NCBI GenBank assembly: GCA_021292105.1
Contig: CM037868.1
Location: 30,598,821-30,662,820 of the forward strand
Origin: Anadara kagoshimensis
Taxonomy: Eukaryota > Mollusca > Bivalvia > Arcoida > Arcidae
Reading direction: 5' to 3'
DNA: 64,000 nucleotides
Shown here: positions 1 through 64,000 of the stretch, piece after piece
Layout: every line of letters begins with the position of its first letter
How positions within the stretch are numbered: position 1 is the first letter of the stretch
Made by a program: the position numbers and the translations under genes
The notes under the pieces: model-generated
Databases searched by the model: none
What the model was told of the DNA's origin: nothing
Seen by the model: the letters and a program-made list of their open reading frames with translations, nothing else

Positions 1-2269
1 ATTTCATTGTAATTGATGAAAGTACTGATACATACGTTACTTGTGTTAATTACATACGTTACCTATAGTAACGTATATATCATTTTTTGGAAAATGAATT
101 CCAGACTATGGATCAAGGGTAGACATACCATCATGGGTTTGATGGAAATGACAAGGTTTATTATCTATATAGTCAGATGTATTATTTCAAATTGAAATTT
201 TTGAATGGATTCTTGCCATCCAAAGAGGTCACCTTCGACTGTTTCACTTTTGCTTGAGAATTTTTATTTTAACAACAATCGATGTGGTTAAAACTTCACA
301 TGCACACTTCTATAATTTAAATCTAGAACTATACAAATTATAGTGGTCACTTGACGTGATTTAGGTGTATTTTCAAATGATGTTATCACGTATGTATCGG
401 TAACGTATGTATTTTTTTCAACTGTTACAATATGTGGTTTAAATAATAGGAACTTGTGCGGAATAAAGATGATATATTTTAAATATTATATCAAAGTACT
501 TCGTTTGACAATATATTAATTTTGACTTGGATAAAATATTTAACCATATGAATGACGTAACGTAAGTATTGATGAAAATAAAACCTTCCATTCAATTTTG
601 TGTCATGCTTGTTCAGGCCCAATAGCGACTGTTAAGTTGAAAATTTTATTGTTCCGTTAAGTATGCGTAAGATAAGCTTCAATTTGCCCACGTCAGTGGT
701 AAGTATGACATTAATATATGATAACCATGGAGACAGTTTTATATGTGGTAACGTTTGTATCCGACAGCTGGTAACACATCTTTATTTGGCACCAGATTTT
801 ACCAATAGCTTGCATTGTCATCAGAAACCAGTTTTAGATATGACAACAATGCAGCATTAACAAAAGCAATTCTTTAAATTTTTGATACTTTCCAAATATT
901 GAAGATTTGGCGATTTAAAACATAAAAACCTTACCCGGTAACAGTAACGTTTGTATCATTTTGAAGGTTTATGAGATTGGAAAATAATCAAATACATGGA
1001 TTAACTAGAAAACTGTGATTGATAATTGTAGATATAATGTGTAGTTTCTGTTGGTACATTTATTTTTTGGTCTTTTCCAAAGCCAATTCATTATACTGTA
1101 ATATAACACTATTTGGGCCTTATTACTGAGAATGGGTGAACAACGTAAAGTACATAACGTCACTATATGTTTACGTTGTAATTAACAGCTTTCTGTACAA
1201 ATACGCATTTTAATCGGAATCATTTCATTCCTGACAACTAATACAGTTCTGTGTATAACAACCGAAGGAGTCTGACAAAGTGCAGCATACAAATAATGAT
1301 GAACGTATATTGAATGTATTAAACTAACAATTCTAACGTCCTTGGAGACGGATTAATATAATGGTATTTAACCATTGTTTCCGAATCCATAGATATTTAT
1401 ATATATATTAATAATTATGTATGTTATTGTATAACAATATACTGAATAAAATATTGTTAACACTAAACTGACAATAAAATTTTATTCATGACATCTTTCC
1501 ATTCGTCCCTTAATAATGTCATGAAAAAGGTACTGTTGTCCATAGTAAGCAGGGATTTACAGTTATTTGTGAATGTGTGGGTCCAGGGCATGCAGGGTAA
1601 AAAGAAATAAGGGTCCAGACGTAAAATTCAAGGGTCCATGTTACAATGATTACATGATCCGACATTAGGAACATTTAAAGGTAACGAAAATTATAAATGA
1701 TAAACTGAAAACGGAAAGGGACCAGATAAATAAATGTAAAACCACGATGATGATGTATGAACGATTTTAATGTGCCCAAGTAGACTCACATACCTAATTT
1801 TAAAGAGTCCAAGGGACAAAGATGTGCGTACATAGGTAAAACTCTGAGTAAGTCCATCAGGTACAATTATACGGGGTAAACTATCTGCCATGTGCTACTT
1901 TTGAATTTTTATGAAATGATTCATTCAAAAGTAGCACATGAAAATTTACTTTTGAATATATTATTTCATAAAAATTCAAATATCTGATATGATCTCCTTC
2001 ACTAGGTACTAACATTTACCATATCGGAAAAATCAGAAATGAAATTTGTACAGAGAGGGGGAAAATGCAATGTCCAAACTTGGTCTTGAATCTGGGACCT
2101 GCCAAATACCACCGGTGTGTTCTACGAACTGAACTACTGTAATCTGTCACTTTCATCCCTTTCTTTTTCAATTTAACTATAGCTTACGAGGTTTTGCGTA
2201 TCCTGTGACCAAACTGTTAGTCCACCATTTCCCAAGTTCGATCGAGCCAGAAACATAACAGAAACTTGG

Positions 2270-2305
<36 letters not shown>

Positions 2306-2474
2306 GCGTGCGCAAATGGAACTTGATATGAATACAAGACACTATATACATCGAATATCGATTTAGAAACAACTTTATTATGAACTCCCGACTTTGGATG
2401 GACACTGTCTGTCAAATTAACAATATGGTCGTCAGTGTCGTTATTCGTATACTTCTGTTGGGAAATAACCTGTA
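1..2474. other. Gene-free left end
   Basis: No exon-like frame with splice borders was recognised on either strand. The motif taacgt-ttgtatc or its inverse recurs irregularly between 30 and 960 (for example ggtaacgtatgtat, ggtaacgtttgtat), an old degraded repeat. The foldback at 1889 and a CA run at 2275 are listed separately. Confidence 0.5.
1889..1940. repeat. Short foldback (catgtgctacttttgaat family)
   Basis: catgtgctacttttgaat and its inverse attcaaaagtagcacatg close a 52-base hairpin. A further half copy (acatgaaaatttacttttga) follows. In the gene-free left part. Confidence 0.75.
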
Positions 2475-2700
2475 CCCAGTTTCACAATCATTTTCCTTAA
2501 CTTAACTTAATTTAAATAATTTATGTAATCTCTTTTCGGTAATACTGAATATTTTTGTCAAAACTAAATGGTAATGTTTTTAATCTAAAAGTGATCTTAA
2601 TAATGACACCTCGAATTAATATATGTCTTAAAATTTAAGATATAATTTGCCAGATTTTAGTTAAAGAAAATTTTAGTTAAGGAATGATTGTAAAACCGAG
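2475..2700. mobile_element. MITE, CCCAGTTTCACAATC family, copy 1
   Basis: The ends cccagtttcacaatcattttcc and ggaatgattgtaaaaccgag are imperfect inverted repeats with AT-rich interior (atttttgtcaaaactaaatg, gtgatcttaataatgacacc). The same sequence recurs at 14171, 19635 and 63460. Confidence 0.72.
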
Positions 2701-2748
2701 GCCAGTAGCCTATCAACACGAACATTATATCTACGAATACATTTGTTA

Positions 2749-5700
2749 CGTAAGGCAGATCTTCTTCTGCATAAGGAAGTTGTCAGTGTGCTTGTCGAAG
2801 GTTGGTGGTTTTTCTCAGGTACTCCGGTAAACTATCGGTTAACACGTAAGGCAGATCCTGTTGTACATAAGGAAGTTGTCAGTGTGCTTGTCGAAGGTTG
2901 GTGGTTTTTCTCAGGTACTCCGGTAAACTATCGGTTAACACGTAAGGCAGATCCTGTTGTACATAAGGAAGTTTGTCAGTGTGCTTGTCGAAGGTTGGTG
3001 GTTTTTCTCAGGTACTCCGGTAAACTATCGGTTAACACGTAAGGCAGATCCTGTTGTACATAAGGAAGTTTGTCAGTGTGCTTGTCGAAGGTTGGTGGTT
3101 TTTCTCAGGTACTCCGGTAAACTATCGGTTAACACGTAAGGCAGATCCTGTTGTACATAAGGAAGTTGTCAGTGTGCTTGTCGAAGGTTGGTGGTTTTTC
3201 TCAGGTACTCCGGTAAACTATCGGTTAACACGTAAGGCAGATCCTGTTGTACATAAGGAAGTTGTCAGTGTGCTTGTCGAAGGTTGGTGGTTTTTCTCAG
3301 GTACTCCGGTAAACTATCGGTTAACACGTAAGGCAGATCCTGTTGTACATAAGGAAGTTTGTCAGTGTGCTTGTCGAAGGTTGGTGGTTTTTCTCAGGTA
3401 CTCCGGTAAACTATCGGTTAACACGTAAGGCAGATCCTGTTGTACATAAGGAAGTTTGTCAGTGTGCTTGTCGAAGGTTGGTGGTTTTTCTCAGGTACTC
3501 CGGTAAACTATCGGTTAACACGTAAGGCAGATCCTGTTGTACATAAGGAAGTTGTCAGTGTGCTTGTCGAAGGTTGGTGGTTTTTCTCAGGTACTCCGGT
3601 AAACTATCGGTTAACACGTAAGGCAGATCCTGTTGTACATAAGGAAGTTGTCAGTGTGCTTGTCGAAGGTTGGTGGTTTTTCTCAGGTACTCCGGTAAAC
3701 TATCGGTTAACACGTAAGGCAGATCCTGTTGTACATAAGGAAGTTTGTCAGTGTGCTTGTCGAAGGTTGGTGGTTTTTCTCAGGTACTCCGGTAAACTAT
3801 CGGTTAACACGTAAGGCAGATCCTGTTGTACATAAGGAAGTTGTCAGTGTGCTTGTCGAAGGTTGGTGGTTTTTCTCAGGTACTCCGGTAAACTATCGGT
3901 TAACACGTAAGGCAGATCCTGTTGTACATAAGGAAGTTGTCAGTGTGCTTGTCGAAGGTTGGTGGTTTTTCTCAGGTACTCCGGTAAACTATCGGTTAAC
4001 ACGTAAGGCAGATCCTGTTGTACATAAGGAAGTTGTCAGTGTGCTTGTCGAAGGTTGGTGGTTTTTCTCAGGTACTCCGGTAAACTATCGGTTAACACGT
4101 AAGGCAGATCCTGTTGTACATAAGGAAGTTGTCAGTGTGCTTGTCGAAGGTTGGTGGTTTTTCTCAGGTACTCCGGTAAACTATCGGTTAACACGTAAGG
4201 CAGATCCTGTTGTACATAAGGAAGTTTGTCAGTGTGCTTGTCGAAGGTTGGTGGTTTTTCTCAGGTACTCCGGTAAACTATCGGTTAACACGTAAGGCAG
4301 ATCCTGTTGTACATAAGGAAGTTGTCAGTGTGCTTGTCGAAGGTTGGTGGTTTTTCTCAGGTACTCCGGTAAACTATCGGTTAACACGTAAGGCAGATCC
4401 TGTTGTACATAAGGAAGTTGTCAGTGTGCTTGTCGAAGGTTGGTGGTTTTTCTCAGGTACTCCGGTAAACTATCGGTTAACACGTAAGGCAGATCCTGTT
4501 GTACATAAGGAAGTTTGTCAGTGTGCTTGTCGAAGGTTGGTGGTTTTTCTCAGGTACTCCGGTAAACTATCGGTTAACACGTAAGGCAGATCCTGTTGTA
4601 CATAAGGAAGTTGTCAGTGTGCTTGTCGAAGGTTGGTGGTTTTTCTCAGGTACTCCGGTAAACTATCGGTTAACACGTAAGGCAGATCCTGTTGTACATA
4701 AGGAAGTTGTCAGTGTGCTTGTCGAAGGTTGGTGGTTTTTCTCAGGTACTCCGGTAAACTATCGGTTAACACGTAAGGCAGATCCTGTTGTACATAAGGA
4801 AGTTGTCAGTGTGCTTGTCGAAGGTTGGTGGTTTTTCTCAGGTACTCCGGTAAACTATCGGTTAACACGTAAGGCAGATCCTGTTGTACATAAGGAAGTT
4901 TGTCAGTGTGCTTGTCGAAGGTTGGTGGTTTTTCTCAGGTACTCCGGTAAACTATCGGTTAACACGTAAGGCAGATCCTGTTGTACATAAGGAAGTTGTC
5001 AGTGTGCTTGTCGAAGGTTGGTGGTTTTTCTCAGGTACTCCGGTAAACTATCGGTTAACACGTAAGGCAGATCCTGTTGTACATAAGGAAGTTGTCAGTG
5101 TGCTTGTCGAAGGTTGGTGGTTTTTCTCAGGTACTCCGGTAAACTATCGGTTAACACGTAAGGCAGATCCTGTTGTACATAAGGAAGTTGTCAGTGTGCT
5201 TGTCGAAGGTTGGTGGTTTTTCTCAGGTACTCCGGTAAACTATCGGTTAACACGTAAGGCAGATCCTGTTGTACATAAGGAAGTTGTCAGTGTGCTTGTC
5301 GAAGGTTGGTGGTTTTTCTCAGGTACTCCGGTAAACTATCGGTTAACACGTAAGGCAGATCCTGTTGTACATAAGGAAGTTGTCAGTGTGCTTGTCGAAG
5401 GTTGGTGGTTTTTCTCAGGTACTCCGGTAAACTATCGGTTAACACGTAAGGCAGATCCTGTTGTACATAAGGAAGTTGTCAGTGTGCTTGTCGAAGGTTG
5501 GTGGTTTTTCTCAGGTACTCCGGTAAACTATCGGTTAACACGTAAGGCAGATCCTGTTGTACATAAGGAAGTTTGTCAGTGTGCTTGTCGAAGGTTGGTG
5601 GTTTTTCTCAGGTACTCCGGTAAACTATCGGTTAACACGTAAGGCAGATCCTGTTGTACATAAGGAAGTTGTCAGTGTGCTTGTCGAAGGTTGGTGGTTT

Positions 5701-6330
5701 TTCTCAGGTACTCCGGTAAACTATCGGTTAACACGTAAGGCAGATCCTGTTGTACATAAGGAAGTTGTCAGTGTGCTTGTCGAAGGTTGGTGGTTTTTCT
5801 CAGGTACTCCGGTAAACTATCGGTTAACACGTAAGGCAGATCCTGTTGTACATAAGGAAGTTGTCAGTGTGCTTGTCGAAGGTTGGTGGTTTTTCTCAGG
5901 TACTCCGGTAAACTATCGGTTAACACGTAAGGCAGATCCTGTTGTACATAAGGAAGTTTGTCAGTGTGCTTGTCGAAGGTTGGTGGTTTTTCTCAGGTAC
6001 TCCGGTAAACTATCGGTTAACACGTAAGGCAGATCCTGTTGTACATAAGGAAGTTTGTCAGTGTGCTTGTCGAAGGTTGGTGGTTTTTCTCAGGTACTCC
6101 GGTAAACTATCGGTTAACACGTAAGGCAGATCCTGTTGTACATAAGGAAGTTTGTCAGTGTGCTTGTCGAAGGTTGGTGGTTTTTCTCAGGTACTCCGGT
6201 AAACTATCGGTTAACACGTAAGGCAGATCCTGTTGTACATAAGGAAGTTGTCAGTGTGCTTGTCGAAGGTTGGTGGTTTTTCTCAGGTACTCCGGTAAAC
6301 TATCGGTTAACACGTAAGGCAAAACTTGGT
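2749..6330. repeat. 96/97-bp satellite array, about 37 copies
   Basis: Copies contain cgtaaggcagatcctg, ttgtacataaggaag, gtgcttgtcgaagg and tactccggtaaactatcgg. After the slightly different first unit they look essentially identical, differing only in GTTGTC (96 bp) or GTTTGTC (97 bp). The longer form occurs at 2957, 3054, 3343, 3440, 3729, 4210, 4499, 4884, 5557, 5942, 6039 and 6136. Because 96 is a multiple of three the array gives apparent ORFs of up to 252 residues; these are not genes. A divergent unit follows to about 6410. Confidence 0.97.
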
Positions 6331-6644
6331 GTAAATAAGTTTGTCAGCTAGTGTGCTTGTAGAAGGTCGGTGGGTTTTTTCAGGCACCCCGGTTTACTAT
6401 TTGTTAGATACGAGTGATTTAATCCCTTAACCTTCAGTTTTCAGTTAACATAGAGGGAAATTATCTTTATTTACACAAATATTTTACGACTTTTTGTCTT
6501 AAACCAACTCCTATTTAATGTCAAAGCATAACATAACTTTTTGTTTTTAAAAATTTCGTAAGATAACTGACAAGTCATATGTATCTTCACATATAGTAGC
6601 CGGGCTTGATTCGTATTTGTTTAGGTCCATGGGTTTGAGTTGAG

Positions 6645-6790
6645 TTGAGTTATGGTGTTTAACGTCCCAGTCAAGAATATTTCACTTATATCGAGACGTC
6701 GCAAGCTATAGGCGAAAGTGCAGGGATTTCGACCGAGCGTTGCGCTGATGGCATTATACAGCAGAGTTCTTTAGCGTGCCAAGCCCAACG
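6645..6790 (-). mobile_element. SINE fragment (3' domain)
   Basis: gagttgagttatggtgttta, cgtcccagtcaagaatattt, cgcaagctataggcgaaag and ttgcgctgatggcattatac match the SINE 3' half in inverse orientation. A shorter second piece (agtcaagtgtttttcactta) is found near 6850. Confidence 0.7.
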
Positions 6791-6799
6791 TATTTTATC

Positions 6800-7103
6800 C
6801 GTATGACCAAGTTGTTAAAATTATAATGTAGTAATGCATTATATCCAAGTCAAGTGTTTTTCACTTATATCGAGGCGGCCAGCTAAGGGAAGATTTTTAC
6901 AGATGTTTAGCATCATTGATACGGGAACTGATGTTCAGAACCTACAAATGAACTAATTTTAGTTACAAGAAATCTGTTTCACAATACACAGAATAAACGT
7001 TTTCTTTTTTATTAGTTGATCATGTCTATTACTAATATATATATCTATAACTTTATTTTTTAAAATTTTAAATGTATATTATCTGCGTTTCTATGGTGAC
7101 ACA

Positions 7104-7138
<35 letters not shown>

Positions 7139-7845
7139 TTCTTATAGTAATGTGCCCCCCCCCCCCCCCCCCCCGAGTGTGTGCAGTACTAGTATCACAA
7201 AGCGCGGTGTATATCATGGTGTGTTAGTGTCTTTTAATCAAGGTTTACTTTAATTTACCGTACGTATATCTCTGTGTTAAGCTGATTTCACATGTAACAT
7301 AGGTAAATCGTACATGACTTCCGACTAGAACTGTGTTCACCATTCATTAAAATAATTTGTCGTAGTGAAGAGTTATGTGGAATGTCATAACAAAGAATAT
7401 TTGAACTGTTTTTTGTATTTTATCTAATAATTTAATAAGTCAAAATAAACATGTAAAGAAACTAATAAACACAAAAATAAAACAAATATTTATCTTTATA
7501 TCAGAATAAAACATGAAATATAAAATGCATCCACAAAGTTGATATTAAAAGAATTACTAAATGACACCACAATGAAGTGATTTCAGAGACCCTTATAATA
7601 CAACATCACTCAATGTTAATCAGTTCTTTTTCCCGTACTGTTCCCGAACAGTGTAAGATGTCGGAGTAGTCTCCGATATCAAACGGGAAGGTGGCTCATT
7701 ATATCCGTGATGGATGTTTTGACCACTCGCCCTTTCGGGGGCGCTCTCTCAATTCTTATACTATTTCTGACTTTTTACTTTTCTGATTTCTGTCTTGCAT
7801 TGTACAGTTGGTGTTCTATTGCTTCCAATAGCCATCATCTGCCCC
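6800..7845. other. Gene-free stretch with simple repeats
   Basis: Holds (GT)n at 7107-7138 and a 20-base C run at 7155-7174. The short frame at 7707-7901 has no splice or domain signal. Nothing else recognised. Confidence 0.5.
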
Positions 7846-8190
7846 TGGACTACTCTTGTCAAGTGGTTCAGGGTTCAACTCCCTGGGCTACAGTTGCCTA
7901 GTGGTTAAGGCATTGGCCTTTCATCACGGGGCGTCTTCAGGGTTCAACTCCTTGGGCTACGGTTGCCTAGTGGTTAAAGCACTGGCCTTTTATCACGGGG
8001 CGTCTGTGGTTCAGGGTTCAACTCCTTGGGCTACGGTTTCCTAGTGGTTAAGGCATTGGCCTTTTATCCCATGACGTATGTGGTTTAAGGTTTAACTCTC
8101 CTGCACTACTGTTGCCTAGTGGTTATAGGATAAGCATTTTTCACAGGGCCTCTGTGATTCAGGGTCAAACTCCTCCTGGGCTACGTTTGC
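7846..8190 (+). repeat. Tandem of tRNA-like units, about 70-75 bp
   Basis: Four to five units each hold ttgcctagtggttaaggc (A-box-like) and, about 40 bases later, ggttcaactcc (B-box-like). The spacing matches an internal RNA polymerase III promoter. The units cannot fold into a full tRNA cloverleaf that I can see and they differ from one another, so I call them tRNA-derived repeats. Confidence 0.6.
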
Positions 8191-8774
8191 CTATTTTAAA
8201 ACTGAGAGATGGACTGCAGACTATGTATGTCGCAGATTTCTGTCAGAAGTAGAGAATGTTGTCGGTACTCTATCCACTGTGAGCACCCCACGTCAGTTCC
8301 CTGGTGGAAATTCGCGTGTCAGTTTTAAAGTTTGAAAACTAGATTGAAAGCAATTCGAGCATGGATTAGAATCTTTGTTTTTGATACAAGAATGTATGAA
8401 CATGACGTCAGAGTTGTTGGTTGCACATGCATGTACGTATTTAAAATTGTCCTTTTCGTTGTTAATTTCTGATTATTTACGTTTCCTGGATGCGGAACTA
8501 TGCATTGAGATTTGATTTCATTAAAAAAACCAAAACGTACAAACATGTTGAGTGAAAGAATAGCGAACGCGGACAAAGTATTCATTTCAAATGCGCGCCA
8601 TGTCTAAAATTATTGCAGTGAAAAATCCTGAATCTTTCGATGCCATGTTTCAACTTATATAACGTTAATAACAATAAAACGGAAACGCGTTCTGTAAGTT
8701 CCGTTATGTGAACTTACCATTTCCTGGTACAAGAATAATATATTGATCTCTGCTGGTGAATGGTAGATGACAAA

Positions 8775-8885
8775 ATTATTCTCACAGGAAGATTCGAACC
8801 TAGGCGATGAGAAGCGCTGTGATCCGTAAGCCCGAGGTGTAGACTACTTGGCCATCAAGACTCTGCATTAGACCACCCAACCACT
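8775..8885 (-). repeat. tRNA-like remnant
   Basis: On the minus strand, GATGGCCAAGTAGTCTA (A-box-like) is followed by GGTTCGAATCTTCC (B-box-like). No discriminator or full acceptor stem is seen. Probably the head of a tRNA-derived SINE. Confidence 0.45.
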
Positions 8886-9284
8886 TATATCCTAAATTAG
8901 AAAACAGATTTTTACCTTGTCCATTAGGGTTTATAACGTATATACTGGGAATATAATTACGCATGTAGTAATGTTGTTTTCATAAAAAACGATGTTTTTA
9001 TATCTTAAATAGGGTCTCATAAGTCTTTTATAGACTGCATGACATAATTATATTTTTATAGACTGTATGACATAATTTATTTTAAATGTACTGTATTGTT
9101 TTATGACATGTAGCATTCAAATTAATATCACAACTAGATGTGCCGGGTATTTTCAGAATGTTTTACAAATCTGCCGAACTTGCATAAAGTTAAGTGAAAA
9201 ATGCAAATCCAATTCAAACTATTGTAAATTATCAAAATAGACATGTTGCTGTTACATTAGACATTGCAGGGACATTTTATTTCT

Positions 9285-9845
9285 ATTTTGTAGCTAGCTA
9301 AACAGAAGGTGCTTACCCTTTCGGAGCACCCGGTCTCGCTTCCCTGGTGGAAGTTCACGTGTCTTACCAAACTTGTCAGTTCCAAAGTGTTTACTTTGTT
9401 TCTGGATTGTGAGTCGGACATGGATTATTTCTTTCATTCTCAATTTTGATTACACACGTGGCGGTTGTAGCTAGCTAAACAGGAGGTGCTTACCCTTCCG
9501 GAGCACCCGGCCTCACTTCCATGTGTAAAGTTTAACTTAATTTGTCAGTTTCAAGTTTTTACATGTTCTTTGATTTCGGATTGTTGTTTCGGCATGTATT
9601 AGAACGTTTGTTTTTGACGTCTCATAGTTCCATGTTCCTTTCACACAATTCTGATTACACACGTGGCGGGTGTAGCTAGCTAAACAGGAGGTGCTTATCC
9701 TTCCGGAGCACCCGGCCTCACTTCCCTGGTGGAAGTTCACGTGTATAACCTAACTTCAGTCAGATCCAAGTTTTTACTTTGCTTCTGGATTGTGGTTTGG
9801 GCAAGTATTAGAACTTTTGTTTTTGATTAGTCTAATATAGGGTAT
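9285..9845. repeat. Three successive copies of a tagctagcta-type repeat
   Basis: ggtgtagctagctaaacagg, aggtgcttacccttccggag, cacccggcctcacttccctgg and gtggaagttcacgtg recur with steps of about 180-200 bases. Single copies, in both directions, are at 14470-14720, 26040-26160, 30230-30310, 32700-32890, 40650-41060, 44320-44540, 48880-49010, 50350-50450, 52950-53100 and 62850-63000. A high-copy dispersed family, no ORF. Confidence 0.75.
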
Positions 9846-10257
9846 TTTATAATTTATAGGTGGAGTTCGGAAAATGTTGGACCAGATGACAAAGTAGAAA
9901 GGAGTATCAACAACGCCATTTCCATAGAATAAAACTTTTGTTATGCTTCATTTCAAATGAGATATTTTATTTAACTTATAACTATCACTTTTATTTTAAT
10001 CAAATAATATAAAACAACTATAATTACACCTTTTCAAAGTTTTTTTTTTTTATATTTTGTGTATAATTTTTGTAATGGGTTTCGTCGCTCTACCACGTGA
10101 TCAACACACCTTATCGTCAAGTTTTGTGCGGGATGATTTGGACAATTTTAAAAGTTGTCCATTCCAGCAGTAATGTAGTCTTACTAGAAATATGAACTGA
10201 TATGATTCTACATGCAATAGAAAGGAGATGAATGTTCCGAACAAACACGGCGTATCA

Positions 10258-10821
10258 CACTAGAAGGGGGTTTTACCGGAATAATTGCGAAAATCCGGAA
10301 TAATCAGACCAAATCCGGAATAATCAAGCAAAATCCGGAATAATTGGACTATTTTGTTACGGTAAGTTTTCCGTAATCTAAAAATTACGGTAAGTGTCTG
10401 ATTATTCCGGAAAATGACTGATTATTACGGAAAAAGTCTAATTATTCCGGCAAATGTCCAATTATTACGGGAAATTTTCATAAAAATAATATTTTTTAAA
10501 ATATTTTACCGTAATAATTGGACATTTGCCGGAATAATTAGATTTTTACCGTAATAATCAGTCTTTTACCGGAATAATCAGACAAGTTACCGTAATAATC
10601 AGACACTTGCCGGAATTTTTAGAATCCGTAAAATTTACCGTAAAAATATTCTTATTATTCCGGATTTTGACCAATTATTCCGGATTTTGTCCGATTATTT
10701 CGGATTTGGTCTAAAAAATTCCGGAATTGATCTAAATATTCCGGATTTTCTCAAAGATTACGGAAAGTGTCTTACTATTCCGGAATTTCGCGAATTATTC
10801 CGGTAAAACCCCCTTCTAGTG
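10258..10821. mobile_element. CACTA-type foldback element made of ccggaataat motifs
   Basis: Both ends are inverted copies of CACTAGAAGGGGGTTTTACC and are bordered by TCA on each side (10255-10257 and 10822-10824), a 3-bp target duplication. CACTA ends with 3-bp duplications are the mark of the CACTA/EnSpm superfamily. The interior is a large palindrome of short ccggaataat / attattccgg repeats around an AT-rich centre near 10490. There is no ORF, so it is non-autonomous. Confidence 0.82.
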
Positions 10822-10899
10822 TCACGTGGTACAGCGGGGACCCCACCCCCCCTCCCATTTTTCTTTTGTTTGGTTAATAGAATTTCTAAATGTTGATGT

Positions 10900-11340
10900 A
10901 TTCATCTGCTGATTTTGAATTTTTATTAAAATCAGCACATGACGTTATTTAAAATCAAAATCAACACATGAAAGTATTTTAATAAAAATTCAAGATCAGC
11001 ACAGTCATGCCATTATTTTAATAAAAATTCAAATTCAGCACATGACGGTATTTTAATAAACATTCAAAATCAGCACATGACAGTATTTTGATAAACATTA
11101 AAAATCAGCACATGACAGTATTTTAATAAAAATTCAAATCAGCACATGACAATATTTTGATAAAAATTTAAAATCAGCAAAATAATGACAGTATTTTAAT
11201 AAAAATTCAAAATCAGCAGATGGCAGTATTTTAATAAAAATTCAAAATCAGCACGTGCCATTATTTTAATGAAAATTCAAAATCAGCACATGACAGTATT
11301 TTAATAAAGATTCAAAATCAGCACATGCCAATGTATTCAA
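10900..11340. repeat. Tandem array of about 37-bp units
   Basis: About 11 units of aaaatcagcacatgacagta followed by ttttaataaaaattc, with length changes. The first unit is in inverse orientation (gctgattttgaatttttatt). The motif resembles the foldbacks at 1889 and 41594, so the array may be an expansion of such an element. Confidence 0.88.
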
Positions 11341-11959
11341 ACTCCAGGTCCTTAATCGTTACGTTTATACTTATAGAATATATTTAATATATTTAACAAA
11401 AATCACCAATTTACACAATAAGTCATTAATAAATATTATTTTACCTACTAATGGGAATATTGTGTTTTGTCATTATTTAAAACACAATGGTAGCCTAGTT
11501 GGTAGAGTGTCTGGTCCATGGGACTAGAACATCAAGATATTTTAAAATGTGGATACCCCCGAATCATGATGTCCTCGGATTAACTAATTAACACAATATA
11601 AAACTTTAATTTTATTCAATCAAAATTTTTTAATCAAATATTCAAATAACAATACAGAAAGCAATATAAAAAACTTTGAAAACCGGCAAATTTTTCAACA
11701 GCAAAGTGGAGTTTTGTCAGATTTAACGCATAAATTACAACCTTAACTTAAACGCAAATATCGATAGTCTTTTTCGTAACTTCAAATTAACATTTACGAC
11801 TAAACCCGAATACAAATGTTATAAGCCTGAAGCGATCATCAATATGAGAATATCATAAAAATTAACGAAATTATTAAGATATGAAGTTTTAAATTTAAGT
11901 TTAGGAAAATCTTAGTTAAGAAATAATGGTAAAACTATAATATATGGTCAAGTTCCTGT

Positions 11960-13735
11960 CTAGCGTCCGTATATTTCAACCTCAGTCATCTCCAGTACAC
12001 GATGAGGACTGAAATAGCTACTAATCATCAAGGGTCCTCTATGTTCTATTTTTACAACATTTCCTTCAATTGGACGAGAACATTGAAATACCGCCATAGA
12101 ATGGTTACTAGGATTGTCTAGCGTGTCACATACTTGTAGCATTTCTGCAATACCAACAAATGTTGTAACCCTCTGAAACCGATGCTCTGAAATGGGAACA
12201 AAAATTTGTTAGGAACATATATGAATCGTAAACCACGGTAGCTCAGTTGGTAGAATGCTCACTACGTAAGTGGCAATGGGAGTTCGTGGGTTCAAACCCC
12301 GACTGAGTCTGACCCAAGACTTATAAGTGTGTAGTGACTGTTCTTTCGCCAAGCACTGGACATTATGAAATGAAATCACGCTTTTTTCGGAGTGAAACTT
12401 AAAATAAACGAGGTCCCGTGTCACGATAAAGAACCTGCTGTATAATGCCATCAGCGCAACGCACAGGCAAAATTTCTGCGCCTTCGCCTATAGCTGGCAA
12501 CGTCCCGATATAAGTGAAACATTCTTGACCGGGACGTTAAACACCATTTCTCAACTCAACTCAACTCAAATGAACCGAAAAAGCTTTAATGCCTCAATTT
12601 TAGTCTTCAGTTACTTAAGAACCCCATGGACGTTAATAATTCGAATAATGACGTCATTCACTACAGTACAGACCTGTCGAAAGTTTTACACCGAGCTAAC
12701 GAAAAAGAATCAAAGAATGGCTGCCAAGTAGAGATATGGATAGGATCGATAGCAGCTGTCATAATATATTTAATGAGGGACAAAAGTGAGGTGCCACATA
12801 TTCACTATCTCGTTAGCTAAGTGTTAAACTTCCGACGGGTCAGTCCTGTGCGCATTAGAATGAAATACAACGATAATTCGCCAGCATAGATCATGTACAC
12901 ACCTCTAGCTGCTATCTATCTTTTGACAGCTTTCTACCATTGCGAATATATATCTCTGTCATTTGATTACCGAGCTACGACCCCTTTTTCGACGTGACAA
13001 TATATATTCTGTTCCAATTAGATTGACTGGATTAAATCTGCCCGATTGGGATATATAGGCGACTAGAGACGGTGATTAAGTCCGTAAGCACGCGCTCTAG
13101 ATCTCTCGGGCACTGAGATCCTACTAAATTTATGAGGTTTTACTTGATAAACTGGAAAGTGACAAACCCCATTTAACATTAAACCATATTTATTATTTTT
13201 TAAAACCCCTTTTTTTCATAGACTGTAGTCACATTTTACCATTTTTAAGTGGCATAATTTTATTAGGTAGTAAAAGTGGTTGAAGTGAAATCGAAAATTT
13301 TACAGTACACTAAAACCTATCTATAAAGGCCACCTGTGGGAACCAGTAAAAGTGGTCTTTATAGGCAAGTGGCTTTTATATACAGGTTCAAATACTATGA
13401 ATAAAGAACAATTGAGATATAATTCTACTGGCCTTTATAAGCAGGTGGCCCTTATATATAAATGACCTTTAAATAAATCTATTTGAACTGTATTTATAAA
13501 AATATAATACCTAATGTTGGTCTTTTAAAGACTAAAATTTTAGTGACATTGACGAGCCCACTCCATGACACTTCCCAAAATGGATACGCAAAGTTATCAT
13601 AGGTGACTTTAGAGTGGAACATTGTTTTCTTGTCTCCATCAACCGGGTTCTTTGGTTCAGTGAGGACTCCATTATAAATTACTTGATCTTGTTCACTAGA
13701 ATTTGCTACAAAATCTATAAGACGTAACTTGCAAC
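11960..13735 (-). CDS. Gene B exons 3-4: FTP (F-type lectin-like) domain
   Basis: Exon 3 (13735-13511) encodes the N-terminal half with NGVLTEPKNPVDGDKK, MFHSK and the WEVSWSGLVNVTKILVF core. Exon 4 (12186-11960) encodes RFQRVTTF, LQVCDTLDNP, AVFQCSRPIEGNVVKI and the terminal LEMTEVEIYGR. The order DG - W-x-V - V-x-x-I - C...C - EVxVYG is that of F-type lectin/discoidin folds. About 150 residues, the normal size for one domain. Downstream, the nearest AATAAA-like signal on this strand is near 11.61 kb. Confidence 0.83.
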
Positions 13736-13788
13736 CTACGAATGAAAAAACACTTATGTCGTTAAACCTCTTCCGTAAAAGTAAATAT

Positions 13789-13829
<41 letters not shown>

Positions 13830-16800
13830 TGCCCCATTCAAGATTCTTTGGGTTGTATGAGGCGGTCAGTTCTAGGATCATTAGGCGGAGTAAGGCAATT
13901 GTGTTATACACCCCAGTCAATAATGAAGTTGACAGTTCTGGGATGATGGAGATGACCACTGAACTTCGACAAGCGAGTAGAGTTCTGATATAGGTAGTGT
14001 GAGACCGGGTGATTGATCCAGAAACGCATGCTTTAGACCAATATTCCCCTTTAAGTATCAGAGTCAAACATAGTTATCCATGTCCGAATCACTCTTGCAC
14101 TTAAAGTGATCATGATAATAAATCTATTCAAAAACACCATTGATACATTAAAAAAGAATAACGAGACTGGCCCCAGTTTAACAATCATTCCTTAGCTAAG
14201 AATTTCCTTAACTCAAATTTAGCAAATTTATGTAATCTCTTTTTGGAACTACTGGTGAATATATTTGTCAAAACTAAATGCAAATGTTTTAATGTAGAAG
14301 TCATCTTAAAAATGATACCTTAAATTTCTAAATATTTTGAAAATTAACAAAATTATAAAGATTTGAAATTTTGCATGATTTAAGTTAAGAAAACTTAGCT
14401 AAGTAATCAATGTGAAACTGGTGCCTGGAATATCATGATCAGAAACATAATCCTTAAATAATGTCACTGTTATGTTTGTACAAAGTCCATCAAATCAAAA
14501 ACAAACTATTCCATGTCCGAATCACAATCTAGAAGCAAAGTAAAAACTTTGGAACTGACAAAGTAAGTTAAACAAATGAACTTCCACCAGGAAGTGAGGT
14601 TGGGTGCTCCGAAAAGGTAAGCACTTCCAGCTTAGCTAGCTACACCCACCACGTATGTAATCAAAATTGTGAGGTGAAAGGAACATGGAACTATGGGACG
14701 TCAAATATATATCCAGGTCAATCCTGGACATAGAGACATCAAACTTATCAACAACACTGTGACGATGTCCATACAATTTGTAAGGACCTTGATAGGCATA
14801 GAAATGCCCTTGGCCAACAATTTATTTGTAATCAGCTTGCTTCGTTCTATATTGTTTCCGTAGTGGAAACAAGCTTTACCATAACGTACTAATTGGGAAA
14901 CAAATATGTACACCATAAACAGGAGAAGCAGTTATATTGCTACATATAAAAAAAAGTTGACGATAGAAAATTGAAGTCATCACGTTTACCATACAGTTTT
15001 AAAAGTATAAGAGTCAATCATGTTTATCGGGAAAAAAATCAACATACGGAATTAAAACTGTAAATACTTGACTTACCCTCCAACTGATAGTTCAGAATTC
15101 CAGGCTCGGGGGTGTACACAAACACAACATCATAATCCCGTACATTGTGACATTGACAAGTTTTATCTTTGAAATTATAAGCAAATGATAAACATCTTTT
15201 ATCTTGCAGCCTTCTAATTCCGCAGACACCTAGATTTTCGCTTTTTGTCCGCCAGAGGGCGCCTGTGGTATAATTCCTGTCTTTTGTCCAGGCCGGTGAC
15301 TTCCAAATACATTGGTCCATAAAATCTACGTGTAAAACATCAAAATTTACAAAAATACAGTACAGACCTGTCGAAAATTTAACGCTGACGAACTAGTGCC
15401 AAATAGGCAGCTCATACCGGCCCCCAGGCAGCTCATACCGGCCCCATTGTTTTATCTAGACAGGTTTTTGATCACTACATATATCGACTAATTTAGTCTT
15501 AACTTTCTACAGGTCTGCACTTCAGCTGGTTGTAGTTTACTCTGCGGAGCTGGCTGTTTTTGGCTACTATAGTTGTATTACTTGTTCAGTGAGGAAATAA
15601 AATGTTTTGAATGGATTGCGTGATTCAAACTTAGATAGCTCACTTGATATACATGTAATTTCAATAGACTTGAAATTTCACACATCTTATAAGAACATAT
15701 TGTTTCCTATTTTGAATATTTTTTGCAAATATTTTCAGCCTTTTTCAATTTTTGATTTAAAGTTATATGAATAAATTTTAATAAACTTTTTCGATAAATG
15801 TTGAGAAATAAATTCGCGTTTGTTTGTAGTCTTGTTTTAAAAGTAAGTATTGTATTTAAAACTACTATTTTTCTATCTACATTTAATATTAATATTAATA
15901 TTAGTTTTTTTAGTTTTTGTGAGTCAAAATTTAGCAATTTATTGAAAGGTAGCTGTTACCCTTCTGGTATGTTGATATGGCATATTTGGCAACTTCATTC
16001 ATATGTCATTTAGAACTTGATTCTAATTGGCTAATAAGTATTCACGCAATGCGGTTTTATACATGTGTTTCTATTCCTAACCAATATACGTCACGGACTA
16101 GCCCATTCAACTTTTTTTATGAATAAACAACAGGTAAAACATGACACCCATCAAAATATAGAATAAAATTCACTTATTACACTGGTTTGGCATAGAACGA
16201 CACAATTTTAAATTTAATGTTTTTAAATTTCAAAACCTTCAAGCTCATCTAACAAAGCCCAATTGTCTCAAAAGATGGAGTTATTAGCGGTAATGCGTTT
16301 TACTACGTGATACGCATTATCTTAATTCAGATGCGCGTCTGATAAAAACTGGTTTTATTTGATTTTCAGACTTAATATAAGAAATTGAACCAAATTATTT
16401 TAAGACATGTTATGTTTGTCCCGTTAACCATTTCCACGTCTTATCAAAATTGTTCTTTTTGCAAAGAGAGAAAGAAAAAAGAAAAGAAAAACACGTATAA
16501 TTAAACTCAATAATATCTAAGGACATTGGAGGTCATAACTTATGTGGTTAATGTACTATTTAAAGGACTCCAAAACTTTGTTACTCAATTTACTGTCACT
16601 GAGGACCCATAAAAACACGGGGAGTATTTTTTAAAATTATCATAGTTAAAAAATAAACAAACTACTGCATATACACGATATTTAAAAACAAGAGGCCCAT
16701 GGGCCTGATACGCTCACCTGATAACTAATGGCTAGCTGATAGATTTAATTACAACATAAATACTAAACCCCAATGACTTTTTTCTTTACATCATGATAAC

Positions 16801-19800
16801 CGTTGTATCAATACCTACAACATTCTTGTATACATGCCTATACAAAAAGTTAATAGTTTTCAAGATAATTAACCATTTCAGTATTGTTTCACATCTGTGA
16901 CCTTGACCTATGAACCCATGACCTTTTTCTATACATCAAAATGATTGTTGTATCGATACCTACAACATTCTAATATACATGCCTATACAAAAATGTTATA
17001 GTTTTCGAGATAATTAAACATTTCGGGATTGTTTCGCATATGTGACCTTAACCGTTAAACCCATGACCTTTTTCTATACATCAAAATGATCGTTGTATCA
17101 ATACCTACAACATTCTAATATACAAGCCTATGAAAAAAGTTTATAGTTTTTGAGATAATTAACCATTTCGGTATTGTTTTACATCTGTGACCTTGACCTT
17201 TGAACCCATGACCTTTTTCTGTACATCAAAATGATTGTTTTATCTATACTTACAACATTCTAATATACATGCCTATACAAAAACTTTATAGTTTTTAAGA
17301 TAATTAACCATTTCGGTATTGTTTCACATCTGTAACCTTGACCTTTGAACCCATGACCTTTTTCTATACATCAAAATAATCGTTGTATCGATACCTACAA
17401 CATTCTAACATACATGCCTATACAAAAAGTTTATAGTTTTCGAGATAATTAACCATTTTGGTATTGTTTTGCATCTGTGACCTTGACCTTTGAACCCATG
17501 ACCTTTTTCTATACATCAAAATGATCGTTGTATCAATACCTACAACATTCTAATATAAATGCCTATACAAAAAGTTTATAGTTTTCGAGATAATTAACCA
17601 TTTCGGTATTGTTTCGCATCTGTGACCTTGACCTTTGAACCCATGACCTTTTTCTATACATCAAAATGATCGTTGTATCAATACCTACAACATTCTAATA
17701 TACATGCTTATACAAAAAGTTGATAGTTTTCGAGATAATTAACCATTTCAGTATTGTTTCGCATCTGTGACCTTGACCTTTGAACCCATGACTTTTTTCT
17801 ATACATCAAAATGATCGTTGTATCAATAGCTACAACATTCTAATATACATGCCTATACAAAAAGTTTAAAGTTTTCGAGATAATTAGCCATTTCGGTATT
17901 GTTACATATCTGTGACCTTGACCTTTGCACCTATGACCTTTTTCTATACATCAAAATGATCGTTGTATCAATACTTACAACATTCTAATATACATGCCTA
18001 TACAAAAAGTTTATAGTTTTCGAGATAATTAACCATTTCGTTATTGTTTTGCATCTGTGACCTTGACCTTTGAACCCATGACCTTTTTCTATACATCAAA
18101 ATGATTGTTGTATCAATACCTACAACATTCTAATATACATGCCTATACAAAAAGTTTATAGTTTTTGAGATAATTAACCATTTCGGTATTGTTTCGCATC
18201 TGTGACCTTGACCTTTGAACCCATGACCTTTTTCTATACATCAAAATGATCGTTGTATCAATACCTACAACATTCTAATATACATGCCTATACAAAAAGT
18301 TTATAGTTTTCGAGATAATAATTATAATCAGAGGTAAAAAAAATTAGGTCACGACCTTCACAATTGACCTTGACCTCATTTTGAAGATACTAACAAGAAG
18401 ATGTCAAAACTGAAAACCCCATGTCATTATCTGGTCAAATAGTCAAGTTATAACAATTTGAAGCTATTTTACGATTTTTTCAAAATTAAACGCAAAAACG
18501 CGTAACCTATTTTTTATCCGAATTTCACAAAATGAACAAACTATAGGCTTAAGACCCTAGAGAAGCCAAATATCACATCAGATTTTTTCTCCAATCAGTA
18601 CTTTTGGAGAAGAAGATTTTTTAAGATTTTTGCACCCCTAGGTCACCTTGACCTAGTTATGGTAGCCATGGCAACGCCACGAACAAATCTGAATTGCACC
18701 GGCCCATATATACTTCTGACAAAGTTTCATTAAAAACTGTCCGGTAGTTTCAGAGGAGAAGTCGAAAATAGGTGTTAACGACGCACGCACGCACGCACGC
18801 ACACACGCACACTCGCACACACGCACATACACACGCTGCGCTATGCCATAAGCTCACATGACCTTCGGTCAGGTGAGCTAAAAATGAAACATTTGATTAT
18901 AAAACAAGTTTTATGAAAACAATTTTTTTTGTCTATATTATTTTCTATGAAACGACAGTCTAGTGTATAAGGGGTCCGCCTCGAGAACGACAGTCTAGTG
19001 TATAAGGGGTCCGCCTCGAGAACGACAGTCTAGTGTATAAGGGGTCCGCCTCGAGAACGACAGTCTAGTGTATAAGGGGTCCGCCTCGAGAACGACAGTC
19101 TAGTGTATAAGGGGTCCGCCTCGAGAACGACAGTCTAGTGTATAAGGGGTCCGCCTCGAGAACGACAGTCTAGTGTATAAGGGGTCCGCCTCGAGAACGA
19201 CAGTCTAGTGTATAAGGGGTCCGCCTCGAGAACGACAGTCTAGTGTATAAGGGGTCCGCCTCGAGAACGACAAGTCATGGTTTGAACACTGACCGATATT
19301 GTTTTATAAAGGTTTTTAGGAAATCTTTACTCTGTATCTTGTTAATAAAAATCTCTTTACCACAACCCCCATTCGGGATGGACATAAAGTTCAGACATCG
19401 TTTTCACAATAATTCATATTCTAAGGTTTTCTTAACATAAAAGCCTATTTTGGCAAACGTTAATGAAACTAAATGTTTTCGACAAAACTAGAATATAAAT
19501 ATATCTTATAAGTTTACATGAGGCCATCTTCAAAAATGATTGCTTGAGTTACTGGAAATCTTGAAAAACAACAAAATTATTAGTTTTTAATTTGTGTTGA
19601 TTTAAGTTCAAGGAAAATTTTAGGTTAGGAAGGCCCCAGTTTCACAAATCATTTCTTAACTCAGATTTTCATCAATTTTAATCTAGCAAAATTTCAAATT
19701 GTCATAATTTTGTTGATTTTTGAAAAAAAATCAGGAATTTAAGATGTCATTTTTAAGATCACTTCTAGATTTAACAAATGTATTTAGTTTTGACAAAAAT

Positions 19801-20557
19801 ATTCATCAGTAGTTCCAATAAAAGATTACCAAAATTTGCTAAATTTAAGTTAAGGAAAATCTTAGCTAAGGAATGATTGTGAAACCAGGGCCAGGGGGTA
19901 AATTATGGCTGCTGTCATCAATATGATAGTGTCTGAAAATCTCGCCATGGGAGTAGTGTAATTTTACATAATTAGAAACAAACAGTTAAACATTTGCTGT
20001 AACCAAGAGCAACGTCCGTTTCGTGAAGCTGATATTTGGAAACCCGTTCATACCTAGTGCAAAATGAAAACTTGCAGTCCCTTCATGTGCCATGCTGGAA
20101 CCAAGTTTCTCAACCAAAAGTACCATAGATCTCAGTTTCACACCATTCTATAGCAACTAAGATTTCCATAACTTTCTTAATATTATCCCCTGAAGGGAAA
20201 ATCCATAACTAACAAAATTACGTAGTGAGACTCTTTTATTAAATGTAGAAACAGGAGGTTTTGCTAGAATTCCAAGAGATCTGTTGTAACATGAACTGTG
20301 TTGAAACAGAATATCATTTTGTTCTGGTGTGTCCAGCGGACCGGTTTCAGAAAACAAGCTTTTTACCACGTTATTTTCATTCTTTTCCGAACAAATACAA
20401 ATTTATATCTTTATTTAAAGCAGATTCTGAAATACTAACCACAAAACTGTAAATATCTGACAGAAGTATGGAAAATAAGAACTACGTATACTTTAATTAC
20501 ATAATTTATTAAGGCGCCCAAACAAAGTTTGGCGACTTATTGTTTTTGCACCGTTTC

Positions 20558-20590
<33 letters not shown>

Positions 20591-22059
20591 TTCCTCTTCT
20601 TCTTCTTCCGGCCATGAACTTGTCCAACCAATTTCTCGAAGACCTTTGGTCCAATTTTAACCAAACTTCACATGAAGGTTGATCCCCATCTCCTTCCCCA
20701 GAGGCCGAGGTAAAATGCCCATGGGGTCATTAGGGGAGGGGCAAGAGGGCGGGGTCTTAAAAACAATAATGATCAATTTTGCCATTTATACTTTATTTTG
20801 TACTATAAAACTATATATATTCATGATCAGTATCTTAAGATGCACAAGTCTGCATCAGTAGATTTTCCCTGCGGTATCAGGGAGGGATGGGGATGGGCGG
20901 GGCAGTGTGCTAACTTTTAAACGGTTGAGATCCCCACCCATAAACTATATATTTTCTGGTTCTACATAAAAAGTTGAATAGAGTGATGCTAAAAAAATCC
21001 CATGGGGTCATTCCTGATGGAGGGTGGGGACGGGCGGGGCTTGGTTTTAACTTTTAAATGGTTGATATCCCACCCTGAAACTATATATTTTCCGGTTATG
21101 TTGTAAAAGTTGAATAGAGTTATACTGAAGAAATGCCAATGGCGTTTTCCAGAGGAGGGCAGGGACAGGCGGGGCTGGGTACTAACTTTTGATCAGTTGA
21201 GATCCCCACCCCTAACATATATATTTTCTTATTCTTTATGAAAAGTTGAATAGATTGATACTAAAGTAAACCCATATGGACATTCCAAAAGGAGGGTGGA
21301 GACAGGTAGGTCTAGGTACTAACTCTGAGATCCCCACCCTCAAACTACAGTTTTCTTCATGGGCTGGTTGCTATCATTTTGTTTAAGAATTAAAACAATA
21401 AGCATGAATTTTCATTGTCAAGGATACTTAAGTAATCACTGATCCATGTCTAAAAGCTCTCAAGCTAAATCTTTTTATAAGCAACACTATCCCTAGGGCA
21501 TGATTTATTATTCAATTCAATAGAGTAGCTGCATTTAGTTATCAGTATGACATTATATGGGTAAATGCTTGGATTAATTTAAAATCAACACATCATTAGC
21601 TCATCAAAACAATGGTTTGTGATGTTGGGTATAGGTGATGTCAATCAACTTTGGCTATTGTTTGAATTTCAACCAATTGGATTCATGTACTACTTCCCTA
21701 TATAAAATTAAATCTTAACATGAAAAGAATATTACAAGTTTAAAATTTCTCAACAGTTTTTCTATTGTCTGTAGAACTTATTTAAAGGTTTAAAAGTTTC
21801 AGCCGTTGCCATGGAAATGGAAAAAAGCAACAAAAGTACAATCCTAATATGTGTTTTGAATACGGGGTTTGATTTTTATTCGTTTGGGCGCCTTATTTGT
21901 AATGATGCATCCATCATTACATTAGTACTCGTTATTATTATCATTATTATCATTATCATTATTACTATTATTGGCTATATTTGATGTTGTTCTCTGCCAT
22001 TGCTGTAACATTATATAATTTTGTATGCTATAGCATGTACTTTATGCTGACGCAATAAA

Positions 22060-22129
<70 letters not shown>

Positions 22130-22279
22130 CAAATATGTCGATAAAGTTTATCCTTTGTGTGAGGTAAATTTATATATCAAAAAACTTAAAAATAAGCTTA
22201 AATGTTTTCTAAAACATAACTGAATTTATTATTTGTAAAACATGTGTCACCGTTGTGTACGGTTCTTCTTGTTACATAT

Positions 22280-22314
<35 letters not shown>

Positions 22315-22784
22315 CAGCTATATATTAATATTTCGGCCATTGAGCCTTTATCAAGACACCAATAACTTAGTGTTGCTATTATAACTAAAATTTCCCTAGG
22401 GAAAAATCAAATGTTAACCATTTTATTTTTCAAGATATTCTGAAATTTTATGGTTTATTTTGAATATACCCCTTCAAGTTTATGTTTTCTAGTTTGGTCG
22501 AAAAATTGTATTTTTTCTAATTAAAGATTACCAAAATTAGCTAAGGCAAATCAAATTGTGAAACTGGGGCCAAGTGAAGTGAGGCCGGTTGTCTGGATAA
22601 GTAAGAACCTCCTGTCTAGTACCGGAACCCAATACAAAATAATTTAAAAAAAAAAAAAAAACCAAAACCCCCCAAAAACCAAATTAGAAAAAACCTTACC
22701 GTAACCAAGTTGCTCTGCCAAAAGTACCACAGGTAATAAAACAAAAATGATAGCACTAGATCTAGAGTAGATCCGAATATCCAT
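11960..22784 (-). CDS. Gene B: secreted PAN/Apple plus F-type lectin-like protein, 4 exons
   Basis: Exons are 22784-22700, 15325-15077, 13735-13511 and 12186-11960. All have AG/GT borders and phase 1 joints; the total is 786 bases (261 residues plus stop). Exon 1 is a signal peptide (ATG at 22784; hydrophobic AIIFVLLPVVLLAEQLGY). Exon 2 is a PAN-like domain with C-IWK, VCGIRR, RCLSFAYNF and TCQCH. Exons 3 and 4 make an FTP/F5-8C-like jelly roll: KNPVDGDKKT, PFWEVSW, VNVTKILVFKR, then VCDTLDNPS, FQCSRPIEGN and TEVEIYGR with a TAG stop. F-type lectins often bind fucose through H...RxD...R/K. Here the position after VFKR lacks the Asp, so canonical fucose binding is doubtful. Such proteins are commonly secreted recognition molecules in molluscs. 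The first intron is 7.4 kb and filled with repeats. Confidence 0.82.
12230..12560 (+). mobile_element. tRNA-derived SINE, full-length copy
   Basis: The head has ggtagctcagttggtaga (A box) and gtgggttcaaaccccg (B box). The body includes gtcccgtgtcacgataaag and cagcgcaacgcac. The conserved 3' part is gatataagtgaaacattctt-gac-cgggacgttaaacacc, with a ctcaa repeat tail. It lies in gene B intron 3, just upstream (in gene direction) of the last FTP exon. Confidence 0.8.
12664..12850. mobile_element. CAGTACAGACC-family MITE copy, decayed right end
   Basis: Left end cagtacagacctgtcgaaag preceded by TA. The right arm is recognisable as ctaagtgttaaacttccgac but the last bases have changed. In gene B intron 3. 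A further decayed copy lies at about 23163-23372 (acttcagacaggcctgtact). Confidence 0.55.
13310..13475. repeat. Dispersed repeat pair (ctataaaggccacc family)
   Basis: ctataaaggccacctgtggg, cttatatacaggttcaaata and ctactggcctttataagcag recur in the same order at 27490-27665. Inverted ggcctttata motifs within each copy suggest a MITE. Confidence 0.65.
14171..14424. mobile_element. MITE, CCCAGTTTCACAATC family, copy 2
   Basis: ccccagtttaacaatcattc at the left, and gtaatcaatgtgaaactgg at the right. The interior includes aactactggtgaatatattt and catcttaaaaatgatacctt. In gene B intron 2. Confidence 0.75.
15077..15325 (-). CDS. Gene B exon 2: PAN/Apple-like domain
   Basis: A phase 1-1 exon of 249 bases. 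Cysteines occur in MDQCIW, GVCGIRR, KRCLSF and KTCQCH, and the aromatic run LSFAYNFKDKTCQCH matches the central part of PAN domains, where a cysteine pair brackets an FxY core. It ends YQLEG at a GTAAGT donor. PAN domains mediate protein or carbohydrate contacts. Confidence 0.8.
15358..15520. mobile_element. CAGTACAGACC-family MITE copy
   Basis: Left end cagtacagacctgtcgaaaa with TA before it, right end tttctacaggtctgcac. It contains a short direct repeat (gcagctcataccggcccc twice). Located 33 bases above the gene B PAN exon acceptor. Confidence 0.65.
16687..18886. mobile_element. Dispersed element with internal 145-bp tandem array
   Basis: It begins with caagaggcccatgggcctga and ends with accttcggtcaggtgagcta. 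GCTCACCTGA near the left end is the inverse of TCAGGTGAGC near the right. A 145-bp unit repeats about ten times from 16.8 to 18.32 kb, with the motif acctttttct recurring at exactly 145-base steps (16921, 17066, 17211 and so on to 18226). The right part holds an ACGC/ACAC microsatellite (18780-18835). No ORF is present. I recall similar ends from bivalve repeats but cannot name the family with certainty. Confidence 0.8.
18640..18654. promoter_or_regulatory. Perfect IR3 nuclear-receptor palindrome (estrogen-response-element-like)
   Basis: The sequence AGGTCACCTTGACCT is a palindrome of two AGGTCA half-sites with a 3-base spacer, the consensus for steroid-receptor (ER-type) dimers. It lies inside the dispersed element in gene B intron 1. 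Binding is inference; molluscan ER orthologues are known but their ligand response differs from that of vertebrates. Confidence 0.4.
18951..19275. repeat. 35-bp perfect tandem repeat, 9 copies
   Basis: The unit begins aacgacagtctagtgtataa and ends ggggtccgcctcgag. Nine copies follow each other with a 35-base step and no visible difference, then a partial tenth copy (aacgacaagtc). Complete identity suggests very recent expansion. Confidence 0.95.
19633..19893. mobile_element. MITE, CCCAGTTTCACAATC family, copy 3
   Basis: Ends gccccagtttcacaaatcat and ggaatgattgtgaaaccagg. The interior runs in the opposite direction to copy 2 (atcttcaaaa versus ttttgaagat order), as expected for an element inserted either way. 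In gene B intron 1. Confidence 0.75.
20095..20135 (-). pseudogene. Decayed copy of gene B signal-peptide exon
   Basis: About 40 bases match the 3' half of gene B exon 1 (read as VLLVEKLG where the intact exon has VLLAEQLG). The donor GT after the copy is changed and no ATG-led hydrophobic stretch remains upstream, so it should not function as an exon. It suggests that part of gene B, or a neighbouring paralogue, was once duplicated here. Confidence 0.5.
20140..20455 (+). pseudogene. 3' end of a LINE-type reverse transcriptase ORF (frameshifted)
   Basis: Plus-strand reading gives LRSETLLLNVETGGFARIPRD, then after a one-base frame change EICCNMNCVETEYHFVLVCP and YFHSFPNKYKF, ending LTTKL and a stop. 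The pattern of C/N-rich residues before VE-x-EYHFVL-x-CP is that of the zinc-knuckle-like tail following the reverse transcriptase of many non-LTR retrotransposons. Only the last hundred or so residues remain, broken by a frameshift: a 5'-truncated dead copy in gene B intron 1. Confidence 0.65.
20511..21894. mobile_element. TIR element, AAGGCGCCCAAAC ends
   Basis: AAGGCGCCCAAAC at 20511 is matched by its inverse GTTTGGGCGCCTT ending at 21894. A (TTA)n-(TTC)n microsatellite follows the left end. The interior carries about four imperfect 130-bp direct repeats (gagatccccaccc, ttgaatagagtgatac, 20640-21360). No coding frame is present. Inserted in gene B intron 1 next to the LINE remnant. Confidence 0.6.
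22060..22124. repeat. (AT)n microsatellite
   Basis: More than 30 AT units; a second shorter run is at 22285-22310 beside the Penelope-like remnant. Confidence 0.95.
22311..22362 (-). ncRNA. Possible Penelope-type hammerhead remnant
   Basis: On the minus strand the order is TTGATAA, a GGC...GCC stem, then GAAATATTAATATATAG. This resembles the terminal hammerhead of Penelope-like elements (CTGATGA-AGGC...GCC-GAAAT) with a mutated first core. It is bordered by an AT microsatellite. The core is imperfect, so only a remnant is claimed. Confidence 0.35.
22700..22784 (-). CDS. Gene B exon 1: signal peptide
   Basis: ATG at 22784 followed by MDIRIYSRSS and a strong hydrophobic stretch (AIIFVLLPVVLLA), ending in phase 1 at a GTAAGG donor. 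A decayed copy of its 3' half is found at 20095-20135. The link to the PAN exon 7.4 kb away rests on matching phase and on no better acceptor being seen between them. Confidence 0.75.
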
Positions 22785-24059
22785 TGCTATAAACACACAT
22801 AGCCGCACTTTCGTATTCCTCACAAGATGAAGTCAAACACAAATGTGCTGGTCTTATTTCAAATCACAATCACATAAGCAAAGTAGAATCTTTGAAAACT
22901 GAACTATTAGTTTTAATTTTTAATTCAGGGATAATTTCACACATTTTATTATAAACCTAATTATTTTAAAGCCACGGAGCACGCAAAGGCACTGATAGAT
23001 TTTTAAAACCAGGCAGCACGCGAAGGCACGTGAAGTAATCATCATTTAGCTAACATTATAACCACATTTCTGTTTGATGTATATCGGAATATTTCTTACA
23101 GGCACGCAAACGCAATATTAAAGATGACAAAAAAATTATGAAATTACATGTACGGTTCAGGGCTGGAAAAAGTTTATAACTGAGCTAACTAAAATGGAGC
23201 CAAAGCTCGGGTGCCATATGGTCAGGACATAGAGAGCTAGTGGTCGAAAAACTGCACACATATAAAACAGTTACTCAGAACTTGTCTAGATATATGTATA
23301 GTAAACGAGGGACGAGACGAGCAGCTTCTTCGGCACCGATCTGATAGCTTGCACAAAACTTCAGACAGGCCTGTACTATGTAAAACTTTGATGTTTTATG
23401 TATTTAGTTGAATAAAAAAAATCTGCATTTTTCTTTTAAATATCTATAAAAGTACTTATAAATGAAACCATTAAACCGAATAACATAGCTACGTATTTAT
23501 CGGTAATAATGATTTTAATATTCTTTCCATGTTTCTTAACTTATGATTATTATTTTATAGTTTGTGACTTGCAGAGAAAATAATGTCCCTGAGATGTTTT
23601 AAAACTCAAATTTATTTGAAGCATATGATCAAATGTTCTAAAAACACGCTATTGTAAAGAAACAGATATACACCTAAAGTGCACTTAACTTGTAGAAAGT
23701 TAAACACTAAGCTATCGAATACATGAAGTGCCTAATCGGTAGTTCGTCTTGACCCCTCGTTGGTTAGGTTTAGTGCGATTTTTATGGAGATCTTCGGACA
23801 CTACATGTAGCAATCCTGATCTCGGCCACTCAGAAGTGTTAAACTTACAAAAGTTGAATTGTCTCCCTTCATGTTTTTTTTAATTAAACGGAGTATTAAT
23901 TGTGCAAACTTAATGTCGTGTATTGGTTCATATGTGGGGTGAAGATGTATTAAACGTCCTAGTCAAGATTTTTTCCCACTTGTATCTAGGATGGTGAAGG
24001 AAAGCAGAATGTCTGGAGAAAGCCACCGACCTTCGGCAAGCATACTGACAAACTTTTTC

Positions 24060-24900
24060 ACAGTAGGCGAAATTCGAGCCTAGTCGTTGAGAGGTACTGT
24101 GACTCTGAAAAGTGTTCGCTTCTAGCCGAGCCGTTGAGAGGCACTGTGGTTCCGGGTAGTTTTCGCTTCGAGCCGAGACGTTGATAGGAACTGTGGCTCT
24201 GGAAAGTGTTTGCTTTGAGCCGAAACGTTGAGAGGCACCGTGGCTCTGGAAAGTCTTCGCTTCGACCCGAGGCGTTGAGAGGCACTGTGGCTCCGGAAAG
24301 TGTTCGCTTCGAGCTGAGGCGTTAAGAGGCACTGTGGCTCTAGAAAGTTTCGCTTCGAACTGAGGCGTTTAGACGCACCGTGGCTCTGGAAAGTGTTCGC
24401 TTCGAGCTGAAGCGTTAAGAGGCACTGTGGCTCTAGAAAGTTTCGCTTCGAACTGAGGCGTTTAGACGCACCGTGGCTCTGGAAAGTGTTCGCTTCGAGC
24501 TAAAGCGTTAAGAGGCACTGTGGCTCTAGAAAGTTTCGCTTCGACCCGAGGCCTTGATAGGAACTGTGGCTCTAGAAAATGTTCGCTTCGACCCGAGGCG
24601 TTGATAGGGACTGTGACTCTAGAAATTGTTCGCTTCGAGCCGAGGCTTGAGAGATACTGTTACTCAGGAACGTGTTCGCTTTGAGCTGAAGCGATAAGAG
24701 GCACTGTGGCTCTGATAAGTGTTCGCTTCGAGCCGTGGCGTTGAGAGACACTGTGGCTCTGGGAATTGTTTGTTTTGACCTGAGGCGTTGGGAGGCACTG
24801 TGGCTCTGGCTGGAAAGTGTTCGCTTCGAGCTGAAACGTTAAGAGGCACTGTGGCTCTGGAAAATGTTCGCTTCGACCCGAGGCGTTAAGAGGCACTATA
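24060..24900. repeat. 47/48-bp-class minisatellite
   Basis: The units combine ggcactgtggctctgg, aaagtgttcgcttcgagc and gaggcgttgagag, repeating about 17 times with substitutions and 1-3 base length changes, some grouped into larger repeats (24330-24540). It lies between a tRNA-like element's 5' part (23985-24060, with ccaccgaccttcggcaagc) and its end (gcgctttaga, 24915). Frames such as NASARSEHFPEPQC are translations of the repeat, not a gene. Confidence 0.93.
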
Positions 24901-25454
24901 AAAGTTAAGTTCGCGCTTTAGAATATTAGGCAACTGAAGATTCTGGTTCATATATAATTTTTTATGTTGCTGTTTATATAAATGTACGAATATAACATGT
25001 CATGTGAAGATAAAAATGAAAAAGTATACATTTTTGGATTCCAGTCCGTTGTATATAATATTATTTCATATCAATAACCATTCGGTCTTGGCGAGACGAA
25101 ACTGAGGTACTCGCACCTCCGATCCGTGTACTAGTATTCCAGCTACTATTTCACATCGACGACGTGCGTATATTGATAATCATATCCATTCTTTTCTTAT
25201 GTAGTATGTTTCGAGGTTCTCCAGACGGGCAGACGAATGGACATCGACGAAAACCCAGTCATTTGTACCTACGGGGGAATGGGGTGGGCAAATTATTTTT
25301 TGCGCCCCAGTCAAGATTACATATATATTGATTGAGGTGGTCAATTTAGCCATGGTGGAGGAAACAGGAGTGTCCGGATAAACCACCTATTTTTGGCTAG
25401 CGAACTGACAAATTTTCTCACACAGGATGTTCTCAAGCGGTATTCCAATCTAAG

Positions 25455-25765
25455 AGATGGGTTGAGTAATGGTGCTTAACATCCAAGTCAAAAATATTTC
25501 ACTTTATATCAAGACATCGCAAGCTTTAAGCGAAAGTGTAGAGATTTTGCCTGCACATATATTGCGTTGCGTTGATGGCATTATATATACATCTGGGTTC
25601 TTTATTGTGCCACGCCTACCGTAATACGGAACCTGTTTATTTTAAGTTCCCATCCGAAAGAACCGTGACTTTCATTTCGTAATGCCGAATGTTTGGCCAA
25701 AGAACAGTCACTGTCCACATTCAAGTCTTGGGTCAGACCCGGTCGGAGTTCTAAGCGATGAGGGG
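25455..25765 (-). mobile_element. tRNA-derived SINE, inverse copy, decayed head
   Basis: The left end has gggttgagtaatggtgctta and catccaagtcaaaaatattt; the middle has tgatggcattatatatacat and the inverse of the histidine-coding-like body; the right end stops at gggtcagacccggtcggagt. It lies just downstream of the gene A stop codon, so it could be part of the 3' end if the transcript runs on. Confidence 0.72.
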
Positions 25766-25843
25766 CAATGTGATTCGTAAGTTTACGCTTTAGACTACGA
25801 GGCGGTATTGATAACATAAAGTAGATGTAATGATCGAACTACT

Positions 25844-27057
25844 TTATTTCACATCGACAACATACGTCTTGACTGTATATAGAAAACCGTATCCATTTTT
25901 AGCTTTACAATGGTATGTTCCGGAGTTGTAATGCTCAGCGAAAATAATGACCAACTCATAGACATTGCCACCTAGATACCTCTGTATAGAGTTGCCAGGG
26001 TTACCATGCTGAAATAAATCAATGACAACCAGAATCATCAAAATAAACATACTTATCCATGTCAAAATCACAATCCTAAAACAAAGTAAAAGTTATACAC
26101 GTAAGCTTCGACCAGGGAAGTGAGATCGGGTGCTCCGGATAAACACCTTCTAGCTACACCAAATGTGCGTAATAAAGAAGAAAAGAGTACCACATGTGTG
26201 TCTGATAAAAATGTACAGTTAAATCTAGTAATAGCACGAATTTTGTAATTTTTAGAAACCAAGAACATGTGATTAGTTTCAATAAAAAGTTGCATATCCG
26301 ATTTTAAAAGCTTGTCGTTTAACCTCAGCATTTAAGTAATAAGATGGTTCTATATTGAAAACTTCGGCACATTTATGTCGGAGCAAACAAAAATACATGT
26401 ATATGGTAATCACTTTTGTTTGTTTAGTAACAGAAAGAAATCGTAAAAGCGTGTCTCAATGGACCCCCCCCCCAAAAAAAGCACATGAATAGGGATGATT
26501 GATGATGTTTTGCGTCGCAAATCAAGATTTTTTTTATTTATATCAAGACAGTCAGTTATGGGATAGTGGAGGAAACCGAAATTTCCGAAGTATACTGAAA
26601 TAAAAACAAAACTTTAAATTTATACTAGTAATGGACCTTGGCAATGAGAAACTTTATGATCCATGCATAAATTATAAATATGTGCATGGAACCAACTGGT
26701 TACTAAGAGACTACAACATGTACAAGACACGTGATTATAAAACTCTTGGCTTGGAATGACTGGATTTAATGAAAATATACTACGTAATACCAAAGAATTA
26801 GTTATGTTGTACTTCTTCATGTCTCATACAGTCATACCTATATTACATTCAATAGTTTGACTTGCAAGTCTATGTTCAAATTATAATCCTAAAAACCAAA
26901 GTAAAAGTTTAAAACTGGCAATTTTAACACGGAAAATTTTGTTCTAAACTCACTGGGAACTCCCACAAGACGTTGTCCACATAGCTTGGTACTGAACACT
27001 GTAACTTAATGCTGTCTCTTAGATGTTTGTAGATAGTACTGTCTGTTGTTGTAGGCA
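25844..27057 (-). CDS. Gene A: C-terminal immunoglobulin domain (exons 27057-26954, 26008-25844)
   Basis: Exon 24 (phase 1 to 0) encodes PTTTDSTIYKHLRDSIKLQC with the B-strand cysteine, then W eleven residues later (NVLWEFP). Exon 25 encodes the rest and includes NSGTYHCKAKNGYG, the conserved Y-x-C of the F strand, ending YVVDVK and a TAA stop at 25846-25844. The C-x(n)-W and DSGxYxC-like pattern identifies an I-set or related Ig domain. An intron splits the domain in the middle. AATAAA overlaps the stop codon (gtgAAATAAAgt). Confidence 0.82.
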
Positions 27058-30000
27058 CTGAAACATATAGAAATCTTATACATTGAGTGATTTTTTTTAT
27101 GAAACCCGAAAACAAAAAATTGGAATGTGAACTTTAGTGTTACAGAAAGGACTAATTTAAACTTGACTGGCATGGAATAAAATATAGTTTTATCTTTGTA
27201 TAAAGTTTATATTAAAACATTATTACTATAATTGTTATAATTTTGCAGCACTAGACGCGACAGTCCTTTCGGAATACAACTCCACATTAGTAGTGCTCGG
27301 GCCAAAAGTGTGGAAACCCACATACCACAAAAAATACGGGTTAAAACTTTTATCACCTCCAAGTTTAATTGGAGATTTGTGATTAAGTCTTTAATTTGGC
27401 ACACACGCTTTTAATAGGCGCCACTAGTACTACTAGTATATTGCATCAAGTTTAAACTGGCCATTTCACCTTTAATTTGAATATAGTCAAACCCGTCTGT
27501 AAAGGTCACCGAAAGGCACTTATAACAGTGGCCTTTATGGGCAGGTGACCTTAATATACAGGTTCAAATAATATGACGAAAGAACAATTGGGATACAATT
27601 CTACTGACCTTTATAAGCCGGTGGCCATTATATAGAGGTGGCCTTTAAGGCAGGTTGGACTGTATTAGATTGGGCTATTAGACTGTTTGATTTAAGTAAG
27701 ACAGCATGTTTCATTACCATAAACAACCGGTACCCAGCATTACTATCACCTATCCTTATATATCAACTTTAATTTATATAACCCCTAAATTACAGAATTA
27801 ACATGCCCGATTGAATATTCAAATTAAAGGTCAAACTTGACGCACTATACTGCAGCATAAGCGGTAATATAAACACTTTCATACTTCTCCACCACAAATA
27901 ACTGGACGCTCCTAGCATCGCAATTTAAACGTTATAATATACAAAATTTAATGTAGGATATATTAGAATAAAGTGTAAATGTCTGCCAATGTTTAATGTT
28001 TTATCATGAGGACAGAATCCATTTAGGAAGAATAGTAAGGAATTCATGAACATGGCTCTAATTCACAATCACACCTTAACTGAATTTTTCAAAAAAATCC
28101 ATAAAGTTTGTTTTGAGACATAATTATTTATAACATCACCTGTTGTGGTTGTTGTGGTTGTTGTGGTTGTTGTAGTTGTTGGTGTAGTAGCTGTACTCCT
28201 TGTTGTAACTGGATCTGTTGATGTTATTATCTTACTCGTAGTAGTGACAAATGAACCTGTATTTGGTATTTTATTGTTACATAATGGTGATGTACAACAA
28301 TATTCTACAGAATGTTGTGTGATCGAGGGTAATCCATTGTACATGTGTTGTTGACATATCTAAATTATAACATAAAAAAGGTACCTGAATAGGGTGTGAT
28401 GTAGTAATATCATGTTTATAAAAGAGATCCTATATGTTGTATTTTTTATATTATCCTTATTATTATTGAGTTGAGTAATGGTGTTTAACGTCCCAGTCAA
28501 GAATATTTCACTTATATCGAGACGTCGCCAGTTAATGCATTGGTGCAGGTGCGCGGATAGAATTATACAGCAGGGTTCTTTATCGTGCCACGCCTACCGT
28601 GGCAAGGGATCTAACATTTTAAAGGAGACATATAGTGTTTTAAGTGCGTTATCTAAGCAACCCGTTTAGATTTTCGGGGCATTGTTACAACTCCTAATGA
28701 AGTCCGGACTTGACAATTTCGATGCCAAAGTCCGAACTTCAATAAGTTTTAGACTTTATTAGGAGATGCTCAGGGCATATTAATTAACCTTAACATACAA
28801 GTTAGATAATATATGGCAAAGACGTACATTGCTAGTCAAACTAGTACAAAGAGTGGACATAAATCCAGATCCACCGGCGTCCAATGAACTTTGTGATTGC
28901 TGTTTTCGTAAGTGTAATTAGTCATTGTGCTAGACAAGAGGCTGAGAAGATTGAGGGTTGTACAGGTTTCTTTTCACAAGCATACCAAGTCACATATTCT
29001 TAAGCACATTTTCAGAATCTTTTATTTTTTTCTCAGCATATAATTTTTGTACTCACAGATCTTTTCCTGCAGCCACTGTAATAAGTATGTTTGTGATGGA
29101 TGTCACTTCGCACTTGCAGAAAACATTCCTGTTTAAAAATAAATGTCAACAAATTAGTGAAAAGGTCAGTCTATTTACAGACAGATATAGGACACATACA
29201 GCCTGTGGTTGCCACCAGCTTCTTTCACTGTTCAGAAAACAACATTTCAGACTTTTGAAACCTTATTTTATCCTCTATATTACTGCTTAAAATACAGCGG
29301 TAGAGGCGTCAAAGTGTTTGTTAATCTTTTCTTCAACAAATATAAATACGGAAGTCAAAGGAATCCACTTGGTGTAATCATAAAAAACAGACATATCAGT
29401 CCATGTTCAAATTTATGCAATAGTAGAAAAAACAGTAAATTATGCGGCAAACTAAACTACAGGTGTTCCATTTGTGTGATTGTGTGATATACAGTCGAAA
29501 CTCGTTATCTCGAACTTTTCGAGAGGAAGAAAAATACTTCGACTTATCCGAAGTTCGACAGAAGTTGGTATTTCGTTAATTCGAAACAAAGAGAAGTAAC
29601 CCAAGTTTTGTAGTACACGTGATAGATAATGAGGGATCGTAAATTTTCCAGTGTTTCATTTAAAGTTGTTTTGTTAACACATTAAGTAATTTTTTTTTTA
29701 AAAAATGAATCACTGGAAAATTCTTGATCGCACACGGTAACTTATACATGTTATAATTGTAGAAGGCAGGAACACTCACATAAAACATTCATTGTATTTA
29801 ACCGTGTTAACAGTAGAGTTATTTTATAATTTTAAAAAACCTGAACGAAATTTTTAAAAATTTATAATTTGAGTTTGTAGTTTTGAATTTTTCATTCAGA
29901 AAATTCGAAAAAAATTATAACATGACAATAGACTGCTAAAACTGTTACTACATGTTTATTGCATAACACATTATGATGTACACAAAATATTTTTTACGAA

Positions 30001-30337
30001 TTAAAAACTTATATAACTTTACAAATATGGAAAAAAGGAAAAAAATTAACCTTATTACTAAACCTATTAACAACAAAACAGGTAAAAGGAGAAAAATACT
30101 TCATAGAACAGCCATTATGTACAGCTGAGTACTTGGTTTTCATTTTTCTATCTTAATTGTTTTGAAAATATTGTTTAATATTGTTTACTTTTACAAAATA
30201 AAGGCACTTTTTAATTAAAAACAAACATACCAGTCAATGTCCAAAACCCGGCAAATATTTCCACCAAAGAAGTGAGACCGGGTGCTGTAGAATTGTAAAC
30301 ACCTCCTGTCTAGCTAACTACATTCAACAGATGTAAA

Positions 30338-30372
<35 letters not shown>

Positions 30373-32330
30373 CCCTGTATCAACCTGACATATATTTTAT
30401 TGGATGATAAGCATTATAGGAGAGGCAGGTAGTTTTTGCCTGCTAACTACATTCGACAGATGTAAAATAATAATAATAACAATAATAATAATAACTATTA
30501 TTATTATTCATGTACTGTACCTCGTCGTTTTCACATAGATGCATATTGTGGCATTGATCGGGATGATCTATATTTGAACAGTCGAAACATACCGGTCCTA
30601 TATCACCTAAAAAGATAAAACACAAATGCAATGTATACTAAAACTAGAATTGTCTAGAACCGCCCCAACATTGACCTCCTGACATTTGACTTATGCACAT
30701 AAATTTGGTATGCGACACATTGTCTCATGTTGGTTTACATTTGTGCCAAGTTTTATCAAAGCCCATCGATAGACATGGGAGAAATGGAGCGGGCACGATA
30801 TTGGAACGAAAAACTAGACGGACGGACAGACAGGGTGATTCCTATATACCCCCCCCCCCCCCTAAATTTCGTTTGCGGGGTGTAATTATTATTGATGAAA
30901 CTTCTTGCCAATTTTGGAAGGCTGTTCAATGATAGAAATTTCCAAGAATTCCTAATACTAAATGAAACAAATTGTTATCAGATAGAAAAAAAGTATAACC
31001 GGAAAAAATCAAACCGAAAACGCGGTAGCTACGGTGAAAATTACTGGTGTGGAATAACGGTGTTTATGTCTTATGCAAAGTATTTCCTTAGCTAAATTAG
31101 GTAAAATACATTTTGGTATTTTGGGTATCTTTTCAACATCTTGAAAAAACTATTGGTTTCATAATTTCGGTGTAAGCACTACTAATGAGAATTTGCATTC
31201 CAAAATGGTCGTCTAGTGCTGTAAAATTAAAACTGCTGTAATATGTAATTAAGAATTTGTTTCTTAAATCGATTGAAAGCGGAGTACCAGGATAAAAATA
31301 CCGTCTATCAACAAGCGACCTGACTTGTGTTCTCTACTAGACACTACCAGAGTAGGGTTAGAAACTACGTGATCTGAGGTGATGTGATCGGTAAATAATA
31401 CTCGACCAACGAGACAGCTAACAGTGCATTCTATAACCAACGTGGTCTGAGACGGTGTGATCGGTAAGGAATACTCGGCCAACGAGACAGCTAGATCACA
31501 AAACCAATAACGTTAATGGAAAACTTGCAATAAAAATAGAAAACAAAAACCTATATTTGAACTGTTGACAAATACCAATTTGAGCTTTCAATAAGAAATG
31601 ATAGTATTGTTTTTATATGTTTTTCAATATTTGTTCCATTTATCTCACAAAATATGCAATATTTTTGAGTTATGACAAAGTTAGAGCCATATTGTATAGG
31701 AGTTAGACATTTAATATACACCCTTTATTTTCAAATTGGTACATATTATATAATTATTTATTTATAACTTTTGTAATGTTAAGTAGTTTTGTATCGTACC
31801 TACGAGAGGACATCCATGTGAATTACAAGCATCTCCATTCCCACAACATTGTTGACATCTATCTTCACCGTGATACTCCTGATGGAAGGTATTACATATC
31901 TGTAAATATATAAAAAGTCAAATGAAAACGTTATTTGAAGAGCAGCCAATTTAATGTGACACACTATTGACAGAAAACAGTGTATAATAATCAGTAACTT
32001 AACATATAGTTTGCAACAGCAAATATCAAAAACTTGTATACATATGTTTCTTACCCGTGTTTGCATACAACCAAGGGAATGGATTCTTTGTTTTGAAGAA
32101 TCGGTGTAAAACATTGCCATACATTGCTGCAAAACAGAACAGATATTCTATAAAATTACAAGTAATGACATTTGCTCTGTAAATGTGGAACGGAACAGAG
32201 CATTATCTAATTATAAGACAAGAGCGTTCAATCACTGGTTTAATTGGAGTTATGTATCTAGTCGGTAACTATGTACTCTGAAAATCATGATTATCAATTA
32301 TTAGTGTGTGTAGACCGTTCGTCGAAATTG

Positions 32331-32388
<58 letters not shown>

Positions 32389-35300
32389 TATATTGTAAAA
32401 TTTACAATATTGAAAATTAACCCATGTTAACCCCGGATCCTGCTTTACTGATGTCATTATGGTTTTTTTATTTATTTATTTATTTATTTATTTATTTTGC
32501 CTTCTTTATTTCTTTATAACGGTCTAGAAAGCCGAGTAATCTAGTCTAAAGCACAAGATTACGTCTCACAATGCTCTCACTACCAGGAATTAATCCAAAC
32601 GTTGTCAAATCTTAATGCAAAATAGTTTGCAATTAACTTGCATAAGTTCGTTATCTTTTGACAATGTTGGCATTCTGGTTATCTTAACCATCCCTTAACT
32701 AAACACCTAATTATTAAACACAAACATACCGACCCATGTCTAAATCACAACCCTAAACACCAATGAAAACAATATAAAAACTTAGTTAAACATCCGAACA
32801 TCAACCAGAGAATTTGGTCTGGGTAGCAATAAAGGGTAAGCACCCCTGAATAGCTAGTTAGCTACATCCGTCATGGGATAATTCACATTGGGTCGTTAAA
32901 CATATAAACTCTACTATACTCCAACCATTTATCTATAATATACCACTACGGTAACTCAGCTGGTAGGTAAATCGCTTTGTATGTGGAGGTCTTGGGTTCG
33001 AACCCATGCCGGATCTGACCAAAACTTGAAATCAGATAGTATCTGTTCCTGGCAAAGCACTCGGTATTTAGAAATGAAAGTCTGGAGGTCCTACGAAAAA
33101 TACCTTAAAAACCAATGTCCCGTGTCACGACAGGCTTTGTACGTTAAAGAACCCACTGTCGAGTCCACTGCAAAAGGCAAGAATGTCTGCAACTTCGCCT
33201 ATAGATGGTGACGTCTAGATATAAGTAAAAATTTTCTTGACTAGGACGTCAAATTACAATCACTCATTCGGTCAATCTATCTATAATAATTTTTATATAT
33301 TAACATACCTCGTCATTTTGACATCGTGTTACGTTTTTACAGGAATGTGGGTCGTGGATATTATAGCATTTGGCACAGAGTGGACCACTGCCTCAACATT
33401 GAAATATAAAGTATAACATAAGTAAGCTTGACATGAATTTTTGCACTTTAATTAAGAAATACCATTCTATTTGAGTGTATCATTTGGTATTATGAATGAG
33501 AGTCAGGAATAGCATATTCAATGTCATGTTAAATATGCTATTCCTGACTCTCATTCATAATACCGAATGAATACACTCAAATAGAACGTTATTTCTTATA
33601 TTTACAATCATAAAAAATATTGTAAAATGTAAAATTATTTCTACAATAATTTATTTCATTGAAGATTCTGACAAACATACAGGATTAATGGAACAGCCTT
33701 GGTCCAAATAAGGATAGTTGCGTCGGGACTAGCCATGGAGGTCATGGCCCACACTGTATTCATGAGCATCTGAATGTCAGTAGAAAAAAATTAATAGGTT
33801 CATCTAAAGAAGGTTAATTCCAATTGTAAATAAATGCAATATAAAAGGCAGCTTTACAGATTGCGACAAATGCAGTACAGATCTGTCAAAAGGCTAAAGC
33901 TTTCGAATTAGGACCGAATGGATACAGCTCATCTCGGCACCTCGTTAACTATATCTAGTTTTTCGGCAGCCCACTATCTCTCGGCAGCTCTTTGGACACT
34001 AGCTATCTATATATCGACCACTAGGTATTCTGGCTTAGCTCCGTGTTCAACTTTCGACAGGTCTGTATTGTACAAGACTAAACGATCATATATTCATGCG
34101 AGTCGCAGTTAATGGCGACAATTATTACCGTGCCAGTAATGATGATTTGAATTCGGGAAATATATAGAGGCCAATACAAAATTTAATGTACATAGTTATC
34201 AGTAAAAACCACAACAACTAAGAACAAAACAGAATACAGAGACAAGTTAATAATAGAAATAATAGAAAATGCGTTGTACTTTTAGTTAATTTCACACCAG
34301 GTAAAACACGACACAAAACAAAATAACAATAGAAACATCAAATAAGATCAGAAAAAAAACATATTTTGGAAACATTATTTAAATATTGATTATAAAAGTC
34401 CCGACTTGAGATGTGCACTGGAGTTCATTTTCATTATTGTAATTATAGCAAACAGCTGTACTATTTTTGGAGGGCCTTTAAACATTCAAGGTACTTTACG
34501 ACTAATGAAGTGGTCTTACAAATCATTTGGACCTGACAGACTGCTCCAGAAGACGTATTAAGGAAAGACGGACTTAATACGCGTACAAGGAAAATTATAG
34601 ATTGAACTAACCAAACACACATCTAAATTTCAATCTTAAAAAGCAAAGAAAATACACTTAACAGGACTGTCATATACCATTTTTTGAATTTAATCATAAA
34701 ATATATTCAAAAAATGGTATATGACAAGACAGTTAAGACGAATGCCTCCTAACTAACTGTGTAATGAAAGTTGAGAATGAAAGGAACATGAAACAACGGG
34801 ACGTCAAACATTTGCTGGGTACAGCAATAACATATTTAAAACCCATATATATATATATAGACCGAGAGTGTAATTATAAATATTTACATTTATGGTGTTT
34901 GATTGTATTAAACTCTGTTTTAGACCAAATGAAGTTATAGGACTATAATTTTACATTTGCTAATGTGACGTCACTCATTTCTTGCTGACACCTATGCTCA
35001 TGACGTCATTGATAGGCTGTTCCAGGAATTGGAATTGCATGTCGTACACGACAGTGTTTTAAATTTATTTCAGGATTCAAAAACAAAAATAAGATTTTTA
35101 AAAAATGCGAAATGTAAATATAACCATTGAACTGTCTAGAAATGGCGTTTATAGTGCTATAACTTCCATTGCCGTGCAAAGCAAACTAGTCCTAACGCGC
35201 TGGCGCGTTTTATTCGGTTTGCTTTGCACGGCAATGGAAGTTATAGCACTATAAACGCCATTTCTAGAAAGTTTAATGGTTAAAGATTCATATTTTAAAA

Positions 35301-38300
35301 CCAGTATTACCAGTATATCCTTGTGTGTGTGTTGATAACGTATTAGTCAATGTTACTGTATGGACAGGGGTTGTTGCTGCTGTTGTTGGCATTGTGTTGT
35401 CAGTTGTTACAGATGTGTGTGATAGAATCCCTTGTTTAGTGGTGGCTTTATAAGCATTTGTCATAACCTGTGTTGATGTCTTTGTGTTTGTTTCATGTAA
35501 ACCGTTTGTGGTTACCGGTGCTACTGAAATATTCAAATATTTAAACAACATTTACAACATTTTAATTATTTTTTTTTTAAATTTTGCTAACGCTGTTGAT
35601 TTAATTGTGAGTATAGAATGTGTCTAGTTACCTGTGACTACTATGAGAGTCAGTGTGTTTGTGGCCGTGAAGTAGGCTAAATTTTCATAGGAAATCCAAT
35701 GAGCTCACATCACATGAGCCTAGTCGTAACCGACTGTGTGCGCATCCGCAATTGTCACTTAGAATTTCCGTAGAAAGGAAAAATGTTGGTGTTATGCGGA
35801 CTTTACATGACTAAATGCCGATGTTTACACGAGAATGATGTCCTTGGTTACGTTTTACACATGCGCATCAGGACCCGCCATTTGTCTGGTTTTTCAAAAT
35901 GTAAAATCCCCATAGCGTCAACGTGCAGAAATATTCTACGCTAATTACCGATGCAAATACAGATTTCGTGTTATGACTAGGCACATAAATAAATATTAAT
36001 CTGTATTCAAATTTATTTGATTTTTAAAAATACAACGTCACTTGTCACTAACACACCGACTGTGATAGTTAATGAATAGCTTCAATAAAACCAGAGATGA
36101 CAATATTTTGTTAACACTTGTTTATGATATTTAAGGTATAAGTTGTGTTTATTGATTCATAACATAAAACTCGCTCTGCACATTTTATAATGCTCGTAAC
36201 GCGTTATGAAAAATGTATTTGAAAAGGATCATTTTCAGCGACGAAATTATGGTAATATTGAAGCCAGGAGGAGAGGTTAAAGTATAGAGAAAACCTTGTG
36301 AAAGGTGGAGATCGTTATGTTTAGGCTACTTAGAGGACATTTAAACTTATACTGTGGTGTTCAATAACATATGATAAGATTGGCACTTTGTCATTTGTTA
36401 AGGGTCATCTAAATAGGAAAATTCAAGTGAAAATCATTTGGTTGAAAAACGTGAAAGAGGGGTACAATTATGAAATTACCTACACGAGAGTGAACAGAAT
36501 ATTTATATTTATAAGTAAAAATAAAACAGGAATTGATTGATTATTTAAGAATTTTTTAAACATTTGTTGCATTTTTTATGGAAATTGTGCAAAAATACAC
36601 GTTTTGGGGGAAATTAGTTATAACCTTGTATAACGAATCAATTAAAAAACAAAAAGATATTAATATATTCAACGTCATAGAGCAGTGCAAAGGGGTCAGA
36701 GTTTGTTAAGGAAATACGAGGTTTTATGAAAACTCGTCAATTTACGGTCGAGGTTTTCTACGATTTATTTTCCTTTTAAAAATGCGTTTACCAGATTGAT
36801 ATTTTAAGAATTTGATGACCCTTAAAGGTAATATGGATTCAAAAAAATGTATATCGACACATTAGAGAATAATCGATAACAAGTCATTGCCAAGTAAGCA
36901 GTTTTAAATGTAGAAGCTATCACTAATTGCTCATTGGTATTTGAAAAATTGAACTGTCTAGTGAGAGCCAACCCCCCACCCCAACATTTTCCTCCTGACC
37001 TTGACTTTTGACTTTTTTTGGTATGCGCCACATCGTCTGATGTTGGATTATATTTGTGCCAAGTTTGATCAAAATTATCTATAGAAATGGAAGATATGGA
37101 GCGGGCACGTTATTGGGGCGGACAACGTGACGGGCAGACAGACAGGGTAATTCCTAACTTCGTTTATGGGTGGTATAAAAATTCCTATTCTTCTGATTGA
37201 TACACACACGCCCATTCTGCCTTACACACGACTGATTACCTAGCTAATTCAATAACTTAAATCATAAACGCATGTGCAATGTAAGGTTACTGGATGCAAT
37301 CATAGGTCAATGAACACTAAATTACGTACATGCGTGACATATCAGGAGTCCTGCTGCTTTTGTTGTTTTGTCTGTAGACGAATATTGTTTAAAGATCGTT
37401 ATGGAAACATGTGCGGTAGACTACTGTCGTTGTAAAGAAATGTTAACATACAGTACAGACCTGTCGAAGGTTTAACGCTAAGTTAACAAACTGGTACCGA
37501 ACTGACAGCTCACATCTCTACTTTTATCTCGACAGATTTTCGGCAGCTGTTAGCTATCTTTCTGCAGGTATTTGGCTACTAGTTATCCAAGTCTAGACCA
37601 CACAGCAGCCGAGTTTATTTTTTTCGTTAGCTCAGTGTTAAACTTTCGACAGGTCTGTACCTTTGGTAAAACCATACTAAAGTTCACGTTTATTGATATT
37701 TTTGAATACACTGTCAACAATAGAAACTATAAATGACGTTATAAAGCACACTTGTGTACGGTCGTTCCCTCAAATGTGTTTTCTGTAGGTGTAAATGTCT
37801 CGGTATAGGAATGTTAACATATATATGGAATGAATTAACAACCAACAATAGAAACTAAAAATGACGCTATAGGACATAAAGATGACAAAATACATTGTGT
37901 ACGGTCGTTCCCTAAAATGTGTTTTTTTTCTTTTGGTGTAAATATTGTTGTAAAGAAATGTTAACATATGTAAAATGTGCGTTATTTATGGAATGAATTA
38001 ACTGCCAACAATAGAAACTAAAAATGACGTTATAGGACATAAAGATGACAAAATACATTGTGTACGGTCGTTCCCTCAAATGTTTTTTTTTCTTTTGGTG
38101 TAAATATTGTTGTAAAGGAATGATAGCATATGTAAAATGTACATGGAATGATTAACTGCCAACAATAGAAACTATAAATGACGTTATAAAGCATAAAGAG
38201 GACAAAATACATTGTGTACGGTCGTTGCCTCAAATATTTTCTTTAGGTGTGAACATTGTTGTAAAGGAATGTTTTGTTGTTAACAAATGTAACATGGGCG

Positions 38301-41300
38301 TTTATTTATGGCATTAAGTGTCAATGGCAGAAACTGAAAATGACGTCATAAAAGGACACTGTTTACGTTCGTCTTCCTTTGTAATTTGTCTGTAGGTGTA
38401 AATGTCATTGTAAAGATTGTCATTATTCAGAAGATTCTCTGTATTTCCTTTTAATTTATTCAATCTATTAGAAATACACCTGTCATACCCAGATCCAAAT
38501 AACAAAGTAAACATTGTGAAACTGACATTTACGTTTATACGTCAACGGTTACCATGGAAACGAGTCCGGTTGCTCTCATACAGTCAAATTACACCCACAA
38601 TGGATAAGAAACTGTTTATTAATAAGTTTAAAAATAATTATTCTATGATTGTGACGTAAGTTTCATTCATAAAATCATTTATTTCAATGGAGGTAAAATC
38701 AACAGCCGAAGTGTTTCAATGGGCATTTTTGCTATTATGAAGTAAAATGCACTTTAAAGAAAGAAATCCAAATGTTTATTTCAATCCTTTTCACTTATGT
38801 CAAGTTTAATTTGAAATGATCAACATTTATATTACCCGTTGAATAATACACAAAGCCACCTCGCGATATATTCTTCCGCATGTGAACTCCGACAAGTGTA
38901 TCATTTCGACGATATATCACGGGATGTAAATGTTTATTATTTCTTACTTTTCCCCCCAATTGATTCAAAAGCAAAACATATTTTACATCTGTAATTTCAG
39001 TTTGGGTATTATACTAATAACTTAATTCATATTAAATCAGTGTAAAATTTTCAGCGTAAGACGGTCGTTTCGAAATAAGCGATTTTTCAAAAGACGAAAC
39101 TTTATAGAAACATTGAAAAGAAACACGTATTACCTGAAAACCCACATCCGGCGTCATTACAATATGATCTATGACAACACTCTAAACAAATCATTGTACC
39201 CACTGATTTCCGGTAGTGATTTTGATGGTGCTGAACTCTGTCACAGCGCTGAAAACAAAATTTTATTATGAATTACATTTTTGTTCAAGTAGTCAGACGA
39301 AAATACAGACATTTACAGGTTTTCATAAATAAAACTTTATGTGAAGTTAAATATGCGAGAACAAAACATACGTTTGATACTCATATGACGTCACGCAAAA
39401 AAAAATATGTTAGGAAAATCGACGGCAGAGCCTGTTTCAAATTTGACTGAATCTTACTTGATCCAGCGCCATTGATAAGCAGTACTGCTTCTGTTGACGT
39501 ATATGTTTATTAATTATTCTCTGAAAATTTTTGCTATTTCCGGATCCGGTGGTATTTGACCTCAAGAACTTAAAGTCAAACAACACTTACAGATCCTATA
39601 GTCAATGCCAAAACTTTAAAATCATTAAAATGTAACGTACAAGGTCAGAATGTAAGTTGTGCTCTGTAATGTATTAGATATTGTTCATGTTGTCTTTAAT
39701 TTCGTGTACACTAGTAATTTTGAAATCGTTTACGAGATAATACAGATAGTAAAAGTAACTTACATGCTTGGATTTACAACCACTTTTATACACAATTTCA
39801 CCCATTGTATTTTCGTACTTTTCTAAATAGCAGAGCTGAAATAATTGATAAATTATTTAATTGAATTTCATTTGTAATTCTTCTCAACTCATTTGTTTTA
39901 CAAGCAGTGTTTTCTCGGACATCAGACAGACACGGTATGTTTTATGAACGATGGGTTGATTGATTGAATGGGGTTTACGTTCCAGTCAAGAATACCTCAC
40001 TTATATCGAAACGTCACCAATTATAAGTAAAGTGACAGAAATTTTGACCTTTGAAGTGCACTAAGGGCAACGTGCAGGGAGGGTTATTTAACGTGTCGTG
40101 CGAAAGAACAGTCACTACCTATTTTTTAATTCTTTGTCAGACCCGGCAGGGGTTCGAACCCACGACCTCCCACATACGAAGCGAACGCTCCACCACTGAA
40201 CTAGTAGTGGTGTTTTTATGAACGATATTGAGTAGATATGAGAGAGGGAGAAAGAGATTACAGCACATCTCGTGCATTTCGCATTCTGAGAGAGAGAGAG
40301 AGAGAGTGATAGTGCAAACCTCGTGTATTCCGCATTGTATTTTGTGTTTACATGTATTCGGGTAAACCTCTGATGTACAGCTATAACACATATTTCCCAT
40401 GGTAACTAATGTAAATAGAAAAATAATCATATGTGTAATTACGAAAAACACTTATTTAGCAACAACTTACGTTATAATGTGCACGGAAAACGGACAGATA
40501 TTTATTGTTAGTCAATAAGATGCAAGCACATAAAAGGAATCAAGTGGCAATTTGAACAGTTTTGAAAAATGTCATTAAATAGCAAATTTACATTTCACCT
40601 TCAACTTAAATATCATTACAGCAAAGCTAAAGAATTATAGAGAATATTTTATATCATTAAAAACAAACATACCAGTCCATTTCAAAATTACAATACTGGA
40701 AACAAAGTAAAAACTTTGAAAACTATCCTTGCTACTTGAATTTGTGTTTGAAATCTATATAAATACAAACTGTATTACATATCCCAGGCTCACTTTATTC
40801 CGTAAGTAAATAGATTGGAAGAAAAGCTTATACAGATGTATATTACACGTATCATATACAAAACTGAATTTCAGATTCACATTCACAATATTGATGCGGG
40901 TATATTGTCTCCGTGTCCAGGGTTATCCTGGATATATTTGACGCCCAATTATTCCATGTTTTTTCACTCTCTGTTTTTATTGCACACATTACGGGTGTAG
41001 CTAGCTAGATAGAATGTCCTTGTCATTCCGGAACATTTAGTTTTAAAACCCTGGTAAAGTTTACGTATTTTAACTTAATTGTGCAGTTTTCAAAGTTGTT
41101 TCTGACTTTACCTGGCTTTTGTCTTTGTGAATAGGACACGAACCGGTATGCTCTTTTTCGATTTATCTTTACCTTTATAATTTTATGATTTAGAAATAAA
41201 CCGGTTTGTAAAAAACCCATCTATTCTTCACCTATACTTTATTCCGCATTTAGATTTGCAAAATCAAGTCTTCTCTTTATTTTTATATTTTAACAGGCGT

Positions 41301-44300
41301 ATACTACGTATACTCAATACAAAAGTTAGGGACCATTGTAAAATTTAAAATAACAATCCAAAACTGAACACAAAAAGTTTTTGTATTTTGTTCTGATTCT
41401 TTTCTTATTTCAAATGTTTTTATGAAGTAATTTTATTGTGCATGAAGTGTGAATGGAGATTTCTACAAAATTAAATAAGGTTTTTGATGTGGTCCTTAAC
41501 ATTTTTTTGTTGAGTATATATACGATACCAAACTGATCTGAAGATTATTACTACAAGGATTGAGAGATAATCAAACCACCAATGTGATTACTCCTGTCAT
41601 GTACTACTTTTGAATGCAATATTTTATATAAAAAACATGAAAAGTAGTATATGACTTCTCCGTAACAAAAAATATTACCTGTTGTTGCTTGTTGTGTGGC
41701 TGTGGATACTTTGGATGGGAGCATAGACGTAGAAGCTGTCGATTTTGGCATAAAAGTTGACGACTGGTGTGTCCGGTTTGGTGTTGTATGGGTTGATTGG
41801 TGACTGGAAACTGTTGTTGCTTTCGATTGTATTGGTGTGTGGTTGTGGGTGTGGTGAACAGCGTGTGCCATTGTAGTTGTTGAACGAATGGAACTATTGG
41901 AATTTTGTATTTGTGTGGCTTAAACAGAATAAAAATATATTTGTGGCGGAAAACAGACACAAAAAACACAACAAAGTTAACGACCAATATAACCAAGAAC
42001 AAAAACTAAAACAAGCAATAGAAACAAATGATTAAATAATGACAAATACAACCAGCACAACCAAGAATAAAAACAAAACATAAATTAATAATAACTTAGA
42101 ACACAGTAACAGCACAAGTTAATGACAAACAAATACAACAGAAACAATCATTTCAACCAAGAACACAAGGCAGGTTTATGATAAAACATCTAACAAAACC
42201 AAAAAAAAGGACAAGTGTATGATAAAACATCCAACACAACCAAGAACAATACAAGCTAAGACCAAATGGAACAAGTAGGTACTATCATACAAGTTTCTGA
42301 TTTTTTCCATACTTGTAACATGTGTAAATCTTTTTGAGGGGCATCTGAAAATGTAAAAAAACATAGGGGGTCCCCTTTTTACTTTTTTAGCAATAAAGCA
42401 TCAAAAATGTAACAAATCTAAAATTTTTAACATAGGCTTAATAGGAAAATGCAATTTTTTAGGCTCTTGAAAATTGGGAAAAGTGTAGAAAAAATAACAG
42501 TTTGTTTTTCAAGTTTTTATAAAACTAACATAATGTAGTTCAAAATTTTAATTTTCTGAAAATGTAAAGAATTACATTTCTTCCATATCTGCCCATGTGC
42601 GATAAGTAGTTTTGCCATGTGAGATACGCGTATCAATATTTAATTCCAGGATTAAAAAATAATTAACATTGTTTTCTAGTTAATATATTCTGTATAAACT
42701 AAAATTAGGTACATTCTTTCCGATTGTTATATTTATTTTGTTATAGAACGTTGAATAACAAAGTTAGATTTTATTAACATGGCGTCGATGTCTTTGTAAA
42801 ACACATCTGAATCCAAAATGTGACATAAAATGGAAGAAAATTTATCCATTATGAGTTTATCCATGAGGGATAGGGAAATCTCAACCTCGAGGTTTAACAT
42901 TTCTGGTCAGTGTAATGTGCAAGGTCAGGATGTACAAAATGTATGTTGTGTTCTGTAATGCACTGGGTATTGTTCATGTTGTCGACAACCTTGTCTCTGC
43001 CTGAAATGTTCAATCCCCGGTTGAGATTTTTCTATCCTCCATGAATACTCATATGGATTCTTATAATCTCCTCTTGTTTGATTTTTCGGTATGAAACTTC
43101 AAGAATGTGATCTGATACGATATTTTAAACAAAGTAAGCAACAACAGCCAGGTTTTTGACGACATTGCAAAAAGATTGACAAATGCCATCGTTTCGTGAA
43201 CTATGAGTGTTGTGTTTGTGCTTCTCGCTGTTATTGTAAATATATTATTTTTCATCATTTGTATACAAATTACTTTATCGATTAAATTATTTTCTATTCC
43301 TAGTCACTATAGAATAATAACTGCCGTGGACATAATAATATTGAGAAACATTATTACTTCGATTAGTAGCCTTATCAAAGCCTTATCATCCGAAATAAGA
43401 GTCAATGATGAAACTTAAAAAAAAAAAAAGACGAGCCAGTAAGAGTCAGAGAAATGGCATGAAAAAGGTATTGAACTATTGAGACAAAATCTTGACTGCA
43501 GTGAAAAAAATCGCCATTATTCAAAACATATTACGTGACTAGAGAAATTGATTGAATACAACCAAACTCGAAAATATGTCACTCAAAAATTCCTTGCGTC
43601 ATTCAAATAACATTCCTTATTTCAGTATGAATTTTTTATGAAGTCACTGCAAGTATATTTTAACAGTCAAAATGTATGAACAATATGAAAATCTGAAATA
43701 GTTTTGAAAATCAAAACAATAATGAAGATGTCATCAATTAAATTTTTTAGAAAAAGTCTTTTTCAAATGCAAAACTTTAGGGAATCATTGATATCTGTTG
43801 AATTTATTCGTTAACCGTATTTAAGGTGATTTTCTGATATATTGATATATATTTTAATTGACAAGTATAATGTATTTTATTCTCTGTAAGTTATTTATCA
43901 AGATTTTTTACAGTTACAATAGGTTACTACTTAGAATAAGATGTGTACGCACAGTGCGTAAATTCAGCGTCCATTTGTACCACTTAGCCTTAATGATAAA
44001 ACATGCAAGAAAACAACACAAATTGCTGATGAAACAAACCACTCGAGCAAGAACACAACACAATAAAAGTTAACAACAGAAACAGACAACGCAACCAAGT
44101 ACATAAAACACGTGACAAGATAAGAATACTGATTGCACATATACAAACTATTTGTACACGAGAAAAACGATTTTACTTTTTTCGTACAGGGGTAGAGGGG
44201 TAAGACTTTGTACAACGAAGCAGACTGCTTGCAAAAAAGTTAATTCAGGGATATTGCAAGCCTTGGCTTACCAAGGCCTTAAAAAGTTTTATGGCTGTCA

Positions 44301-47300
44301 TCACAGCATTGTTGATAAGTTTGACGTCTCGGTGTCCAGGATTGCCCTGAATATATTTTTGTCTCATATTTCCATGTTCCTTTCACACAATTTTGATTAC
44401 ACACGTTGCGGATGTAGCTAGCTAAACAGAAGGTGCTTACCCGATCTTATTTCCCTGGTGGACGTTCACGTGTCTAACCTGACTTGTTTTTACTTACTTT
44501 GCTTTGGATTGTAATTTGGATATAGATTAGTATGTTTGTTTTTATATAATATCAGTATTGTTTTCTGTGTCAATTTAGTCATTTTGTTTGCGTTTGAAAA
44601 TTTTCCATTCATTTAAAGTTGGTGCTCATGGGTGGGTCGGTGTATGGAGTGGGAGAAATTGTAGAATTAATATGACCACACTCATTGAAAGGGTGTAGAC
44701 AATTAGGGAAATGCAAAAAAAGTTTGCATAAAAATTGCAACAATCTATCACTAGTTAGTGTTCTAAAGGAATTAAAATATAATGAATATTTGTGAGTGTG
44801 ATACGTAATTCAGCACTTTAAATCACTCTAGGCTAATAAACTGATAATGGATAAAAAGGAGACAAAAGTTGATAGATTCATTGATTGGGTTGAAGACTGT
44901 TTCACATATATCGATACGTCACCAGCTATAGGTAAAGTGGCAGAGATTTTTACTTTTGCAGTGTGATCAGGGAATTAAAACGGAATATAAAAGAAATTAA
45001 GAAGTATATTATTAATAATACGTTTTTCAAAGCACTTTGGATACGTTCATTACGGAATTAAGTGTTTTTTGTTTCATTTGTGATTTACCTTTGTAGCCAC
45101 ATCCTGCTCCGTTACAATAAGAACCGGTACAGCATTCAGCACACAATGTTACATCTGTCAAGTCACGAAGTTTAGTATTCCTCTTTCGCTTAATGTTCAC
45201 ACATTTCTTAAAAAACAGAAAGCAAGAAAAAAGAAATAAAAGGTTGATTTTGTTTGATTTTAATATAAATATGTTTTTTATGGACAATAAGTCACGATTC
45301 TCATATTTGCGTTAATAAAATAAAATAAACGTGCATTTCTGTCTTAACAATTAGCAGGATTTATTTTCTTCTGGGAATAGGATCTAGAACCATTTAACTC
45401 TATTGACGTATACTGAGTTAAAGCTCGAATGCAAGTATAGTAGCCGACCTCAAACTAATTGTTTACAAGAAAACATTGTTTGCGATGAAAAAACATATCT
45501 GCATTTACACGGATAATTAAAACAAACACAAATATCCTTGTTCATGTCTTAACCAATATTCCAAAAGCCAAACACGATCCGCGTCCAAACCACAATCCAA
45601 AAAGTCAAACATTGGAGATTTACAAGATCTACCAGAGTTTGTGGACTTTTTTATTTATTTTTTGTTTTGGTCGTGTTCTGTCGAGTGTAGCTTAATGAAA
45701 ACGACGAATGACCATTACGAGTTATGTCGAGGTTTGCCAATTATTTATGTACTTACATACTTGTCTTTACAACCACTACGATACATCACTGTACCTAATG
45801 TATTTTCATATTTCTCCAAATAACATAGCTGAATAAAAAAAGAAATACGCATTACTACTAAGTAATTAGTAAAACTTGGATAATGGACTGAACCTTGAAT
45901 TAAGTTTGGAGTTATCAAGACATTGATTTCCCATGCGAAATGCGTAAATGTATGAACTTTAGCACTGATAATGGCGCAAGTTGTAATTTAGACAATTTCA
46001 CCTGCACTTTTTGGGTAAACCATACGAGATATATTATCTCCTCTTGTGTATTATGATCGTGTTTATTTTAGTGGTGGATTTAAATTCGCGGTACTGTCTT
46101 ATTATGAAAATAGCTAAACTGGTACTTCGCTGAAATTAATACGTGCAAAATAAGAAGTTAAGGAAATCCCATGGAAACCAATGTTTTTAAAAACCCGGTC
46201 ACTGATGGCGAAGTTGTCAGATTTGCGATGGTGGAAACAGTGAAATCTACGTATGAAGAGGCAAACTTACAAACTTTCTCACACTAAGATAACTCCGCAT
46301 GAAATTCGATTATATTCGATGAGAGGCAATGTAAGACCGCGATTTAGACCATACTGCCTCCGCATGAATGCCAATTTTGTGGCGCCACAAATTGCAAAAT
46401 GCAAAGTTATCACCAGTTATTCATTTTTAGAAACAAAAAATGTTGTCCTTTGGCAAAAAAAAAAAAAAAAAAAAAAAAAAAAGAAAAAAATGACATTGAG
46501 ACCAAAGAATATGTTCAAGAACAGGTATACATTTTTTCTACAACAAATGATGATATGAAACATCTTTTTACGGTAGAAATTTAAATACACTTACCACAAT
46601 CATATTGTACCCAATTCTATAATATTTTAGTATTTTCAATACAGAATGGATTTTTTGGGTTTTTCCGAAAGTGCTTTGTAATCACATAAAACTAAGTTTT
46701 ATAACCCCTTTTTAGTAGTTTCTTATCATTTAGTTCATATTTGAAGAAATCAGTTTTTTAAAATTTCATTTGTTTTTCCACTCGCAGTTCTATAGAACTA
46801 AAATCTTCACATTTTATCAAATATGCTTTTTAAGAATTGAATTGCACTTTTTACGTTGTATCGGGGTGTAACAACGTGAAAATTATGACAAATTGTGTAA
46901 AACCGCGTAGCTTACGCATAATTTGTCATAATTTTTACGTTGTTACACCCCGTAAAAAGTGCAATTCAATTCTTATAATTACAAACCCAAAATTTAACAA
47001 TTTTTTAAGCTGACCTACATATCTGAACTGATCAGTTGATTTTCAGAAAATCGACGTTACAAGGCTGAATTGCGTAGTGATACAATAAATGACATCTTTA
47101 TTAAACCATAAAATATCCGATAAAAAGCTGAAATAGTTTTGAATTTATATCTTTTTATTCATTTTTTAGTTTTTTTCAGTCAACATATAACTTATGTTAC
47201 ATTTAAATTCATTGACAAAAAGGGATTATATTATGTCTCGCAATCATGAAAACAAACAACACTTTGTACAACGTCATACGTGACGGCCAAACGTTTGTAA

Positions 47301-50300
47301 GACAGGCGTGTTTACATTTTGATTTTACCCATAACATAAGAAAAACTGCATTGGTTGAATGAACAGTGTGTTAAATCCTGAAACCAACTATAGTCATGGA
47401 ATTAATGTTTTTTTGGATGAAACAATGTTTTACCACCCTGGAATGGATGCGAGATTAGGGATTCTGTCACCGGTGGTAGCTGTATGGGCTAATCAGGAAC
47501 ATTTGGAGAAGGTAAACAAGCGGTACGGGCGAATTTTAGGTTGGAATATAGATCTAGTATGTTATCAATTTTATTAGATTATTATTGGCAGACCTACGAC
47601 TGTTATTATCATCAAGATCCAGTTCAGAATCAACCATCTGACTTATCTACACACTGGCATTGCATTCCTCAAAATATTTATCCTGATCCCCGGCTATACA
47701 TTGTCTTGGGGAAATAAAATGTGTTTGCTTTCAAAAAGGATGCGTATGTGATGAATTTTTAACAAAACACCCCGCACTGAGGTTTGGCATCCGAGAATAC
47801 CATGGTGCGTGTCAAATTGCTTATACTTACGCCTAAAGACACACAAAATGCTCGGTGACGATTAAATGTAAATTATTAAAAATATCGGTGAAAATTAATC
47901 AGAACATGTTTGAATTAATTTTTCAAAATTTTAATTTATAAAAAATCGAAGTATTTTAATGTTTCTATGTGAAATCGTTCCCGATCTCCCCGTTTGTTTA
48001 CAATCTTGAAATGGCTGTTCAGAGATGGGTAATCCCCGAAACAGGCCCAAAGTAGTTCCGGTAGAAAACGTTGTTATTGGAAAATAACACCGTGTTTTTG
48101 CAAGACGTCAACCAATGAAAATACTCTAAATTGTGTAATAACGTGAAGTTTGTAATTATTTGAAAATGTTCTATATAGTAGATAACAATAATCGTTTGAC
48201 AAATATTAGCTCACAAAACATAAAATACTAAGACTGTCAAAACTTGTTTAACAAACGTTATATAAGGAGCCTCCAAACTTTGGGGTTGAACCTGTCAAAT
48301 ATTTTAGATGTTTTATTTTAAGTTTTAATCATAATTATTTACCTCATGCGTTCCACATTGCTGCGTTTTGGTACACGTGTCCGGATAGACTTCCGCATGA
48401 CATATAAAGCAGGCCGGTCCTGTAAAATACAGTGACATCTGTATCAATGTTATAGTCCAGTTCAAACAGATTTTAAGTTTATTTAAGGTTCGGCTATTAG
48501 TTTTCAAGTCTCTGTTGTCATGGTAAATAAACTACATCTTAGAGTTAGAAAACATCACAAGAAATACATACAGGGAAATATATTAGCGGTGTGTAAAGCA
48601 AAATATCTACAAAGTCCCTAATTATAAGCCACTATATGATTTTGTTACAACATATCTTTAACTGTTTATATCATTACACCAATTAAAGAATTAGAAAATG
48701 ATCAAACATACGTTATATGACTTTTTTTGAAAATCAGACAATATAAGGATATGTGAATCGGGAAGTGCAAAACTAACAAGTAAATTTTAAAGTTTTAAGG
48801 ATAACTTAAAATTACGTCATACGAAATTAAATTTTATAAAATAAGCTACAGAAAGTTTTATGCTCCTTTTATTCCTAACACTGATTTGACATTAGGCAGT
48901 GTAGCTATCAAGTCAAAAAGTGCTTACCGTTCCGGAACACCTAGTGTTACTTCCCACGCACTTTAACTTAATTTGCCAGTTCTGGATTGGACATTGACTG
49001 GTATATTTGTCTTTGTATTTTACTGCGCTTGTTGGAATGTAATTTGGCAATGAACTGGCATGTTTGTGTTGGATAAGAAACTAATACAAACCGTCTTGCA
49101 TCTTTCAAGCTTTCTTTATTCAGCAATTTACTTTGGAGTTTAATCTGTATTTTGTGGCATTAGTTCATGACATATATCATTTATTTAACGGATTCTGAGA
49201 TCAAGACACGTTGAACTACCGATGTGGTTGTACCTGAAACAAATATTATTACCTGCTGTTCCTTGTTGTGTGGCTGTGGATACTTTGGATGGGAGCATGG
49301 TTGTAGCAGTCGTCGATTTTGACATAAAAGTTGACGACTGGTGTGTCCGGTGTGGTGTTGTGTGGGTCAATTGGTGACTGTGATGGATAGCGTTCATTGA
49401 AGTTGTTGAACGAATAGAAATATTGGAATTTTGTATGTGTGGGGCTTAAATAGAAAAACAAATTGTAACGGAAAAAAGCACTTGGCAACAGACGTCGCGA
49501 CCAGGAGTACAAGTTAATGACACAAATAATCTATACAACCAAGAACACAAAATAAAACAAGCAGCAGACACAGATGGTTAAATGATACACAAAACAATAC
49601 AAGCTAAAGCTATGCGGTACAAATAGGCACTATAACACAAGTGTCTGATTTTTTCCATACTTGTAAATCTTTTTCAGGAGGATGTAAATATATAAAAAAT
49701 AAAGGGGTTCCTTTTTTCTTCTTTAGCTGCAAAGTGTAAAATAATGTAAAAAAGAATGTTGAAATTCTAACATAGGCTAAAAAGGAAACGGAAAGGACTA
49801 TTGGGAAAAGTGTAGAAAAATAAAGTTTATCCTACAAATTTTTTTAAAAACACTTTTAAAATTTAACTTTTCTGAAAATGTAATCAAAAACATATGCCCC
49901 TGCTTGATTTCCTTCGGTATGAAACTTCAAAGACGTAATCTGGTGCGATATTTTGAACAAAATTAGCAATAACGTCATGATTTTTGACGACATTGCAAAA
50001 GGATCGACAAACTAGCAACCTCGAACGTCATCCTGTCGTAAACTAAGTGTGTTTTGTTTGCGTTTCTCTCTGTTATAGTAAATAAATTAATTTTATGATT
50101 TGAATACAAATTATTTTATTGATTAGATTATTTTTTATTCCTAGTCACTATAGAATGATAATTGTTATGGAAATAATGATATTTTAGAACATTATAAAAC
50201 ATCCAAGAAAACAACACAAATTAATAATGAAACAACCCACTCGAGCAAGAACACAATACATTACAAGTTAACAACAGAAACAATCAACACAACCAAGAAC

Positions 50301-53300
50301 ATAAAAAATGTGAGAAAATATAAAAATACTGCACATATACATTAATAAAAACAAACATAATTATCCACGTCAAAATCACGATCCAGAAGCAAAGTTAAAC
50401 TTTGGAACCGACAAGTCAGGTTAGACATGTGAACTTCCAACAGGACAAACGAGACAAACGATCTACTTTTTTGTACAGCGGTAGAGTAGTAAGATATAAT
50501 ACTAGTTTTTTTCTGAGTCAATGTAGTTATTTAGTTTGCGTTTGAAAAGTTTGCATTTATTTTTAGTTGGTGTTCATGAGTGGGTGACTGAATGGAGTGG
50601 GAGAAATTGTTGAATAAATATGACCACAATCATTGAAAGGGTGTAGAAAATTTGAGAAAATCCAAGAAAATTTTGCAAGCGAATTGTAACACCCTACCAC
50701 TAGTTAGTGTTCTGGGGTTATTTAATGGATGTTTGTAAGTGTGATACGTATATCAACACTTTAAAATCATTCTAGGCTTATAAATAAATGGATAACGGAT
50801 AAAAAGGAGACAAAAATTGAGGGATTCATTGAATGGGGTGGAGGATGTTTCAGATATATTGATACTTCACCAGCTATAGGTAAAGTGGCAGAGATTTTTA
50901 CCTTTGCCGTGTGCTCAGAGTGATGAAACGGAATATGAAAGAAAGTAAGAAGTATATTATCAATAATGCGTTTTTGCCCAGTGTTTTGGACAGTTTCATT
51001 ACGGAAATAGAGTTTTTTGTTTCATTTGTGATTTACCTTTATAGCCACATCCTGCTCCGTTACAATGAGAGCCGGTACAGCATTCAGCACACAATGTTAC
51101 ATCTGTCAAGTCACGAAGTTTATTATTCCTCTTTCGCTTAATATTTACACATGTCTTAAAAACAGAAAGTAAGAAAAAAGAAATAAAAGGTTGATTTTGT
51201 ATGATTTTAATAAAAATATGTTTTTTATGGACAATAAGTCACGATTCTCATCTTTGCGTTAATAAAATAAAATAAACGTACATTTCTTTCTTAACAATTA
51301 AAAGGATTAATTTCCTGGGGATAGGATCTAGCACCATTCAACTCTATTGACGTATACAGAGTAAAAGCTCGAATGCATGTATAATAGCCGACCTCAAACT
51401 TATTTTTTACAAAAAACATTGTTTGCGATGAAAAAACATATCTGCATTTATACGGATAATTAGAACAAACACAAATATCTTTGTTAATGTCTAAGCCAAT
51501 ATTCCAAAAGCCAAACACGATCTGTGTCCAAATCACAATCCAAAGGGGCAAACACAAACATACCAGCCTTTGTCAAAATCAACAATATCATAAGCAAAAT
51601 AGTAAATACTGACAAACTTTGAATACAGACAACATCATGATTTTCAGCAAAATTGTGATTACTGAAGATTTACAAGATCTACCGGATTTGTCGACTTATT
51701 TTTTTTTTGTTCTGGTTGAATTCTGATGAGTGTTACCAAATGAAAACTACGAGACCTGACGATGTTTGCCGAATGACTATTACGAGTTCTGCCGAGGTTT
51801 GCCGATTATTTATGTACTTACATACTTGTCTTTACAACCACTACGATACATCACTGTACCTAATGTATTCTCATATTTTTCTAAATAACATAGCTGAATA
51901 AAAAAGAAATAATCATTACTACTAAGTTAACAGTAAAACTTGGATAACGGACTGAACATCGAATTCAGTTTGAGTTTTGATCGCTTTGAATTTACCGAGC
52001 GGCTGATTTAAATTCGCGGTACTGTCTTATTGCTAAAAATATCTAAAATTAGTACATTACTGAAATGAATACGTGCCTAATAATAATTTACAGAATTGCT
52101 TGAAAACATATTAACCATTGAACTGTATAGAAAGGCGTTTATAGTGTTTTAACTGCCATTGCTGTGCAAAGCTGGAGTGTCATTATTAGTTTGCATTACG
52201 GCAATGACAGTCATAGTGCAATAAACGCCATTTCTAGACAATTCAAGGGTTTATATTTACATTTTGCATTTTTTTAAAAATCTTAATTTGTTTGTCCGAA
52301 CACTGTCGAGTGCCACATGCATTTTTAAAATCAATGACGTCACGCGTATAGTCATACGCAAGAGATGAGTGACGTCATATTAATATTAACATTGACATTT
52401 CTGTATCGGTATCAAACAGAGTTTAATACATTAAAAAAGCACGAATGTCAATATTGTTTTGTCACTGATATCGAATCTAGCATCTTTTTTGTGGTCTACT
52501 CAGAGGCAAGCTGACAATCTCTCTCGCACTATGCATATGGTAACTCCGAATGAAATTCTGGCCTACCCGATGAGAGACGCTGTAAGACTGCGCTTTAGAC
52601 CCAAACGTTAATTGATAAAACAGTATTTAATATACGTCACGTTGTTGTAATTATTTTTACTTTTAATTATAATAATCTACCTCATGCATTCCACATTGCT
52701 GAGTTTTGGTACACGTGTCTGGATATACTTCCGCATGACATATAAAACAGACTGGGCCATGATTCCCTGTAAAATACATTGTAGGCATATCAATTACATA
52801 TTATACCAGTTTTAATTTTACAGCACTAGACGGCCGTTTCGGAATACAATTCCTCATCAGTAGTGCTTAGACCAAATTATGAAACCATAATTATTTTAAA
52901 GATGTTTAAAAGCTACCCAAAGGACCAATATATATTTTACCAAATTAAGCTTAGGAATCAAACGCATTAGTCCATCTTTAAAACGGAATCCCAAAAGCAA
53001 ATCAAAACACTAAGACTTCCAAGAGCATGAATGGTGAAGTTAAGACGGCTGCTCTTGAAGAGTAAGCATCGCCTATCTAGCAAACTACACTCTCGGGGAC
53101 AACTATATATGTACGCCAAATATATCCAGGATACTTTCTGATACATATTGCCATAGCGTATATATTGTGAAACAAATACACAACCGAAAATTCCAGGACT
53201 AAACCTATTGTTTTCTCAGTAGACAGATATTTGGTGTATCCGTTTTGACATAAATTAGTGTAAAACAGAATATTAATGTTATAATTTGGTGGAACAGTTC

Positions 53301-56300
53301 TGTTCAAAGAAGTTGTCAGTTTACGAAGGGTTCGGGTTTAATTTTCTCCGAACCCATTGTCAATGCTTTGGTTTGATTATTTTTATACTGTTTCTTGAAT
53401 TATGTGAAAAGCATTCTATCGCATAATATGTCAAAAGATCGCGTTTATCGAGTTACATGTAATTGATGCATTCCAGAGAAAATGACATTTTACGAAGAGT
53501 AGCAAGTCAGCTTAATAAGCTTACATAACGTTCCACACAAATATAATCGGGTATTAATCACGTGACACATTAAAGGACTTTTCTCAAACAACTCATTGTT
53601 TCTAAGCCTACCTTGCTGTCCAGTAGGTGGTGACGTCATAGCTGTCTCTTGATGATGGTTATTATTGTTATGTAGTGTTGTTAATTTTTCTGTTGTGGAT
53701 TTAGTTGAAGAAGTAACGTCTTTCGTTGTCATGGATACCGAATTAACCGATACAGAAGGACCTAATGGAAAATACATAGGTTATTATTGAATTAATTTAT
53801 AAATTTTTACCCGTGCATATTATAATTTCCCTGAGTGCAGTGATTTGTTTAATCACCTGGTTATTATTATTTATTTATTATTACTTATTATTATTATTAT
53901 TATTATTAGTAGTAGTAGTAGTAGTAGTAGTATTACAAGTGATATGGTTAATCATCATCATCATAATTGTTATTTTAATAATTTTATTGCAAGCGATCAA
54001 AATAACAAATTTTAGGTTAAAGATCTACCTTACAATCTGACAACTACCACCTCAACCTCATTAGACTTTACCTACTATCTCCAGTAATTAATGAAGGCGT
54101 TTTGACGCGCGAAGTTAGAAGCTTAATATTCTTTTGGTCAATTCCACTTATATCGAGGCGTCCAGTTCAAAAATTGTTAAGGAAACCAGAAACACAGTGA
54201 CGCGAGAAAACCAAATACCTTCCGCGAAGTGAAAACTTTCCCGCTCTAGGATTTCTGCTCGAGTGGTACGATTCAGACTTTGACGGTTAGGGGTGGCATT
54301 ATGTCAATTTTATTTCACTTACATCGAGGCGATCAGTTAAAAGATTGTGAAGTGAACCACCAACCTTCGGCAGCGGACTGACAAAAGAATGATTCCCAAA
54401 ACGCCGAGCTATCCGCCTATAGGACTATATACGCAAGAAACTAGGTTACACCCTTATCAGGCCTCTATACCCGTCACTACTTCGAGGTCAAGTCCAAATA
54501 AATCTCTGTGTAAATTTATACGTTGCATATGAATAACATTTTTATTTTTTCATATTGACTTGTGTGGAAGCTGACTTTACTGGGTAGTTAGCTGTCTATA
54601 TAATTTAAATGTTTGTTATTCTGCACCAAAGTGTGGCGCTACTCTTTGCTAGCACAAAAACAAAAACTCAGGTGTCACAATGACTTGTTTTGTTTTGCGT
54701 CGTAATGTGTAAACGTTGTGACTATTGACGGCATGTCAGTGTGATTTCATAGCAGAATACAATGATTTAGGCAATCATACTTGTATTTAGATGAAATCAG
54801 TGATCGAAGGCATTAAAGAAAATCAAGTTGTTAGAGCCACCCGTCCTAAAGAGAGCATGCTTGACACCCGTGGAGCATTTTACAGACAAAATATTGTTGC
54901 TAAGAGTTCATGATAAAGACCAGTTTGAAGTTTTGTCAAGAGCAAAGCTTTTAGACTTAGTGCTGTGGACTTTAATTTACTGATATAACCTTTGTTACAA
55001 GATGCTACGTCAAGTCAATGTATAATAGTCGTCATCAGAAAGGCCATTTGTATAATCAAAATCAATTTCTCTACTTTAACTATAAAATATTTTTATTCGA
55101 CAAACCGCAGGTTCATGATATTCAGTCGTGTCCAGCTAGTGACATTCATCACATATGAAACCTACCCCGACTTTTCGTCTATGGCCTTTCTTCGTGCGAC
55201 GAATGCACTTAGAAAAGATTTACTAGTACGTGTTCAACATACACGAAACACACGCGAAATGACAAGTGGCCTTAAAATGAATTGTAATATCGTTATATAT
55301 ATTGTATGTATAAAACAAATATGCTTGTATGTCTTTCTTTCTGTTCTATTTGTGGCATAAAAATAATATTGCATTTAAATTCTTACATAAAGTAAGATAA
55401 AAAAAGAAATAAAGCCGTAAAATATACATTTTATTAAAATAAAATAAGTTGAAAAATAAAATAGTTACTTTGGGATTCGAACCAACAACCCAGATAGCAG
55501 ACTAACGTTGGGCCAACGTTGGCATATTGTTGTATGGTTGGCGTTGGCTAAAGGATGTTGGGCCAACATTGGACCAACAAAGGATTTCTAACGGTTGGTT
55601 AAACAACACTGGGCCAACATTGGACCAACATAGGTATTCAAACTGTTAATTAAACAACATTGGGCCAACATTGGACCAACATAGGTATTTTAACTGTTGG
55701 TTAAACAACATTGGGCCAACATTGGACCGACATAGGTATTCTAACTGTTGGTTAGACAACATAGGGCCAACATTGGACCAACATAGGTATTCTAACTGTT
55801 GGTTAAACAACATTGAGCCAACATTAGCCCAACATAGGAATTCTAACAGTTGGTTAAACAACATTGGGCCAACGTTGGACCAACATAGGTATTCTAGCTG
55901 TTAATTAAACAACATTGGGCCAACATTGGACCAACATAGGAATTCTAACTGTTAATTAAACAACATTGGGCCAACATTGGACCAACAAAGGTATTATAAC
56001 TGTTGGTTAAACAACATTGAGCCAACATTAGACCAACATAGAAATTCTAACAGTTGGTTAAACAACATTGGGCCAACGTTTGACCAACATAGGTATTCTA
56101 ACTGTTGGTTAAACAACATTGGACCACCATTGAACCAACATAGGAATTCTAACTATTGGTGTGACAACATTGGGCCAACATTAGAACAACATAGAATTTC
56201 GAATAGTTGGTTAAACAACATTAAACAAACATTGGCCCGATATACGAGTAGTAATTGTCGGTTAAACATCATTTGGCCAACATGGGACCCGGCCAACATG

Positions 56301-57776
56301 GGACCAACAGATTCTAACTGACAGCTTGACAACATTAAAGCAACAATGGGTCAACATATGAATTGTAACATTTGGTCTGACAATATTGGGCCAACAATGG
56401 GCCAACATATGAATTATAACTGTTGGTCTGACAATATTGGGCTAACAATGGGCCAACATATGAATTATAACTGTTGGTCTGACAACATCAAGCCAACAAT
56501 GGGCCAACATATGGATTATAAATGTTGGTCTAACAATATTGGACCAACAATGGGCCAACATATGAATTATAACAGTTGGCTGACAACATCAAGCCAACAT
56601 ATGAATTATAACTGTTGGTCTGACAACATTGGGCCAACATATGGATTATAAATGTTGGTCTGACAATATTGGACCAACAATGGGCCAACATATGAATTAT
56701 AACTGTTGGTCTGACAACAATGGGCCAATGGTAAACAAACATCTTAATCCATGCCCAAACATAAAAACTGATGTTCTTACCATATATTTGCCAACAAACG
56801 AGGCATAATTTCACATTTTTTTTCCCAAGGATGCATTTAGGACCAAGTAGTACAAATGGACGCTAACGTTATGCATGGCTTGTACATGCTTTGATGGTTA
56901 TTCTAAGTCCTAACTTAAAGTAACGGTTATAATTTTTGATAAATTATTTACAGGAAATAAATAGACATTATGTCTATCAATTAAAAGATTAAATGAAAAT
57001 ATACAAAAAAAAAAAAAAAAAAAGAAATAAAAAAAAAAAATCATAAATACAGTACACTGATAAATTCAACAGATACCATTGAATCACTAAGAATTGCCTT
57101 TGATACCTTTGATAAAGACATTTTTTCATAAAATTTAATTGATATCTTTTTTTAATATTGTCAAAATTCTTTCAGATTTAAAAAAATAGGATATTTGTTA
57201 ATTATATCAATAATTAATATTTTAATTGTTAGTTAATTTGATAAAATAGATAAATATGCTTATATTTTAATAAAACAGCCTAAAGGAATGCGAAAATTAA
57301 TTAAAATCATCAAAGGGATGTAGTCTACACCTTGGTCACTCATTTTGAATATCCACCATCACAAAAGTTAGGTTTTTAGTTATATTTGTTACAACCTTAA
57401 AAAAAACAACTTCCTCTACTTTTTCTCAAACAGGTGAGCTTTTTGAATGAACAGCTGGGTTAATGGTTTTCATCCCAGTTGGGTCATGTTGAAAGTGTGG
57501 CCTAAATTGGTTAGATGACATAAGGCAAATCTTCATGAATAAGAAAGGGCTGTGCTCCACTCCACCCCCTTCTTATTCATAAAGATTTTTCTTATTGTCA
57601 TCTAACCAATACTAAGTGGACAGGTTTTGATGTATTAACTTTACCTAAGATGGTTATAAAGTTAAAAAGAAGACCTGGACAACAGTATTACCAAGACAAA
57701 TATTAGTAGTACTCTCTTGTAAAGACTGAAGTTTAATTTAATTATGTAAGTATAATTTTATTATACTATATACATG

Positions 57777-57827
<51 letters not shown>

Positions 57828-58128
57828 ATGAAAGTATGTATGTGCATTATATTCAGCTACTTGTCCAGTCAAGCTTTGTAATAACAAACTTTTTGATGTA
57901 AGGATAGGAACACCAGATTTACTGAATTGAAATTTATTTTTAATGGTTTAATGCCCTAATTAATACTATCGTCAATCTGCAAATATGCATAATTATATTC
58001 ACAAGGTTTGCAGTAACTTAAGTTAACGTGAATATAATATTTGCTAATAAAAAATCTGTTTAAAAGACTTTTTGTTGAAAATCCAAAGTGACCTGATGCC
58101 AATTTGATTTTAATGTTTTTCATCAGAG

Positions 58129-58216
<88 letters not shown>

Positions 58217-61200
58217 TTGTAATGTCAAACACCAGTCTTGAACACCTGTTTTAGCACTTTCATTATACAGAAATTGTAACCCCACGGGCATGAATGTGTA
58301 CATATTAAGTTGTTTTAATTATTTGGAGGAACATTATAACATAAATTTGTGACATTTCCTTTGAAATTCTTCAATTGATTATAATTATATCTTTATTTTA
58401 AGATGCAATTGTAAAATGTGTGCATTCAAGTGGTCTATATTTCCTCAAGTTATTTAAGAATTTCGTTTTAGATTATTTAACATTTTTGATTGTGAAATGA
58501 AAAAAAAACATGATCAAGGCCATTGATATTTTCCAGTTGATTACTTAATTCAATAAATGGGAACATATTAACTTCACTGCCATAATATTCCTGATTTTAA
58601 GTATTTTAACTCAACTCAACTAAATTTAATACAGTATTAGTAAATCTTTGAGGTACATGTATAAAACAAACTATATTACCATAATGAATTATATTTTTCA
58701 AAAAGACATTGATTAATTAATTTATTTATTTAATTAATTATTTATTTATTTTTATCTATTTTGTTATGAGTCATTTAAAAATTATTTAATTTTCCATGTT
58801 TATATGCACGTCCATGTACATTTTAAATAAGCTGGTCATAAGCCCTGCGGTGTAGCAAAATACCCAAACTACAGTACAGACCTGTCGAAAGTTAAACAAT
58901 GAGCTAACGAAAAGAAGCAGAAGCTTGATTGCTGACGTGTTGATATATGGATAACCAGTTGTCGAAAAGCTGCACAGATATAGATAACTGCATTCGAGAA
59001 ACTTTGGAGATACAGGTAACGAGGAATCGAGCGGACTCGGCACGTATCTCTTAGCTTAGTGTTAAACTTTAGACAGGTCTGTACTGTACATATTGATTGC
59101 GATACTAAGATTACATATCGAATAGAAAAATACCTGCATATTTTTAGAGATGGTAGTATATATAGTTGTTTCATGTCATTTAACAGCAACTTATATACAA
59201 ATAATTTCGATCTTAATTACAGAAGCTGTTAGAAAGAAAGATTATGTGCAAGTGCGACAGAAAATGAAATTGCAAAAACTGCAAAAGTCTGGTTCAGATT
59301 TGCATCCGATAGAAATGGTGGCAGAAAAAACAGGATAAACAAAAATAAACCAGATATGTGATTTAGATAATAAAATAATAACCAAGATCAATAACTGTAG
59401 AACTAAAAAAAAGACACTTTTAAAGTTTTGTGATAATCTGTATAGTATTTACTTTGTAATGATGTTTTGTTTGGTTCTGTTTGCATATTAATAAAGTTAA
59501 ATTTATGTCAAATTTTTGTACCTTAAATTATTGTAAAGAAATATTGTTAGTATTGAACCAGCATCTGTGACATTTCATTGGAGACATTTAACATAATTAG
59601 GATATATATGTTTTCACTGTCTTTGTAATTGTCACTGGATCTTACTGGATCATCGTTACTTTTAAAATTCAAAGAAATTAAAAATGATTTTCGCAGATAA
59701 GCTGGGGCAGTATTGACAGATATTTTATCGCCAACATGTTTCAAATGTGGATTTATCGTCCTTATATGGCAAACAAAGTTGTCCTAACATACATTGCCTG
59801 TCTGCCCAATGAAGGGCCACTGTTGGCTGCCATGGTTGGTCCAATGGTGGCAACTTATATTGGGTCATCGTTGGCATTTATGATTGGTACAATGATACCA
59901 GATAAATAAGATAACGTTGGCCCAACATTGGCAGGCTATTTTGGCCCATTGTTGGCATTTATGGTTGGTACAACGATGGCCCGATGAGCAAGATTACGTT
60001 GGCCCAACATTGGCCAGTTTATGTTGGCCCATTGTTGGCATTTATGGTTGGTACAACGATGGCCCGCTGAGCAAGATTATGTTGGCCCAACAATGGCAAC
60101 TTACGTTGGCCCATTGTTGGCAGTTTTTGTTGGCCCATTGTTGGCATTTATGGTTGGTACACGATGGCCCGATGAGCAAGATTACGTTGGCCCAACATTG
60201 GTAACTAACGTTGGCCCATCGTTCCATCGTTGGCAGTTTATGTTGGCCCATTGTTGGCATTTATGGTTGGTACAACGATGGCCCGATGAGCAAGATTACG
60301 TTGGCCCAACATCGGCCAGTTTATGTTGGCCCATTGTTGGCATTTATGGTTGGTACAACGATGGCCCGATGAGCAAGATTACGTTGGCCCAACATTGGCA
60401 ACTTATGTTGGCCCATCGTTGGCAGTTTACATTGGTCCATCGTTGGCATTTATGTTGGGTACAACGTTGGCCCGATGAGCAAGATAACATTGGCTCAATG
60501 ATGGCAGCTAACGTAGGGCCAACAAACCCAACAACAACGGGCCAACGTTGGCCCAACATATGTTTGCTATCTGGGAACGTAAGACTTATTGGTACCTACA
60601 TATACCCACTACACCACGCAGGTAATGGTTGACAATAAGGTTTATAAATATCAAGTACGAGTATGGTACGGTATATTAAGAGGTTATATTGGGGTAACTC
60701 TCAAAACATTGATTTTTACAAAATTCAGTATCAGCGCATATCTCTCCATTAACCACACTTTGCATATCTAACAGTAAAATAATATAGATTTTATGTTCAA
60801 AATATCTTTAATGGAGAGGCACGCGCTCTATATGTATTTATTAAAAAACGTGTTGATTTTCACTGTCTTGTTCCATGTTTGTATAGAGTTCTACGGAGAC
60901 AAACCTAATGGATTACATGAGTTAAACATATAATGCAATATTTTACTGATATTTTTACTATATAAACTTTTACATAATGATAATAGCTTTAGGTTTTTTC
61001 ACTATCAATATGTATTCAAGATACTTTTAAATTTTGAATCCTATAGGCGGATAGCTCGGCGTTTTGGGTATCATCCTTTCTCACAATAAATTCTGATCTG
61101 AGTGATGTGATTCGTTAAGGCGGTAAGGAACGCGCCATTTTGACTGATGTATTTGGTTACCTTGGTATCCACATCCGGCTACATTACAATATGAACCCGA

Positions 61201-63231
61201 ACAGCATTCCGAACACACCGTCGTTCCTGTTGATCTTGATATCCTTGAATTACTCATAGTTGTATCACAAATCTGCAATGTGGAAATATGATGTTTGCTA
61301 TGTCTAATAGATTTTATTTGAAGAAAACAACAATAATTATTATAACTCTGCGTTAATTTCAGCGATTTTCGCAATTATGCAGTACTAATAATTACTACAT
61401 ATTTAAATACATCGTCAAATGAGATCATATTGTACATGTAGAAGGCGATTTACGCTTATTAAAACACACATTAATTTGCGCCTAAATTTGAACTTGCTTA
61501 AACAAATACATTATTAACCAAGAGCATGGAACAAAAAATAAGATATCTGCAACTGGAATACATGTACTTAGTTAGCCAACAACAGTCGTCATCAAAAGAC
61601 CTCTTCCAAAGAAACCTACGACTTATGTTTCTAATTGTATGAAATGTCGAGTGTTTAATTTGGCGAATGAACCGTGAGTCATTAGATATGGTTTTCAAGT
61701 TCGAACCCACAACCTCCGACATACAAAGCGAACACCACCGAATTAACTTCTGTGGTGGTCAGTAAGGTAGTAAAGTATATTTTGTTAACTTACCACATTT
61801 GATTTACATCCACTGCGATACATCAACACTCCAATGGTATTTTCATATGCTTCAAGAAAACATCTCTGAAACAAACATGTTCAAATCACAATATAAAAAG
61901 CAAAAGTAAAAAATTCTTAAACAGGTACATTTAGTTAAACATATGGCCTTTTACCCAGGGAGCCATTTTCACATATTTTTAAGCGATATGAAGTCTGGGA
62001 TCATCAGTTTATTATTATGGACAAGATTACTTAGAATTATTGAAAAAAATTAAGTGAACGACTAGATTATAATCTCCAATTGGACAGGGAATTTTAGCTA
62101 CCAAGATTTTTGCTAAATCTGTCAAATTCTCTAACAAACGAAAGTACAGTTGGAAAACAATACTGGCCTGCAATGACTGAATTCTATTTTTTTTATAAGA
62201 TAAGGTAGATAATTATTAATTATTTAAATTATTTAAATTATTACTTACTTCATGTGATCCACATCGGGTTAATGTAGAACAGGTGTCCGGATAGACTTCA
62301 GCGTCACAACTATAACACAGGGGACCTTCCCCGCTAACTAACATAATAAAAAAATATTACCATAATGAAATATTATCAAAAATTAAATTTTAAAAGCTAA
62401 TTAGTGCTTTTGGTCATCCAATGAGAGATCTTAAGTTTGACATGTCGACTAAACGGACGGATTGCCGATTATCGGTTAAACTACCAATGCTTTTGACCAT
62501 ATACTAGTATCATATAGGGAGGGGCGTTGGTCGAGTGGTTAACATCAGTGTTACACTTCTATGAGCAACATTTCAGAAATGCTTCTTGGAAACAGGACAA
62601 CGAGGTTCGTGACCACTTTATTGTCAAACACAAACACACCGACTAAAATCACAATCCCAAAGATATACTTTTTTTCTGATTCAGACAATTGAATCACGCA
62701 AATATTATTATTAATTAATATTATTGAACAATTCTTTCACAACAAAGCAGTCCAAAACCATCTGCAGTCAAAAGCACCTGAATTATGACATCAGAATTTT
62801 GTGACTCCACTCTGAAGTATAAATTACATTCCTGAATTGTATTATTCAATCAAAATCAAACATACTCATCCATGTCCAAATCATACTTCAGAAGCAAAGT
62901 AAAAACTTTGTAAATGACAAGTTAAATTAAAAAAACAGTGAGACCGCATGCTCCGGAAAGGTAAGCAGCTAGCTACACCCGTCACGTGAGTAATATATCC
63001 AGGGCAATCATAGGCACAGAGGCATCAACAATAATATTCAAACTGAAAAGTTATATGATCATGTATATAAATTGTTGCGTTTTTTATATTTTGTATAAGG
63101 AGCAACTCATGTTTTACCTGATGTTTTTAAAGTAAGATGCATGGACAAAACATGTATAAAATGAACTTACCAATTCCAAACAGTACAGCACAGATAGCCA
63201 AAGCCAGAATGAGATTTCTTGATGAAGCCAT
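25844..63231 (-). CDS. Gene A: secreted multi-LU (Ly6/uPAR) mucin-like protein with C-terminal Ig domain, 25 exons
   Basis: Exons, high to low: 63231-63171, 62337-62249, 61865-61794, 61272-61161, 53761-53612, 52766-52681, 51893-51822, 51154-51037, 49444-49253, 48419-48343, 45828-45757, 45206-45089, 41918-41679, 40405-40320, 39835-39764, 39248-39134, 35523-35311, 33391-33309, 32126-32055, 31899-31800, 30606-30521, 29128-29057, 28359-28140, 27057-26954, 26008-25844. All borders are AG/GT, phases join without a break, and the total is 2847 bases (948 residues plus stop). Module order is signal peptide, LU1, linker, LU2, linker, LU3, linker, LU4, linker, LU5, LU6 with Thr tail, Ig. Module borders are phase 1, so modules can be duplicated or swapped. 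No transmembrane helix or GPI-like tail is seen, so secretion is expected. LU and Ig domains usually bind proteins and Thr-rich linkers are usually O-glycosylated, but the role here is unknown. The model comes from splice-site reading, without transcript support; a missed or alternative exon is possible. Confidence 0.85.
27247..27297 (-). ncRNA. Decayed hammerhead ribozyme copy
   Basis: The same stem I arms (AGCACTA and TAGTGCT), stem II sequence related to the 52.8-kb copy, GAAA and GTC are recognisable. The core CTGATGA has become CTAATGT, altering essential bases, and stem III has extra bases. Activity is not expected. It lies in the gene A intron above the Ig exons. Confidence 0.6.
27490..27665. 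repeat. Second copy of the ctataaaggccacc family
   Basis: tctgtaaaggtcaccgaaag, ttaatatacaggttcaaata and ctactgacctttataagccg match the copy in gene B intron 2. Located in the gene A intron before the Ig exons. Confidence 0.65.
28140..30606 (-). CDS. Gene A: LU domain 6 with Thr-rich tail (exons 30606-30521, 29128-29057, 28359-28140)
   Basis: Exon a encodes GPVCFDCSNIDHPDQC and ends LCENDE. Exon b, only 24 codons, opens ECFLQVRSDIHHK and ends YYSGCRKRS at a GTGAGT donor; it was found from the phase-0 slot and the GC motif. Exon c encodes ICQQHMYNG, then EYCCTSPLCNN, and runs on without a splice into about 40 residues dominated by Thr, ending in a run of 13 Thr. This LU has the canonical 10 cysteines and lacks the extra pair of LU1-5. 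The Thr run is coded mostly by alternating ACA/ACC and may vary in length between alleles. Confidence 0.84.
28463..28625 (-). mobile_element. SINE fragment (3' domain)
   Basis: gagttgagtaatggtgttta, cgtcccagtcaagaatattt, cagcagggttctttatcgtg and ccacgcctaccgtgg match the inverse 3' half of the 12.2-kb SINE. The tRNA-like head is missing. Confidence 0.7.
28793..28923 (+). pseudogene. Short unidentified coding-like fragment
   Basis: A plus-strand frame within the gene A intron between LU6 exons b and c reads KLDNIWQRRTLLVKLVQ and VDINPDPPASNELCDCCFRK, then stops. The CDCCFRKC cluster and lack of low-complexity sequence make it look protein-derived. It has no ATG in frame and I cannot assign it; it may be a transposon remnant. 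Confidence 0.2.
29491..29590. repeat. Left end of a pogo/Tigger-like element
   Basis: cagtcgaaactcgttatctc followed by gaacttttcgagag and ttcgacttatccgaagttcg is a typical end of Tc1/pogo-related DNA transposons. No matching right end is seen nearby, so a single end or a decayed copy. Confidence 0.45.
30640..30885. repeat. Dispersed repeat (tgccaagttttatcaaa ... ggacagacagggtgattc)
   Basis: aattgtctagaaccgcccca, catttgtgccaagttttatc, atggagcgggcacgatattg and ggacagacagggtgattc recur at 36950-37190 with about 80 percent similarity. It ends in a C run. No ORF. Confidence 0.65.
31175..31220 (+). ncRNA. Decayed hammerhead ribozyme copy, plus strand
   Basis: Stem I arms AGCACTA and TAGTGCT are 46 bases end to end, exactly as in the intact copy, with GTC before the second arm. 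The core is CTAATGA instead of CTGATGA and GAAA has become CAAA, so it should be inactive. The following TGTAAAA is shared with the intact copy, suggesting a common mobile parent. Confidence 0.58.
31800..33391 (-). CDS. Gene A: LU domain 5 (exons 33391-33309, 32126-32055, 31899-31800)
   Basis: Exon a encodes GPLCAKCYNIHDPHSC and ends RCQNDE. Exon b is QCMAMFYTDSSKQR to LGCMQTR. Exon c encodes ICNTFHQEYHGEDRC followed by QQCCGNGDACN and HGCPLVG. Twelve cysteines in the same arrangement as LU1-4, but the surrounding residues are quite different (IHDP instead of EVYP, no YENT motif). LU5 and LU6 therefore form a second subclass. Exon c joins directly to LU6 exon a; I found no Thr-rich exon between them. 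Confidence 0.85.
32333..32384. repeat. (CA)n microsatellite
   Basis: About 26 uninterrupted CA units, followed at 32465-32500 by a TTTA repeat. Other CA/GT runs are at 2275-2302, 7107-7138 and 13793-13828. Confidence 0.97.
32944..33265 (+). mobile_element. tRNA-derived SINE, second copy
   Basis: The same layout as the 12.2-kb copy: ggtaactcagctggtagg, cttgggttcgaacccatg, cccgtgtcacgacagg, gatataagtaaaaattttct and actaggacgtcaaatta. It sits in the gene A intron between LU5 exons a and b. Confidence 0.78.
33453..33599. repeat. 147-bp foldback
   Basis: taagaaataccattctattt and its inverse aaatagaacgttatttctta bracket arms of about 65 bases containing gaatgagagtcaggaatagc. The loop is about 13 bases. 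In the gene A intron just above LU5 exon a, on the upstream side. Confidence 0.82.
33873..34070. mobile_element. CAGTACAGACC-family MITE copy
   Basis: Left end cagtacagatctgtc; right end ttcgacaggtctgtattg followed by TA. More diverged than the 58.9-kb copy. In the gene A intron between linker 4 and LU5. Confidence 0.65.
34657..34738. repeat. Short foldback (gtcatataccattttttgaat family)
   Basis: cttaacaggactgtcatata and its inverse tatatgacaagacagttaag, arms running through ccattttttgaat with a loop of about 20 bases. Related foldbacks occur at 1889-1940 and about 41594-41660. Confidence 0.75.
35121..35282. repeat. 162-bp near-perfect foldback
   Basis: taaccattgaactgtctaga at the left matches the inverse of tctagaaagtttaatggtta at the right. 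The arms continue through gcgtttatagtgctataact and tgccgtgcaaagcaaac, leaving a short GC-rich loop (tcctaacgcgctggcgcg). A second, more diverged copy is at 52112-52253. MITE-like, no ORF. Confidence 0.85.
35311..35523 (-). CDS. Gene A: Thr/Ser-rich linker exon 4
   Basis: Phase 1-1 exon of 213 bases (71 residues) with runs such as TNTKTSTQVMT, TSVTTDNTMPTTAATTP and TNTLSTHTQGYTG. Threonine dominates and there is no cysteine. It links LU4 to LU5. A 162-bp near-perfect foldback (35121-35282) lies 30 bases beyond its donor, inside the following intron. Confidence 0.82.
36950..37190. repeat. Second copy of the acagacagggtaattc repeat
   Basis: ttgaactgtctagtgagagc, tatttgtgccaagtttgatc, tggagcgggcacgttattgg and gcagacagacagggtaattc correspond to the 30.6-kb copy. 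In the gene A intron between LU4 and linker 4. Confidence 0.65.
37451..37661. mobile_element. CAGTACAGACC-family MITE copy
   Basis: Left end cagtacagacctgtcgaagg preceded by TA; right end cgacaggtctgtac. The interior holds gctaagttaac and cgttagctcagtgttaaac as inverse arms. Confidence 0.7.
37720..38420. repeat. Tandem array, about 150-bp units, 4-5 copies
   Basis: Units share atgacgttatagg, cattgtgtacggtcgttccc, ggtgtaaatattgttgtaaag and ccaacaatagaaact. Divergence of about 10 percent and indels are visible. It lies in the gene A intron between LU4 and linker 4 and has no coding sense. Confidence 0.85.
39134..40405 (-). CDS. Gene A: LU domain 4 (exons 40405-40320, 39835-39764, 39248-39134)
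   Basis: Exon a encodes MCYSCTSEVYPNTC and ends QCGIHE; its donor is GTTTGC, weaker than the others in the gene. Exon b is LCYLEKYENTMG to GCKSKH. Exon c starts RCDRVQHHQNHY and then has CLECCHRSYCN and GCGFSG. Twelve cysteines. A tRNA-derived SINE copy in inverse orientation (39955-40205) sits in the intron between exons a and b. Confidence 0.87.
39955..40205 (-). mobile_element. tRNA-derived SINE, inverse copy
   Basis: The inverse 3' domain (ttccagtcaagaatacctca) starts at the left, and the inverse B box (ggggttcgaacccacg) and A box lie on the right. Related to the 12.2-kb family with internal shortening. It sits between LU4 exons a and b. Confidence 0.75.
41594..41660. repeat. Short foldback beside linker 3
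   Basis: gtcatgtactacttttgaat and its inverse catgaaaagtagtatatgac bracket a short AT loop. It starts about 20 bases after the donor of the linker 3 exon (41679). Confidence 0.65.
41679..41918 (-). CDS. Gene A: Thr/Ser-rich linker exon 3
   Basis: Phase 1-1 exon of 240 bases (80 residues) starting ATQIQNSNSSIRSTTTM and ending STATQQATTG. It is Thr/Ser/His rich and cysteine-free, and is the longest of the four separate linkers. It is the paralogue of linker 2. A small foldback (about 41594-41660) lies just downstream of the donor. Expected to be an extended O-glycosylated spacer. Confidence 0.82.
44880..44990 (-). mobile_element. SINE fragment, paired with a duplicate at 50820-50930
   Basis: ctgtttcacatatatcgata-cgtcaccagctataggtaaag is a partial SINE 3' domain. 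A nearly identical fragment at 50820-50930 sits at the same place relative to LU exon c, so it predates the LU2/LU3 duplication. Confidence 0.65.
45089..48419 (-). CDS. Gene A: LU domain 3 (exons 48419-48343, 45828-45757, 45206-45089)
   Basis: Exon a encodes GPACFICHAEVYPDTC and ends QQCGTHE; it is three codons shorter at its start than the LU2 equivalent. Exon b is LCYLEKYENTLG to GCKDKY. Exon c holds CVNIKRKRN, CAECCTGSYCN and GCGYKG. Twelve cysteines. The intron between exons a and b (about 2.5 kb) is larger than in LU2 and contains a foldback (46831-46975), a poly-A run and a coding-like remnant (47359-47725). Confidence 0.88.
46831..46975. repeat. 145-bp foldback
   Basis: taagaattgaattgcacttt and its inverse at the right end, with the arms continuing through ttacgttg, ggggtgtaacaacgt and aattatgacaaatt. 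In the LU3 intron between exons a and b; absent from the LU2 counterpart, so inserted after the duplication or lost from LU2. Confidence 0.82.
47359..47725 (+). pseudogene. Unidentified coding-like remnant in gene A intron
   Basis: A 72-codon frame from 47359 reads naturally (for example MDARLGILSPVVAVWANQEH and VNKRYGRILGW), then stops. The +1 frame continues with DYYWQTYDCYYHQDPVQNQP and HWHCIPQNIYPDPRLYIVLG to a TAA near 47718. Two adjoining frames with protein-like composition suggest one ORF broken by a frameshift, perhaps a transposon or retrocopy fragment. I do not recognise the family, and chance is possible. Confidence 0.3.
49253..49444 (-). CDS. Gene A: Thr/Ser-rich linker exon 2
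   Basis: Phase 1-1 exon of 192 bases (64 residues), beginning APHIQNSNISIRSTTSM and ending SKVSTATQQGTAG at a GTAATA donor. It is rich in Thr, Ser and His and has no cysteine. It is a close copy of linker 3: both share QNSN, IRSTT, HTTP, RTHQSSTFM and MLPSKVSTATQQ. Linker 3 carries an additional block of about 16 residues. The likely role is a glycosylated stalk between LU2 and LU3. Confidence 0.82.
50820..50930 (-). mobile_element. SINE fragment, duplicate of 44880-44990
   Basis: ttcagatatattgatacttc and accagctataggtaaagtgg correspond base for base, with few changes, to the fragment next to LU3 exon c. Confidence 0.65.
51037..52766 (-). CDS. Gene A: LU domain 2 (exons 52766-52681, 51893-51822, 51154-51037)
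   Basis: Exon a encodes VCFICHAEVYPDTC and ends at QQCGMHE. Exon b opens LCYLEKYENTLG and ends SGCKDKY. Exon c contains a basic stretch (KRKRNNKLRD) and then CAECCTGSHCN and GCGYKG. There are twelve cysteines. Exon b is identical in protein to exon b of LU3, and exon c differs from its LU3 partner at only three residues, so LU2 and LU3 are recent duplicates. The flanking introns are also similar (see findings). Confidence 0.88.
52112..52253. repeat. Foldback, second copy of the 35.1-kb family
   Basis: taaccattgaactgtataga, ggcgtttatagtgttttaac and the inverse cataaacgccatttctagac match the 35.1-kb foldback with about 15 percent change. It lies between LU2 exons a and b and has no counterpart in the LU3 intron. 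Confidence 0.75.
52822..52867 (-). ncRNA. Hammerhead ribozyme, type I, intact core
   Basis: Read on the minus strand from 52867: stem I arm AGCACTA, core CTGATGA, stem II GGAAT-loop-ATTCC, core GAAA, very short stem III (C-GGCC-G), the GTC cleavage triplet, and stem I return arm TAGTGCT, which pairs perfectly with the first arm. All invariant core bases are present. The predicted cut follows GTC, between 52829 and 52828. Hammerheads with such minimal stem III occur in metazoan retrozyme and Penelope-like elements. It lies in the gene A intron between linker 1 and LU2, just above LU2 exon a (52766), in the same direction as transcription. Confidence 0.8.
53612..53761 (-). CDS. Gene A: Thr/Ser-rich linker exon 1
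   Basis: A symmetrical phase 1-1 exon of 150 bases encoding about 50 residues rich in Ser and Thr (for example SMTTKDVTSSTKSTTEKLTT) with an Asn/His run in the middle and TSPPTG near the end. It has no cysteine. Composition indicates an unstructured, probably O-glycosylated spacer between LU1 and LU2. It shares little sequence with linkers 2 and 3, so it is either older or of independent origin. Confidence 0.8.
55500..56730. repeat. 51-bp tandem array, left arm of the 5.1-kb element
   Basis: About 13 units of type 1 (accaacataggtattctaac) are followed by about 9 of type 2 (gccaacatatgaattataac). The 51-base length keeps frames open on both strands (17-residue repeats such as NCWLNNIGPTLDQHRY), which are repeat artefacts. 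Confidence 0.92.
57506..57610. repeat. 105-bp foldback
   Basis: attggttagatgacataag and its inverse tgtcatctaaccaat, with inner arms aatcttcatgaataagaa / ttcttattcataaagattt. Inside the 5.1-kb TIR element. Confidence 0.75.
58132..58214. repeat. Compound (CT)n-(CA)n microsatellite
   Basis: About 35 bases of CT followed by about 48 of CA. A pure (CT)n run also lies at 57782-57824. Confidence 0.97.
58872..59086. mobile_element. Tc1/mariner-like MITE (CAGTACAGACC family), TA flanked
   Basis: CAGTACAGACCTGTCGAAAG at the left and its inverse GACAGGTCTGTACTG at the right, flanked by TA on both sides. Inverted similarity continues about 40 bases (gttaaac...gctaacga). It is nested inside the 5.1-kb element, so it is younger than that insertion. 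Confidence 0.75.
59825..60555. repeat. Tandem array, right arm of the 5.1-kb element
   Basis: Irregular units of mixed length built from ttggcccattgttggcattt, atggttggtacaacgatgg and cccgatgagcaagattacg. It is related to the left array by the core ttggccca/tgggccaa motif in inverse orientation. Confidence 0.9.
61161..62337 (-). CDS. Gene A: LU domain 1 (exons 62337-62249, 61865-61794, 61272-61161)
   Basis: Exon a carries the CxxC start (LCYSC), then the third and fourth cysteines around VYPDTC and RCGSHE. Exon b is exactly 24 codons, opens with RCFLE and ends at the GC motif (RSGCKSNV). Exon c carries C-x2-CC-x4-CN (CSECCSGSYCN) followed by GCGY. This is the LU/three-finger pattern, with one extra cysteine before CC and one after CN, giving 12 cysteines. 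The splice phases 1-0-0-1 recur in every LU unit of this gene. The domain is separated from linker 1 by the largest intron (about 7.4 kb), which holds the 5.1-kb TIR element. Confidence 0.88.
61625..61745 (-). mobile_element. SINE head fragment
   Basis: Inverse tRNA-like head: gttcgaacccacaacctccg and acatacaaagcgaacaccac. It resembles the head of the copy at 40135-40200. It is next to LU1 exon b. Confidence 0.55.
63171..63231 (-). CDS. Gene A exon 1: signal peptide
   Basis: The first ATG is at 63231. The 20 encoded residues are MASSRNLILALAICAVLFGI, a short polar start followed by a hydrophobic core, typical of a signal peptide. The exon ends in phase 1 at a GTAAGT donor. The next exon joins as G|TT and continues S-G-E-G-P before the first LU cysteine, so cleavage is expected near the exon border. 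Transcription should start above 63.23 kb; no clear TATA box or initiator was recognised there. Confidence 0.85.
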
Positions 63232-63459
63232 ATGTCCAATAATTCTAAATATAAGACAAGGAATTGTAGCTCAAAAAACTATATACCAGACAAAGACTAA
63301 AGCTATGAACAATAACGCTTTTCTAAACTCTTATGACTTTGGTATTGAAATTGACTTGTTGTTAGCCGGTCATATAGAATTTTGTTTATATGGGAATTTC
63401 TACAGCCGTTATTGTTGTTATTAATCGGAAGAAACTCTCTGACTTATTAGAGGAACAGG

Positions 63460-63716
63460 CCCCGGTTTCACAATCATTCCTTAGCTAAGATTTTCCTTAA
63501 CTTAAATCTTGCAAAATTTCAAATCTTTATAATTTTGTTAATTATCAAGATATTGAGAAATTTAAGGTGTCATTTTTAAGATCACTTCTAGGTTAAAACA
63601 TCTGCATTTAATTTTGACAAAAATATTCACCAGTAGTTCCAAAAAGAGATTACAAAGATTTGTTAAATTTAAGTTAAGGAAAATCTTAGCTAAGGAATGA
63701 TTGTGAAACCGGGGCC
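63460..63716. mobile_element. MITE, CCCAGTTTCACAATC family, copy 4
   Basis: The best-kept ends: ccccggtttcacaatcattc and its inverse gaatgattgtgaaaccgggg, extending inward through cttagctaag and ccttaacttaaat for about 45 bases. It lies 230 bases above the gene A start codon, so it could overlap the promoter. Confidence 0.78.
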
Positions 63717-63836
63717 AGGGGGGGGGGGTGGTTTGTGTTTGAAGTATGAAAATAAAGAAATCTTCAGCGTAAACATAATGTTATGCATGTAAATAGAAAA
63801 TAAAGGATATGCTAAAGCAAAAGAATATAAATAAAT

Positions 63837-63990
63837 ACTGAATAAATAAATAAATAAATAAATAAATAAAAATAAAATGCACATTAAATAAATAAATAAA
63901 TAAATAGAAAAACAAAAATAAATAAATGAATATAAATAAAAAATAGATTTAAAAACTTAATAAATAAATAAACAAATAAAAATGTAATAA
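63837..63990. repeat. AAAT-rich microsatellite
   Basis: Interrupted aaat/aaataaat repeats with a few aaac and aaag changes, close to the window end. Confidence 0.9.
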
Positions 63991-64000
63991 AAATACAAAA

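Follow-up and report, generated by a model that had tools for sequence, protein, structure and literature searches.

The question raised by this locus is whether a long series of small exons on the minus strand of the window, the whole 64-kb stretch of DNA analysed here (C12:30598821-30662820, within the 1.115-Gb assembly of 36 contigs that served as the searched genome), forms one gene for a secreted chain of LU domains, mucin-like linkers and an Ig domain, and what such a protein might do. In the portions of PMC6600238 drawn on here, the LU domain is described as occurring mostly singly or repeated with itself and as at most a 'proto-module', with GPIHBP1, SP-10 and the TGF-beta receptors named as exceptions.

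Gene Structure and Exon Organization

When the exons were joined at GT-AG sites along the minus strand from 63231 to 25844, 25 exons yielded 2847 nt and 948 aa with a single stop at the end, and in the reconstructed gene all 24 introns are GT...AG and every join is in frame. The preliminary description had claimed one in-phase chain of this size, and the independent reconstruction agreed with it in both ends, in the number of exons and in length. By its sequence the locus is a real gene, and the earlier observation is confirmed. The domain order is signal, LU1 to LU4 with a Thr/Ser-rich linker exon behind each of them, then LU5 directly joined to LU6, a Thr tail, an I-set-like Ig domain and the stop. 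Each of the six LU units is split over three exons (phases 1-0, 0-0 and 0-1), each of the four linkers is a single exon (1-1), the Ig domain is divided between one exon of phase 1-0 and another of phase 0-stop, and the Thr tail is encoded within the third exon of LU6. The uniform phase-1 module borders claimed earlier were read at all module joins.

All exons lie on the minus strand. Exon 1 (63171..63231), found by exon joining and in a signal-exon scan, carries the start codon and the signal peptide MASSRNLILALAICAVLFGI and leaves in phase 1. LU1 follows in exon 2 (62249..62337; part a, C1-C4, phase 1-0), exon 3 (61794..61865; part b, C5-C6, phase 0-0) and exon 4 (61161..61272; part c, C7 to CC....CN..GC, phase 0-1), and linker 1, Thr/Ser-rich and of phase 1-1, is exon 5 (53612..53761). 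Parts a, b and c of LU2 occupy exons 6 (52681..52766), 7 (51822..51893) and 8 (51037..51154), with linker 2 in exon 9 (49253..49444); those of LU3 occupy exons 10 (48343..48419), 11 (45757..45828) and 12 (45089..45206), with linker 3, which is 16 codons longer than linker 2, in exon 13 (41679..41918). LU4 is encoded by exon 14 (part a, 40320..40405), exon 15 (part b, 39764..39835) and exon 16 (part c, 39134..39248), the last of which ends in the donor TCAG|GTAATA and not in a stop, and linker 4 is exon 17 (35311..35523). LU5 is formed by exon 18 (part a, 33309..33391), exon 19 (part b, 32055..32126) and exon 20 (part c, 31800..31899), which meets LU6 without a linker; LU6 is formed by exon 21 (part a, 30521..30606), exon 22 (part b, 29057..29128) and exon 23 (28140..28359), where part c, in the 10-Cys form, and the Thr tail share the exon. 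The first half of the Ig domain, up to three residues past the Trp, is exon 24 (26954..27057; phase 1-0), and the second half (..GTYHC..) with the stop codon is exon 25 (25844..26008). Two splice sites of the model are poor, namely the LU4a donor GTTTGC of exon 14 and the LU5a acceptor GTTGAG of exon 18.

Under simple criteria, no second plausible signal exon was found in 39 kb of the strand, where the scan picked up exon 1 and, apart from it, an artefact from a CA repeat. In 30 random sequences, chance produced on average 1.1 signal-exon-like stretches per 39 kb (19 of the 30 contained at least one), so that the signal exon rests on its place and phase and not on rarity, and the scan for a hidden signal exon is weak evidence both ways. 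At the other end, the stop stands directly after TYVVDVK, the end of the last Ig strand, and no C-terminal hydrophobic anchor signal (GPI) was found; as judged from this predicted C-terminal end, the protein is predicted to be secreted and anchor-free, as had been proposed, and a stop right after the Ig domain is likewise seen in the paralogues.

Several other features were observed in and around the gene. Intron 4, of 7.4 kb, holds satellite repeats (55558-56728 and 59848-60521) whose translations contain 'NIGPT' and 'VGPTLA'. Tandem repeats with long open frames lie at 2677-6351 (+) and 23928-24917 (-) of the window (units ..SGTPVNYRLTRKADPVVHKEV..; ..SRATVPLNASARSEHFPEPQCLS..), and an ORF at 15039-15392 (-), which may be an exon of a gene further downstream, gave a weak PAN-domain match below the cut-off (E 0.0022). 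Two ORFs near 12.0-13.8 kb that looked lectin-like by eye were dropped, as neither had a Pfam match. Around 11-12 kb upstream of the gene, its strand carries two further ORFs that resemble exons (L046:1223-1540 (-) and L046:99-515 (-); C12 about 30.6729-30.6744 Mb) and have phase-1 borders on both sides; the first matches I-set at E 8e-17 and the second is Ig-like by eye, with no Pfam match to E 0.01. These Ig exons probably belong to a neighbouring gene; because they are in phase with LU1, the true 5' end of the gene could differ. Long ORFs resembling a retroelement polyprotein, which may be of the BEL/Pao type, occur at L046:4000-9900 (+).

Identity of the LU Domains

Scanned as a whole, the 948-aa chain matched the Pfam model UPAR_LY6 (PF00021) in five stretches at 34.4 bits, above the cut-off of 24.8, and Toxin_TOLIP at 23.8 bits, above the cut-off of 21.2. 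When three single units were scanned against UPAR_LY6, LU1 (18.3 bits) and LU6 (17.8 bits) both fell below the cut-off of 24.8 and LU5 gave no row; scanned alone, LU6 passes the related Toxin_TOLIP model. The ten canonical Cys and the Asn of CC....CN are invariant in 6/6 LU units. The profile match, the ten-Cys pattern and the flanking phase-1 introns were thus all found, and the assignment of these units as LU domains, made earlier from the letters alone, holds. Run against the PDB, the LU profile picked up 17 matches, all of them weak, at E <=1, the best being TGF-beta receptor type-1 (E 0.027), with BMP receptor, PSCA, SLURP-1 and GPIHBP1 among the others; these matches are consistent with LU identity without being proof of it. 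A family search with PF00021 returned nothing in the own genome or in any of 14 control genomes, a result that does not show absence; LU exons do match singly. In a tree of 15 LU units, none of the 12 inner branches was well supported, and no ancestral LU is claimed.

Of the 72 Cys in the mature chain, LU1-LU5 contribute 12 apiece, LU6 contributes 10 and the Ig domain 2, and the linkers have none. LU1-LU5 carry one Cys pair beyond the canonical ten, placed three residues ahead of CC and just past CN, which LU6 is without. Among 31 distinct CC...CN motifs collected by pattern search from the window and related loci, 25 have both extra Cys, 6 have neither and 0 have one only, these being related sequences, with two of the six 'neither' cases possibly not LU. 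The LU units with both extra Cys may accordingly be read as holding a sixth disulfide.

The exon layout departs from the LU archetype of two exons with an intron at the loop-2 tip, which the available portions of PMC6600238 describe as typical and not as fold-defining. Three exons per LU were found in 6/6 units and in 5/5 of the paralogue described below, and whereas the archetype is split at the loop-2 tip (PMC6600238), the LU of the window is split between C4/C5 and just before C7.

Ig Domain, Linkers and Thr Tail

Taken alone, the Ig domain of the window reached Ig_3 at E 4.3e-6 (27.6 bits vs a cut-off of 30) and I-set at 19.5 bits vs a cut-off of 23.7. For three relatives of this Ig domain the I-set match is clear (E 1.3e-12, 2.3e-12 and 5.1e-14). 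When a profile built from six Ig domains of this kind, headed by that of the window, was run against the PDB, it matched 216 distinct sequences at E 1e-6. The Ig hallmarks of two Cys, a Trp and a YxC motif are present, with C, W, Y and C invariant in 6/6 aligned relatives. The Ig assignment therefore stands, with an Ig_3 match just under the curated cut-off (E 4.3e-6) and related domains that are clear for I-set. The four linkers, of 50-80 aa, are 38-42% Ser+Thr and Cys-free, the Thr tail is 62% Ser+Thr, and linkers and tail together make up 310 of the 948 residues. No fibrinogen or lectin domain was found in the chain in a Pfam scan to E 1; for this reason, membership among the FREP or VIgL proteins, in which the Ig domain comes first, was rejected.

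Segmental Duplication and Selection

Alignment of the segment holding LU2 and linker 2 with its introns (49238..52750, minus strand) to that holding LU3 and linker 3 with its introns (41664..48412, minus strand) revealed that exons and introns both align, with intron pieces 74-92% identical. Between the coding parts of LU2 and LU3, 12 changes are synonymous and 5 nonsynonymous (dS 0.267, dN 0.024, dN/dS 0.09); between linkers 2 and 3, 8 are synonymous and 14 nonsynonymous (ratio 0.53), in addition to the in-frame difference of 16 codons. Because the introns align and dN/dS is 0.09, the array is seen to have grown by segmental duplication, with LU2/LU3 kept by selection: on the sequence comparison, LU2/LU3 arose by intragenic segmental duplication, introns included, under purifying selection. 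The growth by exon shuffling that was proposed earlier keeps the support of the phase-1 module borders; it was not a shuffling of foreign modules alone, as at least one segmental duplication, LU2-linker2/LU3-linker3, took part.

Among Ig near-copies of one subfamily in the genome, 5-8 synonymous and 0-5 nonsynonymous changes were counted (dN/dS about 0 to 0.2). Looser spots against this constraint are the linkers, with their ratio of 0.53, and a young Ig pair, L039/L041, which belongs to another Ig subfamily than the near-copies with low dN/dS and displays 2 synonymous and 8 nonsynonymous changes. The suggestion of a 'diversifying' recognition protein is not borne out by the dN/dS of LU2/LU3 and of the Ig near-copies; the constraint on LU2/LU3 argues for a working protein and, at least for LU2/LU3, against rapid diversification.

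Related Genes in the Same Genome

Searches of the own genome returned at least 32 exon matches to LU2 at E <=10, of which 12 lie within this gene, at least 24 matches to LU6, and at least 14 matches to the window Ig, of which 12 are on the same contig and 2 of these are the gene itself. The strongest support for a single LU-Ig chain comes from outside the gene, in the diverged paralogue A, at C12:9821675-9843691 (+), 20.8 Mb away, whose 18 exons encode 577 aa, all with GT-AG introns and in phase, in the order signal, five LU, a Thr tail in the last LU exon, an I-set Ig domain and the stop. It has the three-exon LU plan of the window gene and an Ig domain split three residues past the Trp, and is without linker exons between its LU units. 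Pfam on its whole chain gave Ig_3 and I-set at E about 5e-11 and a single UPAR_LY6 stretch below the cut-off (E 0.0027); of its five units, three were scanned alone, the first reaching 24.6 bits vs 24.8, the third 18.4, and the fourth Toxin_TOLIP below the cut-off only. Because the whole chain gives one sub-cut-off LU stretch, several of its LU units rest on the Cys pattern and exon plan. Its Ig domain is 26% identical to that of the window, which marks paralogue A as an old relative and not a recent copy. The one-chain architecture of the preliminary description, established for the window gene by in-phase joining, is reinforced by this paralogue. The recurrence here of exon order, phases and domain order, and the conservation of the LU2/LU3 codons, go beyond what chance would give.

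Nine further C12 Ig loci from the window-Ig search were examined (L033, L034, L035, L037 and L039-L043). LU with a Thr tail before a two-exon Ig occurs in 4/9: in L033, L037 and L040, LU part c together with the Thr tail precedes both Ig exons, the second of which contains the stop, in this order on one strand, the third LU exon being whole in L033 only, as the sequences of L037 and L040 start inside it; and in L041 with its neighbouring piece L072, the same order of LU part c, Thr tail, two-exon Ig and stop is found, with LU parts a and c seen in L072 and part b not. In 7/9 of these loci, the Ig domain is split three residues past the Trp and a stop comes after the second exon. LU was absent from the DNA examined at 5/9. 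Among these, L034, L039 and L042 showed Ig but no LU in the DNA examined, with LU matches at C12:14167026 and 10662671, some 3 kb ahead of two of the three; at L035, the second Ig exon only was seen; and L043 was dropped as a LU-Ig member, having no LU in the DNA examined and an Ig domain that splits elsewhere. A search with one C12 Ig domain gave at least 25 exon matches at E 0.001, of which 22 are on C12, and 21 of these between 10.66 and 18.34 Mb. At LU loci on other contigs, no Ig was found by pattern on C14 (L051) or C4 (L054), and the locus on C11 (L052) has a Thr exon and no Ig in the 10 kb read.

With the LU-Ig plan shared by relatives along one chromosome, these genes appear to make up a family of binding proteins of the extracellular space that is as yet undescribed. 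The architecture had been presented as unfamiliar; it remains so, in that no description was found among the open-licence papers listed, and it is not a one-off, as the plan (LU)n-Thr tail-Ig-stop recurs on the same chromosome.

Further LU and Ig sequences were observed elsewhere in the genome. On C1 (L021, L028, L053; C1:51.5036-51.511 Mb, plus strand), LU-like exons precede, in matching phase, an exon that contains two ShK stretches (ShK E 2.9e-5) and one that is Thr-rich; Pfam confirms the ShK exon, whose acceptor is of phase 1, and of the two LU units one reaches just E 0.02 for UPAR_LY6 and the other matches no family, with one exon join set by eye and one residue off. LU with ShK at C1 is taken as a lead only to a possible second LU combination. 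Three tandem Ig modules, each in one open frame (..DTGSYICSA..), mark another Ig gene by motif at C10:3402189-3405428 (-) (L036). Very similar copies of LU exons lie on C14 at 23.53 and 24.85 Mb (L012, L017) and on C4 at 37.72, 37.76, 37.90 and 37.94 Mb (L059, L022, L066, L015), and the likeness of the copies suggests that LU genes have undergone segmental duplication recently at other places in the genome. On C7, identical weak LU2 matches with an internal stop occur at 41.22 and 41.81 Mb, and L013, the one examined, is without the LU motif.

Proposed Role and Alternative Explanations

We consider it fairly probable that a single gene here encodes a multivalent binding protein secreted to the extracellular space, whatever its setting. 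The points for one LU-Ig chain are the 25 exons in phase and the location of 72/72 mature Cys within LU or Ig. Counting against the reading are the two poor splice sites, the upstream exons that could alter the 5' end, the Ig and single-LU scores below the cut-offs, the five of nine Ig loci with no LU in the DNA examined, and the purifying selection on LU2/LU3, which does not suggest fast-evolving recognition. In such a protein the linkers would be O-glycosylated and stiff and would space out the LU domains, the loops of which would serve as ligand-contacting surfaces, with six units giving avidity, and the Ig domain may dock to a partner or to a second copy of the protein. By analogy with the secreted Ig+fibrinogen or lectin proteins of molluscs, the most likely setting would be body-fluid or mucosal recognition or adhesion, which is the least certain step and is put forward tentatively, at somewhat under an even chance. 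A wider reading, which we regard as rather improbable, is that of a lineage-specific secreted family with LU arrays as the variable binding part and the single C-terminal Ig as the constant one; such a family would be a repertoire for recognition that parallels the Ig+lectin proteins, and LU within it would be truly mobile (with Ig, with mucin stalks and apparently with ShK).

Other explanations assign the same chain a different use. It might be a structural glycoprotein of the mucus- or shell-matrix type, with LU as rigid protease-resistant beads between mucin-like stalks, Ig cross-linking the chains and no specific foreign ligand; the Ser+Thr content of the linkers (38-42%) and of the tail (62%), the conserved and not diversifying LU2/LU3 and the lack of an anchor would suit this, but the linkers measure just 50-80 aa, linkers and tail account for just 310 of 948 residues, and paralogue A does without inter-LU linker exons, so that the stalks are not the constant part, whereas LU and Ig are. 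This use is considered unlikely. We hold it equally doubtful that the protein signals like other secreted three-finger proteins, as a modulator of receptors (e.g., nicotinic) or of integrins (as starfish Lystar5), with the array giving avidity: the LU loops and concave face are generally protein-binding surfaces (PMC6600238, in the portions available), but the sequence indicates no receptor target, and among the signalling LU proteins in the parts of the literature covered this architecture is absent.

Two further alternatives concern the chain itself. Neighbouring genes (e.g., LU1-LU4 and LU5-LU6-Ig) may have been joined in the model, or alternative promoters or exon skipping may give shorter proteins, given that all module borders are phase 1, by which any set of modules is joinable or skippable in frame, that intron 4 extends over 7.4 kb with satellite repeats, and that other loci have LU followed by the same two-exon Ig. 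This is quite unlikely, as paralogue A links five LU to Ig behind one signal exon and the third exon of LU4 closes in the donor TCAG|GTAATA and not in a stop; the signal-exon scan of 39 kb, with exon 1 and a CA-repeat artefact, points the same way, under simple criteria with a high chance rate. A decaying or unexpressed paralogue, for which the two weak splice sites might be cited, is extremely improbable in view of 25 exons with no frameshift or internal stop, the LU2/LU3 dN/dS of 0.09 and a linker length change that is in frame.

Comparison with Known Systems

A description of LU and Ig in one chain was not found in open-licence papers by title or abstract start, among the matches listed; databases of predicted mollusc proteins may hold unnamed entries with the plan. 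As far as the sections of PMC6600238 used here extend, uPAR, C4.4A, Haldisin and the Drosophila multi-LU proteins (2 to 44 LU) resemble the window gene in having repeated LU, the CxxC...CC....CN pattern, phase-1 flanks and a secreted or surface location; they are LU-only chains, whereas the window gene also has exons for mucin-like linkers and an Ig domain at its C-terminal end, and is without an anchor. GPIHBP1 and SP-10 are alike as rare cases of LU in a non-homologous protein setting, but consist in that account of one LU and a disordered extension, without Ig (PMC6600238). In Asterias rubens, 48 three-finger (LU) proteins with <=2 LU per chain are described, which are alike as an invertebrate LU family; the partners of LU named in the available text are GPCR-like or activin-receptor-like, and the word 'immunoglobulin' does not occur in that text (PMC11595613). 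Nor is LU combined with Ig mentioned in the portions of PMC6600238 drawn on here. The gastropod FREPs and VIgL are alike in uniting a molluscan Ig with a second extracellular domain, an analogy of working; according to the excerpts consulted, they pair Ig with fibrinogen or lectin, whereas the window gene places LU arrays before one C-terminal Ig (PMC7588048, PMC5433772).

What is new, as far as the sequence can tell, is a domain combination of known parts with same-plan relatives in the genome. LU and Ig in one chain contradicts the 'proto-module' view in the form in which the cited portions of PMC6600238 give it, and the LU array with mucin-like exons and Ig is a direct counter-example to LU as at most a 'proto-module' and opens the question to testing in other genomes. 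The LU-Ig genes are, in addition, candidates for a class of invertebrate proteins that are secreted and have a binding role.
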